A stretch of DNA of 64,000 nt from Antrihabitans stalagmiti (GTDB lineage Bacteria; Actinomycetota; Actinomycetes; Mycobacteriales; Mycobacteriaceae): assembly GCF_016482825.1 (NCBI RefSeq), contig NZ_JAEMNV010000010.1, forward strand, positions 124,001 through 188,000. The letters run 5' to 3'. Position 1 is the first letter of the stretch, and each line of letters starts with the position of its first letter. Positions 1 through 64,000 of this stretch are shown here, piece by piece. The position numbers and the translations under genes are program-made. Under the pieces are notes generated by a model. It was not told the DNA's origin, searched no databases, and was given only the letters and a program-made list of their open reading frames with translations.

Positions 1-1999
<1,999 letters not shown>

Positions 2000-3358
2000 T
2001 CATACCTCCTTGCGGGTCGCGTGGCCAATTGCAGAGCTTCCACCCATTGCAGCGAAATCGTATGCCGTCTCTGCGTGGTCGGATTCATCCAGGCCCACCG
2101 CTTCGTCCTCTTCGCTCGCGCGCAGGCCGATCGTGAACTTGATGATGTAAGCGATGATTGCAGTCGCAACGAGCGAGTAGGCGAGAACGGCGCCCGCGCC
2201 GACAGCCTGCAGCTTGAGCTGCTCGATTCCGCCACCGTAGAACAGACCCTTGATTCCGGCGTAGGACTCGGGAGCCGCAACCAGGCCGACCATCAAGGTG
2301 CCGACGATGCCGCCGACGAGGTGGACACCGACGACGTCGAGCGAATCGTCGAAGCCGAACTTGTACTTGAGTCCGACGGCGAGTGCACAGAGAACACCTG
2401 CGGTTGCACCGATTGCGATAGCACCGAGAGCATTGACCGAGGAGCACGACGGCGTGATGGCGACGAGGCCTGCAACGACACCCGAGGCTGCACCGAGCGA
2501 GGTCGGCTTGCCGTCACGGATCTTCTCCACGACCAACCAGGCGATCATGGCGGTTGCAGTGGCAATCGTCGTGGTCAGGAACGTGTTGCCCGCTGCGGCG
2601 GTCGAGCCGACAGCCGAACCAGCGTTGAAGCCGTACCAGCCGAACCACAGCAGACCGGCACCGAGCATGACGAACGGCAGGTTGTGCGGCCGGAACGGCG
2701 TACGCGGCCAGCCTGCCCGCTTGCCGAGCACGAGGGCGAGCACAAGACCCGCTGCACCAGCGTTGATGTGGACTGCGGTACCACCTGCGAAGTCGATCGC
2801 TTTCAGTTTGTTCGCGATCCAGCCACCGTTTTCACCGGTGTAGCCGTTGAAAGCGAACACCCAGTGCGCGACCGGGAAGTAGACGAAGGTTGCCCAGACG
2901 CCTGCAAACACCAGCCAAGCGCTGAACTTCATGCGGTCGGCAACTGCGCCCGAGATCAGGGCGACGGTGATGATTGCGAACATCAGCTGGAATGCGACGA
3001 ACACCGAGAGCGGAATCGTGCCGAACAGCGGCACACTCGTGTCGACGTCCGGAAGGACGTTGCCCTGGTCGGTGCCACCGAATACCGACTTCAGACCGAA
3101 GTACTGGGTCGGGTCACCGAACAGATTTGCCTTGTCGTCGCCGAACGCGATCGAGAAGCCGTAGAGCACCCAGAGCACCGTCACGATGCCCATGGCACTG
3201 ATGCTCATCATGATCATGTTCAGGACGCTCTTGGCGCGGACCATGCCGCCGTAGAAGAACGCCAACCCTGGGGTCATGAGCAGCACGAGCGCGGCGCTAG
3301 CCAACATCCATGCTGTGTCGCCGGCGTCGGGCGCGCCGGTTAATGGGAATCCATCCAC
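2000..3358 (-). CDS. amtB: Ammonium transporter AmtB
   Basis: Amt/MEP/Rh-family channel in the cytoplasmic membrane, 452 residues with about 11 hydrophobic segments. The N-terminal stretch MLASAALVLLMTPGLAFFYG and the following GGMVRAKSVLN are highly typical of the family. The C-terminal cytoplasmic tail (about residues 410-452) is where PII binds in homologues. The ATG follows a strong AAGGAGGAG site. It is the first gene of amtB-glnB-glnD, and a GlnR-like operator lies about 70-107 bp upstream of its start, which points to induction under nitrogen limitation. Confidence 0.97.
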   Translation of the reverse strand: MDGFPLTGAPDAGDTAWMLASAALVLLMTPGLAFFYGGMVRAKSVLNMIMMSISAMGIVTVLWVLYGFSIAFGDDKANLFGDPTQYFGLKSVFGGTDQGNVLPDVDTSVPLFGTIPLSVFVAFQLMFAIITVALISGAVADRMKFSAWLVFAGVWATFVYFPVAHWVFAFNGYTGENGGWIANKLKAIDFAGGTAVHINAGAAGLVLALVLGKRAGWPRTPFRPHNLPFVMLGAGLLWFGWYGFNAGSAVGSTAAAGNTFLTTTIATATAMIAWLVVEKIRDGKPTSLGAASGVVAGLVAITPSCSSVNALGAIAIGATAGVLCALAVGLKYKFGFDDSLDVVGVHLVGGIVGTLMVGLVAAPESYAGIKGLFYGGGIEQLKLQAVGAGAVLAYSLVATAIIAYIIKFTIGLRASEEDEAVGLDESDHAETAYDFAAMGGSSAIGHATRKEV

Positions 3359-3427
3359 CTTGTGTCTCCTCCTTCATAGCCCAGCCAATTCCGACTGACG
3401 ACCTGGAGAGAAGAGTGCTCACTCGGT

Positions 3428-3465
3428 GTTTCAGGTATGACGCTGGGATGTTTCACGCTCGTGAA
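3428..3465 (-). promoter_or_regulatory. GlnR-type operator upstream of amtB
   Basis: On the minus strand the sequence reads TTCAC-n6-GAAAC-n6-GCGTC-n6-GAAAC, which is the spacing of the two-repeat GlnR box (GTnAC-n6-GAAAC twice) known from Streptomyces and mycobacteria. Both GAAAC half-sites are perfect; the two GTnAC half-sites are degenerate. Its position before amtB-glnB-glnD, a known GlnR target, supports the call. Confidence 0.7.
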
Positions 3466-3555
3466 CGCATGACGGGTCTGTGTTGCCATGAGGTTTCTTC
3501 CTGCGCAAACGCAAGCGGGTACTCCCGTGAGAATCCGTCACCTCGACCGCGTCAG

Positions 3556-4461
3556 CTACTCGCCGGCCACCTCGGGAAACAGCCCTGCCCTAGCCAATTG
3601 GCCGGTGATCTCGTCCGGCACGATCTTTCCGAGCCAACCGACGACGTCGAGTAACGCAGGCAAGCGCACACCGGTTTCGATCCCCATGTTGCGCAGCATG
3701 AAACACAGATCTTCGGTCGCGATGTTGCCTGTGGCGTTGGGAGCGAACGGACACCCGCCGAGCCCACCGACCGACGAATCCAAGGTCGTCGCGCCCGCCG
3801 ACACCGCAGCGACGGCGTTTGCGTAACCGGTGTTGCGGGTGTTGTGCAGGTGCACGCCGAGCGGAATACCGGGTGCCACCTGTGCGACACCGGCAAGGAG
3901 GACCGAAACCTGGCTCGGCACGCCGCACCCGATCGTGTCGGCGAGCAGGATCTCCTCGGCCCCCGCCGCCGCGAGCTCACCGGCAAGCTCGATCACCGCA
4001 TCGGCAGCCACCACACCCGAAAACGGGCAACCGAAGGCAACCGCGATGATCGCGGTGAGGCGGATGTCGCGATCACGAATCGCGCGTGCGCTGGCGCGAA
4101 AGTCGTCGACCGTTGCGGAAACGGGTGCGTTGACGTTGCGCAGATTGAACGAGTCGGTCGCCGAGACCGCGAACCGAATCTCGTCGAGTTCGCACTCGAG
4201 CGCACGGGTCACGCCGCGACCGTTCAGTACAAGTGCAGCGATATCGACGCCGGAGGGTCTGGCGATCCGATCGAGGATCTCTTCCGCACCTGCCATCCGC
4301 GGCACCCTGCGATCGTTGACGAAGCTCACCGCTTCGACCGCGGCAGGGGCCGTTCCGGTCAGGCGATCGATCAACTCGATGCGTTCGTCGACCGAGAAAT
4401 GCCGGGTCTGGTTCTGCAGGCCGTCGCGCGGACCGACTTCGCACACACGTAGTACCGACAT
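3556..4461 (-). CDS. Hydroxymethylglutaryl-CoA lyase
   Basis: DRE-TIM/HMGL-like aldolase of 301 residues that would split 3-hydroxy-3-methylglutaryl-CoA into acetoacetate and acetyl-CoA in leucine breakdown. Visible motifs are RDGLQN at residues 12-17, the metal-binding HLH near residue 207, and the signature loop GGLGGCPFAPNATGN with the active-site Cys. The ATG comes 2 bp after the stop of the CoA-transferase gene, so the two form an operon. A close relative acting on another 3-hydroxy-3-methylacyl-CoA cannot be excluded, because the partner is a CoA-transferase rather than a methylglutaconyl-CoA hydratase. Confidence 0.88.
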   Translation of the reverse strand: MSVLRVCEVGPRDGLQNQTRHFSVDERIELIDRLTGTAPAAVEAVSFVNDRRVPRMAGAEEILDRIARPSGVDIAALVLNGRGVTRALECELDEIRFAVSATDSFNLRNVNAPVSATVDDFRASARAIRDRDIRLTAIIAVAFGCPFSGVVAADAVIELAGELAAAGAEEILLADTIGCGVPSQVSVLLAGVAQVAPGIPLGVHLHNTRNTGYANAVAAVSAGATTLDSSVGGLGGCPFAPNATGNIATEDLCFMLRNMGIETGVRLPALLDVVGWLGKIVPDEITGQLARAGLFPEVAGE

Positions 4462-4463
4462 GA

Positions 4464-5672
4464 TCAGATGATGTTCTTGTCGGCAAGCTCCTGCTGCCGT
4501 TCGGCGGAAAGTCCGAGCACCTCGGTGTAGACGGCCGTGTTGTCAGCGCCCGGCGTCTGCCTGCCGAGCCACGCGATCGCGCCGGGCGTCTGTGACAGTT
4601 TCGGCACGACACCCGGCACGGCGAGGTCGCCGAACCTCGGATCCTGCTGCCGGACGATCATCTCCCGCGCCTCGACCTGGGGATCGGCGACCACGTCGGC
4701 GATCGAATTGATCGGTCCCCAGACGACCGAGTGTGCGTCGAGGACGGCGGTGAGGTCGCCGAAATCCAAGGTGGCCGACCACCCAGCGATGAGGGCGTCC
4801 AGCTCGTCGGAGTTCTGGCCACGTGCGACGTGGGTCGAGAAGCGCGGATCGTCGGCGAGTTCCGGCGACCCCATCGCCTGGGTGAGGCGGCGAAAGAGCG
4901 GATCCGCGTTCGCGGCGATGATGAGGCTGCGACCCTCTTTCGTCGGATAGACGTTCGAGGGTGCGAGACTCTTCAGCCCTGTGCCCATCGGCTCGCGGAC
5001 GATGCCGAGCTTGTCGTACTCCGGCAGCGTCGACTCCAGCATCGCGAAACAGCTTTCCAATATCGACGCGTCGACGACCTGGCCGGTGCCACCTTTCGCA
5101 TCACGCCAGTACAACGCCATCAGCAGACCTTCGAGAGCGAACAGTGCGGCGAGCGTGTCACCGAGCGAGATACCGCTACGCGGTGGCACCTGACCGGGGA
5201 ACCCGTTGATGTAGCGCAGTCCGCCCATCGCTTCGCCGACGCTCGCGAAACCCGGCCGGGTCGCGTATGGACCGGTCTGGCCGAAACCCGAGATACGGAC
5301 GATCACGAGCTTCGGGTTGATCTCGTGCAGCTCTGTCGGGCCGAGGCCCCACTTCTCCAGCGTTCCGGGCCGAAAATTTTCGACGACGGCGTCCGCCTCC
5401 GCAACAAGTCCGCGGACGAGGTCGCGTCCCTCGTCGGTCGCGAGATCGATGCCGATCGACTTCTTGTTGCGGCCGATCACCGACCACCACAGACTGTTGC
5501 CCTCGAACGAGCGCCCCCAATTTCGCATGGGATCGCCCTTGCCCGGCGGCTCTACCTTGAGAACTTCGGCACCGAAATCGGCGAGCCGACTTCCCACGAA
5601 CGGACCCGCTATCAGCTGGCCCATCTCGATCACACGGACACCGGAAAGCGGTCCTGACACGGTTTCGCTCAC
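4464..5672 (-). CDS. CaiB/BaiF family (class III) CoA-transferase
   Basis: Moves CoA between carboxylic acids; 402 residues, the normal length. Family signs include the N-terminal GVRVIEMGQLIAGPFVGSRL, the RNKKSIGIDL motif, NFRPGTLEKWGLG near residues 99-111, and a long C-terminal domain. Near residue 205, where formyl-CoA transferase has its nucleophilic Asp, the sequence reads SILESC, so Glu may take that place (alignment by eye). Translation starts at GTG. It lies directly upstream of the HMG-CoA-lyase gene, suggesting activation of a branched dicarboxylic or hydroxy acid that the lyase then cleaves. Substrate unknown. Confidence 0.88.
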   Translation of the reverse strand: MSETVSGPLSGVRVIEMGQLIAGPFVGSRLADFGAEVLKVEPPGKGDPMRNWGRSFEGNSLWWSVIGRNKKSIGIDLATDEGRDLVRGLVAEADAVVENFRPGTLEKWGLGPTELHEINPKLVIVRISGFGQTGPYATRPGFASVGEAMGGLRYINGFPGQVPPRSGISLGDTLAALFALEGLLMALYWRDAKGGTGQVVDASILESCFAMLESTLPEYDKLGIVREPMGTGLKSLAPSNVYPTKEGRSLIIAANADPLFRRLTQAMGSPELADDPRFSTHVARGQNSDELDALIAGWSATLDFGDLTAVLDAHSVVWGPINSIADVVADPQVEAREMIVRQQDPRFGDLAVPGVVPKLSQTPGAIAWLGRQTPGADNTAVYTEVLGLSAERQQELADKNII

Positions 5673-5745
5673 AAGCAGAAACGCTAGTCGATGACAGGCG
5701 TATGGTCGGCGGCGGCAGCGTCGCCGATCGAAGGAGTAACCGCAA

Positions 5746-6534
5746 ATGCCCTACGCCGAAGTCAATGGTCAGCGGCTCTACTACACCGATTCCGGTTCCG
5801 GGGATCCGATCATCTTCTCCCACGGGTTCCTCATGGACCACACGATGTTCGATGCGCAGGTTGCGGCACTCTCCGGCAACTGGCGCTGCATTCGCTGGGA
5901 CGAACGTGGCCACGGCCGGACCGAGACGTCGTCGGCGGCGTTCACCTATTGGGACAGCGCGGCCGATCTGTTCGGACTGCTCGATCATCTCGGCATCGAA
6001 AGCGCCGTTCTGGCAGGTATGTCGCAGGGTGGTTTTCTGTCGCTGCGGGCAGCGCTGACCGCACCCGAACGGGTCCGCGCACTCGTTCTGATGGACAGCC
6101 AACCCGGTGTTGAGCATCCGGAGAAGGTCGCCGCGTACAACCAGTTGCTCGACGGATGGATTGCCGTCGGCATGACCGACCAGCTCGCGGACATAGTCGC
6201 AGCAATCATCATCGGACCCGGCTTCGCGGACACGCCTGCCTGGCAACAGAAGTGGCGCGACCTCGACACCACGACCGTGCGACAGACGTATACGACGCTC
6301 GTGAACCGCGAGAACGACGTCACACCACGATTGGCCGAAATCACCGCGCCGACCCTAGTCGTCCACGGCTCCAACGATGCCTCGATAGAGCTATCGATCG
6401 CGCAGCAGTACGCGGCCGAACTGCCGAACGCCGAGTTGGTGGTCGTCGAGGGCGGCGGACACGCGTCCAACATGACCCACGCCGACCAGGTCAACCCGGC
6501 GCTCGAGCAATTTCTCAACTCTCTGAGCAGGTGA
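5746..6534 (+). CDS. Alpha/beta-fold hydrolase
   Basis: Cytoplasmic serine hydrolase of 262 residues. The catalytic triad can be read: nucleophile Ser93 in GMSQGG, an acid in the HGSNDAS loop, and His239 in GGGHASN; the oxyanion segment is SHGFLMDH near residue 25. AAGGAG lies 8 bp before the ATG. It diverges from the CoA-transferase gene across 73 bp, so the two may share control. Similar to 3-oxoadipate enol-lactonase-like and haloperoxidase-like proteins; substrate cannot be told from sequence. Confidence 0.85.
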   Translation: MPYAEVNGQRLYYTDSGSGDPIIFSHGFLMDHTMFDAQVAALSGNWRCIRWDERGHGRTETSSAAFTYWDSAADLFGLLDHLGIESAVLAGMSQGGFLSLRAALTAPERVRALVLMDSQPGVEHPEKVAAYNQLLDGWIAVGMTDQLADIVAAIIIGPGFADTPAWQQKWRDLDTTTVRQTYTTLVNRENDVTPRLAEITAPTLVVHGSNDASIELSIAQQYAAELPNAELVVVEGGGHASNMTHADQVNPALEQFLNSLSR

Positions 6535-6549
6535 TATCGAGGGTGGCGA

Positions 6550-7218
6550 TCAGCCGAGTACCGACCCCATCGACGGCCAGAAAATGGTGCTCTTCACGTA
6601 CTTGAAGCCGTCGGGGTACTGGTCGCTGACGGGTACCGACCAGCGATGCCACAGCGATCCGTAGACGGCCGCGACGATCGGTCCGCCACCGGGATTGAGG
6701 GCGCGCGTCCTGATCGTCGTGTCGACGGGAACGTCGAGGTGTTCGTTGAGCACCTCGGTACCGCTACGACCGCTGAGCAGGTTCAGCCAGATGACCTCCA
6801 GCTTTGCCCCGCCCTGGTTCGGCGAGATGGTGCCGGGTCCGCCGAAGAATCCGAACCGGAAACCATCGACACCGAGAGCGATGCCGGACCCGTAGAGCTG
6901 ACCCGACGCGGGATCCATACGTCCGGTGTCCGAGAACGCCGGAATCTGGAACGGCTGCGCGGGCAGCGCGGCATCCTGGCGGGCAAAGTCCTGCGGCGCG
7001 AACTGCTTCGGCGCTTCGACGAGACGATTCATCGCTGCCAACGCGTCTGCGTTGCCGGATTCGCGCGCGATGTCACGCAGCTGGAGTGCGGCGGCGTTCC
7101 AGTCGATGTCCTCACCGACTGTCGGCGCGCTACTTGCTGGTCCTGCGAAAACGAGTGCTGCGGCGGCGGCGGTGGCGACAACGCCGGTCAGCTTCCGCAT
7201 TACATGAAGGCGACCCAT
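6550..7218 (-). CDS. Secreted protein of unknown function
   Basis: 222 residues from an ATG preceded by a good AAAGGGGAGAGA site; further upstream in-frame starts lack a ribosome-binding site. The N-terminus is a clear Sec signal peptide: basic MGRLHVMRK, an Ala/Val-rich core, and a likely cut after PASSA. The mature part has no cysteines and is rich in Gly, Pro and aromatic residues. I do not recognise the family. The stop is 15 bp from that of the convergent hydrolase gene. Start at the internal Met (7200) is also possible. Confidence 0.75.
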   Translation of the reverse strand: MGRLHVMRKLTGVVATAAAAALVFAGPASSAPTVGEDIDWNAAALQLRDIARESGNADALAAMNRLVEAPKQFAPQDFARQDAALPAQPFQIPAFSDTGRMDPASGQLYGSGIALGVDGFRFGFFGGPGTISPNQGGAKLEVIWLNLLSGRSGTEVLNEHLDVPVDTTIRTRALNPGGGPIVAAVYGSLWHRWSVPVSDQYPDGFKYVKSTIFWPSMGSVLG

Positions 7219-7291
7219 ATATCTCTCCCCTTTGGTTGTGACGAGTTGTGTTCGACGAGTTTCACGTCGAAACGGCACGTGCAGGTCCGAG

Positions 7292-7927
7292 CTAACCAGT
7301 CGAGTGGGTCGAAGTGTGGGCAATCCGCCGAGCCGGCTCCAACAAACTCCTCGACACCGACATGTCGACGACAAGTCCGGCGTCCCATGCGCGTTCCATC
7401 ATCTGTGCGACATCGATGCGCCGTAGTGCGACGATCGGCGGACTGGCGAAGAGTTCGTTGATGTAGGCCAGAACGTGGTCGGCGACAACGACATCGATGT
7501 TGCCGACCTTCCCGACCAGTCGAGACGGCATGCCGCGAGGATTCACTCTGGCTGCAATGTTGTCGCGGTGCACCTGTTCGATGTCGACGACGACGGTGCA
7601 CGGCTCCTCCGGCACCAAACGGATTCGCGTCTGCACCCTGACGGCGATCGTGTAGCGCGCGATCGCGCCGGCCAGGTTCACCCGCACACTGAGGTGCACG
7701 GGAACCGCGATCGCGATGTCCCATTCCAGGTCGTTGCAGCGATACGCCTCGACCAGACCAGGCACGCCGATCGCGGTCGCAGAGCCGACTCCCCCCGGCC
7801 CGACCCGCAGTGGTCCGATGTCGATTCGATCGCCGAGGATGTGCGAGATGACCTTGCCGATACGTTTCGGCGACGCTGATGCGGCGAGGACGTTCGCGGC
7901 GAATTCGGCGTGGGTCAGTCTCGCCAT
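7292..7927 (-). CDS. Conserved-looking protein of unknown function
   Basis: 211 residues, no signal peptide or membrane segment. The N-terminal MARLTHAEFAANVLAASASPKRIGKVISHILGD is helical and basic; the middle is beta-rich with alternating hydrophobics (YTIAVRVQTRIRLVPEEPCTVVVDIEQV); the C-terminal third is amphipathic helix. I do not recognise the family. It lies 73 bp upstream of the secreted-protein gene on the same strand, so the two may be co-transcribed. Confidence 0.7.
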   Translation of the reverse strand: MARLTHAEFAANVLAASASPKRIGKVISHILGDRIDIGPLRVGPGGVGSATAIGVPGLVEAYRCNDLEWDIAIAVPVHLSVRVNLAGAIARYTIAVRVQTRIRLVPEEPCTVVVDIEQVHRDNIAARVNPRGMPSRLVGKVGNIDVVVADHVLAYINELFASPPIVALRRIDVAQMMERAWDAGLVVDMSVSRSLLEPARRIAHTSTHSTG

Positions 7928-8022
7928 CGTTCACCTCGTTCCACGACATCGTGTACGCGACGATCCGCACCCGCCTGGCATGTCATCGCCGTCGGGGCAC
8001 CGGACTTTACGCCACGCTACAA

Positions 8023-8055
8023 CCGCTGCGCCAGCATCTTCCGCAGGTGCAGCGG
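8023..8055. repeat. Inverted repeat downstream of ftsY
   Basis: A perfect 7-bp stem (CCGCTGC at 8023-8029, GCAGCGG at 8049-8055) with a 19-base loop, in the 149-bp gap after the ftsY stop. It may be a weak transcript end for ftsY, but there is no T-run and the stem is short. Confidence 0.3.
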
Positions 8056-8076
8056 CCGCGTCGGGAGGGTTTCGGC

Positions 8077-9516
8077 CTAGCCGAGCAGGGCATCCACGAA
8101 AGCGGCAGGCTCGAACGGGGCCAGGTCGTCGGCACCCTCACCGAGGCCGACCAACTTCACGGGAACACCGAGTTCGTGCTGGACCTGGAAGACGATGCCG
8201 CCCTTTGCCGTGCCGTCGAGTTTGGTCAGCACCACACCCGATATCGCAACGACGTCCGCGAAGACCCGAGCCTGCATCAGCCCGTTCTGACCGATCGTCG
8301 CATCGAGAACGAGCAACACCTCGTCGACGGTCGCACGCTTCTCGATCACACGCTTGACTTTGCCGAGCTCGTCCATCAGACCGGTCTTGGTGTGCAGGCG
8401 GCCTGCGGTGTCGATGAGTACGACGTCGACGCCGAGCTCGATCCCCTTGCTCACCGCATCGAACGCAACCGACGCCGGATCCGCATGTTCCTTGCCGCGA
8501 ACGGTATCGGCGCCGACGCGCTCACCCCACGTTTGCAGCTGGTCGGCTGCGGCCGCGCGGAACGTGTCAGCGGCGCCGAGCAGCACCCGCCGACCGTCGG
8601 CGACGAGGACGCGAGCAAGCTTGCCGGTCGTCGTCGTCTTTCCGGTGCCGTTGACACCGACAACGAGCAGGATCGACGGATGGTCGTCGTGCGGCAAAGC
8701 CCGGATCGACCGATCGAGTTCCGGGTGCAGCGCTTCGATGAGCACTTCGCGAAGCAGCGCTCTGACCTCGGCTTCGGTCCGAACGTTGCGGGTAGCCATC
8801 CGCTCCCGCAGTGCAGCGACGACGGTGGTCGTGACGGCAGAGCCGAGATCGGCTATCAGCAGCGTGTCCTCGACTTCTTCCCACGAGTCCTCGTCGAGGT
8901 CACCGCCGCCCAGCAGGCCGAGCAGGCTTTTACCGACCGCCGACTGCGATCGCGACAGTCGCCCACGCAGCCGATCAAGTCGACCTTCCGTCGGGGCGAT
9001 CTCGTCGATGGTCGGTGCGGTGTCCAGGCTCTGCGGCGTCGCGGGTGCGGTCGGTAGCTTCGGCTCCTCGACCAGCGGCTCCTCGACCGCTCGATCCTCG
9101 ACCACCGGCTCCGAAACAGCCGGCTCCGAAGCAACCGGTGCGGGCTTGTCGACCGCCGGTGCGGACTTCTCGGCGACAGGAGTCGCTTCGTCCACAACAG
9201 GATCAGGCAGCCGAATTTCGGTGATTCCACGTTTGGGAGCGTCGCGCGGGACAGCGGCGTCGTCCCCGACACCGGGCTGACCGTCGACATCGGTGCGCTC
9301 ACCGACCGGTTGCCTCGGAGCTGTCGCCGTACCGCCCTGGCTGAAGCTGAAGCCACCACCTGCCTTGTAGCCGCCCGAGCGATCTTCGACCGCGGTCGGC
9401 GCTTTCGTCGCCGTCAACGAGATCTGCCTGCGTCGGTACAGGACGAAGCCGACGACGAGGGCGATCAGAAGGATTGCGGCCGCAGCCGCGATGAGGATCC
9501 AAGCTTCGGCAGTCAC
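8077..9516 (-). CDS. ftsY: Signal recognition particle receptor FtsY
   Basis: SRP-type GTPase that docks SRP-ribosome complexes at the membrane. It has 479 residues: an N-terminal membrane anchor (AWILIAAAAAILLIALVVGF), a long acidic Pro/Ala/Glu-rich linker with repeated PVVEDRAVEEPLVEEP-like units up to about residue 165, then the NG domain. GTPase motifs are the P-loop GVNGTGKTTTTGKLA near residue 289, DTFRAAA, DTAGR, and TKLDGTAKGG. The anchor and acidic linker are typical of actinobacterial FtsY. It follows smc on the same strand with one opposing DUF2237 gene between them. Confidence 0.97.
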   Translation of the reverse strand: MTAEAWILIAAAAAILLIALVVGFVLYRRRQISLTATKAPTAVEDRSGGYKAGGGFSFSQGGTATAPRQPVGERTDVDGQPGVGDDAAVPRDAPKRGITEIRLPDPVVDEATPVAEKSAPAVDKPAPVASEPAVSEPVVEDRAVEEPLVEEPKLPTAPATPQSLDTAPTIDEIAPTEGRLDRLRGRLSRSQSAVGKSLLGLLGGGDLDEDSWEEVEDTLLIADLGSAVTTTVVAALRERMATRNVRTEAEVRALLREVLIEALHPELDRSIRALPHDDHPSILLVVGVNGTGKTTTTGKLARVLVADGRRVLLGAADTFRAAAADQLQTWGERVGADTVRGKEHADPASVAFDAVSKGIELGVDVVLIDTAGRLHTKTGLMDELGKVKRVIEKRATVDEVLLVLDATIGQNGLMQARVFADVVAISGVVLTKLDGTAKGGIVFQVQHELGVPVKLVGLGEGADDLAPFEPAAFVDALLG

Positions 9517-9556
9517 CCGGCCATCCTGTCAGAGGAACCATCTGGCCGTTAACCGT

Positions 9557-9627
9557 CACCCCGTGCACACCTCACCCCGTGCACACCTCACCCCGTGCAC
9601 ACCTCACCCCGTGCACACCTCACCCCG
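9557..9627. repeat. 16-bp tandem repeat, 4.4 copies
   Basis: Four identical copies of CACCCCGTGCACACCT (9557-9620) plus a 7-base partial copy, followed by the 12-bp palindrome CACCCCGGGGTG at 9621-9632. Each unit holds the palindrome GTGCAC. The array fills the gap between the diverging ftsY and DUF2237 genes, ending about 18 bp before the DUF2237 start. Confidence 0.95.
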
Positions 9628-9645
9628 GGGTGCGACGATTGCCCG

Positions 9646-10035
9646 GTGATCGAACGCAACGTTCTAGGCGACCGCCTGCAGGAATGCGGGACGGATCCTG
9701 TCACCGGCTTCTTCCGCGACGGCTGCTGCAGCACGGGCCCGGAGGATGCGGGCAGCCACACCGTCTGCACCGTGGTCACCGCTGAATTCCTCGAGCATCA
9801 AGCTGCGGTCGGCAACGACCTGTCCAGCCCGCGACCCGAGTACAACTTCCCAGGACTCGTACCCGGCGATCGGTGGTGTGTTGTCGCCGCGCGGTGGATG
9901 CAGGCCTTCCTCGACGGCGTCGCAGCACCGGTCGTGCTCGCCGCGACGCACGAACGCGCGCTCGACATCGTTCCGCTCGAAGCGTTGCGTGCACACGCCG
10001 TCGACGTACCCGACGATCTGGCCGGCCTGTCCTGA
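9646..10035 (+). CDS. DUF2237 family protein
   Basis: Small cytoplasmic protein of 129 residues. The whole length matches the DUF2237 pattern: RNVLGDRLQECGTDPVTGF, then FRDGCCSTGPEDAGSHTVC, NDLSSPRPEYNFPGL, PGDRWCVVAARW and VLAATHERALDIVPLEAL. It has the family's conserved Cys pair and the TGPED and GDRWC motifs. The GTG start was chosen because homology begins there (VIERNVLG); an open frame continues upstream into the tandem repeat but looks non-coding. Function unknown. It runs against ftsY and smc; its stop is 9 bp from the smc stop. Confidence 0.85.
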   Translation: MIERNVLGDRLQECGTDPVTGFFRDGCCSTGPEDAGSHTVCTVVTAEFLEHQAAVGNDLSSPRPEYNFPGLVPGDRWCVVAARWMQAFLDGVAAPVVLAATHERALDIVPLEALRAHAVDVPDDLAGLS

Positions 10036-10055
10036 TCGAACGGGTCAGGCGTCGG
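10021..10055. terminator. Possible shared hairpin between DUF2237 and smc
   Basis: CCTGA at 10031-10035 can pair with TCAGG at 10045-10049, extended by outer GCCG/CGGC pairs with bulges. It spans both convergent stop codons. There is no T-run, so this is only a weak candidate for a bidirectional transcript end. Confidence 0.3.
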
Positions 10056-13000
10056 CCGTGTCTTCGGTGGTAGTGGCACCGGCTGCCACTCGCACATTCT
10101 GGCCACGCATCCTTTGCGAGATCACCGTCGTGATGCCGTCGCCGCGCATGCTGACGCCGTAGAGGGCGTCGGCAACTTCCATGGTCGGCTTCTGGTGGGT
10201 GATGACGATCAGCTGGGACTTCTCCCGAAGCTGTTCGAAGAGCGCGATCAGGCGACGCAGGTTGGTGTCGTCGAGAGCTGCTTCGACCTCGTCCATGACG
10301 TAGAAGGGCGAGGGTCGGGCGCGGAAGATGGCCACCAGCAACGCAACCGCGGTGAGTGACTTCTCGCCACCCGACAGCAGCGACAGCCGTTTCACCTTCT
10401 TGCCGGGCGGCCGTGCCTCGACCTCGATACCTGTCGTGAGCATGTCCGAGGGATCGGTCAGCAGCAGTCTGCCCTCACCGCCGGGGAAGAGCGTTTCGAA
10501 GACCTGCACGAACTCGCGCTCCACGTCGGCGTAGGCCTCGGCGAACACCTGCAGGATCCGCTCGTCGACCTCGGCGACCACGTCGAGCAGATCCTTGCGC
10601 GCGTTCTTCACGTCCTCCAGCTGCGTGGAGAGGAAGGTGTAGCGCTCCTCCAGCGCCGCAAACTCCTCCAGCGCAAGCGGATTGACCTTGCCTAGTGTCG
10701 TCAGGTCCTTCTGCGCGGACTTGGCACGACGCTCCTGGGTCGCTCGGTCGTAGGCCATCGGCGCCGGCGCGACCACCTGCTCGCCACGTTCCTTCGCCTG
10801 CTCGTATTCGGCAAGCTCGAGTGCGGTCGGTGGTAGCGGAACGTCGGGTCCGTACTCGGCGACGAGGTCGTCGAGACCGATGCCGAACTGTTCGGCGATG
10901 CCTTCTTCCAACTGCTCGATACGCAGCGCCGCCTGCGCGCGAGCGACCTCGTCGCGGTGGACCGCATCGGTGAGCGCGGCGAATTTGCCGCTGAGCACCC
11001 GCACTCGCTCCTTGGTCTTCTCCAGCAACTCGTTCTGCTCGGCCCGTTCCCGCACGAGGTCGTCACGGTGCGAAACTGCTTCGGCGACAACCTCTTCCAG
11101 GTGCTCGGCGACGCGCTGACCCGACGCTGCGACGGCACCCGCGACCGCAGCTGCGTGTTGTCGCGCCCGTTGAGCGCGCTCGGCGCGGGCACGCGCATCA
11201 CGTTCCGCTCGGGCAGCGCGACGCAACGAATCCGCTTTGCCCCGTAGAGATTCGGCTCGTTCCTCGGCAGTTCGCACCGCGAGCCTCGCCTCGATCTCGG
11301 CTGCTCGCGCCTCCGCAAGTGCCTCCGCGGCGTCCGCACGTTCGCGCCCCGCTGTTTCCGCACCCGCCGCGCCCGTCCCGTCGGCGTCGATTTCGGAATG
11401 CTCCTGCTCGGCGTTGCGGAGCCGATCTTCCAGTTCCGCAAGCGAATTCATGGACTCTTCGCGACCGGCCTCAGCGGCGGACCGCTGTTGGGTCAACCGG
11501 ACGGACTCGGCATGCGCGAGTCGCGCAACCTGCCCGAGCCTGCCGAGTTGCTCGTAAACGGCCGCCATCGCGCGGTCGGATTCGTGCAGCGCGCTCAGTG
11601 CAACTTCGGCGGCCTCGCGGCGATCACGTTGTTCGTCGAGTGCACCGGACAGCGCTGCGCCGAGTTCCTCGGCAAGGCGTTCGGCGGTCCGCAGGTCGGC
11701 CTTCGCCGAATCGATCGTGGCCTGAATCTCCAGCTGACTCGGCGGACGATCCGAACCGCCGGTGATCCAGCCCGAGCCGACGAGATCGCCGTCGACTGTG
11801 ACCGCCCGCAGGGATGGTTGCCTACCGACGAAACCGACTGCATCGTCGAGGTGAGTAGCGACGACGACGCCGTGCAACATCGCGGCGAGCCCGCCCCGCA
11901 AGGAGTCCGGGCAGGTCACGACCTCGATAGCCCAACGAATACCGGTCGGGAGCTGCACCGACGGCAAGGCAGGCGCGGCACCGTTGCCGAAAACGAGCGC
12001 TGCTCGGCCGCCGTCTCCGTGCTTGAGCGCTGCGACGGCTGCGGTGGCTGCGCGGTCGGTGTCGACTGCAACCGCGTCCGCTGCCGGACCCATCGCTGCC
12101 GCGACAGCGACTTCGTAGCCGGCGTGGATGCTGATCAAACCGGCCAACGGGCCGAGCAGCCCGGCGTCGTTGCGAGCGAGCAGCCAGGCCGCGCCGTCCT
12201 TGCGACCGAAGCCCATCGACAGCGCTTCGATCCTGGCGGTCAACGACGCGACGTCTTTGCCTGCTGCTCGTTCCCGGTCACGAAGTTCGGTGACTCGTCG
12301 GTCCGCGTGTGCAAGCGCTTCGACGGCGTGTTCGTGCTGAGCGTCGAGTCCCTGTTCTCCGGAGTCCAGATCGCCCATCTGCGCCTGCACTTCGTCGAAT
12401 TCGGCCTGTGCGGCGTCACCGCGGCGTCGCGCTTCCTCTATCGCACCGGACAGGCGGGCGACTTCGGCGTCGACCGATTGCGCTCGCATCCGCAGGGTGT
12501 CGACCTGGCCGGACAGTCGCGCCAGACCCTCGCGTCGGTCTGCGATGGCGCGAACAGCTGCGAGGTGCGCGTGTTCGGCCGCTGTCGCCGCTCGTTCCCG
12601 CTCGCCGAGTTGCTCCTTGGCGTCGAGCAGACGGTCGGTGGCGATTTCGACAACCGCGAGCAACTCCTCTTCCTCGGCAGCGACCCGGTCAGCTTCGGCT
12701 TCGAGCTGTTCGGGTTCACGGCCGCGCCCGGAGGACTGTTCGGCCTCGAGATGCCGCGCCCGCTCCTTCGCGATCCGAACCGTCGCACTGACCCGTTCCG
12801 CGAGCGCGCTCAGCTGAAACCAGGTCTGGCCGGCCGCTTCCGCACTCGGGGTCAACCGCGCCACGGCGAGTTCCTGATCCGCCTGCTGTGCGGTTGCCGA
12901 CTCCAATTCGGCCGCGACGGCGTCCTGCTCCTCGCGGATCATCGTTTCGTGACTCCGCTGTCCGGCGAGTTCGATGCGGCGCGTGACGAGGTCGTCGGCG

Positions 13001-13689
13001 GCCAACCGCAGGCGGGCGTCACGCAGATCCGCTTGCACGGTTTGCGCTCGCCTTGCCACCTCGGCCTGCCTGCCGAGCGGTTTGAGCTGGCGACGTAGCT
13101 CGGAGGTGAGGTCGGTGAGGCGGGCGAGATTCGCCTGCATCGAATCGAGCTTGCGGACCGCCTTTTCCTTGCGCTTGCGGTGCTTGAGCACCCCAGCGGC
13201 TTCTTCGATGAACGCCCGCCGGTCCTCCGGCCGCGACTCCAAGATGGCAGCGAGCTGACCCTGGCCGACGATCACGTGCATCTCACGGCCGATACCGGAG
13301 TCGCTGAGCAGTTCCTGTACGTCCATCAACCGGCACGCGGTGCCGTTGATCTCGTACTCCCCCGCGCCGTCGCGGAACATCCGCCGGGTGATCGACACCT
13401 CGGAGTACTCGATGGGCAGCGCACCGTCGGAGTTGTCGATCGTCAGGGTGACCTCGGCACGTCCCAGCGGGGCACGGCCGGAGGTACCGGCGAAAATGAC
13501 GTCTTCCATCTTGCCGCCACGCAGTGCTTTCGCGCCCTGCTCGCCCATCACCCAGGTGAGCGCATCGACCACGTTCGACTTCCCCGAACCATTGGGACCC
13601 ACGACACACGTGATTCCTGGTTCGAACCGCAACGTCGTCGCGGACGCGAAGGATTTGAAACCCTTCAGCGTGAGACTCTTCAGATGCAT
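10045..13689 (-). CDS. smc: Chromosome segregation protein SMC
   Basis: Condensin ATPase of 1,214 residues, close to the usual SMC length. Walker [10 protein letters not shown] is at residues 31-39. Two long coiled coils rich in Glu/Ala/Arg flank a hinge around residues 500-660. The signature LSGGEKSL is near residue 1106 and Walker B ([12 protein letters not shown]) near residue 1133. The start [14 protein letters not shown] matches the family start; about 45 in-frame codons upstream are not conserved-looking. In mycobacteria smc lies between acyP and ftsY; here acyP is 4 kb upstream. Confidence 0.97.
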
Positions 13690-14088
13690 GCGGCTGATCG
13701 AGCGACGGGGGTTGACATAGTCGGCCCAGATTACCGGGTGCCGTACCAGACGGTTTGCAGCCCGCACGATCTTCCGGCCCGTACGAGCACCCTGCGTCCG
13801 CCACCGGCGTGTGATCATGCACACCGCAGAGGCGTCTCCAGCGCAGCATCACCACGGCCACTGCGCTCTTGCGCGGCAAACACGTTCCGAGGCAGCTACC
13901 CTCTGAACTGGACATACTCGAATCGACGTCGTGAGTTGATCATGAAGCAGTTCGCCGATATCGGTCTTTGTTGCCCATTACGATCTCGTCTTGACCTAGC
14001 ACTGCGCCGTTGACATTCTTACCTGTCCATATCGACGCCGGACCCGTTCGCAGCGAGCGGGATCGATTAACACGAGGGGGTTGAAGCC
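13690..14088. other. Intergenic region between divergent smc and small-ORF genes
   Basis: About 400 bp without a convincing gene. It should hold promoters for smc (leftward) and for the small ORF/polyprenyl synthase pair (rightward). A TTGACA hexamer occurs at about 14010, but no good -10 follows at 16-18 bp. A 23-codon ORF at 13942-14013 lacks a ribosome-binding site. AT content is locally higher than in the flanking genes. Confidence 0.5.
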
Positions 14089-14172
14089 ATGGCAGTCGTA
14101 CTCGTTTGCCGAACCTCCGAGTCCACCCGCAGCGCGGCCGATGTCGGCACGACCCAGGTCGGCACGGCCTGA
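14089..14172 (+). CDS. 27-residue ORF directly upstream of the polyprenyl synthase gene
   Basis: An ATG with a well-placed GAGGGGG ribosome-binding site 9 bases upstream opens a 27-codon frame ending 2 bp before the next gene's ATG. The peptide begins MAVVLVCRTSEST, with a hydrophobic start and a single Cys at position 7, and ends in a small/polar Gly-Thr-Gln-Val tail. Third codon positions are GC-rich, as in real genes of this window. It may be a true micropeptide, a leader for translational coupling, or a modification substrate. The downstream gene has no ribosome-binding site of its own as good as this one. Confidence 0.5.
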   Translation: MAVVLVCRTSESTRSAADVGTTQVGTA

Positions 14173-14174
14173 CA

Positions 14175-15161
14175 ATGTCGCGAACCTACGCCGGCGGGGA
14201 CGCCGACGCCTTCTCCGAGTTCCAGCACGAGTTGGCGATAGAACTGAAACGCGAATACGACGAGATCCTCGGACGATTCGGGTTGGCCGAACACTCGGCC
14301 AGTCTGTACAAGGGCCGCTACTTTCGATCGCGCTTGGCGCATCACGTTGCGGGAACACATACTTCGACGTTGCTCGATCATTGCAAGGCACTCGAGATGC
14401 TGCACACAGCGACGCTGGTGCACGACGACATCATCGACAAGGCAGTACTGCGGCGCAATCTACCTACGCTGACAAATTCTTTCGGCCCTGACGAAGCGCT
14501 GCTCATCGGCAACCTGATCTCGACGCGCGGAATCTTCATCGCGGCATCGGGTTCGGCACCGATGACGACAAGTTTCGTCGAGGCCTACGACCGCGTGAAC
14601 ACCGCGCAGGAATCCGAGCTCAGATTCCGCGGGCGCCTCGACAAAACCGCGGAGCAGTACTACACGATCTGCCGCGGCAAGACCTCGGCAATGTTGGAGC
14701 TGGCCTTCCTCATCGGAGCCGCAGAAGCGGGACGCTACGACGGTCACGCGCACCTGCTGCTCGCGATCCGCGAGATCGGCATCGCATTCCAGGTGGTCGA
14801 CGATGTCGAAGACCTGGCAGCGTGGCTGGAAGGCGCAGAGAAGGACCGTTCGAAGAGTGCGCAGTTCGACATCGACCTCGGCAACTACACACTGCCGGTT
14901 GTCATCGCACTCGACGCGGCGGCGAAAACACCGGCAGGGCGCGATCTTTCAGCGATCGACAAGCAGATGTGGTCCGAGGCGATCGCAACGTCCACCGACA
15001 TCGCCTACCGGCACCTCGAGGCGGCAGAGCAGGAGATCGAGCGAGCGCGTGAACTCAGCGAATCCCCCGTCGTCGTCACGAGGGTCGACGCCTGGTCCAA
15101 GAACGTGACGAAGGCTCTGCACACGAAGAAGCTCGATTCGGTCGTGCAGACCGACTTCTGA
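14175..15161 (+). CDS. Polyprenyl synthetase family protein
   Basis: 328-residue protein of the all-helical trans-isoprenyl diphosphate synthase fold. The first Asp-rich motif is HDDIID, followed by RRNLPTLTNSFG; RGKTSAML and the second Asp-rich motif FQVVDDVED are also present. The usual GKRLRP motif for the homoallylic substrate is altered to GRYFRSRL, so the prenyl acceptor site may be unusual. The ATG was chosen because it lies 2 bp after the stop of the 27-residue ORF. The convergent DUF350 stop is 31 bp away. It could be a chain-elongating synthase, or a relative that prenylates another molecule. Confidence 0.82.
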   Translation: MSRTYAGGDADAFSEFQHELAIELKREYDEILGRFGLAEHSASLYKGRYFRSRLAHHVAGTHTSTLLDHCKALEMLHTATLVHDDIIDKAVLRRNLPTLTNSFGPDEALLIGNLISTRGIFIAASGSAPMTTSFVEAYDRVNTAQESELRFRGRLDKTAEQYYTICRGKTSAMLELAFLIGAAEAGRYDGHAHLLLAIREIGIAFQVVDDVEDLAAWLEGAEKDRSKSAQFDIDLGNYTLPVVIALDAAAKTPAGRDLSAIDKQMWSEAIATSTDIAYRHLEAAEQEIERARELSESPVVVTRVDAWSKNVTKALHTKKLDSVVQTDF

Positions 15162-15192
15162 TCTCCGCCCGCTGATCTCGGCCGGACGTCGG

Positions 15193-15681
15193 CTACAAAA
15201 TCGCGAAGGCTACGACGAGACCGAGACCGAAGTGGGCAGCCGCGACGATGAGCACCTCGGGCGTGTAGGTTTCCGACCGAATGACGGCACCGATGTCGAC
15301 TCCGGACACAAGCTCGATCGCGCGCACCGAGACGACCTGCGCGACGATGCCGACCAGGCCGAAAACAAGAGAGGCGATAAGCCCTTCGCTGAGCTTGCCG
15401 GAGGACGCGAAGATCGCAAGGACGACGATGAGAGCCATACTCACCATCCCCGATGCGAGCACGATGATCGCGTTCGGCATGCCCGCGGTGACAAAATCAC
15501 GCAGTTTGCCAGGTGTGGTCAGATCGATCGCGTAGAAGCCGACGATCATCAGGACGAGTCCGACGATCGCGTAGCAGACGATCGCCCCGACGCCTCGCCC
15601 GAGCGAACCCCAGTATCCCGATTCGAGCGCCATGGTGGTCACGGGTGAGGTGGACGAAGCTAGCAGCGATACCGATGTCAT
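15193..15681 (-). CDS. DUF350 membrane protein
   Basis: 162 residues with about four transmembrane helices (GVGAIVCYAIVGLVLMIVGFY, then three more). The motif IDLTTPGKLRDF is the DUF350 signature (YjfL-like). It is the last gene of a tightly spaced run osmC-acyP-DUF1190-like-ATP-grasp-DUF350. Homologues in enterobacteria sit beside the same two partners, so the three probably act together at the membrane. Function unknown. Confidence 0.85.
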   Translation of the reverse strand: MTSVSLLASSTSPVTTMALESGYWGSLGRGVGAIVCYAIVGLVLMIVGFYAIDLTTPGKLRDFVTAGMPNAIIVLASGMVSMALIVVLAIFASSGKLSEGLIASLVFGLVGIVAQVVSVRAIELVSGVDIGAVIRSETYTPEVLIVAAAHFGLGLVVAFAIL

Positions 15682-15716
15682 TACGTTGTCTCCGTTTACT
15701 TTCGAGTGTGCGACGT

Positions 15717-16886
15717 TCAGTCTTTGGCAGGTATGCGGTGCGGTACGAAGGCGGCGCCGTCGTCGGTGACGAGGCCCGAGGTTTCGCGGATCCCGAGCCC
15801 GGCCGAATCGTCGCCGACGATCCAGGCCCCGAGCGCGGGGCGCATGTCGTCGAATTCCGGTAGCGGGTCCAGCAATTGGTAGACGAAGCCCTCTTCGCCG
15901 TAGATGCCACCGGTCGCGGTTTCCATGCCGGCGCCGACGATCGTGATGTTCGCGCCTTCACGGCCGAGCTTCGGTTTCCGCACGAATTCGGTCAGCTCGT
16001 TCGGCTGATCCAGGTACGCGGGCAACAGATTCGGATGTCCGGGGTACATCTCCCACAGGACGGCGAGGATCGCCTTGTTGCTGAGCAACGTCTTCCAGAG
16101 CGGCTCGATCCACATGGTGGCGGGCAGACTCGCGACGACGCGCTTGCCGAACTCGTCGTCGAGGACCCACTCCCACGGATACAACTTGAAGATCGAGGCG
16201 ACGGGTGCCTCTTCGAGATCGACGAATCGGTTCAGTTCGATGTCGTAGCCGACGTCCTCGATCGCGAGCGCGACTGTATCGAAGCCGGCTTCGGCCGCCG
16301 TTTCCTGCATGTAGGCGGTGGTGACGTTGTCTTCGCCCGACTCGTCCGCCGAGGACCAGGCAAAGTGCAACTGCGTGGCAGGAAGCACGTCCTTCAGTTC
16401 GGTCCAGCGCTCGACGAGCTTCTCGTGCAACGAGTTCCACTGGTCGTCGCCTTCGTAGAGGTCGGTCAGCCAGTGCCACTGCAGAATTCCGGCCTCGAGC
16501 AACGTCGTCGGCGTATCGGCGTTGTACTCCAACAGCTTTGCCGGTCTCCGACCGTCGTACCGCAGATCGAAACGCCCGTAGACGTGTGGGTCGGACCGTT
16601 TCCACGATTCCGCGATCGGCCCCCAACTCCATTCGGGCAGACCGAAATCGCGATACCGCTCGGTGAGGACGACGTGCTCGACGGCGTGCAGACACATCGA
16701 ATGCAGCAGCTCGACGTCGGCTTCGAGGGCGAGGATCTCGTCCATCTCGAACTCGTAGTGCACCGACTCGTCCCAGTACGGCCGCGCGTAGCCTTCGGCG
16801 TCGCGCGCAGGCGAGCCGTAGACAAGACCTTGCGACTCGACGATCTGCTGCCAACCGGGCCGTGGATTGCTCCGAACTCGGCGCAT
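15717..16886 (-). CDS. Glutathionylspermidine synthase-like ATP-grasp ligase
   Basis: 389 residues of the GspS C-terminal (YgiC/YjfC) type, which form an amide bond using ATP. Visible family features: the start GWQQIVESQGLVYG, then YWDESVHYEFE, RFDLRYDGRRPAKLLEYNAD near residue 110, NADTPTTLLE, and the C-terminal SNKAILAVLWEMYPGHPNLLPAY. The amidase domain of E. coli GspS is absent. The gene starts 3 bp after the Pro-rich DUF1190-like gene. The substrate is not known for stand-alone members; a cell-envelope amine or peptide is possible. Confidence 0.87.
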   Translation of the reverse strand: MRRVRSNPRPGWQQIVESQGLVYGSPARDAEGYARPYWDESVHYEFEMDEILALEADVELLHSMCLHAVEHVVLTERYRDFGLPEWSWGPIAESWKRSDPHVYGRFDLRYDGRRPAKLLEYNADTPTTLLEAGILQWHWLTDLYEGDDQWNSLHEKLVERWTELKDVLPATQLHFAWSSADESGEDNVTTAYMQETAAEAGFDTVALAIEDVGYDIELNRFVDLEEAPVASIFKLYPWEWVLDDEFGKRVVASLPATMWIEPLWKTLLSNKAILAVLWEMYPGHPNLLPAYLDQPNELTEFVRKPKLGREGANITIVGAGMETATGGIYGEEGFVYQLLDPLPEFDDMRPALGAWIVGDDSAGLGIRETSGLVTDDGAAFVPHRIPAKD

Positions 16887-16889
16887 CAG

Positions 16890-17795
16890 CTACGACCCAC
16901 TGCTGCTGCTGAATTTGCTACCGAGTCCACCACGCTGCACGGTCTTACCCGAGCTGGTCGTGATGTTGGCACCTTTGGGTTTGACTGTTGTGCCGCCGGA
17001 GATCCGGTCGCCCTTCGAGCCGGAACCGCCGTAGTAGTAGCGATACTGCTTACCGCTGCCCGCATAGATGAAGACACCGCTGGAGTTCGGCGTTCCGTCG
17101 CAGAACTGGTCGTCGACGATGATCTCCTGACCATCCTCGATGGCGACACAGTCGGCGCGAACGTCGTCGGACCGCAGCGCGTAGTAGCCGAGCGCGACCG
17201 CTCCGACCACGCCGACGACCGCTCCTGCACCGATGAGACGACGCCTGGTCTTGCGCTTCTTGTCGGAATGCTCGGCCGCTTGGCGATCGAGTTCGGCCTG
17301 CCGTTGCCGCGCTTTGTCTCGTGCCCGTGCGTCCGCGACGGTCTGCGGCCGCGGGCGTGTCGATCCGGCGTCCTGGCGGCGAATGCTGCCACCCTGCCGT
17401 TCGGGCTCCAATACCGGCGGCTGCCACCCCGGTGGCGGGGGTTCCCATGGCGGTGGTTCAAACGGTGGCGGCGCACTCGACGCCGCGGCCGGCCGGTCGG
17501 GTTCTGCCGCTGGCGGTTCCGGTGCGCGTGGCTCGGGTGCGGGTGGTGGTGGCGGCGGTGGCGGGACCGATCCTTGGTTCGGCCGCAGCGGCGGCGGGAC
17601 CGAACCCTGGTTGGGACGCAACGGCGGCGGGCTTGCCGAAGGCTGGTTCGGCCGTAACGGCGGCGGGACCGAACCTTGATTGGGACGCAACGGCGGCGGG
17701 GTTGTCGGACCCTGATTCGGACGCAACGGCGGTGGGGTGTTCGGTGTACCGCCCGTACGTTCGCGATCGTCGTCGTCGTTGCTGTGCTGACCCAA
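16890..17795 (-). CDS. Pro-rich membrane-anchored protein with DUF1190-like tail
   Basis: 301 residues. Residues about 17-75 hold five copies of PPPLRPNQ with short spacers, then a Pro run; a basic linker (RARDKARQRQ, KKRKTRRR) leads to one membrane helix (LIGAGAVVGVVGAVALGYYAL). The outside domain has a Cys pair (ADCVAIEDG and DQFCDG) and a GSGKQYRYYYGGSGS stretch, ending in Ser/Gly-rich RGGLGSKFSSSSGS, much like enterobacterial DUF1190 (YjfM). The DUF1190 assignment is by eye. It abuts acyP and precedes the ATP-grasp gene. Confidence 0.7.
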   Translation of the reverse strand: MGQHSNDDDDRERTGGTPNTPPPLRPNQGPTTPPPLRPNQGSVPPPLRPNQPSASPPPLRPNQGSVPPPLRPNQGSVPPPPPPPPAPEPRAPEPPAAEPDRPAAASSAPPPFEPPPWEPPPPGWQPPVLEPERQGGSIRRQDAGSTRPRPQTVADARARDKARQRQAELDRQAAEHSDKKRKTRRRLIGAGAVVGVVGAVALGYYALRSDDVRADCVAIEDGQEIIVDDQFCDGTPNSSGVFIYAGSGKQYRYYYGGSGSKGDRISGGTTVKPKGANITTSSGKTVQRGGLGSKFSSSSGS

Positions 17796-18089
17796 CTAGC
17801 GCTCCTCGAATCCGGACATGTCACCCTTCGCGGGGTCCCAGCTTTCCACAACGAGATCGACCGTGCCGGGTGTATGGCCGGACCTCGAAAGCGCAAGAAG
17901 CTTTTCACACTGTTCGCGTGGGCCCTCGGCGACCACGAGAACACGACCGTCTCTCGTGTTGGTTGCGTGTCCGACCAATCCGAGCTCCAACGCACGTGAG
18001 CGCGTCCACCATCGGAATCCGACGCCTTGGACGTGCCCGTGGACCCAGGCGGTCAGCCGAACGTGCTCCCCCGTAACTGCGTCACTCAT
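17796..18089 (-). CDS. acyP: Acylphosphatase
   Basis: Small enzyme of 97 residues that hydrolyses acyl phosphates. It carries the signature VHGHVQGVGFRWWTRSRA, with the catalytic Arg in GFR, and a downstream NTRDGRVLVVAEGP segment containing the conserved Asn. The stop directly abuts the next start. In mycobacteria acyP sits just upstream of smc, so it marks the conserved backbone here. Confidence 0.95.
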   Translation of the reverse strand: MSDAVTGEHVRLTAWVHGHVQGVGFRWWTRSRALELGLVGHATNTRDGRVLVVAEGPREQCEKLLALSRSGHTPGTVDLVVESWDPAKGDMSGFEER

Positions 18090-18099
18090 CGTCAGAGCA

Positions 18100-18561
18100 T
18101 CACTCGTCGATATCGAAGGTCAGCGTTACCTTCGCGCCGGCTTTGAGGGTTCGTCCGACCGTGCAGACTCGGTCGATCGCACGTTCCACGGTCGTGAGCA
18201 GCCGCTGCCGCGCGGCTTCGTCGAGCTCGCTGAGGTCCAGCTCGAGCACCTCGTCGAGCTGCGGATACGTCTCGTTCTCACGGTCGGCGGCACCCGAGAC
18301 CCGAACCTTCGCATCGTAGGAATCGCCGAGGCGACGTGACAGGGGCAAGTCCGAACTCATCCCGCTGCACGCGGCAAGCGCGATCTTCATCAGTTCGCCG
18401 GGTGTGAAGACACCGTCGACCGACTCGGAGCCGACGAGTACTTCAGCGCCGCGCGAGCTCTTACCGGTATAGCGTCTGGTGCCGGTGCGCTCGACCCACA
18501 GCGTGGTCGGTGCAGGGGTTGTGGTGTCGGATGCGTCGGGCGCGGACGCCTGTTCGGTCAT
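18100..18561 (-). CDS. OsmC family protein
   Basis: 153 residues of the OsmC/Ohr fold, thiol-dependent peroxidases. Two conserved cysteines can be seen, in ALAACSG and RVCTVGRT; TPGELMKIALAACSGM is the family core. A 20-residue Ala/Thr/Pro-rich leader precedes the domain. It lies 10 bp before acyP. In M. tuberculosis the gene between mutM and the acyP-smc pair (Rv2923c) is also OsmC-like, which identifies this as the left junction of the backbone split in this window. Confidence 0.88.
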   Translation of the reverse strand: MTEQASAPDASDTTTPAPTTLWVERTGTRRYTGKSSRGAEVLVGSESVDGVFTPGELMKIALAACSGMSSDLPLSRRLGDSYDAKVRVSGAADRENETYPQLDEVLELDLSELDEAARQRLLTTVERAIDRVCTVGRTLKAGAKVTLTFDIDE

Positions 18562-18587
18562 ATCGACATCCTAGGTAGGCACCCCGC

Positions 18588-19268
18588 TCACGCAGGATCG
18601 GCGTCCGGAACTCCACAGGCGGCAACTCCATAGGCGGCGATGAACAGTCGAACCGCCTCATCGGCGTAGCGGTGCAGCCGTCGAATGCTCGGCGGATCGA
18701 CTCCGACGACGAACATGGCCTCGTTCAACGGAACCGAAAGAATCAGGTAGTTGAGGTTCTGGGCCGCGAGCATGGGGTCGGTCGCTCTCAGCAGCCCGCG
18801 GGCGGTGAGTTTGCGGATCTGTTCGGCGAGGCTCCGATGCCCACGTTCGGGCCCGGCACGATGCCACGCAGCCGCGACATCGGGAAAGCGCTCGGCCTCG
18901 GCGATGATCATGCGCCGCATCCGGACGAGGTCCGGCGCGGTGACGGACACGACATGATCGCGCGCGAAGCGGCGCAGGTCGCCTTCGATGTCGGTGCTGT
19001 CACCGAGGCTGTCGACGAGGGGCCGCGAGGCCGCGGCGACGTCGTCTATCGCCGTGGTGAAGACAGCGGTGAACAGGCTCGGCTTGTCCGAAAAGTGTTT
19101 GTATACCGTCACTTTGGACGCTCCGGCCAGCTCTGCGACGTCGTCCATCGTTGCGCCCGCATAGCCGTGCCGCAAAAATACCTCGCGCGCGGCGGCCACG
19201 ATCGCAGCACGTTTTCGGTCCGACCGACTGCTGCCCGTTCCGACTACCTGATCGCCTTTCTTCACCAC
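18588..19268 (-). CDS. TetR family transcriptional regulator
   Basis: 226 residues. The N-terminal helix-turn-helix is clear: AAREVFLRHGYAGATMDDVAELAGASKVTVYKHFSDKPSLF (about residues 25-65). The C-terminal part resembles the AefR-like group. GTG start. It diverges from the hydrolase gene at 19368, and the gap holds two similar operator-like sequences, so it most likely represses that gene and itself. The ligand is unknown. Confidence 0.93.
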   Translation of the reverse strand: MVKKGDQVVGTGSSRSDRKRAAIVAAAREVFLRHGYAGATMDDVAELAGASKVTVYKHFSDKPSLFTAVFTTAIDDVAAASRPLVDSLGDSTDIEGDLRRFARDHVVSVTAPDLVRMRRMIIAEAERFPDVAAAWHRAGPERGHRSLAEQIRKLTARGLLRATDPMLAAQNLNYLILSVPLNEAMFVVGVDPPSIRRLHRYADEAVRLFIAAYGVAACGVPDADPA

Positions 19269-19296
19269 ACCTCCGGTCGATGTCGATCTCCAAATG

Positions 19297-19313
19297 AACT
19301 AGACAGTACAGTT
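19297..19313. promoter_or_regulatory. Candidate TetR operator, copy 1
   Basis: AACTAGACAGTACAGTT, an imperfect 17-bp palindrome (12 of 17 positions match its reverse complement) in the 99-bp gap between the divergent TetR and hydrolase genes. The right half CAGTACAGTT recurs 38 bp downstream. Confidence 0.5.
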
Positions 19314-19334
19314 TCTTCACTCTACTCTGAAGTG

Positions 19335-19351
19335 AACGATTCAGTACAGTT
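19335..19351. promoter_or_regulatory. Candidate TetR operator, copy 2
   Basis: AACGATTCAGTACAGTT, which shares 12-13 of 17 bases with copy 1, including CAGTACAGTT, and ends 16 bp before the hydrolase ATG. It overlaps the likely 5' leader, a good place for repression. Confidence 0.45.
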
Positions 19352-19367
19352 GGCGACGGAGGATTCG

Positions 19368-20201
19368 ATGGAAACCAGGGCCGCAGAAACCAAGACCGCG
19401 CCGTCGAAGGACGGCACATCGATCGCCTACACCGTGACGGGCGACGGACCGGTTCTGGTTCTTGTGGACGCCGCGGGACACTTCCGTCGACTCAGTTCCT
19501 TCGACGGCCTGTCGACCGTGCTCGCCGAGCATTTCCGCGTCGTGCAGTACGACCGTCGTGGACGAGGAGCGAGCTCCGACTTCTCGGGCACCGACCGAAC
19601 TCCCGACGCCGTCGTCCAACGCGAGGTCGACGACCTAGCCGCAGTCGTGGCAGCCAACGGCGGATCGGCGTATGTGCACGGCTTCTCCTCGGGAGCGCTG
19701 CTCGCACTGCATGCTTCGGTGCGCGGCCTCGCGACAACGGCAATGACCGTGCTCGAGCCGCCGATCGACAGCACTGCACCGCACGGCCCATCGGAGAACC
19801 AACAGGCCTTCACCCGCGAACTCACGAGGCTGGTCGACTCGGGTGATCGGGAGGCAACGCTGGACTTCTACCTCACGGAAATCGGTGTGCCCGACGACGT
19901 GGTCGCTCGGATGCGATCCACGGACAGTTGGTCGCTGATGCGCTCGGTGTCGCACACCCTCGTCTACGACAGCCTCATCAGCGAAGCCACCTCGTCGAAG
20001 ATGCTCGCATCCGTCACCGCCCCGACGCTGGTGCTCGACAGCGCAGGCAGCACAGACGATCTGACAGGCATGGCCGCTACGGTGGCCCGCCACATCCCCG
20101 GTTCGGCGCACCTGAGCCTGCCGGGTGAATGGCACGGAGTCGCCGACCGACACCTGGCATCGGCGCTGACGACCTTCTTTCTTCACTCCGCAAAGCGATA
20201 G
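19368..20201 (+). CDS. Alpha/beta-fold hydrolase (TetR-controlled)
   Basis: 277 residues; the ATG has GGAGGA just upstream. The fold begins DGTSIAYTVTGDGPVLVLVDAAGHFRR; the nucleophile is Ser107 in HGFSSGA; a YDRRGRGAS strand-turn and the C-terminal GEWHGV His are present. The oxyanion region reads DAAGHF instead of the usual HG, so activity may be unusual. Its 3' end overlaps kdpE by 19 bp tail to tail. The divergent TetR gene suggests induction by a small molecule. Confidence 0.87.
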   Translation: METRAAETKTAPSKDGTSIAYTVTGDGPVLVLVDAAGHFRRLSSFDGLSTVLAEHFRVVQYDRRGRGASSDFSGTDRTPDAVVQREVDDLAAVVAANGGSAYVHGFSSGALLALHASVRGLATTAMTVLEPPIDSTAPHGPSENQQAFTRELTRLVDSGDREATLDFYLTEIGVPDDVVARMRSTDSWSLMRSVSHTLVYDSLISEATSSKMLASVTAPTLVLDSAGSTDDLTGMAATVARHIPGSAHLSLPGEWHGVADRHLASALTTFFLHSAKR

Positions 20202-20863
20202 CCCATGCCCGCTTCGGTCAGCAGGTGCTTCGGATGTGCCGGATCGTCTTCCAGCTTCCGGCGCAGTTGGGCGAGATACACACGGAGATAGTGGGTTTCG
20301 GTCGCATACGCGGGGCCCCACACCTCCTTGAGTAGTTCTTTGCGACCGACCAGCTTGCCGCGGTTACGTACGAGCATTTCGAGCATGCCCCACTCGGTCG
20401 GCGTCAGGTGGACCTCCGATCCGTCCTTGACGACCCGCTTGGCTGCGAGGTCGACGGTGAACGATTCGGTCACGACGACCGGCTCGTCCACGTCGGCCGC
20501 TGCTGCTCCCCTGCGCACTGCAGCGCGCAGCCGGGCGAGAAACTCGTCCATGCCGAACGGCTTGGTCACGTAGTCGTCCGCTCCGGCATCGAGCGCGTCG
20601 ACCTTGTCCGCCGAATCGGTGCGCGCAGACAACACGATCACCGGCGCCGTCGACCAGCCACGCAGTCCCGCAAGTACTTCGATGCCGTCCATGTCCGGGA
20701 GGCCGAGATCGAGAACGATCACCTCCGGGCGAGTCTGTGCGGCCGCACGCAGTGCCGCAGCGCCGTCGGCAGCGGTCGTCACCTCGTATCCGCGCACCGA
20801 GAGGTTGATGCGAAGGGCCCGCAAGATCTGTGGCTCGTCGTCGACTACGAGAACCCTTGTCAT
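20183..20863 (-). CDS. kdpE: KDP operon response regulator KdpE
   Basis: OmpR-type regulator of 226 residues that activates kdp under potassium limitation. The receiver domain has the acidic pair DDE near residue 9, the phosphorylated Asp in VIVLDLGLPDMDG (about residue 53) and the Lys in YVTKPF. The C-terminal winged helix carries TPTEWGMLEMLVRNRGKLV and ETHYLRVYLAQLRRKLE. Its start overlaps the kdpD stop by 4 bp. Confidence 0.96.
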   Translation of the reverse strand: MTRVLVVDDEPQILRALRINLSVRGYEVTTAADGAAALRAAAQTRPEVIVLDLGLPDMDGIEVLAGLRGWSTAPVIVLSARTDSADKVDALDAGADDYVTKPFGMDEFLARLRAAVRRGAAAADVDEPVVVTESFTVDLAAKRVVKDGSEVHLTPTEWGMLEMLVRNRGKLVGRKELLKEVWGPAYATETHYLRVYLAQLRRKLEDDPAHPKHLLTEAGMGYRFAE

Positions 20864-23361
20864 TTCGCCCCTTTCGCATCCGGATTCGCGAGGTCGACGA
20901 CTATGGTCAGACCTCCGCCGGGCGTGTCCGTCGCATGGACCGTACCTGCCATCGCTTCGACGAATCCGCGTGCGACCGAAAGTCCCAGTCCGACACCGCT
21001 TGTGTTGTCGTGATCGCCGAGCCGCTGGAAAGCGCCGAAGATGTCCTCTTCCGTCCCCCTCGACACACCAGGTCCTTCGTCAGCGACGGTGATCAGCACC
21101 CGAACGCCGACCTGCGCTGCGGCAATGCGCACCGGACTGCCTGGCGCATGGCGTAGTGCGTTCTCGACGAGATTCGCGACAACACGTTCGAGCAGTCCGC
21201 TGTCCGCCATCGCACTGACGTCTGCAACCTCGACTTCCACCCGATCGTGAGCAGCCGAGCCGATACTCACCAGCGCACGGTGCACAACCTCGTCGAGATA
21301 GACCCGACGCAACTCGGGCCGGATCACACCCGCGGCCAGCCGTGAGGAATCGAGCAGATTACCGACAAGGGACGTCAATTGATCGACCGACTCCTCCACC
21401 GTCGCAAGCAGTTCGGCGGTGGCCTCCGGCGAGAACTCGACATCGACGCTGCGCAGGCTCGACACCGCTGCCTTTGCTCCCGCGAGAGGTGTGCGCAGAT
21501 CGTGACTCACCGCCGACAGCAACGCGCGGCGCAACCGGTCGGCTTCGGCGAGCGCCGTTGCCGCACTGGCCGCTTCGGTCAGTTCCCGCTGTTTGATCAG
21601 TCCGACAGCTTGATTGGCGACCGCACCGACGACACGACGATCACTGCTCGGCAGGCGGCGGCCGGCCAACAACAGCCAGTAGGGTCCGTCCGCAACCTCG
21701 ACTGCCGTGTCCGCCGCTTCGACCGACGCAGGCGGGTCCTCACCAACCGACGCGAACAGACCGTCCTCCTCGTGGAACACACTCACTGCTCGCTGCGCGT
21801 AGGTTTCTCGCACCCGCTCCAACAATCCAGGCAGGTCCGCGCCTCGAAGTACCGAGCCTGCGAACAGAGCCAGCAACTCGGCTTCACGGGATGCCCGTTT
21901 GGCTTCCCGTGCTCGCGTCGCGGCACCGTCGACCAGGATCGCAACGGCGACAGCAACGATCAGCAGAACGACGGACGTCACGAAACTGCTCGGTTTGGCG
22001 ACAGTGAGGCTGTAGCGAGGTTCGACGAAGAAGTAGTTGAGCAGCATCGCCGACAACACGGCGGACAATGCGGCGGGAGCGACACCACCGAGCAGCGCGA
22101 CGAGCAGCACGGCGACGAAGAACACCGCGCCTTCGGCACCGACGTCGAGATACGGGTCGAGCAGTCCGAACGTGAACGCGCACACGACCGACGGAACGAG
22201 TACTGCTGCGACCCAGGAGATCAGGCGACGCTGGGTCGGTGTCGCTGTGCGTGTGCGTCCGAGGTTGGCCTCCTCGTGGGTCACCATGTGCACGTCGACT
22301 TTGCCGGACCGCTGGATCGTCGCGGCACCGATACCCTCGTCGACGATGCGAGCCCAGCGCGAACGACGGGACGTACCGATGACAAGCTGAGTCGCGTTCA
22401 TCTCGCGTGCGAAGTCGAGCAGTGCGGTGGGAACATCGTCGCCGACGACGCTGTGCAGGCTTGCCCCCAGGCTCGTTGCCAGTTCGCGCACCTTGCCCAT
22501 CTGCGGTGCGGAAATTCCGGCAAGGCCGTCGCCGCGGACGATGTGGACGACGATCAATTCGGCGCTGGATCTCGATGCGATCCGACTCGCCCGTCTGACA
22601 AGGGTTTCCGATTCCGGACCGCCGGTCACGGCGACGACGACGCGTTCTTTCGCCTCCCACGTGTCGGTTATCTTGTTCTCCGCGCGGTACTTCGCGAGTG
22701 CGGCATCGACCTGATCGGCCAACCACAGCAGCGCGATCTCGCGCAACGCCGTCAGATTGCCCTGCCGGAAGTAGTTGCTCAGCGCTGCGTCGACCTTGGC
22801 AGGTGCGTAGACGTTGCCGTGAGAGAGTCTGCGGCGCAGCGCTTCCGGTGTGATGTCGACCAACTCGATTTGGGCGGCACCGCGCACAACTTCGTCGGGA
22901 ACCGTTTCCTGCTGCACGATTCCGGTGATCTGCTCGACGACGTCGTTGAGACTTTCGAGGTGCTGCACATTGACGGTCGACAGCACATCGATGCCGGCGT
23001 CGAGGATCTCGTCGATGTCGTGCCAGCGCTTGGAGTTCTTGCTACCCGGGGTATTCGTGTGCGCCAGTTCGTCGATCAGAACCAGTGCGGGTCGCCGACG
23101 CACCACCGCGTCGACGTCCAGCTCCGGCATCCTCGTGCCTCGATACTCGACATACTTCGGCGCGATCAGCTCGATCCCGTCGAGCAGCTCGGCAGTCTTG
23201 TGCCGCCCGTGCGTTTCTACAACTGCTGCAACGACATCGGTGCCCCGCTCGATCCGCCGGTGCGCTTCACCGAGCATCGCATACGTTTTCCCGACGCCGG
23301 GAGCTGCGCCGAGATAGATGCGCAGCTCCCCACGTTTCGTCGATCGCTCCGAGGCAGTCAC
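20860..23361 (-). CDS. kdpD: Potassium sensor histidine kinase KdpD
   Basis: 833 residues. Domains in order: N-terminal KdpD domain with the P-loop GAAPGVGKTYAML and IDELAHTNTPGSKNSKRWHDI; a USP-like domain; four membrane helices (about residues 375-480); a GAF-like segment; then the kinase core with the phosphorylated His in AVSHDLRTPLAGAK (about residue 619) and GPGVSRG/GVGLGLS ATP-binding boxes. I chose the GTG at 23361 because mature homology (TKRGELRIYLG) starts just after it and it lies 7 bp past the kdpC stop; earlier in-frame starts would overlap kdpC by up to 47 bp. Confidence 0.95.
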   Translation of the reverse strand: MTASERSTKRGELRIYLGAAPGVGKTYAMLGEAHRRIERGTDVVAAVVETHGRHKTAELLDGIELIAPKYVEYRGTRMPELDVDAVVRRRPALVLIDELAHTNTPGSKNSKRWHDIDEILDAGIDVLSTVNVQHLESLNDVVEQITGIVQQETVPDEVVRGAAQIELVDITPEALRRRLSHGNVYAPAKVDAALSNYFRQGNLTALREIALLWLADQVDAALAKYRAENKITDTWEAKERVVVAVTGGPESETLVRRASRIASRSSAELIVVHIVRGDGLAGISAPQMGKVRELATSLGASLHSVVGDDVPTALLDFAREMNATQLVIGTSRRSRWARIVDEGIGAATIQRSGKVDVHMVTHEEANLGRTRTATPTQRRLISWVAAVLVPSVVCAFTFGLLDPYLDVGAEGAVFFVAVLLVALLGGVAPAALSAVLSAMLLNYFFVEPRYSLTVAKPSSFVTSVVLLIVAVAVAILVDGAATRAREAKRASREAELLALFAGSVLRGADLPGLLERVRETYAQRAVSVFHEEDGLFASVGEDPPASVEAADTAVEVADGPYWLLLAGRRLPSSDRRVVGAVANQAVGLIKQRELTEAASAATALAEADRLRRALLSAVSHDLRTPLAGAKAAVSSLRSVDVEFSPEATAELLATVEESVDQLTSLVGNLLDSSRLAAGVIRPELRRVYLDEVVHRALVSIGSAAHDRVEVEVADVSAMADSGLLERVVANLVENALRHAPGSPVRIAAAQVGVRVLITVADEGPGVSRGTEEDIFGAFQRLGDHDNTSGVGLGLSVARGFVEAMAGTVHATDTPGGGLTIVVDLANPDAKGAK

Positions 23362-23368
23362 ATTCTCA

Positions 23369-24013
23369 TCATCCACCGGTCGTGCAGTCGGGTGCTCGCA
23401 ACCCGAGCGCGACATTCAGTTCGAGAACGTTTACACGTTCCTGCCCGAGGAAGCCGAGCGTCCTGCCGTCGGTGTGCTCGGCGACGAGGGCAGCGACCCG
23501 CTCGTCGGTCATACCGTTCTCCCGTGCCACCCGGTCGACCTGAATCGCTGCGTATTCCGGGCTGATGTGAGGGTCGATACTCGATCCCGAACCCGTGACC
23601 GCATCGACGGGGACCAGATCGGGCGAAACGCCGTCACGCTCGGCGATACGCGCTCGCCTCGCGTCGATGAATGCGGCGAGCGTCTCGCTGCTCGGCCCGA
23701 GGTTTGTCGGCGCTGCGGCAGCCGGATCACCTGGGGCGAAAGCATCTTCGTCCGCAGCCGAACCAACGACGCGGTTGTGGAAGTAGGGGTCCGCAGCGCC
23801 GTCGGGCACCTGCGGGTCGACCCCGATCCATCGGCTACCGACGACGCAACCGGCGGCGTCGGTCACCGGCGAGCCCTCCGCCGATCCGGACGCGAGCCGA
23901 CTCACGCCCCATACCGCTGCTGGATAGAGCACACCGAGAACCGCTGTGAGAGCCAACAGAACGCTGAAACCCGCCCAGGTCTGGCGAACGAAACCAATGA
24001 CGAAACGCATCAC
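23369..24013 (-). CDS. kdpC: Potassium-transporting ATPase subunit KdpC
   Basis: 214 residues; one N-terminal membrane helix (AGFSVLLALTAVLGVLYPAAVW) and a periplasmic-side domain with the family motifs GSRWIGV, YFHNRVVGSAAD, NLGPSS, GSGSSIDPHISP and the C-terminal LGFLGQERVNVLELN. It stabilises the KdpFABC complex. It starts 3 bp after kdpB. Confidence 0.96.
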   Translation of the reverse strand: MMRFVIGFVRQTWAGFSVLLALTAVLGVLYPAAVWGVSRLASGSAEGSPVTDAAGCVVGSRWIGVDPQVPDGAADPYFHNRVVGSAADEDAFAPGDPAAAAPTNLGPSSETLAAFIDARRARIAERDGVSPDLVPVDAVTGSGSSIDPHISPEYAAIQVDRVARENGMTDERVAALVAEHTDGRTLGFLGQERVNVLELNVALGLRAPDCTTGG

Positions 24014-24016
24014 ACT

Positions 24017-26122
24017 TCACCCAATCCCTGGAATGAGTCGAACGACTTGGTCGATCAACCAGATGCCGACGAACGGCGAGACAACGCCACCGACGCCGTA
24101 GATCAACAGATTTCGGCCGAGCAGCTTCGACGCCGACGACGGTCGGTAGCGAACGCCTTTGAGTGCCAGCGGAATCAGACCGACGATGACAAGCGCGTTG
24201 AAGATCACCGCGGACAGGATCGCCGATTCCGGTGTCGCCAACCGCATGACGTTCAGCGTGTCGAGCTGCGGGTAGATCCCACTGAACAACGCGGGCAGAA
24301 TCGCGAAATACTTCGCGAGGTCGTTCGCAAGCGAGAACGTCGTCAGTGCGCCGCGGGTGATCAGCAACTGCTTGCCGATCTCGACGATCTCGATCAACTT
24401 GGTCGGATCGGAGTCCAGATCCACCATGTTCCCGGCTTCTTTGGCTGCCGACGTGCCGGTGTTCATCGCGACACCGACATCCGACTGCGCCAGTGCGGGA
24501 GCGTCATTGGTGCCGTCGCCCGTCATAGCGACGAGGCGACCGCCCTCTTGCTCCTGGCGAATGAGCTCCAACTTCTGCTCCGGCGTGGCTTCTGCGAGGA
24601 AGTCGTCGACGCCGGCCTGGTCCGCGATGGCTTTGGCGGTCAACGGATTGTCACCGGTGACCATAACCGTGCGGATGCCCATCGCGCGCAACTGCGCGAA
24701 CCGTTCGGCGATGCCGGGCTTGACGACATCGGACAGCTCGATGACACCGAGTACCTTGGCCCTGCCCGACTCGACGACGGCAACAACAAGCGGCGTCGCG
24801 CCGCCCTGGGCGATGTCGTCGACCGTTCGGCTGACGACCTCGTCGACCGTCTCCCCGATGTCGCACACCCAGGCGATCACCGAATCGCTTGCACCCTTGC
24901 GAATTTCGCGGCCGTCGAGATCGAGTCCGCTCATCCGCGTCTGCGCTGTGAACGGAACGAACTCACCGGCCTTCTCTGCAGAACTCGGCGTCGGATCCAT
25001 TCCGAACTGGTCGGCACACAGATCGACGATGCTGCGACCCTCCGGCGTGCCGTCAGCGAGGCTGGACAACCGCGCGGCCTCGGCCAGATCTGCCACGGCA
25101 ACGCCAGGTGCGGGATAAAACGCTGTGGCCCTGCGGTTTCCGTACGTGATCGTGCCGGTCTTGTCCATCAGCAGGGTGTCGATGTCGCCTGCCGCCTCGA
25201 CTGCCCGACCCGACATCGCGAGCACGTTGCGCTGCACGAGACGGTCCATACCTGCGATGCCGATCGCCGAAAGCAGCGCTCCGATTGTCGTCGGTATCAA
25301 ACAGACAAGCAGCGCAATCAGTTTGATCGGATCCTGTTCCTGGCCGGCATACTGACCCATCGGTCCGATGGCGACGACTGCCAACAGGAAGATGATCGTC
25401 AACGACGCAAGCAGGATGTCGAGTGCGATCTCGTTCGGCGTCTTCTGCCGCGAGGCGCCTTCGACGAGCGCAATCATGCGGTCGACGAAGGACTCGCCCG
25501 GCGCCGACGAAATCCGAACGACGATCCGATCGGACAACACGGTGGTGCCACCCGTCACCGCACACCGGTCACCACCGGATTCGCGCACCACCGGGGCTGA
25601 TTCACCTGTGATCGCCGATTCGTCGACGGTCGCAATACCTTCGACGACATCGCCGTCACCCGGGATCACCTCACCGGCGACCACAACGACACGGTCGCCG
25701 ACCTTCAATTCGGTGCCGGACACCTCCTCGGTCGCTCCGTCGGCCAGCAGCCGCCGAGCGGTGGTGTCGCGCTTGACCTGTCGCAAGCTCGCGGCCTGTG
25801 CCTTGCCGCGACCTTCGGCAACGGATTCGGCCAGGTTCGCGAACAGCACGGTGAACCAGAGCCACAGTGCGACAGCCCAACCGAAGACCGACGGATCGGC
25901 GACCGCGAACAGCGTCGTGACGACCGATCCGATCAGAACGACGAACATCACAGGGTTGCGGGCAAGGTGGCGCGGATCGAGTTTTCGGAATGCGCCGGGT
26001 AGCGATGTGACGAGCTGACGCGCGTTGAAGATGCCGCCTGCAACGGCAGTGCCGCCGTCACCGCGTGCGCTCACGTGCTCGCGCTGCGCGGGCTCATGCG
26101 GACTCTCGGTGATGGTGCTCAT
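24017..26122 (-). CDS. kdpB: Potassium-transporting P-type ATPase subunit KdpB
   Basis: 701 residues, the catalytic subunit that hydrolyses ATP to drive high-affinity K+ uptake. The phosphorylated Asp is about residue 320 in [15 protein letters not shown] (AITGESAPV), the nucleotide-binding KGAS, and the hinge [21 protein letters not shown] are present. An N-terminal 45-residue extension precedes the usual start. Start and kdpA stop overlap by 4 bp (ATGA). Confidence 0.97.
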
Positions 26123-27804
26123 TGCAATGCCTCTGCGATCGGGCCCAGCGCCAGCGCTGGGAAGAATGTCAAAGCTGCGACCAGTACGACGGTGCCGGTC
26201 AGCAAACCGGCGAACATCCCGCCGGTTGTCGGCAAAGTGCCTGCCCCGCTCGGGTGTTGACGTTGACTGACCAGCGATCCGGCCAGCGCCAACACGAAGA
26301 GGATCGGTAGGAAACGCCCGAAGAGCATCGCGATACCGAGCGCCGATTGGAACCAGTCGCTCGTCACTGTGAGGCCGGCAAAGGCGCTGCCGTTGTTGTT
26401 CGAGGCGGATGCAAACGCGTACAACACTTCCGAGAATCCGTGTATTGATTCGGGTGTGCCCGGGTCACCGCTGTTGCCCTGAAAACCGGTCGTAGAACCG
26501 AGGATTACCGTTATCCCCGTCCCGATCAGGACCAACGCAGGCATGACCAGCACCGACAGCGCTGCGAGAGTGATCTCGCGTTTGCCGAGCTTCTTGCCGA
26601 GATACTCGGGGGTGCGCCCGACCAGCAGGCCGCCGACGAAGACGGCGATCAAGGCGAGCACAAGAATGCCGTAGAGCCCAGTCCCCACCCCGCCTGGCGC
26701 GATCTCGCCGAGCAGCATGTTCAGAATCAGTGCGCCGCCGCCACCGGCAGAGAAGCTGTCGTGGAAGGAGTTCACCGCACCGGTCGACGTTCCCGTCGTA
26801 CTGACAGCAAACAGCGCGGAACCTGGAATCCCGAACCGAACTTCTTTACCTTCCATCATCGCGCCGGCGGCCGTGGCTGCGATTCCGCGTGTGTTCGACT
26901 CCGACCACAGCGTGACGGCGAGCAACGTGCCCCACAGCAGAGCCATGACGGAGACCAGCGTCAGCCCCTGACGGGCATTGCCGACCAGCGTCCCGAAGGT
27001 CCGCGTGAACGACACCGGAATGATGAGGATCGCAATGATTTCGACGATGTTGGAAATCGGCGTCGGATTCTCGAACGGATGCGCCGAGTTGGCGTTGAAG
27101 ATGCCACCACCGTTGGTGCCGACTTCCTTGATCGCTTCCTGCGATGCGGCCGGCGCCAGCGCATTCCGAACAGCTGAACCGTCGAGGCCGGTCGAGGAGA
27201 AGCCACTGTGGAAGGACTGAACCACGCCCTGGCTCAGCAGCACGAGCGCGATGACAAACGACATCGGCAGCAGAATTCGCAGGCTGCCGCGGGTGAGATC
27301 GACCCAGAAGTTGCCGATCTCGCCGCTGGTGCGGACTCTGACGAAAGCGCGCGTCAGTGCCACGGCGACAGCCATACCGACGGAAGCAGACACGAAGTTC
27401 TGCACCGCGAGCCCCACCGGCTGGGTGAAGTTGCTCATCGTCGTTTCGGGGACGTAGGACTGCCAGTTCGTATTCGTGACGAACGAGACCGCGGTGTTGA
27501 ACGCGACCGCAGGGCTCACCCCCGCCAGGTCTCCGTGCAGCGGCATAACTCCCTGAATCCGCTGCAGGAAGTAGAGGAACACGACGCCGGCAGCGGAAAA
27601 TCCGAGGAGGCTACCGGCGTAGCCGTACCAGGTCTGCTCGGCGCGAGAATCTATGCGGCACAAGCGGTACAGCAGCGTTTCGACACGCAGATCCTTGTCG
27701 GATGTGTAGACCCTGGCCATGTAGTCGCCGAGGGGGACGTACGCAATTGCGAGCACACCGATCACAAGGGCGATCTGGAGCCCCGCAGCAAGAGCGGGAT
27801 TCAT
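26119..27804 (-). CDS. kdpA: Potassium-transporting ATPase subunit KdpA
   Basis: 561 residues with ten membrane helices, the K+-selective channel-like subunit. Family motifs: [48 protein letters not shown] and [12 protein letters not shown], which line the selectivity filter in KdpA. Starts 3 bp after the kdpF stop. Confidence 0.97.
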
Positions 27805-27807
27805 AGG

Positions 27808-27906
27808 TCAGAACCTCTCGGGGTCGACGAGGGCGACCAGTAGGTAGACGACCAGTCCGAGCGAAAGCGCGATGAGCAGAACGCTCACCACACCGGCGCC
27901 GGTCAT
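27808..27906 (-). CDS. kdpF: Potassium-transporting ATPase subunit KdpF
   Basis: 32-residue single-span peptide: after a short MTGAGV leader comes VSVLLIALSLGLVVYLLVAL and the ending VDPERF, as in other KdpF peptides. It stabilises KdpABC. Its ATG overlaps the stop of the preceding 31-codon ORF (ATGA). Confidence 0.88.
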   Translation of the reverse strand: MTGAGVVSVLLIALSLGLVVYLLVALVDPERF

Positions 27907-27998
27907 TTGGCCAACTTCTGGTTTTGCAGGAGACGCAAAACGAGCGCACAGAATATGAATCCGCCGATGATCAGCAGAACATATGCAAGGTCAGCCAT
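27903..27998 (-). CDS. 31-residue membrane micropeptide at the head of kdp
   Basis: Starts MADLAYVLLIIGGFIFCALV, one membrane span with a Cys, then a basic LRLLQNQKLAK tail. An AAGGAT ribosome-binding site lies 5 bases before the ATG. Its stop overlaps the kdpF start by 4 bp. Similar tiny ORFs before kdpF occur in other actinobacteria as far as I recall; function unknown. It could be an extra KdpF-like subunit or a coupling leader. Confidence 0.65.
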   Translation of the reverse strand: MADLAYVLLIIGGFIFCALVLRLLQNQKLAK

Positions 27999-28109
27999 CG
28001 AGATCCTTATGACGCATGCCGTCGACCTTCGACGGGCCTCATCAGGGTGCAACCTGCGGCTGCCTGTTGGACGGGCACTGACACACCACTTACGGCTGCG
28101 GTCGCGTCC

Positions 28110-28126
28110 TTGACGGTTTCTTTACG
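28110..28126. promoter_or_regulatory. Candidate KdpE-binding direct repeat
   Basis: TTGACGGTTTCTTTACG: two similar hexamers (TTGACG, TTTACG) separated by 5 bases, about 112 bp upstream of the first ORF of the kdp operon. The layout matches the two-half-site arrangement described for E. coli KdpE. It is on the strand opposite to transcription, and no actinobacterial consensus was available to compare. Confidence 0.35.
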
Positions 28127-28191
28127 GGCTGCCGGACACGCGCCGATACGGGCATGATCGGGATCACGTCGACGACGCGCCGCCTTCAGCC

Positions 28192-28250
28192 GAACAGGCG
28201 CTTATCGCGAAGAAACGCGAGTGACCTCCGCCGTAAGCGCCTGCTCGGCG
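28192..28250. repeat. 59-bp palindromic repeat, copy 1 (3' side of the HNH gene)
   Basis: Outer arms GAACAGGCGCTTA (28192-28204) and TAAGCGCCTGCTC (28234-28246) pair over 12 of 13 positions. The loop contains AACGCGAGTGACCTCCGC, which is nearly unchanged in copy 2. Copies have equal length and 45 of 59 identical bases. It ends 15 bp from the HNH-gene stop codon. Confidence 0.85.
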
Positions 28251-28265
28251 CCGGGATGGGCACCC

Positions 28266-29666
28266 TCAGTCGAGGTCCCAGTATTCGTGGGGATGGAAGT
28301 AGTGATTGATCCTCGGTTTTCGGGTCGGGTCGACATGTTTCGGCGGAACCCACAGAATCCGACCCGGATACTGATGATCGGGTCCGGCGACGATGGTGTG
28401 CCAGTCGGTGTCTTTGACCCCGGCCAACCGATGATGCGAATCACACACCAGCGCAAGTTGATCCACATCGGTGAGCCCGAGTTCGGCCACCCATTCCCGG
28501 CAATGATGACACTGACAGCAATTGGCTGGTCGCCAACATCCCGGGAAGGTGCAGCCTTTGTCCCGGGCGTAACACACCAGACGTTGATCACCTTGAGCGA
28601 TGCGTTTCGATCTGCCGAGATAGATCGGTCGGCCGTCGTCGTCGTCGAACAACGCCAGATAGTGGTGGGCATGTCGTGCCACGCGCAGCACATCCCGGAT
28701 CGGAAGTAACGATCCGCCGCCGGTGATCGCAGTCCCGGACGCATCTTCGAGTTCTTTCACCGTCATGGTCGCCACCACAGTCACCGGCAGCCCACGATGT
28801 TGGCCGAGGGTGCCGGAGGCGAGCGCGTCGCGTAGCACCATTGTCAGGGCGTCGTGTTGACGTTGCCCGACCGAGCGTTCGTCACGGTGCGCGACCTCGT
28901 CGGTGGGTTCGGCATCGACCGTCGAGTCAGCGTCGTGCGGATTCCCGACCCCGGGTTTCGCGTATTTCGCGAACAGTGCTTCGAGGTAGGACCGCAGTTC
29001 GGGGTCGACGCAGAAGCTGCCTTTGGTCATCAGGTCGGTGCCTTGTTTGCCGAGGATGAAAGTCCGTTTGCGGTCGCGGTCCACCTCGGGTGCGTTCCCG
29101 TCGGGATTGAGGTAGGCCAGGATCCGGTTGCCTGCGCGGCGGAGTTGATCGGGCCGCAGAATCCGGGCTTGCTCGGCCAGTTTCGCTTCGGCCTGCTCGC
29201 GGGTCTCAGCATCGACGTAGCTGGGAACCTGGGCGAAAAATTCGCGGATCACGGTGATGTGGGCACGGTCGATCGCCCCGTCACGGTGGGCGGCGGCGGT
29301 GTTCGGGTAGACCGGGTCCAAGGGTGCGCCGGAGAATCCGGTGCGGGGTCCGAGGTCTTCGGCGATCCTGCGGCGGGCTTTGGCTTCGCTGGGGTAGATC
29401 CGCAGGGTGTCGGCGAGAACGTCGGCGAGGCGGTAGTCGCCGAGCTCGCCGGGGATCCATTGTTCCTGCATGTCGGCGATCAGAACGGTTCCGAAACCGG
29501 CGATCGTGCGTGTTCCGGTTTCGAATCGCTGCACGAGGTCGAGACGGTCGCGGTTGTTCGACAGTTCGCCGAATCCGACGTCACGCAACCCTTGGAGAGC
29601 TGTTTCGAACGCGACCATCGCAGCTTCCACCGCCGTGGCGGGTGCGGGTGTCGGGTTCGAAAGCAT
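28266..29666 (-). CDS. DUF222 / HNH endonuclease protein (13E12 repeat family)
   Basis: 466 residues. The N-terminal two thirds is DUF222: a FETALQGLRDVGFGELSN-type start, then VLADTLRIYPSEAKARRRIAEDLGPR. The C-terminus is an HNH nuclease: YARDKGCTFPGCWRPANCC, CHHCREWVAELGLTDVDQL and VCDSHHR, with the zinc-like Cys pairs. This family is dispersed in mycobacterial and rhodococcal genomes as the 13E12 repeat; its role is unknown but mobility is suspected. It is flanked by two direct copies of a palindromic repeat and lies next to an IS30 remnant. Confidence 0.9.
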   Translation of the reverse strand: MLSNPTPAPATAVEAAMVAFETALQGLRDVGFGELSNNRDRLDLVQRFETGTRTIAGFGTVLIADMQEQWIPGELGDYRLADVLADTLRIYPSEAKARRRIAEDLGPRTGFSGAPLDPVYPNTAAAHRDGAIDRAHITVIREFFAQVPSYVDAETREQAEAKLAEQARILRPDQLRRAGNRILAYLNPDGNAPEVDRDRKRTFILGKQGTDLMTKGSFCVDPELRSYLEALFAKYAKPGVGNPHDADSTVDAEPTDEVAHRDERSVGQRQHDALTMVLRDALASGTLGQHRGLPVTVVATMTVKELEDASGTAITGGGSLLPIRDVLRVARHAHHYLALFDDDDGRPIYLGRSKRIAQGDQRLVCYARDKGCTFPGCWRPANCCQCHHCREWVAELGLTDVDQLALVCDSHHRLAGVKDTDWHTIVAGPDHQYPGRILWVPPKHVDPTRKPRINHYFHPHEYWDLD

Positions 29667-29768
29667 GTGCGAAGCTTATCGCCACCCACCGACAAGTTTC
29701 CGACGCAAAGTCCCTGCACAACACCACATTCAGGCCTGCGGCTCCACCCCGTCACCACCCAACTCGGC

Positions 29769-29827
29769 GAGCAGGCACCTACTGCAACAAAACGCGAGTG
29801 GCCTCCGCGAAAAGTGCCTGCTCAGCG
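29769..29827. repeat. 59-bp palindromic repeat, copy 2 (5' side of the HNH gene)
   Basis: Arms GAGCAGGCAC (29769-29778) and GTGCCTGCTC (29814-29823) pair perfectly. Compared with copy 1, one arm pair has changed from G-C to A-T on both sides, so pairing is kept. The core AACGCGAGTGGCCTCCGC differs from copy 1 by one base. Same orientation as copy 1; lies 102 bp upstream of the HNH-gene start. Confidence 0.85.
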
Positions 29828-29852
29828 TTGAAATCGGGCAAGGCGGGCGGTT

Positions 29853-30549
29853 CTATGACGAGGCCGCAACGAGTAGTTTGTTCAGCCTCTCGGCCGGGTT
29901 CTCCCATTCGAGGGTCTCGCGCGGGCGACCGTTGAGTTGATCAGCGACGAAGTCGAGCCGCTTGCTCGAATGCACCGACAGATCGGTGCCTTTCGGGAAG
30001 TACTGACGCAGCAACCCGTTGGTGTTCTCGTTGGAGCCACGCAACCACGGCGATCGCGGATCACAGAAATAGATCTGAATGCCGCGACCGACCGCGAACT
30101 GGGCATGCTGACTGATTTCGGCGCTCTGACGCCTGCTGATAGGTCGAGTCAAAGCCCGCGGCAACGTCACAATCTTCCGGGCCATCGCCGCCCGCACCTG
30201 CTCCGCGGAATACCCATCGGGCAAGTGCAGCAACATGACGAACCGCGTTCTGCGCTCGACAAGCGTGCCGATTGCCGACGCGTCCGAGGCACCCATGATT
30301 AGATCTGCTTCCCAATGCCCCGGCACCGCGCTTCGATCGTCAGGTTCCGCGGGACGTTCGACGATGCTGATTTTCCCCAGCGCCTTCCCGCGTTGCTCCC
30401 CTGATCCGCTGCGCAGTGCTCGATCACTCCGAAGATGTTCTACCAGTGCACGTTTGAGCCCGCCGCGGGACTGGACGTAAAGACCGAGGTAGACCGTTTC
30501 GTAAGACAACTGCATCTTCGCATCGTACGGACACTCGCGGACCCATTAG
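29853..30549 (-). pseudogene. IS30-family transposase remnant
   Basis: Homology to IS30 transposases runs from WVREC (just after a stop codon at about 30550) through SYETVYLGLYVQSRG, VPGHWEADLIMG (first catalytic Asp), FCDPRSPWLRGSNENTNGLLRQYFPKGTDLS (catalytic Glu) to the normal C-terminus. The N-terminal DNA-binding half is missing. Where the second catalytic Asp is expected (LTWDQG in relatives) the sequence reads LTRPISRRQSAEI: the motif is lost and four extra codons are present, so the enzyme cannot be active. Matches to known IS ends were not found. Confidence 0.85.
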
Positions 30550-30557
30550 GCCTACTA

Positions 30558-30603
30558 CTCGTGAGTCCTTTCGGAGGGCAGAACCACCGAAAAGACTCAC
30601 GAG
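30558..30603. terminator. Strong inverted repeat between the reductase gene and the IS remnant
   Basis: CTCGTGAGTCCTTTCGG (30558-30574) pairs with CCGAAAAGACTCACGAG (30587-30603) at 16 of 17 positions, with a 12-base loop. It lies 13 bp past the stop of the leftward reductase gene and about 8 bp from where IS30 homology begins. It may be a transcript terminator without a T-run, or the scar of an element end. Confidence 0.55.
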
Positions 30604-30615
30604 GCGCGGAGCGCC

Positions 30616-32625
30616 CTACCAGTACAGACCCGGCACCCTGCGGGTGAAACCGACTCCCGGCGTGGGTAAGGCCATCAGCGGCGCCAGCAGCGTCTGTGTC
30701 ATCGACTTTGTCTCAGTTCGGGGTTGCGCCTGTACCTCTGGGGCCTTGCCGCCGCCGCCTTTAGCCGCCGACGATTCGGGAAATGCCTTGTACACCTGAT
30801 GCAGGACGAATCGCTTGAGGTCCGGCGCCAACAAGCCGACGTAATCGGCGACGGTCCCGACGGGGGTGTCGATCCGGTCCGGACGGTCGACGAGGGCACG
30901 CACCACTCGCTCGGCGGCACTCTCCGGACTGTCGACCGGCAACGACGAGTAGGCGGCGGTCGGCGCAATCATCGGTGTGCGAACGAGCGGCATCCGAATG
31001 GAGGTGAAAGTAATTCCCGCATCGAGGTTTTCGGCCGCGGCGATCGTTGCGAATGCGTCGAGGGCCGACTTGCTCGCGACGTAGGCGGAGAACAGCGGCG
31101 CCTTGGTTTGCACGCCTATCGACGAGATGTTCACGACGTGGCCGAAGCCGCGTTCGCGCATCGATGGCAACAGTGCAAGGACGAGGCGCACGGCCCCGAA
31201 GTAGTTCACAGCCATCGTTCGCTCGAAGTCGTGCATCCGCTCGGTCGAACTGATCACAGACCGTCGAATGGACCGGCCCGCATTGTTCACCAGGTAGTCG
31301 ACCCGACCGTGATCGTTCAGCACGGTCTTGACCAGCATCGCGACGGCTTCGGGATCGGTGATGTCGCAGACGTAGCCGTGCGAGTCGCCACCGTCGGCGC
31401 GAATCGCAGCCACTGCGGCGTCCAGATCCTCGGCACCTCGGGCAACCATCAGCACCGTTGCACCACGCCGAGCGAGCGCATGCGACGAGGCGAGTCCGAT
31501 GCCCGACGACGCACCTGTCATCAGCACGACGCGGCCGCGGAAGCCGTCGGGTCCGGAGACCCGTCGCAGACGAGCCGGGTCGAGGTCGTCGGCCCAGTAG
31601 CGCCAGATCTTGCCGGCGTAGGTCGACAGTTCGGGGACGGTGATGCTGCGATCGAAGCGCAGTGCGGATCTGGTGAACGTGGACCCGAGTCTCGCATCGA
31701 CGAGCACACGATCTATTGCGGCACTTGGTATTCCGAACCGGGCCATGGTGAAGTCGCGGATTGCCCGTAGGCCGGGAACGGCACCCATTCGGGCCAGCGG
31801 CGCTCGCACCCCTGGCACGGGCACGACTGCGCTGGGAGCTCCGGCAGCGGTCGCGAAAGCGGCGTAAACCTCATGGAGCGGTTGGGGTTTCGGGTTGACG
31901 AGGTGGAACGTCTGCTTGCTTCGACCGTCTGCTGATACGAGCGCCGCGACGGCTCGGGCGACATAGTCGACGGGGACGATATTCGTCGACCCGATATTCG
32001 GCAGGGCGATCGGCATCGGAGACGGCAGCTGCGCCAATCGGGACAGTGCGGTGAAAAACGAGTACGGACCGTCGATCTTGTCGATCTCGCCGGTCTCGGA
32101 ATCGCCGATGACGATCCCGGGTCGGTAGATCCGCCAGGCAAGGCCGGGACTCGTCCGAATCTGTTGTTCAGCGGCAAAGAACGCGCGGTGGGTTCGTGTC
32201 GGAAAGCTTTGTCCCAGATCGAGATCGGTTTCGTCGAAGGACCCGCGGTGATCGCCTGCGACAGCGACCGAGGACACGTGGTGCAACATCGCGCCGCAGC
32301 GCTGTGCAAGTGCGATCACAGCCGCAGTGTCGGCCGCGTGAGCGTGGGTGTTGCCTCGTCCTGCTCGGTGTGCAGGACCGATGTGGACGATGTTTCGCAC
32401 CTTGGGCAGATCGATGTCCATACCGAAATCCGTGGCGGTCAGATCGCCCGTCAGCGCTAGAATGCGTTCGGCCTCAGGCCATTTCGCTGTCGAACTGGCA
32501 AGTTCGGCACGCTCGCGCGGGCTGACGAGCACATGGACAACGGCATCGGAATCGGATTGCAGCAACGCCTGCAGAACGCGGCGACCGAGAAATCCGGAGG
32601 CGCCGACGACAATATGGTTCTTCAC
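30616..32625 (-). CDS. Fused fatty-acyl-CoA reductase-like protein (AcrA1 type)
   Basis: 669 residues with two Rossmann domains, as in mycobacterial AcrA1 (Rv3391) and Marinobacter FAR, which reduce acyl-CoA to aldehyde or alcohol. N-terminal domain: GASGFLGRRVLQALL (about residue 8), YRPGIVIGDSETGEIDKIDGPY. C-terminal SDR domain: LMTGASSGIG near residue 371, NNAGRS, catalytic YVASK near residue 514. In the N-terminal domain the place where relatives have Tyr and Lys (YHxTK) reads THRAFF near residue 145, so that catalytic pair is missing. It may act in wax ester or envelope lipid metabolism. Own transcript likely: 150 bp separate it from the hydroxylase gene. Confidence 0.82.
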   Translation of the reverse strand: MKNHIVVGASGFLGRRVLQALLQSDSDAVVHVLVSPRERAELASSTAKWPEAERILALTGDLTATDFGMDIDLPKVRNIVHIGPAHRAGRGNTHAHAADTAAVIALAQRCGAMLHHVSSVAVAGDHRGSFDETDLDLGQSFPTRTHRAFFAAEQQIRTSPGLAWRIYRPGIVIGDSETGEIDKIDGPYSFFTALSRLAQLPSPMPIALPNIGSTNIVPVDYVARAVAALVSADGRSKQTFHLVNPKPQPLHEVYAAFATAAGAPSAVVPVPGVRAPLARMGAVPGLRAIRDFTMARFGIPSAAIDRVLVDARLGSTFTRSALRFDRSITVPELSTYAGKIWRYWADDLDPARLRRVSGPDGFRGRVVLMTGASSGIGLASSHALARRGATVLMVARGAEDLDAAVAAIRADGGDSHGYVCDITDPEAVAMLVKTVLNDHGRVDYLVNNAGRSIRRSVISSTERMHDFERTMAVNYFGAVRLVLALLPSMRERGFGHVVNISSIGVQTKAPLFSAYVASKSALDAFATIAAAENLDAGITFTSIRMPLVRTPMIAPTAAYSSLPVDSPESAAERVVRALVDRPDRIDTPVGTVADYVGLLAPDLKRFVLHQVYKAFPESSAAKGGGGKAPEVQAQPRTETKSMTQTLLAPLMALPTPGVGFTRRVPGLYW

Positions 32626-32775
32626 TCGATTCTCCTGTGCCCTTTGGTCTTTCGAAACATTCGATAGACCTTGACTACGTGAGAACCTCGACGTCGCTCA
32701 CTCCTGCGATACGAGCCAACGTAGGTGCCCGCGCGGCTGGCAGCAAGTGAAGGTGGGAATTTTCACACCGGCGAA

Positions 32776-34095
32776 CTATGCCCGGGCGAAGCTCTGCGCG
32801 TCGGAGTCACGTTCGCCTGCGCACTCCCGACGTTCGACGATCGATCGCACGATTTCGCCCGATCGAATCGCGACGTTGGACAGCAGCGACGACGTCAGAC
32901 CGTGCGAGTTCTCGGTTCCGCCTTGCAGATAGATGCCGGCGTCGACGTCCGTTCTGGTCGCCACTCGATAGTCGCGCGCAACGACGACCGGACCTGCCGT
33001 GTCGTCGACGAGGTCGCCGAAGATCGACGACATGGGTGTCGGAAGAAAACCGGTTGCCAACACGATGGCATCGCACGGTAGCGCATCGGTGAGACCGTCG
33101 AGATTGCTTCGGACCTCTACTTCGATTCCGTCCTCCAGCTCGCGGATTCCGACCACGTCGGATGCGCGGCGCATGAACAGTCGCCGTTGCCCGCGAACAC
33201 GTTCCTGGTATTCGGTCTTGTACAACTCGTTGATGAGGTCGAGGTCGACGACGGAGTAGTTGGTACTGCGATGCAGTTCGATCACTTTGCGCCGCTCGTC
33301 GTCGGGGGCGCTGTGCAGTTCGTCGACAGCGGCTGGGTCGAAGATCCGATTTGCATACGGGCTGTCGTCCGCCGGGCTGTAGCCGAATCGCGAAAAGACG
33401 CTGTGCACTTCGGCATCCGGGAAATTCGTATGCAGGTACTGCACGACCTCTGCGGCACTCTGGCCCGCGCCGAGAACGACGAACCGATTGTGCACAGGCT
33501 CGGGCAACTCGGCGATGCGGAAGAGGAACTGGTGATTGTGGAAGCATCGCCGCGACGGTGTTGCCCACTCAGGTATCCGTTGCTGCAACCCCGCGCCGAA
33601 CGACACGTTTCGCGTCGCAATCTGCAGACCGTCCGTGGTTTCGACGATCACGTGACCACCTGCACCGTGCTCGTCATGTGCGGCGCGGACCCGTTGCACC
33701 GTTCGGCCGTACCTGACGTCTGCAGCGACCTTCTCGGCCGCCCATTCGAGGTAGTCGTGAAATTCGTGGCGGGTGGGGAAGAACGTCTGGTGATTTACGA
33801 AGTCGACGAGACGTTCGCGGTCGAACAGATAGGGCAGGAATCCGAATTTGCTGGTCGGATTCCGGAAGGTGGCCAAGTCTTTCGGGAACGCGATCTGCAT
33901 CGTCGTGCCCTCGAGGAGCATTCCCCGATGCCAGCCGAAGCCCTGTTGCCGCTCGACGAAGCACGCCCGGATCGGTCGTTCCTGCAAATGTTGCTCGTTG
34001 TACTCGGCAACAGCGATGGCGAGCGCGAGATTCGCAGGACCGAACCCGATGCCGACTATGTCGTAAATGTCGTTTTCGTGGTCACTAGCTTTCAT
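32776..34095 (-). CDS. L-ornithine (or lysine) N-hydroxylase, siderophore biosynthesis
   Basis: Flavin-dependent N-hydroxylating monooxygenase, 439 residues, of the PvdA/SidA/IucD family; makes the hydroxamate precursor using FAD, NADPH and O2. FAD site GIGFGPANLALAIA at residues 15-28; substrate-side MQIAFPKDLATFRNPTS; NADPH site VVLGAGQSAAEVVQYL near residue 210; ATGFLPTP near residue 348. The partner formyltransferase gene favours N5-hydroxyornithine as product. An iron box lies 25 bp upstream, so it has its own iron-regulated promoter. Comparable to the monooxygenase of the rhequichelin locus (RhbE). Confidence 0.93.
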   Translation of the reverse strand: MKASDHENDIYDIVGIGFGPANLALAIAVAEYNEQHLQERPIRACFVERQQGFGWHRGMLLEGTTMQIAFPKDLATFRNPTSKFGFLPYLFDRERLVDFVNHQTFFPTRHEFHDYLEWAAEKVAADVRYGRTVQRVRAAHDEHGAGGHVIVETTDGLQIATRNVSFGAGLQQRIPEWATPSRRCFHNHQFLFRIAELPEPVHNRFVVLGAGQSAAEVVQYLHTNFPDAEVHSVFSRFGYSPADDSPYANRIFDPAAVDELHSAPDDERRKVIELHRSTNYSVVDLDLINELYKTEYQERVRGQRRLFMRRASDVVGIRELEDGIEVEVRSNLDGLTDALPCDAIVLATGFLPTPMSSIFGDLVDDTAGPVVVARDYRVATRTDVDAGIYLQGGTENSHGLTSSLLSNVAIRSGEIVRSIVERRECAGERDSDAQSFARA

Positions 34096-34119
34096 CGTCG
34101 CTCTCCATGCCCGTCATAG

Positions 34120-34138
34120 ATAGTGCAGCCTAACCTTA
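34120..34138 (-). promoter_or_regulatory. Iron box (IdeR/DmdR type) upstream of the N-hydroxylase gene
   Basis: On the minus strand TAAGGTTAGGCTGCACTAT matches 14 of 19 positions of the IdeR consensus TTAGGTTAGSCTAACCTAA, with an unbroken AGGTTAGGCT core. It lies 25 bp before the ATG, where an iron-loaded repressor would block transcription. Confidence 0.75.
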
Positions 34139-34180
34139 TCCTGGTTACCGGTCCAATGCTGGCGACCTCCAGCGCCCTCC

Positions 34181-35200
34181 CTAGTCGACTCCCATCGCTG
34201 CCGAAAGCACTGGCCACGACGTCCGCAACGCGTCCTGCCAGTAGAGCCAGGAGTGCGTTCCGGTCGGCCTGAAGTCGAATTGCGCCGGAATGCCCAGGTC
34301 AGAGAGTCGCTGCTGCAGCCTGTGGGAGCAGTAGTTCGTCACCGACTCGATAAAGCCCCCGACGGCGATCTGATCCTGCAACGGCGGCGAGCCGGTCGGC
34401 CTGGACACACCCGGCATCTCGTACGGACCCGGCAAACCGGTTGCGCTCGATATGAACAGTGCGGTTCCGCGCAACTTGTCGGCGTTGACGTACGGATCAT
34501 GGAGTGCCCACGCCGGATCGCCGGGTGGACCCCACATATTCCTCGTGTCACCTTTACCGCCACCCTCGACGACGATCCGGATGAGTGCCTGACCGATCGG
34601 GTCGCTCGTCATCGCGCAACCGCTGTAGGACGCGACACCGCGGTAGAGGCCGGGTGCCTGTACCGCAAGGTCGAGGACCGACCCTGCGGACATCGACAGT
34701 CCGCCGATCGCATTCACACCATTCGCGCCGAGCGCGTCATCGAGCACCGGTGGCAATTCCCGGGTGAGAAACGTTTGCCACATATTGCGGCCGAGTACTG
34801 GGTCCTGGCTACGCCAGTCCGTGTAATAACTCAGATACCCGCCCACTGGAATGACGACATTCACGTCCTTGTCGGCGAAGAAATCGACGATATCGGTCTG
34901 TCGGATCCAATTGGCACCGTCCTCCCCCGCTCCGGCGCCGTTGAGTAAGTACAGGGTCGGACGAGCCATCGACGTATCGCGTGGACGCAACACCTGAAGT
35001 TTGATCACCTCGTCCATCGACGGCGAGTAGACGAAAACATCCCAGCGACGGTCGCCGATCTCTTCGATCCGGTCGAGGCTGCCAACCTGTGCTGATGCGA
35101 TTGGCTCGGCCGTGGCGAGAGGGGATCCGGCGAGCGGGGATCCGGCAAGCACGACGACGGCCGATGCAATCGCAAAGAACAACGACCCGATGCGTGTCAC
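34181..35200 (-). CDS. Secreted mycolyltransferase / esterase-D-fold protein coupled to the NRPS
   Basis: 339 residues of the antigen 85/corynebacterial mycolyltransferase group. A signal peptide ([20 protein letters not shown], cut near ATAEP) precedes an alpha/beta-hydrolase domain: [16 protein letters not shown], nucleophile Ser near residue 169 in GGLSMSAGS, catalytic His near residue 315 in GTHSWLYW. The GTG start overlaps the NRPS stop (GTGA), and its GGAGGT ribosome-binding site is made of the last NRPS codons, so the two are translationally coupled. Typical role is moving mycolates between trehalose lipids; the same fold includes the siderophore esterases Fes and IroE, so a role in siderophore release or processing outside the membrane is possible. 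Confidence 0.87.
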
Positions 35201-38200
35201 CGTTCTACCTCCAATTGCTCGGCGGCCCAGTCTCGTTCGAGGTATCGACCAACAAGCGGCCCGACCGTTTCGAGGGTGTCGGCGGTACACATCTGCCAGT
35301 GGGTGCAGTCGATCCGGTGGTTCGCCACGATCCGTTCGACGTACGGGAGCCAGGAGTCGGCGGTGCGCGCTACGTCCGAACGTCCTGCGGCAGCAGTGAA
35401 GAAGAGCACGTCACCGTCGAACCGTCGTGGGGTGTGCAGCCTGAGCAATGCCGCGTTGTGTTCGGCAGCTTCGACGAGCCTGTGAATCTGCTCGGGACTC
35501 GCCGGAAGCTCGACACCGTCGAGCTGGGTGAGCAGTTCGTCGGTCGAATCCACTGTCAGGCTGTCTATCTCGACTTCGAGATCGCCCGATAGACCCAGAC
35601 CTGCAAGCAGGTCGCCTGTTCGGAGTTGCTCATCGTGCGAATCCACTGGGTGGGCAACGCTGTCCAACAGCACAAGTGCATCCACACTCTCGCCCGCATC
35701 GCGCAAGGCGACTGCAATCGCATGCGCGAGAACGCCGCCGAGCGACCAGCCGACCAGATGGTAGGGGCCCGACTTCTGGATCGCGCGAATCTCGGCCGCG
35801 TACCGGACTGCGAGCGCGTCGATCGACTCGGGCAGCACTTCGGCACCCAGGGCTGCAGGCGTCTGTATCCCGTAGATCGGCCTCGTCCCTTCGACGTGCG
35901 GTGCGAATGTCGAATAACACCAGGACAATCCGACGATCGGATGGATGAAGAAGACAGGAGCATCGGGACCGGAAGTTCTGATCGGCAGCACGATGTCGAA
36001 GGCCCCTCCCGATTCATCCGATTCGGGAGAGTCGATCAACGCCGCGATCGAGGATGGGGTCGGGTCGGTCAGAAGCCACTGCAACGAGACCGGTGCGTTC
36101 GTCTTCTCGCGCAACAGTGCAAGCGCGCGCATCGCGATCATCGAATTGCCGCCGAGGTCGAAGAAATTGTCGTCTGCCCCGATGTCGGGGGCGCCGTCGC
36201 TCCGAGGGCTGAGCACCTGCGCGAAGATCTCCGTAATAGCGACCTCGGTCGGTGTCGACGGCGCCCGATACGGCACTCTCGCAGCAAGTGTCGGTGTCAC
36301 CAACGCTGCTTCGTCCAGCTTTCCCGTCGGCGTACGCGGGATCGACCCGATCGCGACCACAGCTGCCGGAAGCATGTGCCGCGGTAGAAATTCCGCCACG
36401 AACGCGATGATCTGCGCGCTGTCGGGTGCGCTCCCCTTGGTCGGGACGACATACGAAATCAACGCCGTCTCACCGTTGTCGACGGTTCTCGCGAGCGTCA
36501 CGCAGTAGTCGACGTCCGCGTGTTCGACAAGTGCTGCGTCGATCTCGCCGAGTTCGATGCGGTGGCCACGAATCTTGACCTGGTTGTCGCCGCGCCCACG
36601 ATATTCCAGTTCGCGGTCGGCATTCCAGGCAACAACGTCGCCAGTGCGATACATCCGCGCACCCGCGTCACCGAACGGATTCGCAACGAAGCGCTCCGAC
36701 GTCAACCCGAGTCGTCCGTGATATCCGCGTGCCAAACCTGGCCCTGCCACGTACAACTCGCCCGCGACGCCACGCGGGACCGGTCGCAACCGGGTGTCGA
36801 GCACCATTACTTCGAACCCGTGCACAGGTGTGCCGATCGCGATGGGCTTGCCTACGAGCAGTTCGGCAACAGTCGATATATCCGTTGCCTCCGTCGGGCC
36901 GTAGCCATTGAGCAAGACCCGTCCCGGTTGCCAGCGTGCGACGAGTTCGGCATTGCACGCTTCGCCACCGACGCCGAGGACGGCAAGCGAGTCGAGCCCC
37001 TCCGGATCGAGTGCTGCAAGCATGGTCGGTGTGATCAGCGCGTGTGTGACGGCCCTCGATGTCAAGAAGTCGGTGAACTCCTCTGCACTCCCCGGCGCCG
37101 GCGACACAACGAGTGTCGCTGCCGCGGACAGCGCCGAGATCATCTCCCCGACGGCCATGTCGAAGCTCGGCGAGGTGTTGTGCAGGAACCGCGATGTCGG
37201 CTGCACGCGGTAGCGTTCGCGCCGCTCCGCAGCCAGATTCGCCAGACCGGAATGCGTGACGACGACACCCTTCGGTACGCCCGTCGAGCCCGACGTGTAG
37301 ATCATGTACGCCGGATTCGACAATCGAACGGGTGCTAGAAGTTCGTCGGTATCGATCGCAGCCGTCGATGCCCCGGCCAATTCCTCTTCGCACTCGTCGA
37401 GCACCACCCAGTCGACCGTGTCCGGCAGACCCGGTCGCTGTGCAGAAGTAGTCACACCGATAGCCGCACCGGAGTCCGTCAGCATGTGTGCGATGCGATC
37501 CGCGGGATACGTGGGGTCCACAGGGACGAACGCGGCGCCCGTCTTCGCCACCGCCCACACCGACCGAACCGAGTCCGCCGAGCGCGGCAGTGCGAGTGCA
37601 ACGAAAGTCTCGGGTTCCGCACCGCGCGCGATCAGCATTCGAGCGACCCGGTTGGCCCACGCATCCGCGTCGGCGTAGGTGTGATCGCGGCCTGCCCAGT
37701 GCAGCGCCACACCGTCCGGATGCTGTTGCACCGCAGTGGCTATCAAGTAAATCAGCGTCGACGCCGGTGCACTCGACCGTCCTCTGGCCGGTGCAGTTCG
37801 CCTGGCTTCGTCGGCACCGATGATGTCGATCACACCGACCGGAATATGTTCGTCCCCCGCCAGGGCTTCGAGTACTCGCACAAGCTGATCGCGCATCTGC
37901 GTCGCGAACTCGGTCGTGAACAGGGCCGTCTTGTACTTCAGCGTCAGCGTGAGCGTCGTACCCGCGACGATAGTGAGGGTGAACGGGTAGTGGGTCTCGT
38001 CTCTTCCGCTGACACCGACGACGCGAACACCGTCGATTGCGCCAGCGGCAGCGACGGTCGCCGCGTCCACCGGATACGACTCGAACACCGTCAAGGTGTC
38101 GAAATCGGCTGCGTCACCGGCAATCCGCTGAATATCGGACAGGCCGAGATGGTGGTGGTCCAGCAGGGCTGCCTGTTCCGATTGCACGCGGACCAGCAGG

Positions 38201-39186
38201 TCGGCGATCGTTTCGTCCTCGTCGAGAGCAATCCTGACCGGCAGTGTGTTGATGAACAGTCCGACGATCGACTCGACTCCTGGCAGGTCCGCGGGCCTGC
38301 CCGACACGGTGGCACCGAACACGACGTCATCGCGACCGAGCATGCGCGCCAGAACGATTCCCCACGATGCCTGCACGAGAGTGTTCATGGTGACGCCAAG
38401 GCGCGCGCCGACACCGGTGAGTCGAGCCAGCAACTCCGCCCCGGTGTCACAGACGATGGCACCTGTGACCCCAGCCCCGCTCGCTGCGCCATGTGCGAGC
38501 AAAGTCGGCTGATCGAGGCCTGCAAGTGCTGCCGTCCAGGCCTGCGCCGCAGCATGGTCGTCGCGCTCGGCAAGCCATGCCAGGAAAGTCTTGTACGACG
38601 GAACCCGTTGCAGCATCGAAGAGTCCGCATTCGTTGCGTAGAGAACCAGCAGGTCTTTCAGCAAGAGCGGCATCGACCAGCCGTCGACGTTGATGTGATG
38701 CAGCGTGACGACGAGACGGTAGTTCAGTGGACCGCAGCGCACCAGAGCGAAACGCACGAGCGGAGGTGCATCCAACTCGAACGGAGTGCCGAGTTCGCCG
38801 GCCTCGGCGGCAGCGATTGCGGAGGTCAGGTCCGTCGATCCGCGCAGATCTATTTCACGCCATGGCGTCTCGACTCGGTCGAGAACGAGCTGAACCAACT
38901 GCCCGGACGACGTTGCAACGAATGCGGTGCGCAAGGTCTCGTGCCGGGCGAGCAACGCGTCGACTGCAGCGCGCATTCGATCCGTATCGAGAGGACCATT
39001 CAATTCAAGCGATTGTTGCGTCGTGTACGGGTCGACGGACTCCGTCGCCAACTGGGTGTGAAAAGCGAGGCCCCGCTGCAACGCCGACAGCGGCCACACA
39101 TCGGCTAGTCCGGAATATGTTGCTTCCCACCGGGTCAGGTCGGTCTGCGTGACTCGAGCCAACGCGACGTCGGACGGCGTCAAACC
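35197..39186 (-). other. NRPS module 6 (C-A-T-TE), residues about 6191-7519
   Basis: The C domain (HHINVDGWS near 6355) is of the type that follows an epimerase. The A-domain code DMGLGGGDIK equals module 5, so the last two residues are probably the same amino acid in D and L form. Carrier GGNSM near 7203. The thioesterase ([16 protein letters not shown], nucleophile in GWSLGG near 7338) resembles that of EntF and would release a linear or cyclised peptide. Confidence 0.87.
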
Positions 39187-42100
39187 GGGATCGGCACCAC
39201 TGCGAACGTAGTCGGCCAGTGCGTGCAGCGCGGTCGTCCAGTTCGCGGCCAGTTCGCTGACCTCGGCATTGGAGAGCAGGCCGGAGGGATAGGCAAAGGT
39301 CGCGGTCAGCGTGGGTGCGCCGTGCTTATCGGTCACGATCGCATTGATGTCGAGCACGGCGGGTGCGGGCATGGTCGCATTGGCGCGGGCACCGACATCG
39401 CCGAGATCTGTTGGTGTCCAGCCCAGTTCGGACAGACCGACCGGAATTTCGGAACCCGACACACGGCCGAGATAGTTGAAGCTGAGCTGCGGATCGGGAA
39501 GGGCTGCAAGCACATCGGAGGTGTCGGCACCCAGGTGTCGGAGCAGGCCGTAGCCGATCCCGCGCCGTGGCACCGCATGCAATTGTTCTTTCACCGTCTT
39601 GACGGCCTGCGCGAGCTCCCCCGCCGAGCCTTGGTCGACGTCAGCGAGATCGAGCCGCACCGGGTAGACCGAGGTGAACCACCCGACAGTCCTGGACAGA
39701 TCTGCACCCGGGACTGCCCATTCCTCGCGCCCATGGCCTTCGAGCTGTAGCAGCAGAGACGACTCGTCCGCACCGCGCGCAGCACGCCACCGCCGCACCG
39801 CAATTGCGAGCGCGGCAAGCAGGCCGTCGTTGACGCCGCCTCGGAAAACCGACGCGATACCAGTGAGCAGCGCCTCGGTATCCGCGGCGTCGAGCTCGAC
39901 GCAGACGTGCTCGACGGTCTCGATCGTGTCGATCATGGGATCGAATGCACGCGAGCCGAGATCGGGATCGGAACCGGCCGAGACGTCGCGCCAGTGGTCG
40001 AGTTCGGCCAATGTTGCAGGGTCCACGGCAAGATCGGCGAGCGAGTGCGCCCATCGCCTGAAGGAAGTACCGACCTCGTCGAGAACCGGAGCCGCCCCGG
40101 ACCGAAGCTGTGCCCACGCCGACACGAGATCGGGCACGAGAACCCGCCACGAGACCCCGTCGATCACCAGATGATGCGCGACGACGACAAGGGCGCCCGG
40201 TTCGTTGACAGGGTCGAGCCAGACGAACTGCAGCATCCGACCCGCTGCGGGGTCCAATCGGTCGAGGGCGCAATCGACTTCGACCCGCGCCGTCGCGGCG
40301 ACATCGCCACCCTGCGCGAGTTCGCAACGATGGACGAGCGCATCGACGTCGACGGTTCCCGCTGCTGCCACGTCGAGCTGTGCCTGCTCGCCGTTGCCAA
40401 CGACCCGCGCGCGCAGCAGATCATGGTGGTCGATAACCGTACGCAAGGTTGCGACGACTCCGGCCCTGTCGATACCGGTCGGCAACGAAAGCGCGACCGT
40501 CTGCGCGTAGCGGTCGAAGTGACCACGAGCGGTCATCAGTCGCATGACGGGTGTCAGTGGTAGCGAACCGATACCGCGACCGGGAAGCTCGTCGAGCACC
40601 GGCACAGGGTCGCCTCCGGCACGGTGCGCGAGAGTCGCCAATGCCGCAACCGACTTCTGTTCGAAGACATCGCGGGGCGAGAAGACGATTCCGCGGGCCT
40701 TTGCACGAGAGACCAACTGGATCGACGCGATGCTGTCCCCGCCGAGCGCGAAGAACGAGTCGTCGCGACCCACCCGCTCCACGCCTAGCAGCTCGGCGAA
40801 CACGGCCGCGATCGCCGATTCCGTTTCGCCCTCCGGCGCAGTGAACTCGACTGCCGCAGTGACGAACTCCGGAGTCGGGAGCGCGTCGCGGTCCAGTTTG
40901 CCGTTGACCGTGACCGGTAGCTCATCGACGACGACATAGGCGTCGGGCAGCAGCTGCCGCGGTAGCGAATCTTCGAGACTTGTGCGCACAGCCGCCGAAT
41001 CGACTGCAGAACCAACGAGATACGCGGCGAGGCGTTGACCCAGCGGCGTCGCGTGCACGAGCACAACCGCCTGGCGAACGCCCGGTGAGCGAACCGCGGC
41101 GGCTTCGATTTCCCCCAACTCGATGCGATGGCCACGAATCTTGACCTGGCCGTCACTGCGGCCGTGGTAGACGAGCTCGCCTTCGCTGTTCCAGGCGACG
41201 ACGTCACCTGTGCGGTACATCCGCTCTCCCGGTTCACCGTACGGATTCGCGACGAAACGCTGCGCACTCAACCCACGGCGGCCGTGGTAGCCACGCGCCA
41301 GTCCAGGACCCGCGACGTACAGCTCACCGACAACACCGACAGGAACCGGGAGCAACCGCGTGTCAAGAACCTGAACGCCGAACCCATGCACGGGGATACC
41401 GATCGATACCGGCTTGCCGGCGGAAAGTTCTGCAACAGTGGAGATATCGGTGGCCTCGGTGGGTCCGTAGCCGTTCAACATAACGCGACCTGGCTGCCAG
41501 CGCGCTACGAGTTCCGGGGTGCACGCCTCACCGCCGACGCCGAGTACCTCGAGCATCGGATGCGCGTCGGGTGCGATCGTCGCCAGCACGGCAGGTGTGA
41601 TCAACGCGTGGCTGACGCTTTCCCGATCGAGCAGTTCCGCAAGCGCATCGCCGCCGACGGAGGACGTCGGCGCAATCACCAACGCGGCGGCCGCCGACAA
41701 CGCGGACACGATTTCTCCGACCGCCATGTCGAAGCTCGGTGATGCGGTGTGCAGGAATCGCGACGAGGAGTCGATGCGGTAGCGCACACGACGTTCGGCC
41801 GCGAGGTTTGCCAATCCGGTCCCGGTGACGACGACGCCCTTCGGCACGCCGGTCGAGCCGGACGTGTAGATCATGTAGGCGGCATTGTGTAGTCGCGCAG
41901 GCAAAATTCGGTCGGCATCGGTGATCGGATCGGTTGCTGCCGAGGCAATCTCGTCGACGATGTCGTCGAGAACCAGCCACGTCACCGAATCGGGCAAGCC
42001 GGATCGCAGTTCTGCGGTGGTGATACCGAGCGCAGCACCCGAGTCGCCCAGCATGTGCGCAATGCGCTGCGCCGGATACGACGGATCGACCGGGAGGAAC

Positions 42101-45100
42101 GCGGCGCCGGTCTTTGCCACCGCCCACACCGAGCGAACAGAGTCAAGACTACGCGGAAGAGCTAGTGCCACAAGCATTTCCGCTGCAGCTCCGTGGTCGA
42201 TCAGCACCCGGGCCAGCCGAGTCGTCCATTTGTCGACTGCTCGGTAGGTGAACGTCTCACCATCCCATACGATCGCCGGACCGTCAGGGTTTGCAGCGAC
42301 TGCGGCCGCGACGAGATCGGCAAGCGACGCGGGCTCGATCCCTCGCGGTCCCAACACCGGCACCAGGGCAGTTCGTTCGTCGAGGCTGAGCAGGTCGATA
42401 TCGCCGACGACGATATCCTGCTGTGCCGCAACAGCTTCGACGATGCGAACGAATCGGTCCACGAATGCGGCCGCCGTGTCGCGGTCGAATAGATCTGTCG
42501 CGAAGCGAAGCGTCCCGGCCAAGCCCATGCCGGGCGCTGACGCCTCGGCCATGGTGAGCGCGAGATCGAATTGGGCGATCTCGGCGTCGAAGGCAAATTC
42601 TGTCACCGTCAGACCGGGCAGCTCGATAGCGTCGGCTTGCTGATGCTCGAATGCAAACGCCGCCTGGAAGAGCGGCGCATGAGATTGTGATCGAGTCGGT
42701 TGCAGCGCGTCGACAATCCGCTCGAACGGCAGTTCCGCGTTGCCGAACGCACCGAGATCAACGTCGCGAACCTGCGCAAGCACGTCCGAGAACCGTTCGG
42801 CACCATCGATGTGCGTTCGAAGGACGAGCGTGTTCACGAACATGCCGACCACGTCGTCGAGTGCTCGCTCACCACGGCCCGCGACCGGGGTACCGATTGC
42901 GATGTCCGACGTTGCCGAAAGTCGAGCCAGGGTGACCGCGAACGCAGCGTGCAGGACCATAAATGTGGTCGCGCCCGCTGCTCGCGCGAGGTGTTCGAGG
43001 CGTTCCGTCGTCGCTGGATCGACGACGAATTCGACAGCCGCTCCACGATGCGATGCAACCGGCGGGCGGGGGCGATCGGACGGCAGTACAAGAACTTCGG
43101 GAAGCCCCCTCAGAGTGGCTTTCCAGTAGTCGAGTTGTCGGTGTGCGATCGACGTCGGGTCCGCGTCGGATCCGAGCACCCGGCGCTGCCAGATCGCGAA
43201 GTCTGCGTACTGAACCGACAGCGGCGCCCAGCCTGGCTGCTGCCGTCGTACACGCGATTCGTAGGCAACCACGATGTCGCGAGCGAGCGGTGCCAACGAG
43301 ATTCGGTCGGCGCTGATGTGGTGGACGACCATGACGAGGACGTAGTCGGTCTCGCATCGGAACAGCGCGCCTGCGATCGGGACCGTTGTCGTGACGTCGA
43401 AACGGCGACTCACGACGTCGAGCGCTCTCCTCGGCAGTTCGTCGGTCGATACGTCGATCGGATCGAGTTGTAGTGCAACCTCTTCGGCCGAAAGGATTCG
43501 CTGCACGGGACCGTCACCCACATCGGGGAACACGGTGCGCAGCGCTTCGTGTCGTTCGAGCACGTCACCGACTGCGGCTTGCAGCGCAACGATATTCAAG
43601 CTTCCGGTCAGGCGCAGCGCCAGCGGGATGTTGTACGCGGCTGATTCCGGCTCGAACTGGTTGAGGAACCACATTCGAGTCTGGCCGAGCGAGAGCGGGA
43701 TGTGTTGCGGGCGAGGGCCGGCAACCAACTCGACCCGCTCACCACCCTCAGCAGCATCGACCGACAACTCATCGATCAACGCAGCCAATCCCGAGACCGA
43801 CGGCCCATCGAACACCGATCGCACCGCAACCCGCACACCCAACGCCGCACCGATCCGCGCAGTGGCCTGCGTCGCAACCAACGAATTGCCACCCAACGCA
43901 AAGAAGTCGTCGTCGACACCCACCCGGTCGATACCCAACACCTCCGCGAACACCCCGGCCACCAGAACCTCCGACGCCGACACCGGCGCCCGGAACACCC
44001 TCGCCGCAAACACCGGCAGCGGTAACGCCTTCCGATCCAATTTGCCCGACGTGTTCAACGGGAACTCCTCGAGCACAACCACGGCGCTCGGCACCATATA
44101 CGCCGGCACCACCCGCGCTACCCCCGCAACAAGATCCGACGGATCCGGCACCACCCCTGCCTCGGGCACCACATAACCCACCAACTGGTCACCGGACTCG
44201 GTCGCCACAACCGCAGCCACCGCCTGACGCACCGATACCAACCCCGACAACGCCGACTCGATCTCACCCAACTCGATCCGCTGCCCACGGAACTTCACCT
44301 GAAAATCGCTACGCCCGACATAATCCAACACACCGGACCCGTTCCAGCGCACCACATCCCCGGTCCGATACATCCGCGAACCGCCACCACCGAACGGATT
44401 GGCAACAAACCGATCCGCCGACAACCCCGCCCGACCCACGTACCCACGCGCCAACTGCACACCGGCCAAATACAACTGACCCGACACACCGTCCGGCACC
44501 GGCCGCAACCGGGAATCGAGCACGAACACCTGCGTGTTCCACTCGGGCACCCCGATCGGCACCGATCCACCATCAGCGACAGCCGGCGAATAGGTCACCG
44601 ACACAGCAGCTTCGGTCGGACCGTACAGGTTGTGCACCGCAGCCGAACACACCGACCCGAACGCCGACACCGTCTCCGGCGGCAACGCCTCACCGATCAC
44701 GAACACCAACCGCAACGACGACAGCAACTCCGCATCCGCCACCCCGGCGAACACCGACAACCCCGTCGGCACGAAATCGGTCACCGTCACACCATGAGCC
44801 GCGATCGTCTCCGCCAGATACTGCGGATCCCGATGCCCATCCGGTGACGCCACCACCACCGACGCCCCCACCTGCAACGGCAAGAAATAGCCCCACAACG
44901 ACACATCGAACGTCGTCGCCGTCTTCTGCAAATACACATCCGACTCGACAAGCCCGTACTGCGCACCCATCCAGGCCAACTGATTCACGATCGCCGCATG
45001 CGAAACCGCAACACCCTTCGGTTTACCCGTCGACCCCGACGTGAAAATCACATAGGCCGGACTATCCCCCCGCACCGCACCAAGACGCTCCGACCCGGCA

Positions 45101-48100
45101 ACCGGCACCGCCGAAAAACCAGACAGATCAACGACATCGATCTCCACCACCGGAACCGAGCCAAGGCCCTCGACGCGATCCCGCGACGTCGTCAACACAC
45201 ACACCGGAGTGGCAGTCTCCAGAATGTGGCCAATCCGATCCACCGGATGATCCGGATCCAACGGAACCCACGCACCACCGGCCCGCACAATCGCATACAT
45301 ACCGACAACCAGATCCAGCGACCGCCGAATCGCCAACCCCACCAACGACTCCGGTCCGACACCACCCTCGATCAAAAACCGTGCCAACCGCGAGACCCGC
45401 CCGTCGAACTCGGCATACGTCAGCGACAACCCACCGAACCGCAACGCAACAGCACCCGGCGACTGGGCAACACGCGCCTCGAAAGCGTCCAACAACATCA
45501 CATCCGACACCACCGCGTCCGTTATGTTCCGTGCGAACGTAGCCTCGACCTCAGCCGGCGCGAGAATATCGATATCACCCACTCGCACAGCAGGTTTGGC
45601 CCCGACGGCGGCGAGTACGCGTTGCAGTCGAGATACGAGGTGCATTGCGGATCGCTCGTCGAAGAGGTCCGTCGCATAGGTGAGAGAGGCCGCGATGTCG
45701 CCGTCCCTCGGCGTCATCGTCAGGTGCAGATCGAAGGCCGAGACGGGATTGTCGGCCTCCAATGCGGAGATGGTCAGGCCCGGCAATTCGAATGTTGTCG
45801 GTGCCATGTTCTGAAACGACAGTGCGACACCGAAGATCGGATGCCGAGCGGTCGACCGACTCGGATCGAGCACCTCCACCATCCGCTCGAACGGCAGATC
45901 CGCATGTGCAAACGCACCGAGATCCACCTCACGCACCAGTCTCAACAACTCGGCAAACGACGACCCACCATCGACGCGGGTCCGCAACGGCAACGTATTG
46001 ACGAACATCCCGACCACGTCATCGAGCGCCTGCTCACCACGACCCGCAACCGGCGTCCCCACAACCACATCGTCGACAGCACCCAACCGCGCCAACAACA
46101 CCGCAAAAGCAGCATGCACAACCATGAACAACGTGGCGCCGTTCGCGTTCGCCACGGACTGCAGTTGCCGATACACCGCCGAGTCGATCTCGAAGTCGAT
46201 CTCGCGAGCCTGGAAGCTCTGCTGTGCAGGCCGCGCCCGATCGGTGGGTAGTTCGATTGACTCCGGGGCATCCGCGAGAGCTTCTCGCCAGTAATGAATT
46301 TGACTCGAAACCAGCGACTCCGGATCGGTCTCGTCGCCGAGAACGTCGCGCTGCCACAGACTGAAATCTGCGTAGTGCACGGTGAGCGGTTGCCACGCAG
46401 GATCGGTACCTGCCGTGCGCGCCGAGTAGGCAACCATGACGTCGTGTGCGACCGGACCCAGCGAAAAGCCGTCAGCAGCAATGTGATGCAGCACGACGAA
46501 CAGAATGTGGTCGCCATCTCGCAAGGCGTGCAGGGCGACCCGCACGGGAACCTCGACGCTTACATCGAAGGATCGACCTGCGAGACGCACAAAGAGTTCG
46601 TGTAGTTCGTGTTCACCGACGGCTTCCGAACCGAGTTCGATCTCGACAGCGTCGACAGGCAATACCTCTTGCCACGGACCGGTGTCACTGTCCGGATACC
46701 GGGTTCGCAGTGTTTCGTGGCGCTCGATCACGTCAGCAACAGCACTCCGCAGCACCGCGGGATCGAGATCGCCCGAGAAACGCAGCGCAAGCGAAAGATT
46801 GTTGGCCGTCGACGTCGGGTCGTAGCGGTTGAGGAACCACATGCGGGTCTGTGCCAGCGACAACGGAACCCGCAGCGGACGTTCATACGCCGCCAATACC
46901 GGCCGATCACCACGGCCCGAATCCGCCACGACCGCAGCAACACCAGCGACCGTCGACGCATCGAACAACACCCGCACACCCAACGCTGTGCCCGCACGCT
47001 CGTTGATCCGACTCACGACCCGAGTCGCACTCAACGAATTGCCACCCAAAGCGAAGAAGTCGTCATCGACACCCACCCGAGCCACCCCGAGCACCGCACC
47101 GAACACCTCCGCGACCAACACCTCCGAATCCGTCCGCGGCGCAACGAACTCCGCCACCACGAACACCGGATCCGGCAATGCCCGCAGATCCACCTTCCCC
47201 GCAGCAGTCATCGGTACGGACTCCAGCACCATCACCGACGCCGGCACCATGTACCCCGGCAACACGCGCTCACACTGCGCACGCACCACATCGACATCCA
47301 CTGACAACCCTGCCGCCGCAACAACATAGGACACCAGCGCCAACTCGCCACCAGCGCCGGCACGCGCGACAGTCACCGCAAACGCAACGGCAGGATCCGC
47401 CGACAGCACGGCATCGACCTCACCCAACTCGATCCGCATACCCCGGATCTTCACCTGAAAATCGCTGCGCCCCACATACTCCAGCACCGGCACACCACCA
47501 GCACCGCCAATCTGCCACCGCACCACATCACCCGTGCGATACAACCGCTCACCGGCAGCGAACGGATCAGCTACGAACCGCGCCGCCGTCAACCCCACCC
47601 GATCGTGATAGCCCCGAGCCAACCCCGGCCCACCCACGTACAACTCCCCCGCAACACCCGCAGCGACCGGACGCAACCACCGATCCAGCACAACCGCCCG
47701 CGCACCCGCCAACAACGACCCGATCGACACCACACCCGCATCGACCAGCGGCGACGTCATCGTGATCACGATCGTCGATTCCGTCGGACCATAGCTGTTG
47801 AAAAACCGAACCCGAGAACCGAACCGCGCCACCAGATCCGGCGGACACACATCCCCGCCAACCACAACAGCCTCCAGCTGGTCGAGCACGTCGGCATCGA
47901 CTGTGCCCAACACCGCCGGCGCCGACACGATGTGACTCACCCGCTGCGCCACCAACAACTCCGTCAACTCCGCACCACCCACCACACCCGGATCGGCAAC
48001 CACCACCACCGCACCAGCAGAGAACGCCACCACCATCTCGAACACCGACGCATCGAAACTCGACGACGAAAACCGCAACACCCGCGACTCCGCCGACACA

Positions 48101-51100
48101 CCCAACTCCGGCCGCGCAGCCGCCGAAAACACCGCCAACCCCGCGTGGGTGACGACCACACCCTTCGGCAACCCCGTCGACCCCGAGGTGTACATCACAT
48201 ACGCCGCATGATCGACCCGCAACGACGACGTCCGCTCCCCATCCGACACCGGACCGCAACCCACACCCGAAACCTCATCCAACACAACATCATCCAAGTG
48301 CTCACCCGCCAGCACCAACCACGACACCGACGACGGCAAACCACCCCGGCCCGCCGCATCGGTCAACCCCACCACCACACCCGAATCCACAACCATGTGC
48401 TCGACCCGCTCGCGCGGCAAACTCGGATCGACCGGCAGGAACGCGGCACCCGACTTCGCCACCGCCCACACCGCGACAATCGAATCCACACCACGCGCAA
48501 AAGCAACAGCCACAACACAATCCGGACCCACACCGTGACCTATCAACACCCGAGCAACCACATCGGACCGAGCATCCAACTCCGCATACGACACCGACGT
48601 CCCACCCGACACCAACGCCACACCACCAGCACTGGCCACCACGCCAGCAGCAAACAAGTCCGGCAGCAACACCGGTACCACTCCCCCCGGCCCCACCGCA
48701 GGCACCAGGCCAGCCACCTCGGTATCGGACACCTCGTCGAGGTCGATGACCCTGCGGCTGGAATCGGCGACAACATCCTGCAGAATCCGTGCGAACCGCT
48801 GCGCTACAGCTTCTACGGTCGACCTGTCGAAGAGGTCCGTCGCATAGGTCCACCGGCACGACGCCGCACCGGTTTCCGACAATGTCACCGTCACCTGCAA
48901 ATCGAACTTCGCAACCACCTCTTCGGCGTCCAACGGCTGCACCACCAAGCCAGCCAACTCCACCCGCGGCGCAGGCTCCTCCACCGACAACGCAACGACG
49001 AACAACGGATGATGTGCCGTCGACCGCCCTGGCGCCAGCACCTCCACCACCCGCTCGAACGGCACATCCGCATTCGCAAACGCCGAAACATCCCCATCAC
49101 GAACAACACCCAACAGATCGGCAAACGTCGACAACCCGTCCACCCGAGTCCGCAACACCACCGTGTTCACGAACATCCCCACCAGATCGTCCAGGACGGC
49201 CTCGCCGCGACCCGCCACCGGCGTCCCCACCGCGACGTCCTCACCACCGCTCAACCGCGCCAACAACACGACCAACGCCGCATGCACCACCATGAACGGC
49301 GTCGAGCGCGACGCCACCGCCAACCGCCGCACCCCATCGACAACGTCCGCATCGATCCCCACATCGACACTGCCACCACGACCCGACCCCACCACCGGAC
49401 GCGCCCGATCGGTCGGCAACTCCAACAACTGCGGAACGCCCTCCAACGCACCCCGCCAAAAATCGAGCTGACGCCGGTGCCTCGAACCCTCACCCTCCTC
49501 GGCACCGAGCACGGCGAGCTTCCACAATGCATAGTCCGCGTACTGCACCGCCAACGGTGCCCACCGAGGAGCAGCTCCGCTCGACCGCGCCAGATACGCA
49601 ACCATGACGTCGCGCGTCAACGGACCCATCGAAAAGCCGTCCGCAGCAATGTGATGCACGACCATGACGAGTACGTAGTCGTCAGGAGCGCTCCGCAGCA
49701 GCGACACGCGCAGCGGCACCTCGGTGGTGACGTCGAAACCTGTTGCCATCACCGCACCGACGTGAGCTGCCACCGATTGCGGAGCCGCCTCGATGGGTGC
49801 GATCGACCCATGCGGCGACGCGCCATGTCGGACAAACTGTTCCGGGCCTTCAGGGGAATCCGGATAGACCGTGCGGAGCACTTCGTGGCGCTCGATCACA
49901 TCGGCGATCGCTGCATCGAGGGCACCGACGTCCAAGGCTCCCGTGATCCGGAGCGCCGCGGCGATGTTGTAGGCCCCGGAGCCGGGGTCGATCCGGTTGA
50001 GCAACCACATACGTTGCTGTGCAGGCGATAGCGGTAGGCGATCCGGCCGAGCGCCCGCAGCAAGGGTAGGTAGGTCCGCTGCCTTTTCCGCCGCGTCTGC
50101 CAGCGCGGCCAAGCCTCGAACGGAGGGCGCGTCGAACAATTGGCGGACACTCAGTTCGATGCCGAACCGCGCATTCACACGCGCGATCACCCGGGTGGCC
50201 GTCAGCGAGTTCCCGCCGAGTTCGAAGTAGCTGTCGGTCGCGCCGACCGCGGCTCCGCCGAGGAGTTCGGAGAAGATATGTGCGACGTCGACCTCGGCCT
50301 GCGTCGAGGGCGCAACTGTGCCTGCAACGGTTCCGACAGGGTCGGGCAAGGCCGACCGGTCGAGCTTGCCGTTGGGCCCCAACGGCATTGCATCGAGAAC
50401 CACGAACGCGGTCGGCACCATGTACTGCGGGAGAGTAAGCGCCGCGTGGTCAGCCAACTCGTGCGTATCGATCCGAACCCCGGCGCGGGCGGTCACGTAG
50501 CCGACCAGTCTGTCGTCGCGTACGACGACGACCGCGCCGACAACGCCGCCGAATTCCGTGAGCACGGATTCGATCTCGCCGAGCTCGATACGCTGGCCAC
50601 GCAGTTTGACTTGGAAGTCGGTACGGCCGATGTAGTCGAGTTCACCGTCGGCGTTCCAGCGCACCAGATCGCCTGTGCGATAGAGCCGCTGCCCGTCCGC
50701 GAACGGATCGGCGACGAATCGATCCGCTGTCAGATCGGGACGACCGACGTAGCCACGCGCGAGTTGTGCTCCGGCCAAGTACAACTCACCGGGTGTGCCG
50801 ACCGGAACCGGCGTCAACTGCCCGTCGAGGACGTAGACCTGTGTGTTCCATACCGGCGCACCGATCGGCACCGGTCCGGTGTCTGCTGGGTCCGTGCGGT
50901 GGAACGTGACGTCGACGGCGGCTTCGGTGGGACCGTAGAGGTTGTGTAATTCCGCATCGAGGACACCGTGCGCACGCTCGACGGTGCTGCGCGGCAGCGC
51001 TTCGCCACTGGCGAAGACCTGCCGCACCGAGGCGCAGTCGCCGGCAGGAGCGGTCTCGAGAAATACGTCCAGCATGGACGGAACGAAGTGCAGGGTCGTA

Positions 51101-54100
51101 ACTTGCTCTTTCGCAACGAGATCGGCGAGGTAGCGGGGGTCTCGGTGGCCGTCGTGCTCGGCTATCACGACGCGGGCGCCCGTCAGCAACGGCCAGAACA
51201 ATTCCCACACCGACACGTCGAAAGTCGCGGGCGTCTTGTGCAGGACGACGTCGTCGGTGTCGATCGGATAGCTGTCCTGCATCCACAGCAGACGGTTGAC
51301 GATCGCGCCGTGCGAGACCGCCACACCTTTCGGACGGCCGGTCGAACCCGATGTGTAGATCACGTAGGCGGCATTGGCGGGGGTCGGTGGGATGAGGGGC
51401 GCCAACGATTCCGCACCCGCCATCACGTCGTCGAGGTCGACGGCTGTGTTCGCTGCCAGCAAGTCGGCATCCGCGCGCGAGCCCAGGACAAGATCGGGCT
51501 CGGCACTTTCGAGGATGTGCACCATCCGGGCGGTCGGTTGCGTCGGGTCGATCGGGACGTAGGCACCACCGGCGCGGACGACAGCATGAATGGCGATCAG
51601 ATAGTCGAGGCTGCGCCGCATTGCTATTGCGACGAGCGACTCCGGACCGATCCCACGCGAGGCAAGTTGGCGTGCAACAGCATCGGCCCGCTGTGTGAAC
51701 TCGGCGTACGTCAGCGATATGTCGTGATCGAGCACGGCGACAGCGTCCGGATGCAGCATGGCGGCTGCGTCGAGTAGATCGACCAACGTGGACTCAGGGA
51801 CCGCGGATGCTGTGGCATTCCACTCGTGCAAGACAAGTCGGCGCTCGTCGGAATCGATGATGCCGATCGAACCGACTGTGGCCGTCGGTCGTGACACCAT
51901 CGCGTCGAGCACTGCGGCGAATCTACGGCCGATGATCCGTGCCGCATCGTGGCCGACGACGCCGGGAGCGTATTCGAGGGTGATGCGCAGCGTCGGCTCC
52001 AGCGTCACCACGACGGCGACGGGATAGTGCGTCGCATCCGCGACGTCGATGCCGGTGACTCGCATACCTGCGAAGTCGGTGTGCTCGTCGAGACCCGCCC
52101 GATCCACTGGATAGGACTCGAACACCGTCAGTGTGTCGAAGACAGCGCCTGTTCCGATCCGAGCCTGGATGGCGGCGAGGCCGATGTGGTGGGCATCGAG
52201 TAGTTGTGCCTGTTCGATTTGCAGTCTGCTGACGAGTGCGCCGACCGGTTCGTCACGATCGGTCCGCACCCGAACAGGAATCGTGTTGATGAAGAGTCCG
52301 AGCGTCTCACCTGCGCCTGCGAGCGCAGCGGGCCGGCCGGACACGGTTGCCCCGAAGACGACGTCGTCGCGAGAAAGCAGACGCGCAAGCAGTATTCCCC
52401 AACCGGTCTGTACAACGGTGTTGACCGTAGCCCCACTCGATCGGGCGAGTTCGGCAAGCCCGGCGACAACCTCGGCCGAGATCGGAATGTCGTGCTCGGC
52501 GGGAACCGCCGCTGAGCGAACATCGATATCCGGAACGAGCAACGTCGGACCGTCGACGCCGTCCAGTGCGCGCGCCCAGTCGTCGAGAGCGGCATCCGAA
52601 TCCTGCCCGGCGAGCCACTGCAGATAGTCCGAATAGCTCGGTGCAGCAATCGGTATCGAAGCATCCGTCAGATAGAGGACGAGCAGGTCCTTCACGAAGA
52701 GTGGCATCGACCAACCGTCGAAAAGAATGTGGTGGTTCGTGATCACGAGGGTCGCGGCCGCACGATCGGAGGCGTCGCTGTGCCGAACGAGCACGAACCT
52801 GATGAGCGGCGCCGTCGCCATGTCGAACCGCGACGACCGTTCCTGTGCCGCGACCACTCGGGCGTCATCGCCATCGACCTCACGCCACGGCACGTCGAGA
52901 TCACCAAGAACGAGCTGAGCCGCAACACCATCCGCGTCGTAGACGAAGGCGGTCCGCAGTGTGTCGTGCCTATCGAGCAGACGCTGCGCCGCACGATGCA
53001 TTCGGGATGCATCCACATTCCCGCCGAGTTCGAGCACGATCTGGCCGACGTAGACATCGACGTCCGCCGAGGTGAGCGTCGCATGAAACAGCAGACCCGC
53101 CTGCAGTGGCGCGAGCGGCCAGATATCACGCAACTGCTCGAACTGCGCCTCCCACAGGTCTATTCGCGTCTGGTCCACCGAGACCAGTGGGACGTCGGAC
53201 GGAGTCAAGCCGCCGGCAATGCCCGACGCGGTGTGCGCGACCAAGCCTAGTAGGGCAGTTCGCCACAGTTCGGCGAACTCGGTGACCTCGTCGTCGCGAA
53301 GCACCTCGCGCGGGTAGGCAAACGACGCCGAGAGTCGATCGCCCTCGACAACCGCGGCGTTGATGTCCAGAACGTAGGCGACCGAGAGGTCGGCGCCGCT
53401 GCGCCCGTTGAGATCGATGTCCGTGCGGGGCACCCATCCGGTGCCTGCCGGTAGCGCCGCGAGCCCGGGGGCATCGATTCTGCCGAGGTAGTTGAAGCTG
53501 ATCTGCGGTGCCGCAAGCCCCGCCGCCTCATCGTCGAAATCGGAACGTGCATAACGCAGCAGACCGAATCCGATGCCGCTGCCAGGTGCCGCGCGCATCT
53601 GCTCCTTGACCGCTTTCAGTGCGCGACCGGCATTCGCGCCGCCTACCAGTGCGTCCGCGATCTCGATGTCGGACAACGACAATCGGACCGGGTAGGCGGC
53701 GGTGAACCAGCCGACCGTTCGCGACAGGTCGGCACCCGGCACCACCGTTTCGTCGCGGCCATGGGTCTCGGTCGTCACGAGGATCGGATGGTCGGGTCGC
53801 CACGACGCGAATGCGATTGCAAGTGCGGTCGCCAACACGTCGTCGACGCCGCCACGAAACGATTCCGGAACGGTCGTGAGCAGCGCCCGCGTCACGTCGG
53901 GTTCGACGTCGATCCGCATACGTTCGACGCTCGACCCGGTGTCGGTCGGCTCGAGCGGTCGGGACCCGAGCGGCGTCGGCGCGCAGTCGAGCGTCGCAAT
54001 CCAGTGCTCGCGTTCGCTTTCGACGTGTGCTGCCAGATCCGCGAGCGCGTGGGCCCAGCGACGCATCGACGTTCCCACCGGTGGCAATGTGGGTGCCTCG

Positions 54101-57100
54101 GCGGTACGAACCTGCTGCCAGGCAACAGCGAAGTCGGGCAACAGAACTCGCCACGACACACCGTCGACGACAAGATGGTGGACGACGAGAACGATCTGGG
54201 ATTCGGCCTGCGCGCTGACCGCCGGCTCGATCCACACCACTTGAAGCATCACGCCGGATCGCGGCGCGAGGCGACCGACGGCAGCAGCGGTGACGTTCTC
54301 CAGCAACGCAACTGGATCGACGCCGACTGCCAGTTCCACCCGACTGACGATGTCGGCCACGTCGACACTCCCCGCGGGAGCAACGACAAGTTCTTCACCT
54401 CGAAGTGTCGCCCGCAGACCATCGTGCTGGTCCAGAACCACGCTGACCGTCCGACGCAGTGCGTCGGAATCGAGATCGGCTGGTGCTGTCACAACAACCG
54501 CTTGGTAGAAGCGATCGACGGCACTCTCCGTCGGAGCCCTCCCGAGTACCTCACGCATGATCGGCGTCAATGGTATTGCGCCGACCCCTGCACCGGGCAA
54601 CTCCGGCAACCGAACCTGCTCACCCGCATCGGCTTTCGCAGCTATCAGCGCAAGCGCGGCGACGGTCTTGCGTTCGAAGACGTCGCGTGGTGTGAAGACA
54701 ACTCCCACGGCGCGCGCTTTCGAGACAAGCTGGATCGCGATGATGCTGTCGCCACCGAGAGCAAAGAACGAATCGTCGACCCCCACACGTTCCAGACCGA
54801 GCACGGCCCCGACGGCATCAGCGATCGTCTTCTCGATAGTGTTCGTCGGTGCACGAAAAGGACTGGTGGACAGTGCAACAGGATCGGGTAGCGCGCGGCG
54901 GTCGACTTTGCCCGCCGGTGTGAGCGGAACTGCTTCCACCTCGACGAATACGCCGGGCACCAGGTGTATCGGCAAGAACTCAGCAGCGAAACTACCGAGT
55001 GCCGCCGAGTCGACCCTGTGCCCGGCAGCGGGCGTGACATAGGCGACCAGGGCGCCGTTCCTGACATCGGTGAGCGCGAACGAGACCGATTCGTGCGCAG
55101 CCAGTACCGCGTCGATCTCACCGAGTTCGATTCGCACGCCGTTGATCTGGACCTGTTGATCACCGCGACCGACATAAAGAAGTCGAGCATCGGCGACGCC
55201 GTCCCAGCGAACCAGATCACCGGTGCGGTAGAGCCGCTGCCCCGACCGATACGGATCGGCGACGAACCGCGCTGCTGTCAGCTCGGGCCGATCGTGGTAC
55301 CCCCGTGCCAGTCCTGCCCCGCCTACGTAGAGTTCGCCGAGAGCGCCGGGCGGCACCGGGCGTAGCCACCGGTCGAGGACGACCGCCCTCATCCCATCGA
55401 TCACACGCCCGATCGTCACGTCGCGCGAATCTGACAGTCGTTCGGAGACCGTGACGACGATGGTCGATTCGGTCGGTCCGTAGCTGTTGTAGAAGCGGCA
55501 CCGATCACCGAATCGATCGACGAGGTCGGGCGGGCAGATATCGCCGCCGACCACGATGGCTTCGAGATCGTCGAGTTCCTCGCCCACCGTCGAGAGCACC
55601 GCCGGCGCCGAGATGATGTGCGTTACCCGCTGCTCCCTGAGCAGCGTCGTCAGATCGTCGCCGCCGTAGACGTCGTTCGGAGCGATGACCATCGTCGCGC
55701 CCGCACTGAAAGCGGCGATCATCTCGAAGATGGAGGCATCGAAGCTGGACGACGAAAACCGAAGTACGCGTGAGGATGTGCCGATACCGAGCTCTGCGCG
55801 ATCAGCAAAAGCAGCGAGACCCTCGTGAGTGACGACCACACCCTTCGGAGTGCCCGTCGACCCCGACGTGTAGATCATGTAGGCCGCGGCTGCCACATCC
55901 GGCCGCGCCGACTCAGCAGGCGCAGGTGGTCCAACGCTGTCGGCCCCGGGCAGCGTCACCCATTCGACGTCGCGGGGTAGCGTCGAGAGTTGTTCGGAAC
56001 CAGCGAGTCCCAGCGCAACGCCGGAATCGGTGAGCATGTGCCGAATACGCTCGACCGGGTAGGTCGGGTCGATCGGCACGAACGCCGCACCCGATTTCGC
56101 GACCGCCCACACCGCGACGACAGACTCTATACCACGTGGAAATGCCACCGCGACAAAAGATTCCGGCCCTATACCGCGGTCCGCAAGCGTTGCAGCCACG
56201 AAATCCGACCAGTGATCGAGTTCGGCGTAGGTGAGCGATCGATCACCACAAACGAGAGCCGCACCTGTCGGGTCGGCCGCGACGCCGCGCCGGAACAGGT
56301 CGGCAAGCACTGCGGGTCGCACCGCCCGCGGCCCCTGAAACGGGACAAGAGCGCCACGTTCGGAGTCGGTGAGCACATTCAGTTCGAAGACGCGGTCGTT
56401 GCTCGCTGCGTCCGCGAAACCCCCAAGCAGCGAAAGGAAACGACGATAGTGATCGCTCACCTCGCTCGCGGCGTACCTGTTCGGATTCGCTTCGAAGTCG
56501 ATTCGTGCGCTGCCCTCGACGCTCGGATACAGGTTGATCGAGAGGTCTTCGACGGGTCCCGTCGACAGCACGTTGAATCGCCCCGGCACCGATCCGAGCA
56601 GCACGTCCGAAGGGAAGTTCATGATGTTGATCGCCGGACCGTAGAAACCGCGCGCGCCACCGGCACCGGCATCGCGACGAAGGTCCTCCGACCTGTAGCG
56701 CTGATGCCGAAGTGCACCGGTCAGTTCGAGTCCGACGGCGGCTACCAGTTCGTACACGGTCGTCGTCGGTGTGATCGACACCCGTAGCGGCACGACGTTG
56801 GAGACCATGCCGCCGGAACGGCGCAGCACCGCGTTCGTGCGGGCGGAGACAGGCAGGCTCAACACAATGTCGTCGAGGCCGGTGAGCCGTGACAGATAGG
56901 CGGCGACCGCGGCGATCACCACCGCGGTGTCGGCGGACTCGAATCTCGTCGCGGCCTCGCCCATCGACGTGACCAGTTCCTGCGACAGCAACCCTCCGAC
57001 GACCTCGGGACGCGACCGCATCGGTCCGGCGCGCGCGGCGAGGCTGATCGGATCAGCGAGGTCGTCGGCCTTACTCGCCCAGTAGTCGCGGTCCTTGGTG

Positions 57101-57756
57101 TACCGCGTCGACGATCGGTAATCGGCTTCGGCGGCGTTGAGAGACGTCAGGTTCGGCACTTTCGACGCCGGTGCGTCCGTCCCCGTCACTGCGGCGGTGT
57201 ACAACTCCGCAACACGATTCATAAAGAGAATCGCGCCGTACCCGTCGAGAGCGATGTGATGTATGCAGGAGTACCAGTAGTAGTGGTCGGCACCGAGCTG
57301 CAGTACGGCCGCGTTGATCAGCCTGTCGGTGAGCAGATCGAGCGGCTCCGAGTAATCGCGCAGCATCCATTCCATCGCCGCTGCAGCAGGGTCAGGTTCC
57401 GCACGGAGGTCGACGCGCTCGATCACGTCGTTGAGCGACGGATCGACGATTTGGTGCGGTTCACCGGCTATCTCGACCAGCCGCAGCATGCCGCTACCGA
57501 CCTCGTGTGCTGCGCGCCTACACGCCTCCTGCAGAACGTCGAGGTCGAGGCGACCTCTGACCTCGACGTAGTTCGCGATGACGATCGGTACGTGTGGCGC
57601 GAGATGCTGGGCGAACCAGATGCCTCGCTGCGCGACCGTGAGAGGAAAGGAGTCCGCTGCAGAGCCGGCTGGGGTGGCCGGGCGAAGGTTGGCGTGGGCA
57701 GCCAACGACTCTGCCGATTCCAAGTGAACCTCTCCGGTGTTTCGAGTGCCGGACAT
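35197..57756 (-). CDS. Six-module nonribosomal peptide synthetase (hydroxamate siderophore)
   Basis: 7,519 residues in one unbroken frame. Domain order: C-A-T-E, C-A-T, C-A-T, C-A-T, C-A-T-E, C-A-T-TE. All six carrier domains keep their Ser (GGDSI before the two E domains, GGNS elsewhere); all six A domains have the YTSGSTG-type loop (FTSGSTG in module 4); both E domains have HHLVxDGVSW. It should build a hexapeptide with D residues at 1 and 5, Ser at 2, released by the C-terminal thioesterase (GWSLGG near residue 7338). Neighbouring N-hydroxylase and formyltransferase genes point to hydroxyornithine or formyl-hydroxyornithine units. An iron box lies 51 bp upstream. The ATG has a weak ribosome-binding site; a TTG at codon 12 has GGAGAGG before it and is an alternative. 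No MbtH-like gene or transporter is nearby. Similar in gene context to RhbD of rhequichelin, but with six modules. Confidence 0.95.
39187..43715 (-). other. NRPS module 5 (C-A-T-E), residues about 4681-6190
   Basis: The C-domain active motif reads HHISADR instead of HHxxxDG near residue 4815: both His and the Asp are kept, the Gly is Arg. A-domain code DMGLGGGDIK, identical to module 6 and not one I can assign. Carrier GGDSI near 5673; E-domain [10 protein letters not shown] near 5863, so residue 5 should be D. Confidence 0.85.
43716..46884 (-). other. NRPS module 4 (C-A-T), residues about 3625-4680
   Basis: C domain HHIAADGFS near 3759. The A-domain code read by eye is DVWDFILVSK: the frame resembles the Ser code, but the positions matching His278, Ser301 and Asp331 are changed, so Ser is doubtful. 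The A and T parts share the G/T-rich coding strand of module 3. Carrier Ser near 4624. Confidence 0.8.
46885..50059 (-). other. NRPS module 3 (C-A-T), residues about 2566-3624
   Basis: C domain HHIAADGFS near 2703. The A-domain code is DAFVVGSIVK, one residue from module 1, so modules 1 and 3 probably load the same or a similar residue. The coding strand here is markedly richer in G and T than in modules 1, 2, 5 and 6, giving runs of Val and Gly. Carrier Ser near 3573. Confidence 0.85.
50060..53205 (-). other. NRPS module 2 (C-A-T), serine-specific, residues about 1518-2565
   Basis: The C domain (HHILFDGWS near 1677) starts with the [13 protein letters not shown] form typical of domains that accept a D-residue donor, fitting the upstream epimerase. 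The A domain reads DVWHFSLVDK, the well-known serine code. Carrier Ser near residue 2516. Confidence 0.9.
53206..57756 (-). other. NRPS module 1 (C-A-T-E), residues about 1-1517
   Basis: The C domain (HHIALDG near residue 169) is EntF-like: it shares WYWY-type residues before the HH motif, a [16 protein letters not shown] segment and [14 protein letters not shown], all with close counterparts in EntF. The A-domain code read by eye is DAFIVGSIVK (last Lys assumed), which I cannot assign. Carrier Ser near residue 1003; E-domain His pair near 1195. A first-position C domain suggests an acyl or aryl cap on residue 1, which would be a D residue. Confidence 0.85.
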
Positions 57757-57806
57757 CCGTCTCGTGCGCGGTCGAACGGGGAGTGATCGAGCAACTCCAA
57801 GTTCGG

Positions 57807-57825
57807 TTAGGTTTGCATAACCTTT
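57807..57825. promoter_or_regulatory. Iron box between the NRPS and formyltransferase genes
   Basis: TTAGGTTTGCATAACCTTT matches 15 of 19 positions of the IdeR/DmdR consensus and is nearly palindromic (AGGTT/AACCT arms). It is 51 bp from the NRPS start and about 100 bp from the formyltransferase start, placed to control both divergent genes by iron. Confidence 0.8.
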
Positions 57826-57925
57826 GCTGGTCGGTCAAGCTGGGAGGGCACCTCGCGGGGAGCACACGCTGGTTCGCAATCAGCCGACGCAACCACGCCG
57901 CCGATAGCAGAAAAGGTCAATTCAC

Positions 57926-58870
57926 ATGCGCGTAGCGACATTCGGGTACCAGACGTGGGGTCACAAGACCCTGCAGGCGGCCATCGACTCCGGCCACGAC
58001 GTTGTGCTTGCCGTCACACACCCGCGTAGCGATCACGTATACGAGACGATCTGGTCGGATTCGGTCGAAGATCTGGCACGCGCGAACGGCATTCCCGTCC
58101 ATCTCGCCAAGCGGCCCGACGATGCTCTACTCGCGGCAGTCACCGAAGCCGCGCCCGACATCATCATCGCCAACAACTGGCGGACCTGGCTCCCCCGCGA
58201 GGTGTACGACTGGCCCAAGTTCGGCACGCTCAACCTGCACGATTCGCTGCTGCCCAAGTTCACCGGCTTCTCCCCCGTCATCTGGGCAGTCATCAGCGGA
58301 GCCGAACAGGTCGGCCTCACCGCACACCGCATGGACGAAGGACTCGACACAGGAGACGTCCTGCTGCAGAGCGCAGTGCCGATCAGGCCCGACGACACCG
58401 GTACCGATCTCGTGCGCGCAACCATCGACCTGATCCCCGACCTGCTCACCGAGTCGCTACGCCTGATCGAATCAGGCGAGGCAACCTGGACACCGCAGAA
58501 CCTCGACGACCGCACGTTCTTCCACAAGCGCACGGAAGGCGACAGCCGCATCGATTGGCGTTGGCCTGCCGAGGCGATCGAGCGTTTCGTCCGCGCCCTG
58601 TCGGACCCCTACCCGAACGCGTACACCTACTTCCGAGGTCAACGCCTACGGATCCTCGAAGCCTCCGTATCGCGCTGCGTGTACGGCGGCACGCCGGGTC
58701 GGGTGTTCATTCGTGAGGGCAAAGGCATGGTGATCGTCGCGGGCGCCGATGCCTACCTCGGCCAGGGCCGTGGCTTGGTGATCGAGCGAGTCCGTACGGA
58801 CGACGGCGTCGAGCACAACGCCGACGAATTCTTCCCACACGGCGGCGGCTACCTGACCGACGAGGCATAA
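57926..58870 (+). CDS. Hydroxyornithine formyltransferase (methionyl-tRNA formyltransferase-like)
   Basis: 314 residues. The formyl-tetrahydrofolate-dependent active site is present: Asn-x-His in LNLHDSLLPKFTGFSP (about residue 107) and the Asp in MDEGLDTGDVL. A C-terminal domain (about 205-314) follows. It is unlikely to be the housekeeping Fmt because it diverges from the siderophore NRPS across a shared iron box and begins MRVATFGYQTWGHKTL rather than like Fmt. It would N5-formylate N5-hydroxyornithine, as CchA and RhbC are thought to do. AAAAGG precedes the ATG. Confidence 0.92.
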   Translation: MRVATFGYQTWGHKTLQAAIDSGHDVVLAVTHPRSDHVYETIWSDSVEDLARANGIPVHLAKRPDDALLAAVTEAAPDIIIANNWRTWLPREVYDWPKFGTLNLHDSLLPKFTGFSPVIWAVISGAEQVGLTAHRMDEGLDTGDVLLQSAVPIRPDDTGTDLVRATIDLIPDLLTESLRLIESGEATWTPQNLDDRTFFHKRTEGDSRIDWRWPAEAIERFVRALSDPYPNAYTYFRGQRLRILEASVSRCVYGGTPGRVFIREGKGMVIVAGADAYLGQGRGLVIERVRTDDGVEHNADEFFPHGGGYLTDEA

Positions 58871-58882
58871 CGACCGGATCGG

Positions 58883-59899
58883 TCAGCCCGGCTGCCTCGT
58901 CCAATCGAGTAGCTCGTCGACTGCCCACGTATTGATCACACGATCCGCCGGTACGTCGCACGCCTCCGCTCGCTCGCAGCCATAACCCTGCCAGTCGAGC
59001 TGGCCTGGTGCGTGCGCGTCGGTATCGATCGAGAAATGGCAGCCCGTTTCCAGAGCCATCTCGATAAGTCGTCGCGGTGGGTCACGGCGCTCGGGCCTGC
59101 TGTTGATCTCGACGGCCGTTCCGAAGCGTCGGCACGCCTCGAAGACCACCTCGGCGTTGAACTTCGACTCCGGGCGAGTTCCCCGTCCACCTTCGACGAG
59201 GCGACCCGTGCAATGGCCGAGCACGTCGACGTTCGGATTGGCGATCGCATAGACCATTCGCCGCGTCATGGTGTCGGAATCTGCGCGCAGGTTCGAGTGC
59301 ACGCTCGCAACGACGATGTCGAGTTCTGCCAACAGATCCGCGTCCTGATCCAAGCCACCGTCGTCGAGGATGTCGACCTCGATACCGGTGAGGATTCGGA
59401 AAGGGGCAAGCTCGGCGTTGAGCTCGGCGATGATGTCCAACTGCCGTCGCAACCGCTCGGCGGACAAACCGTTCGCGACGGTCAGGCGCGGCGAATGGTC
59501 GGTCAACGCACAGTATTCGTGACCGAGAGTTGCTGCGCGGCGCATCATTTCCTCGATCGGGCTGCCACCGTCCGACCAATCCGAGTGCGTGTGCAGGTCG
59601 CCGCGCAGCGCGGCGAGCAGTTCTCGTCCGCCGGTGCCGATCTCGGCAGCCTGATTCTTCAATTCCGTGAGGTACACCGGTTCGCCGCCTGCCGCGGCCT
59701 CGCTGATGACCTTTGCGGTCTTCGGTCCGATTCCAGGCAGGTTGGTCCAGGTGTTCGCCTTCGCGTGCAGGACGCGCTGCGCATCGGTGAGATCGGAGAC
59801 GATGTCGGCCGCTCGTCGGTAGGCCTTGACTCGATGCGTCTCGGCTCGCGATCGCTCGAGCCAGAACGCGACCTCCCGCAGCGCTTCGATCGGATCCAT
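58883..59899 (-). CDS. PHP-domain phosphoesterase with N-terminal helix-hairpin-helix
   Basis: 338 residues, like the C-terminal half of bacterial DNA polymerase X without the polymerase domain. Residues about 1-95 hold a helical segment with a hairpin-helix motif, LPGIGPKTAKVISEAA. The PHP metal-binding motifs follow: DLHTHSDWSDG, LTDHS, ASVHS and SIDTDAHAPGQLDW. It may be a DNA-end phosphatase or nuclease, or histidinol-phosphatase-like. Tail-to-tail with the formyltransferase gene (12 bp). Confidence 0.88.
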   Translation of the reverse strand: MDPIEALREVAFWLERSRAETHRVKAYRRAADIVSDLTDAQRVLHAKANTWTNLPGIGPKTAKVISEAAAGGEPVYLTELKNQAAEIGTGGRELLAALRGDLHTHSDWSDGGSPIEEMMRRAATLGHEYCALTDHSPRLTVANGLSAERLRRQLDIIAELNAELAPFRILTGIEVDILDDGGLDQDADLLAELDIVVASVHSNLRADSDTMTRRMVYAIANPNVDVLGHCTGRLVEGGRGTRPESKFNAEVVFEACRRFGTAVEINSRPERRDPPRRLIEMALETGCHFSIDTDAHAPGQLDWQGYGCERAEACDVPADRVINTWAVDELLDWTRQPG

Positions 59900-59971
59900 G
59901 AACCCATCCTGGCGGATCGACCGACATCACGTTGCCCGGGGTCGGGCTGACGCCGGTGTTACCGTTCGGGC

Positions 59972-62041
59972 GTGACGTCGGAAACCACCACCTTCGATTC
60001 GCCGTACTCGCATGGATTCGCAACTGTCGCGGTCGCTGTGCCGTCGGTTCGAGTAGCCGATCCACGGTTCAGTGCCGACCAGACCATCGCACTCGTGCGC
60101 CGTGCCGCCGCCGGTGGCGCAGCCTTCGTCGCATTCCCCGAACTCGGACTTTCCGCGTACAGCATCGACGATCTGGTCCAGCAGGACGCATTGCTCGACG
60201 CGAGCCTCGATGCACTCGAATCGGTTCGGTCGGCGACCCGCGGATTGTCGATCGTCGTAGCGGTCGGAGCACCACTTGCCTTCGGCGCGAGCCTGTTCAA
60301 CTGTGCGGTCGTGCTGCAGGACGGCCGGATACTGGGTGTCGTTCCGAAGTCGTATCTCCCCAACTACCGAGAGTTCTACGAGCAGCGGTACTTTGCCGCC
60401 GCCCGGGACGTCGTGACCTACACCGTGCGACTCCTGGGTAGCGACGTCCCCTTCGGCACCGACCTGCTTTTCGAAGCACGTGGCATTGCCGGCTTCACCG
60501 TGCATGTCGAAGTGTGCGAGGACCTTTGGGTGCCGATTCCGCCGAGCACCTGGGCGGCACTCGGTGGTGCCACCGTCCTTGCGAACCTCTCGGCAAGCAA
60601 TATCACCACCGGCAAGGCCGACTACCGGCGGGCGTTGTGCACGGCGCATTCCGCTCGCTGCATCGCCGCTCACCTCTACGTGAGCGCAGGATTCGGTGAA
60701 TCCACGACCGACCTGGCATGGGACGGCGACGCACTCGTCACCGAGAACGGCACGCTGCTTGCTCGTTCCGAACGATTCGCGACCGACGAGCAACTCGTTT
60801 TCGCCGACATCGACCTCGATCGACTACGTCAAGAACGTATGCGCACGACCAGTTTTCAGGATCAGGTCGGCGATTACTCCGATCGCGCACGGGCGTTGCG
60901 GCGCATACCTTTCGATGTCCCGGCCGAAGATACGCACCCGGACGAGTCCGTCGAACTCCGCCGCTCGGTCCCCCGCTTTCCCTACGTGCCTAGTGATTCC
61001 GCCGATCGCGATGCACTGTGCCGCGAGGTGGAGAGCATCCAGGTGCAGGGCCTGACCAAACGACTGCGCAGTTCCGGCATCGATCGCATCGTGATCGGGG
61101 TGTCAGGCGGCCTCGACTCGACGCTCGCGTTGCTTGTGGCAGTCGAGACGATGGACCGGCTCCGCCTGCCGCGCACCAACGTCCTCGGCTACACGATGCC
61201 TGGTTTTGCAACGGGGTCGGCATCGCTCGGACGCGCGCACGACCTCATGCGAGCTCTCGGCGTAGCCGCGGCCGAGATCGACATCAGATCGTCGTGCCTA
61301 CAGATGCTGAAGGATCTCGACCACCCGTACGCCCGTGGCGAGCAGGTGTACGACGTGACGTTCGAAAATGTCCAGGCCGGCGAGCGTACGTCGCACCTGT
61401 TTCGACTCGCGAACCAGCAGGGCGCGATCGTGCTCGGAACCGGCGATCTCAGCGAACTCGCTCTCGGCTGGTGCACCTACGGCGTCGGCGATCAGATGTC
61501 GCACTACAACGTCAACGGCTCGGTTCCCAAAACGCTGATCAGACATCTCGTGCGCTGGATGATCAAGTCGGACAGGTACTCCGACGAGACCTCGGTTGTG
61601 CTCGGCGCCATCCTCGACGACGTCATCTCACCGGAACTCGTCCCCGCAGGTGCCGACGGTCAGGCGCAGGACACCGAAGCCGCGATCGGTCCGTACGAAC
61701 TGCACGACTTCTTTCTCTACTACCTCACCAGGTTCGGGTATCGGCCGAGCAAGATCGCCTACCTCGCGCACGTTGCATGGCGCGACCGCACCCGCGGCGA
61801 CTGGTCCGATCTGATTCCGCCCGACGGTCGGCACGAATACGATCTCGCGACGATCGAAGGGTGGTTGACGATCTTTCTGGATCGGTTCATGCGCAATCAG
61901 TTCAAACGATCCGCGATGCCGAACGGCCCGAAAGTCGGTTCGGGCGGCTCACTTTCGCCCAGGGGCGATTGGCGCGCGCCGAGCGACGCGTCTTCGGCGG
62001 CGTGGCTCGACGAGTTGCGCCGCGGCGTTCGTGGTCAGTAG
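59972..62041 (+). CDS. nadE: Glutamine-dependent NAD+ synthetase
   Basis: 689 residues with two domains, as in M. tuberculosis NadE: an N-terminal glutaminase of the nitrilase fold (Glu57 in FPELGLS, Lys126 in VPKSYLPN, Cys near 181 in VEVCEDLW) and a C-terminal synthetase with the ATP loop [12 protein letters not shown] near residue 376. It makes NAD from deamido-NAD, ATP and glutamine. GTG start without a clear ribosome-binding site. The 3' end overlaps the DHFR-family gene by 7 bp tail to tail. Confidence 0.96.
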
Positions 62042-62616
62042 TGCTTGCTGTACTTCACAAATGCGACGCCGTCGTTGAACACCCGACTGGACGTCACACG
62101 AAAGGTGAGTGGCTCGACCGAGCGACCGCCCGTACCGAACAGCGGCCGACCCGCACCGAGCACGATCGGGTACAGCTTGAGGTAGATCTGGTCGATCTCG
62201 GGCAGTAGGTGGTGCGCAAGTTCGCCACCACCGCACAGCCAGATTCCGAGACCCATCTCCTTCTTCAGGGCGCGCACCGTCTCCAACGCGTCCGTCTTCA
62301 CCAATTCGATTGCGGGATCCGGACTCTCGGTCAACGTCGTCGACACGACGTACTGCCGCAGATGTGCGTACGGACTGGAGGTGCCGGTCTTGACCCCGAA
62401 GTCGTGGGTCTTGCGTCCCATCAGAACGGTGTCGAAGGTGTCGTTCGTCGCGTCGATACCGAGGGCTTCGCGCACTCGTGTCGGCAGCGTCTCGGGATAC
62501 TGCGCAGTGATCGCCGGACCGTGATCACCTCCGACCGGAAAGAAGTCGACGGTGCCGTCCGCGGCGGCGATGAATCCGTCGATCGTCGAGGCAACGTAGT
62601 ACGTGAGTTTTCGCAT
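62035..62616 (-). CDS. Dihydrofolate reductase family protein (RibD C-terminal type)
   Basis: 193 residues. It starts [21 protein letters not shown] and has [10 protein letters not shown], the [15 protein letters not shown] nucleotide loop, and [20 protein letters not shown] near the end, all typical of stand-alone RibD_C/YwjB-like reductases. Substrate unknown; it is not the housekeeping DHFR, which has a different active-site pattern. Confidence 0.87.
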
Positions 62617-62719
62617 CCGACCCTCCTATATCGAATCCACGGCGTCGAACTCTCCCTGTTCGGATCTCTTCATGCACCGTAGCCCGCGCGCGGAGCCGTC
62701 GGCGAAAATATTCCAACTT

Positions 62720-63577
62720 CTACAATCGGGGGCGCGGCTGACATTTCGGGCACGAGAAGGACGAGCGATTCATGAACTTCTCACGGCGAATAGGTGCGCC
62801 GCAGCGACGGCACGGCCTGTCCTCGCGACCGTAGGCGGCCAACGAGCGTTCGAAGTACCCGGATTGGCCGTTGACGTTGACATAGAGCGAATCGAACGAC
62901 GTGCCACCCTTCGTGAGGGCCTCTCCCATCACGGATCCGACATGGTTGAGCAAACTTCGCAATTGTGGGCGGGTCAACTTGTCGGTGAGCCGATTGCCGT
63001 GAATCTTGGCGCGCCACAACGCTTCGTCGGCATAGATGTTCCCGACGCCCGATACGACGGTCTGGTCGAGCAGCGCACGTTTGATCTCGGTGTGCTTGCC
63101 GCGAAGGATGCTGACGACGCTTTCGGCGTCGAAGAAGGAGTCGAGTGGATCACGCGCTATGTGTGCGACCGGTTCCGGTACGACGGTGCCGTCGACTTCG
63201 CGCAGCGGCGCGAGTGCCCAACCTCCGAAGGTTCGCTGGTCGACGAAACGTAACTCGCGACCGGTGTCGAGGACCGCGATGATGCGGGCATGTTTCTCGA
63301 CCGGGGCGTCGGGCGGCTGCACCAACATCTGGCCACTCATACCGAGGTGCACGACGAGGGCATCGCCGGAATCTTCCAAGGTCAGCCAGAGAAACTTGCC
63401 ACGCCGATCGGCACTGACGATCTGCTGTCCGGTGAGGCGTCCGACCAGGTCGTTCTCGCCGGTGAAATGGCGACGAATCGCGCGTGGGTGCAGGACTTCG
63501 ACCGCTTCGATGGTCGCACCGACAACGTGTGCGGCGAGCCCTCGACGAACGACCTCGACCTCGGGAAGTTCCGGCAC
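62720..63577 (-). CDS. mutM: Formamidopyrimidine-DNA glycosylase MutM (Fpg)
   Basis: 285 residues, base-excision repair of 8-oxoguanine. The catalytic N-terminus PELPEVE directly follows the initiator; the GRRGKF-like loop is DRRGKFLWL; the helix-two-turn-helix includes [15 protein letters not shown]; the C-terminal zinc finger is CRRCGAPI...CPKC. GTG start, 12 bp after the rnc stop, as in the mycobacterial rnc-mutM pair. Confidence 0.97.
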
Positions 63578-63589
63578 GGTTGCGCTTGG

Positions 63590-64000
63590 CTACTTCTCGT
63601 CGGGCGACAGTGCCGCCCACGCCGAACTGGCGGCCTTCTGCTCGGCTTCCTTCTTCGATCGACCGATGCCGGTGCCGAGAGCGTTCCCGCCGACGATGAC
63701 CGTGGCGGTGAATTCTTTGTCGTGATCGGGGCCTGTCGAGGTGATCTCGTACGACGGTGGACCCTGGCCCTGTTCGGCCGTCAACTCTTGCAGGCTGGTC
63801 TTCCAGTCGAGACCCGCACCGATTCGAGGAGCGCGCTCGAGCAGGCCGCGGAACAGGTCGAGGACGACGTCGCGTGCGGTATCGATGCCGTGTTCGAGGT
63901 GGACGGCACCGAGCAACGACTCCATGCCGTCGGCGAGGATGCTCGGCTTGTCGCGTCCACCCGTCAGCTCTTCGCCTTTGCCGAGCAGCAGATGGCGGCC
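63590..64000 (-). CDS. rnc: Ribonuclease III (5' part outside the window)
   Basis: 137 C-terminal residues are visible; the gene continues past the right edge. They include the last catalytic-domain helices ([18 protein letters not shown], where DxxE supplies metal ligands) and the double-stranded-RNA-binding domain from [14 protein letters not shown] to [19 protein letters not shown]. It processes rRNA precursors. It heads the rnc-mutM pair of the conserved backbone. Confidence 0.95.

What the first reader, a model, noticed from the sequence alone, without database searches (positions are those of the whole stretch)
32776..58870. A six-module hydroxamate siderophore locus whose product does not fit the described rhodococcal siderophores I know
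One giant NRPS (six modules, two epimerases, thioesterase), a flavin N-hydroxylase, a formyltransferase and two iron boxes are seen directly. The same enzyme trio is known from the rhequichelin locus, where a tetrapeptide is predicted; a hexapeptide with D residues at 1 and 5 and Ser at 2 would be different. The chemistry of positions 1, 3, 4, 5 and 6 is open. The inference that several positions are (formyl-)hydroxyornithine rests on the neighbouring enzymes.
Basis: partly seen in the sequence, partly recalled or inferred. Interest (0 to 1): 0.78.

Follow-up and report, generated by a model that had tools for sequence, protein, structure and literature searches.

The report
Siderophore synthetase coupled to mycolic-acid transferase
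An actinobacterium carries what looks like an iron-regulated enzyme assembly line for an undescribed iron-scavenging peptide, and the gene that follows it looks able to fasten the peptide to the cell's waxy outer membrane, which would be an unusual way of making an anchored siderophore.

Summary
In detail: one 7519-aa six-module NRPS (starter C, two E, TE), an N-hydroxylase, a formyltransferase and two iron boxes. The genome is an Antrihabitans, not Rhodococcus proper. No adenylation code is a canonical hydroxyornithine code, whereas the rhequichelin-type locus of a relative shows both; so it is not that pathway.

34181-35200 is a secreted mycoloyltransferase; its closest solved relative is Cmt1/MytC, which puts mycolic acid on serine of proteins. 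A start codon overlaps the NRPS stop by 4 nt in 21 of 21 NRPS-linked loci of its branch, and module 2 reads Ser in 17 of 17 loci read. Positions 5 and 6 are the likely hydroxamate residues: loci ending in DMGLGGGDIK twice have an iron box (7 of 7); four-module loci ending in DMGLCGGDIK have none (0 of 12).

Best reading: an iron-regulated N-acyl hexapeptide dihydroxamate siderophore, O-mycoloylated on Ser2 and so envelope-anchored. Locus assignment is strong; residue chemistry and mycoloylation are inferred. New variant of a known kind.

The parts
32776..34095 (-). N-hydroxylating flavin monooxygenase (ornithine/lysine type)
   Evidence: PF13434 E 2.4e-98. Best solved chains MbtG (435 bits), KtzI (343), L-ornithine 5-monooxygenase 3s5w (245). 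On the tree it lies with the rhequichelin-type hydroxylases, 21 rows, SH-aLRT 99.
34120..34138 (.). iron box (DtxR/IdeR-type operator) before the hydroxylase
   Evidence: 4 mismatches to the consensus; 3 mismatches at the same place in YC2-6.
34181..35200 (-). secreted mycoloyltransferase, Cmt1/MytC-like; start GTG overlaps the NRPS stop by 4 nt
   Evidence: PF00756; Cmt1 E 8.2e-77, 262 bits, PS1 162, Ag85A 110; triad S169/E285/H316 in 60 of 60; start codon at -4 in 21 of 21 loci. Signal peptide judged by eye.
35197..57756 (-). six-module NRPS, 7519 aa: Cstart-A-T-E / C-A-T / C-A-T / C-A-T / C-A-T-E / C-A-T-TE
56332..57681 (-). starter C domain (C1), motif HHIALDG
   Evidence: nearest solved chains 7c1k (224 bits; recalled as a starter C), CDA synthetase I 4jn3 (213), ObiF1 171, EntF 170; NCBIfam MxcG model, N-terminal part, 332 bits
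54847..56382 (-). A1, code DAFIVGSIVK; E follows at 53251-54606: D residue 1, substrate open
50308..51867 (-). A2, code DVWHFSLVDK (serine)
   Evidence: substrate from the recalled Stachelhaus table
47137..48735 (-). A3, code DAFVVGSIVK, substrate open
43984..45573 (-). A4, code DVWDFILVSK, substrate open
42361..43704 (-). C5 with HHISADR in place of HHxxxDG
   Evidence: this Gly is lost in 7 of 7 loci of the group with DMGLGGGDIK twice and kept in 13 of 13 four-module loci
40834..42399 (-). A5, code DMGLGGGDIK; E follows at 39226-40596: proposed hydroxamate residue 5 (D)
36259..37830 (-). A6, code DMGLGGGDIK: proposed hydroxamate residue 6
35227..35961 (-). terminal thioesterase, motif GWSLG
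   Evidence: PF00975 E 4.9e-26
57807..57825 (.). iron box in the divergent NRPS/formyltransferase promoter
57926..58870 (+). formyltransferase (proposed: formylates the hydroxylamine)
   Evidence: PF00551 + PF02911; 85% identical in YC2-6, 77% in G046, divergent from this NRPS in both

Best explanation
Iron-regulated biosynthesis of an acylated hexapeptide siderophore that is then fixed to the mycolate outer membrane. SHOWN in sequence: iron boxes stand before the hydroxylase and between NRPS and formyltransferase; the NRPS has six modules; a secreted mycoloyltransferase follows it with a stop/start overlap. INFERRED: the hydroxylase N-hydroxylates ornithine (lysine less likely); the formyltransferase makes the N-formyl hydroxamate; A5 and A6 take this residue (D at 5, L at 6); the starter C domain puts an acyl group on residue 1; the product is about acyl-D-X-Ser-X-Y-D-fhOrn-fhOrn, released by the TE. 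After export the mycoloyltransferase moves a mycolate from trehalose monomycolate to the Ser2 hydroxyl, as Cmt1/MytC does on Ser of PorA, so that the siderophore stays in the mycomembrane and hands iron over there, a role like that of mycobactin with a different lipid.
For: Architecture. Conserved iron boxes. The one strong PF13434 match of the genome is here (330 bits, next 42), and none of 43 other readable AMP-binding domains has a canonical hydroxyornithine code or DMGLGGGDIK. Millisia brevis has hydroxylase, formyltransferase and one module Cstart-A(DMGLGGGDIK)-T-TE together. Loci with DMGLGGGDIK twice: iron box 7 of 7, formyltransferase in genome 7 of 7, altered C motif 7 of 7; four-module loci with DMG(L/V)CGGDIK: 0 of 12, 5 of 13, 0 of 13. 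Mycoloyltransferase: nearest solved relative Cmt1 by 100 bits; passages read call Cmt1 (CMytC) protein-selective and show MytC acting on Ser15 of PorA (PMC11066868; PMC11927696). 19 of 20 high-ranked homologues fetched lie directly behind an NRPS, 5 of 20 lower-ranked; on a tree of 60 rows the NRPS label needs 5 changes, 20.3 when shuffled, 0 of 500 as low; start codon at -4 in 21 of 21; Ser at module 2 in 17 of 17 read.
Against: No A code is a canonical hydroxyornithine code, so residue chemistry rests on comparison. Two hydroxamates give four donors; a third ligand or a 2:3 complex is needed. The best solved match of the hydroxylase is the lysine enzyme MbtG. The two comparison groups come from three genera and one genus, so the 7/7 against 0/12 split may be a single event. 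The mycoloyltransferase also sits behind four-module NRPSs without iron box, so it is not siderophore-specific; no acceptor is known, and it might act on TMM or as an esterase. 10 of 31 NRPS-linked mycoloyltransferases lie outside its branch, and the branch itself has SH-aLRT 93, under the 95 mark. None was found beside the one-module NRPS of Millisia. Only 2 of 4 genomes of the genus showed the hydroxylase at the threshold used. No transporter was seen in the locus, and the genome's one MbtH is elsewhere. In G219 hydroxylase and formyltransferase lie in a rhequichelin-type locus that has its own use for them.
Confidence: 0.45

Rival explanations
1. Ordinary secreted hydroxamate siderophore: NRPS, hydroxylase and formyltransferase work as proposed, and the mycoloyltransferase-like protein is an esterase or a housekeeping mycolate enzyme whose gene merely rides on the operon.
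For: PF00756 also holds siderophore esterases (recalled); there are 13 homologues at E up to 1e-12 in this genome; none was found beside the Millisia NRPS.
Against: Among 24 solved relatives the strong ones are all mycoloyltransferases or Ag85-like proteins, and the few weak others (E 4e-9 to 5e-4) are not named as siderophore esterases. 21 NRPS-linked copies share one branch and all have a start codon at -4, rather constant for a passenger.
Confidence: 0.3
2. Aryl-capped mixed-ligand siderophore: the starter C domain takes 2,3-dihydroxybenzoate or salicylate from the separate C40 locus, giving one aryl ligand plus two hydroxamates, six donors, as rhodochelin draws on genes elsewhere in the genome. 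(Compatible with mycoloylation.)
For: C40 holds a DHB-AMP-ligase-like protein (639 bits, under the 723.55 cut-off) and an iron-siderophore-binding-type lipoprotein; C1 also resembles the N-terminal parts of the MxcG and EntF models. Six donors would be complete.
Against: Among solved chains, 7c1k and CDA synthetase I score higher than ObiF1 and EntF; the same C1 opens four-module synthetases without iron box; C40 has its own synthetase with C, A and two carrier domains. Whether the relatives have such a ligase was not tested.
Confidence: 0.2
3. N6-hydroxylysine rather than hydroxyornithine at positions 5 and 6, which would explain the non-canonical codes. (Compatible with mycoloylation.)
For: MbtG is the best solved match of the hydroxylase (435 bits against 343 for KtzI).
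Against: The hydroxylase groups with the one that stands beside an NRPS with canonical ornithine-type codes in G219, apart from seven copies of genus g30, probably the mycobacterial ones (inference).
Confidence: 0.15
4. The NRPS makes a mycoloylated lipopeptide that is no siderophore, and hydroxylase and formyltransferase only share the neighbourhood.
For: The three four-module sisters read in full have neither enzyme beside them, and 12 of 12 examined have no iron box.
Against: Iron box shared with the divergent formyltransferase in three genomes; no other readable A domain of the genome with a hydroxyornithine code.
Confidence: 0.1

Closest known systems
Rhequichelin/rhodochelin-type locus (R. 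equi, R. jostii; passages and section 8 of PMC5550956)
   Same: Enzyme set: N-hydroxylase of the same clade (67% identical to the G219 copy), formyltransferase (65%), an NRPS.
   Different: In G219: four modules with canonical codes and a C-terminal C domain; no TE and no mycoloyltransferase found in the 26.5 kb read. The window has six modules with other codes, a TE and the mycoloyltransferase. That G219's locus is of this type is my reading of its order and codes.
Exochelin-type locus (read here in Mycolicibacterium sp. J2)
   Same: Six A domains, formyltransferase, hydroxylase, iron boxes.
   Different: DINYWGGIGK first, then IDTLISSGDK (beta-Ala-like, recalled) and two DMENLGLINK; no starter C before the first A and no mycoloyltransferase found in 40 kb.
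Cmt1/MytC of Corynebacterium glutamicum
   Same: Closest solved relative of 34181-35200 (262 bits), Ser, Glu and His of the triad kept; donor TMM, acceptor Ser of proteins (passages of PMC11066868 and PMC11927696).
   Different: Serves porins and other envelope proteins; the words siderophore and nonribosomal do not occur in PMC11066868.
Mycobactin
   Same: Envelope-associated siderophore of mycolate bacteria (PMC5550956 section 8); the role proposed here.
   Different: Lipid put on by a different route and a different enzyme set (recalled).
Humimycin NRPS (IupU type)
   Same: Starter C and Ser at 2 in an acylated heptapeptide from rhodococci.
   Different: Tyr-Ser-D-Tyr-Phe-D-Thr-Val-Val, D at 3 and 5 (PMC12024397 Table 1); the seven-module locus of G219 has E at 1 and 6.

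Membership tests
Hydroxamate NRPS siderophore locus | N-hydroxylase of the PF13434 family in the locus | tested here: met
   E 2.4e-98
Hydroxamate NRPS siderophore locus | iron boxes at the promoters | tested here: met
   two, both at the same places in YC2-6
Hydroxamate NRPS siderophore locus | A domain with a known hydroxyornithine code | tested here: not met
   six codes, none DINYWGGIGK or DMENLGLINK; the same method finds both in MycoJ2 and G219
Hydroxamate NRPS siderophore locus | product chelates iron | not testable with these tools
   needs CAS assay and LC-MS
Rhequichelin/rhodochelin type | four modules in the order fhOrn, Ser-like, hOrn, fourth residue | tested here: not met
Exochelin type | initiating A(fhOrn) without starter C, beta-Ala-like module 2 (definition recalled) | tested here: not met
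Ag85/mycoloyltransferase family | sequence relationship and Ser-Glu-His triad | tested here: met
Ag85/mycoloyltransferase family | transfers mycolate from TMM to Ser of a peptide | not testable with these tools
   closest to Cmt1/MytC, which does
Starter-C (N-acylating) NRPS | N-terminal C domain of the starter class with intact HHxxxDG | tested here: met
   HHIALDG
Humimycin type | seven modules, E in modules 3 and 5 | tested here: not met
   six modules, E in 1 and 5

The most novel reading that the evidence does not exclude
There is a class of nonribosomal peptides in mycolate-bearing actinobacteria that are mycoloylated on a serine by a dedicated Cmt1/MytC-type enzyme translated in step with the synthetase (ATGA/GTGA overlap, four genera in the genomes examined). 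One branch of the class has become an iron-regulated, outer-membrane-anchored dihydroxamate siderophore; a Gly for Cys change in the last A-domain code, the doubling of that module and a changed C-domain motif mark the difference between the branches.
Probability: 0.4. Interest if true: 0.88.

Novelty: new variant of a known kind. Interest (0 to 1): 0.7.

Why it matters
If right, the mycolic-acid outer membrane is used to anchor small nonribosomal peptides, a siderophore among them, and Cmt1-type enzymes, described in the passages read for proteins, gain a second kind of acceptor. It offers a genomic marker (NRPS stop overlapping a mycoloyltransferase start) for finding more such compounds in rhodococci and kin, whose synthetases mostly have no known product (PMC5550956 section 8: products of 71 of 79 NRPS families unknown). 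Comparing iron-boxed and box-free sisters also gives a way to assign an uncharacterised adenylation code.

Tried and rejected
Codes in print: five nine-letter codes (DMGLGGGDI, DMGIGGGDI, DAFIVGSIV, DAFVVGSIV, DVWDFILVS) gave 0 papers. Humimycin as the match of the seven-module sister: rejected on the positions of D residues. Fes/IroE-type esterase for 34181-35200: rejected. Plasmid relatives: only distant ones, under 60% identity. Literature on mycoloyltransferase with NRPS. Searches listed 20 of thousands of papers holding any two terms; one search listed all 9 that hold 'mycolyltransferase' and 'nonribosomal peptide synthetase', both of 2. I saw titles and starts of abstracts; none tells of such a pair; I did not read these papers. 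So 'not in print' means no more than that, in an open-access library. The rhequichelin paper (PMC3497440) is not held; its product is recalled or from PMC5550956. No antiSMASH, MIBiG or code predictor was at hand. Structure prediction and fold search were not used.

Anchor positions, canonical codes, the Ser code and the iron-box consensus come from memory; the control is that the method returns both canonical codes in MycoJ2 and G219. HMMs for A, C, E, T, C1 and TE were built from the window's own domains, so E labels elsewhere lean on the window; TIGR01720 is the independent check, for the window only.

Rows left out: of the 24 best rows I fetched 20; own and YC2-6 were in hand; G063 (contig end) and G082 were left out. 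Rows of about 60-66% identity were not fetched. The 20 lower rows (55-59%) were picked by hand. One search scored at most 5 candidates a genome, and its list was cut. G311 is not in the iron-box count (contig end), and its module number is assumed. Module 2 of G050, G296 and G314 was not read. Own-genome mycoloyltransferases were labelled on 1.5 kb flanks, checked by eye against the coordinates.
Full report
What is there. The window is contig C2, 124001-188000, of a 6.39 Mb genome. Four genomes of its genus are held, one of them with the coordinates of Antrihabitans sp. YC2-6, so the organism is an Antrihabitans (Nocardiaceae). The minus strand carries NRPS (35197-57756), mycoloyltransferase (34181-35200) and hydroxylase (32776-34095); the formyltransferase (57926-58870) is divergent. 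The NRPS is Cstart-A-T-E / C-A-T / C-A-T / C-A-T / C-A-T-E / C-A-T-TE. One iron box lies in the divergent promoter, one before the hydroxylase; both are found at the same places in YC2-6 and G046.

What the codes say. DAFIVGSIVK, DVWHFSLVDK (Ser), DAFVVGSIVK, DVWDFILVSK, DMGLGGGDIK, DMGLGGGDIK. The same procedure returns DINYWGGIGK and DMENLGLINK, recalled as formyl-hydroxyornithine and hydroxyornithine codes, in an exochelin-type locus and in a rhequichelin-type locus of G219. The window has neither. Elsewhere in its genome 43 AMP-binding domains were read (one of them the C40 ligase; at least three fragments could not be read): neither canonical code and no DMGLGGGDIK. The one strong hydroxylase match is in the locus. 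So if the hydroxylase feeds an NRPS, it is this one, unless a synthetase is missing from the 44-contig draft.

Relatives. YC2-6 has the locus with eight modules. G046, of unnamed genus g19, has a 7516-aa NRPS with the same six-module order and the window's codes except for two letters at position 3 (DAFIVGSIIK), with mycoloyltransferase, hydroxylase and divergent formyltransferase. Four genomes of g23, probably large-genome rhodococci (inference), end in the same two modules; the one read in full, G219, has seven modules and an iron box, and its hydroxylase and formyltransferase stand in a rhequichelin-type locus; in the other three these two genes lie about 21 kb apart, as in G219. Thirteen g6 genomes have a sister NRPS ending in DMGLCGGDIK (one DMGVCGGDIK); three were read in full and have four modules, nine more have the starter C where four modules would put it. 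Millisia brevis has a single module Cstart-A(DMGLGGGDIK)-T-TE between hydroxylase and formyltransferase. Two of the four genomes of the genus (G001, G003) showed no hydroxylase at E 1e-110.

Which positions carry iron ligands. Loci with DMGLGGGDIK twice: iron box before the NRPS in 7 of 7, formyltransferase in the genome in 7 of 7, and the C domain before the second-last A has HHxxxDR or HHxxxDA in place of HHxxxDG in 7 of 7. Four-module loci: box 0 of 12 examined, formyltransferase in the genome 5 of 13, altered motif 0 of 13. Fisher p for the box is 2e-5, for the formyltransferase 0.015, but the groups come from three genera and one, so this may be one event. A DAF-type code like those of positions 1 and 3 stands at position 1 of the three box-free sisters read in full. 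I therefore place the hydroxamates at 5 and 6 and leave 1, 3 and 4 open. The hydroxylase falls in the rhequichelin-type clade, which argues for ornithine, although MbtG, a lysine enzyme, is the best solved match.

The mycoloyltransferase. 34181-35200 matches Cmt1 of C. glutamicum at 262 bits, PS1 at 162, Ag85A at 110. Cmt1 is the same as CMytC (table in PMC11066868), called protein-selective there; MytC mycoloylates Ser15 of PorA in vitro with triad S189/E310/H341 (PMC11927696, passages). Ser, Glu and His are kept here and in all 60 homologues compared. In a search of 401 genomes I fetched 20 of the 24 best rows and 20 hand-picked lower ones: 19 of 20 and 5 of 20 lie behind an NRPS (p 1e-5). 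On a tree of 60 rows the NRPS label needs 5 changes against 20.3 in shuffles, 0 of 500 as low; 21 of the 22 rows of the window's branch (SH-aLRT 93) are NRPS-linked, the exception being the copy of another Antrihabitans, G003; 10 further NRPS-linked rows lie elsewhere, so the pairing seems to have arisen more than once. In all 21 a start codon overlaps the NRPS stop by 4 nt (other start codons nearby cannot be ruled out). Position 177, eight residues after the nucleophile, is Asp in 22 of 22 of this branch and in 1 of 38 others. Module 2 reads Ser in 17 of 17 loci where it was read (in L102 the module number is assumed). A sample of 397 genomes of the order found 5 genomes at E 1e-125, all in this family, so close members are not widespread.

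How it most likely works. Shown: gene order, iron boxes, domain order, stop/start overlap, relationship to Cmt1. Inferred: formyl-hydroxyornithine at 5 and 6; acyl cap by the starter C; O-mycoloylation of Ser2 after export; anchoring in the mycomembrane. The cap may instead be an aryl group from the C40 locus, which would complete six donors. Solved chains recalled as acyl starters score higher than ObiF1 and EntF, though the MxcG model fits well too, and the box-free sisters share the domain; so I rate this second. With only two hydroxamates and a plain acyl cap the complex would have to be 2:3 or borrow a donor; that is the weakest point of the main reading.

Known or new. The enzymes are each of known kinds. 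By code and architecture the locus is not the rhequichelin or the exochelin pathway. A synthetase translationally coupled to a Cmt1-type mycoloyltransferase I did not find described (listings and abstract starts only). I rate it a new variant of a known kind; if the mycoloylation is confirmed it would be a new class of nonribosomal peptide.

Noticed in passing
L053 (G000:C40:245000-264999), about 11500-19036: Separate phenolate-type siderophore locus: DHB-AMP-ligase-like protein, a 1176-aa synthetase with C, A and two carrier domains, a PF01497 binding protein and a weak PF13434 match (41 bits).
   Followed up: partly
G000:C12:690682-761000: Further very large synthetases (open frames of 5675 and 14997 aa); the last NRPS gene of the row is followed by a mycoloyltransferase 53% identical to the window's.
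   Followed up: partly
L103 (G046:C17:43900-61964): Directly beyond the formyltransferase a second NRPS with its own mycoloyltransferase of the same branch and a start codon at -4; cut by the contig end.
   Followed up: partly
L037, about 4500-11000 (Millisia brevis): One-module synthetase Cstart-A(DMGLGGGDIK)-T-TE between hydroxylase and formyltransferase: a minimal relative and a good test of the code; only a weak box (5 mismatches).
   Followed up: partly
L137 (G071:C22:160000-179999): Same genus as G046: another NRPS followed by a more distant mycoloyltransferase and a hydroxylase with an iron box; no formyltransferase at E 1e-60 in that genome.
   Followed up: partly
L106, L107, L109, L110, L115, L140, L141, L145: NRPSs followed by mycoloyltransferases outside the window's branch; the tight overlap was not checked there.
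   Followed up: no
L047-L050, L146 (G001:C41, G003:C20) and L172 (G000:C12:645000-662000): The two other Antrihabitans have a 62-64% formyltransferase beside different synthetases; a synthetase with similar codes lies in the window's genome without one in the stretch read.
   Followed up: no
window 29853-30515: Transposase-like fragment (phrog_4646) next to a DUF222 protein, between kdpAB and the locus; kdpDE-like genes flank the locus in YC2-6 (by eye).
   Followed up: no
L004-L011, L014, L016, L019 (Nocardia): Formyltransferases 59-62% identical stand near NRPS domains in 11 Nocardia loci; 5 of these 11 genomes had no hydroxylase match at E 1e-3, so their substrate is unclear.
   Followed up: no
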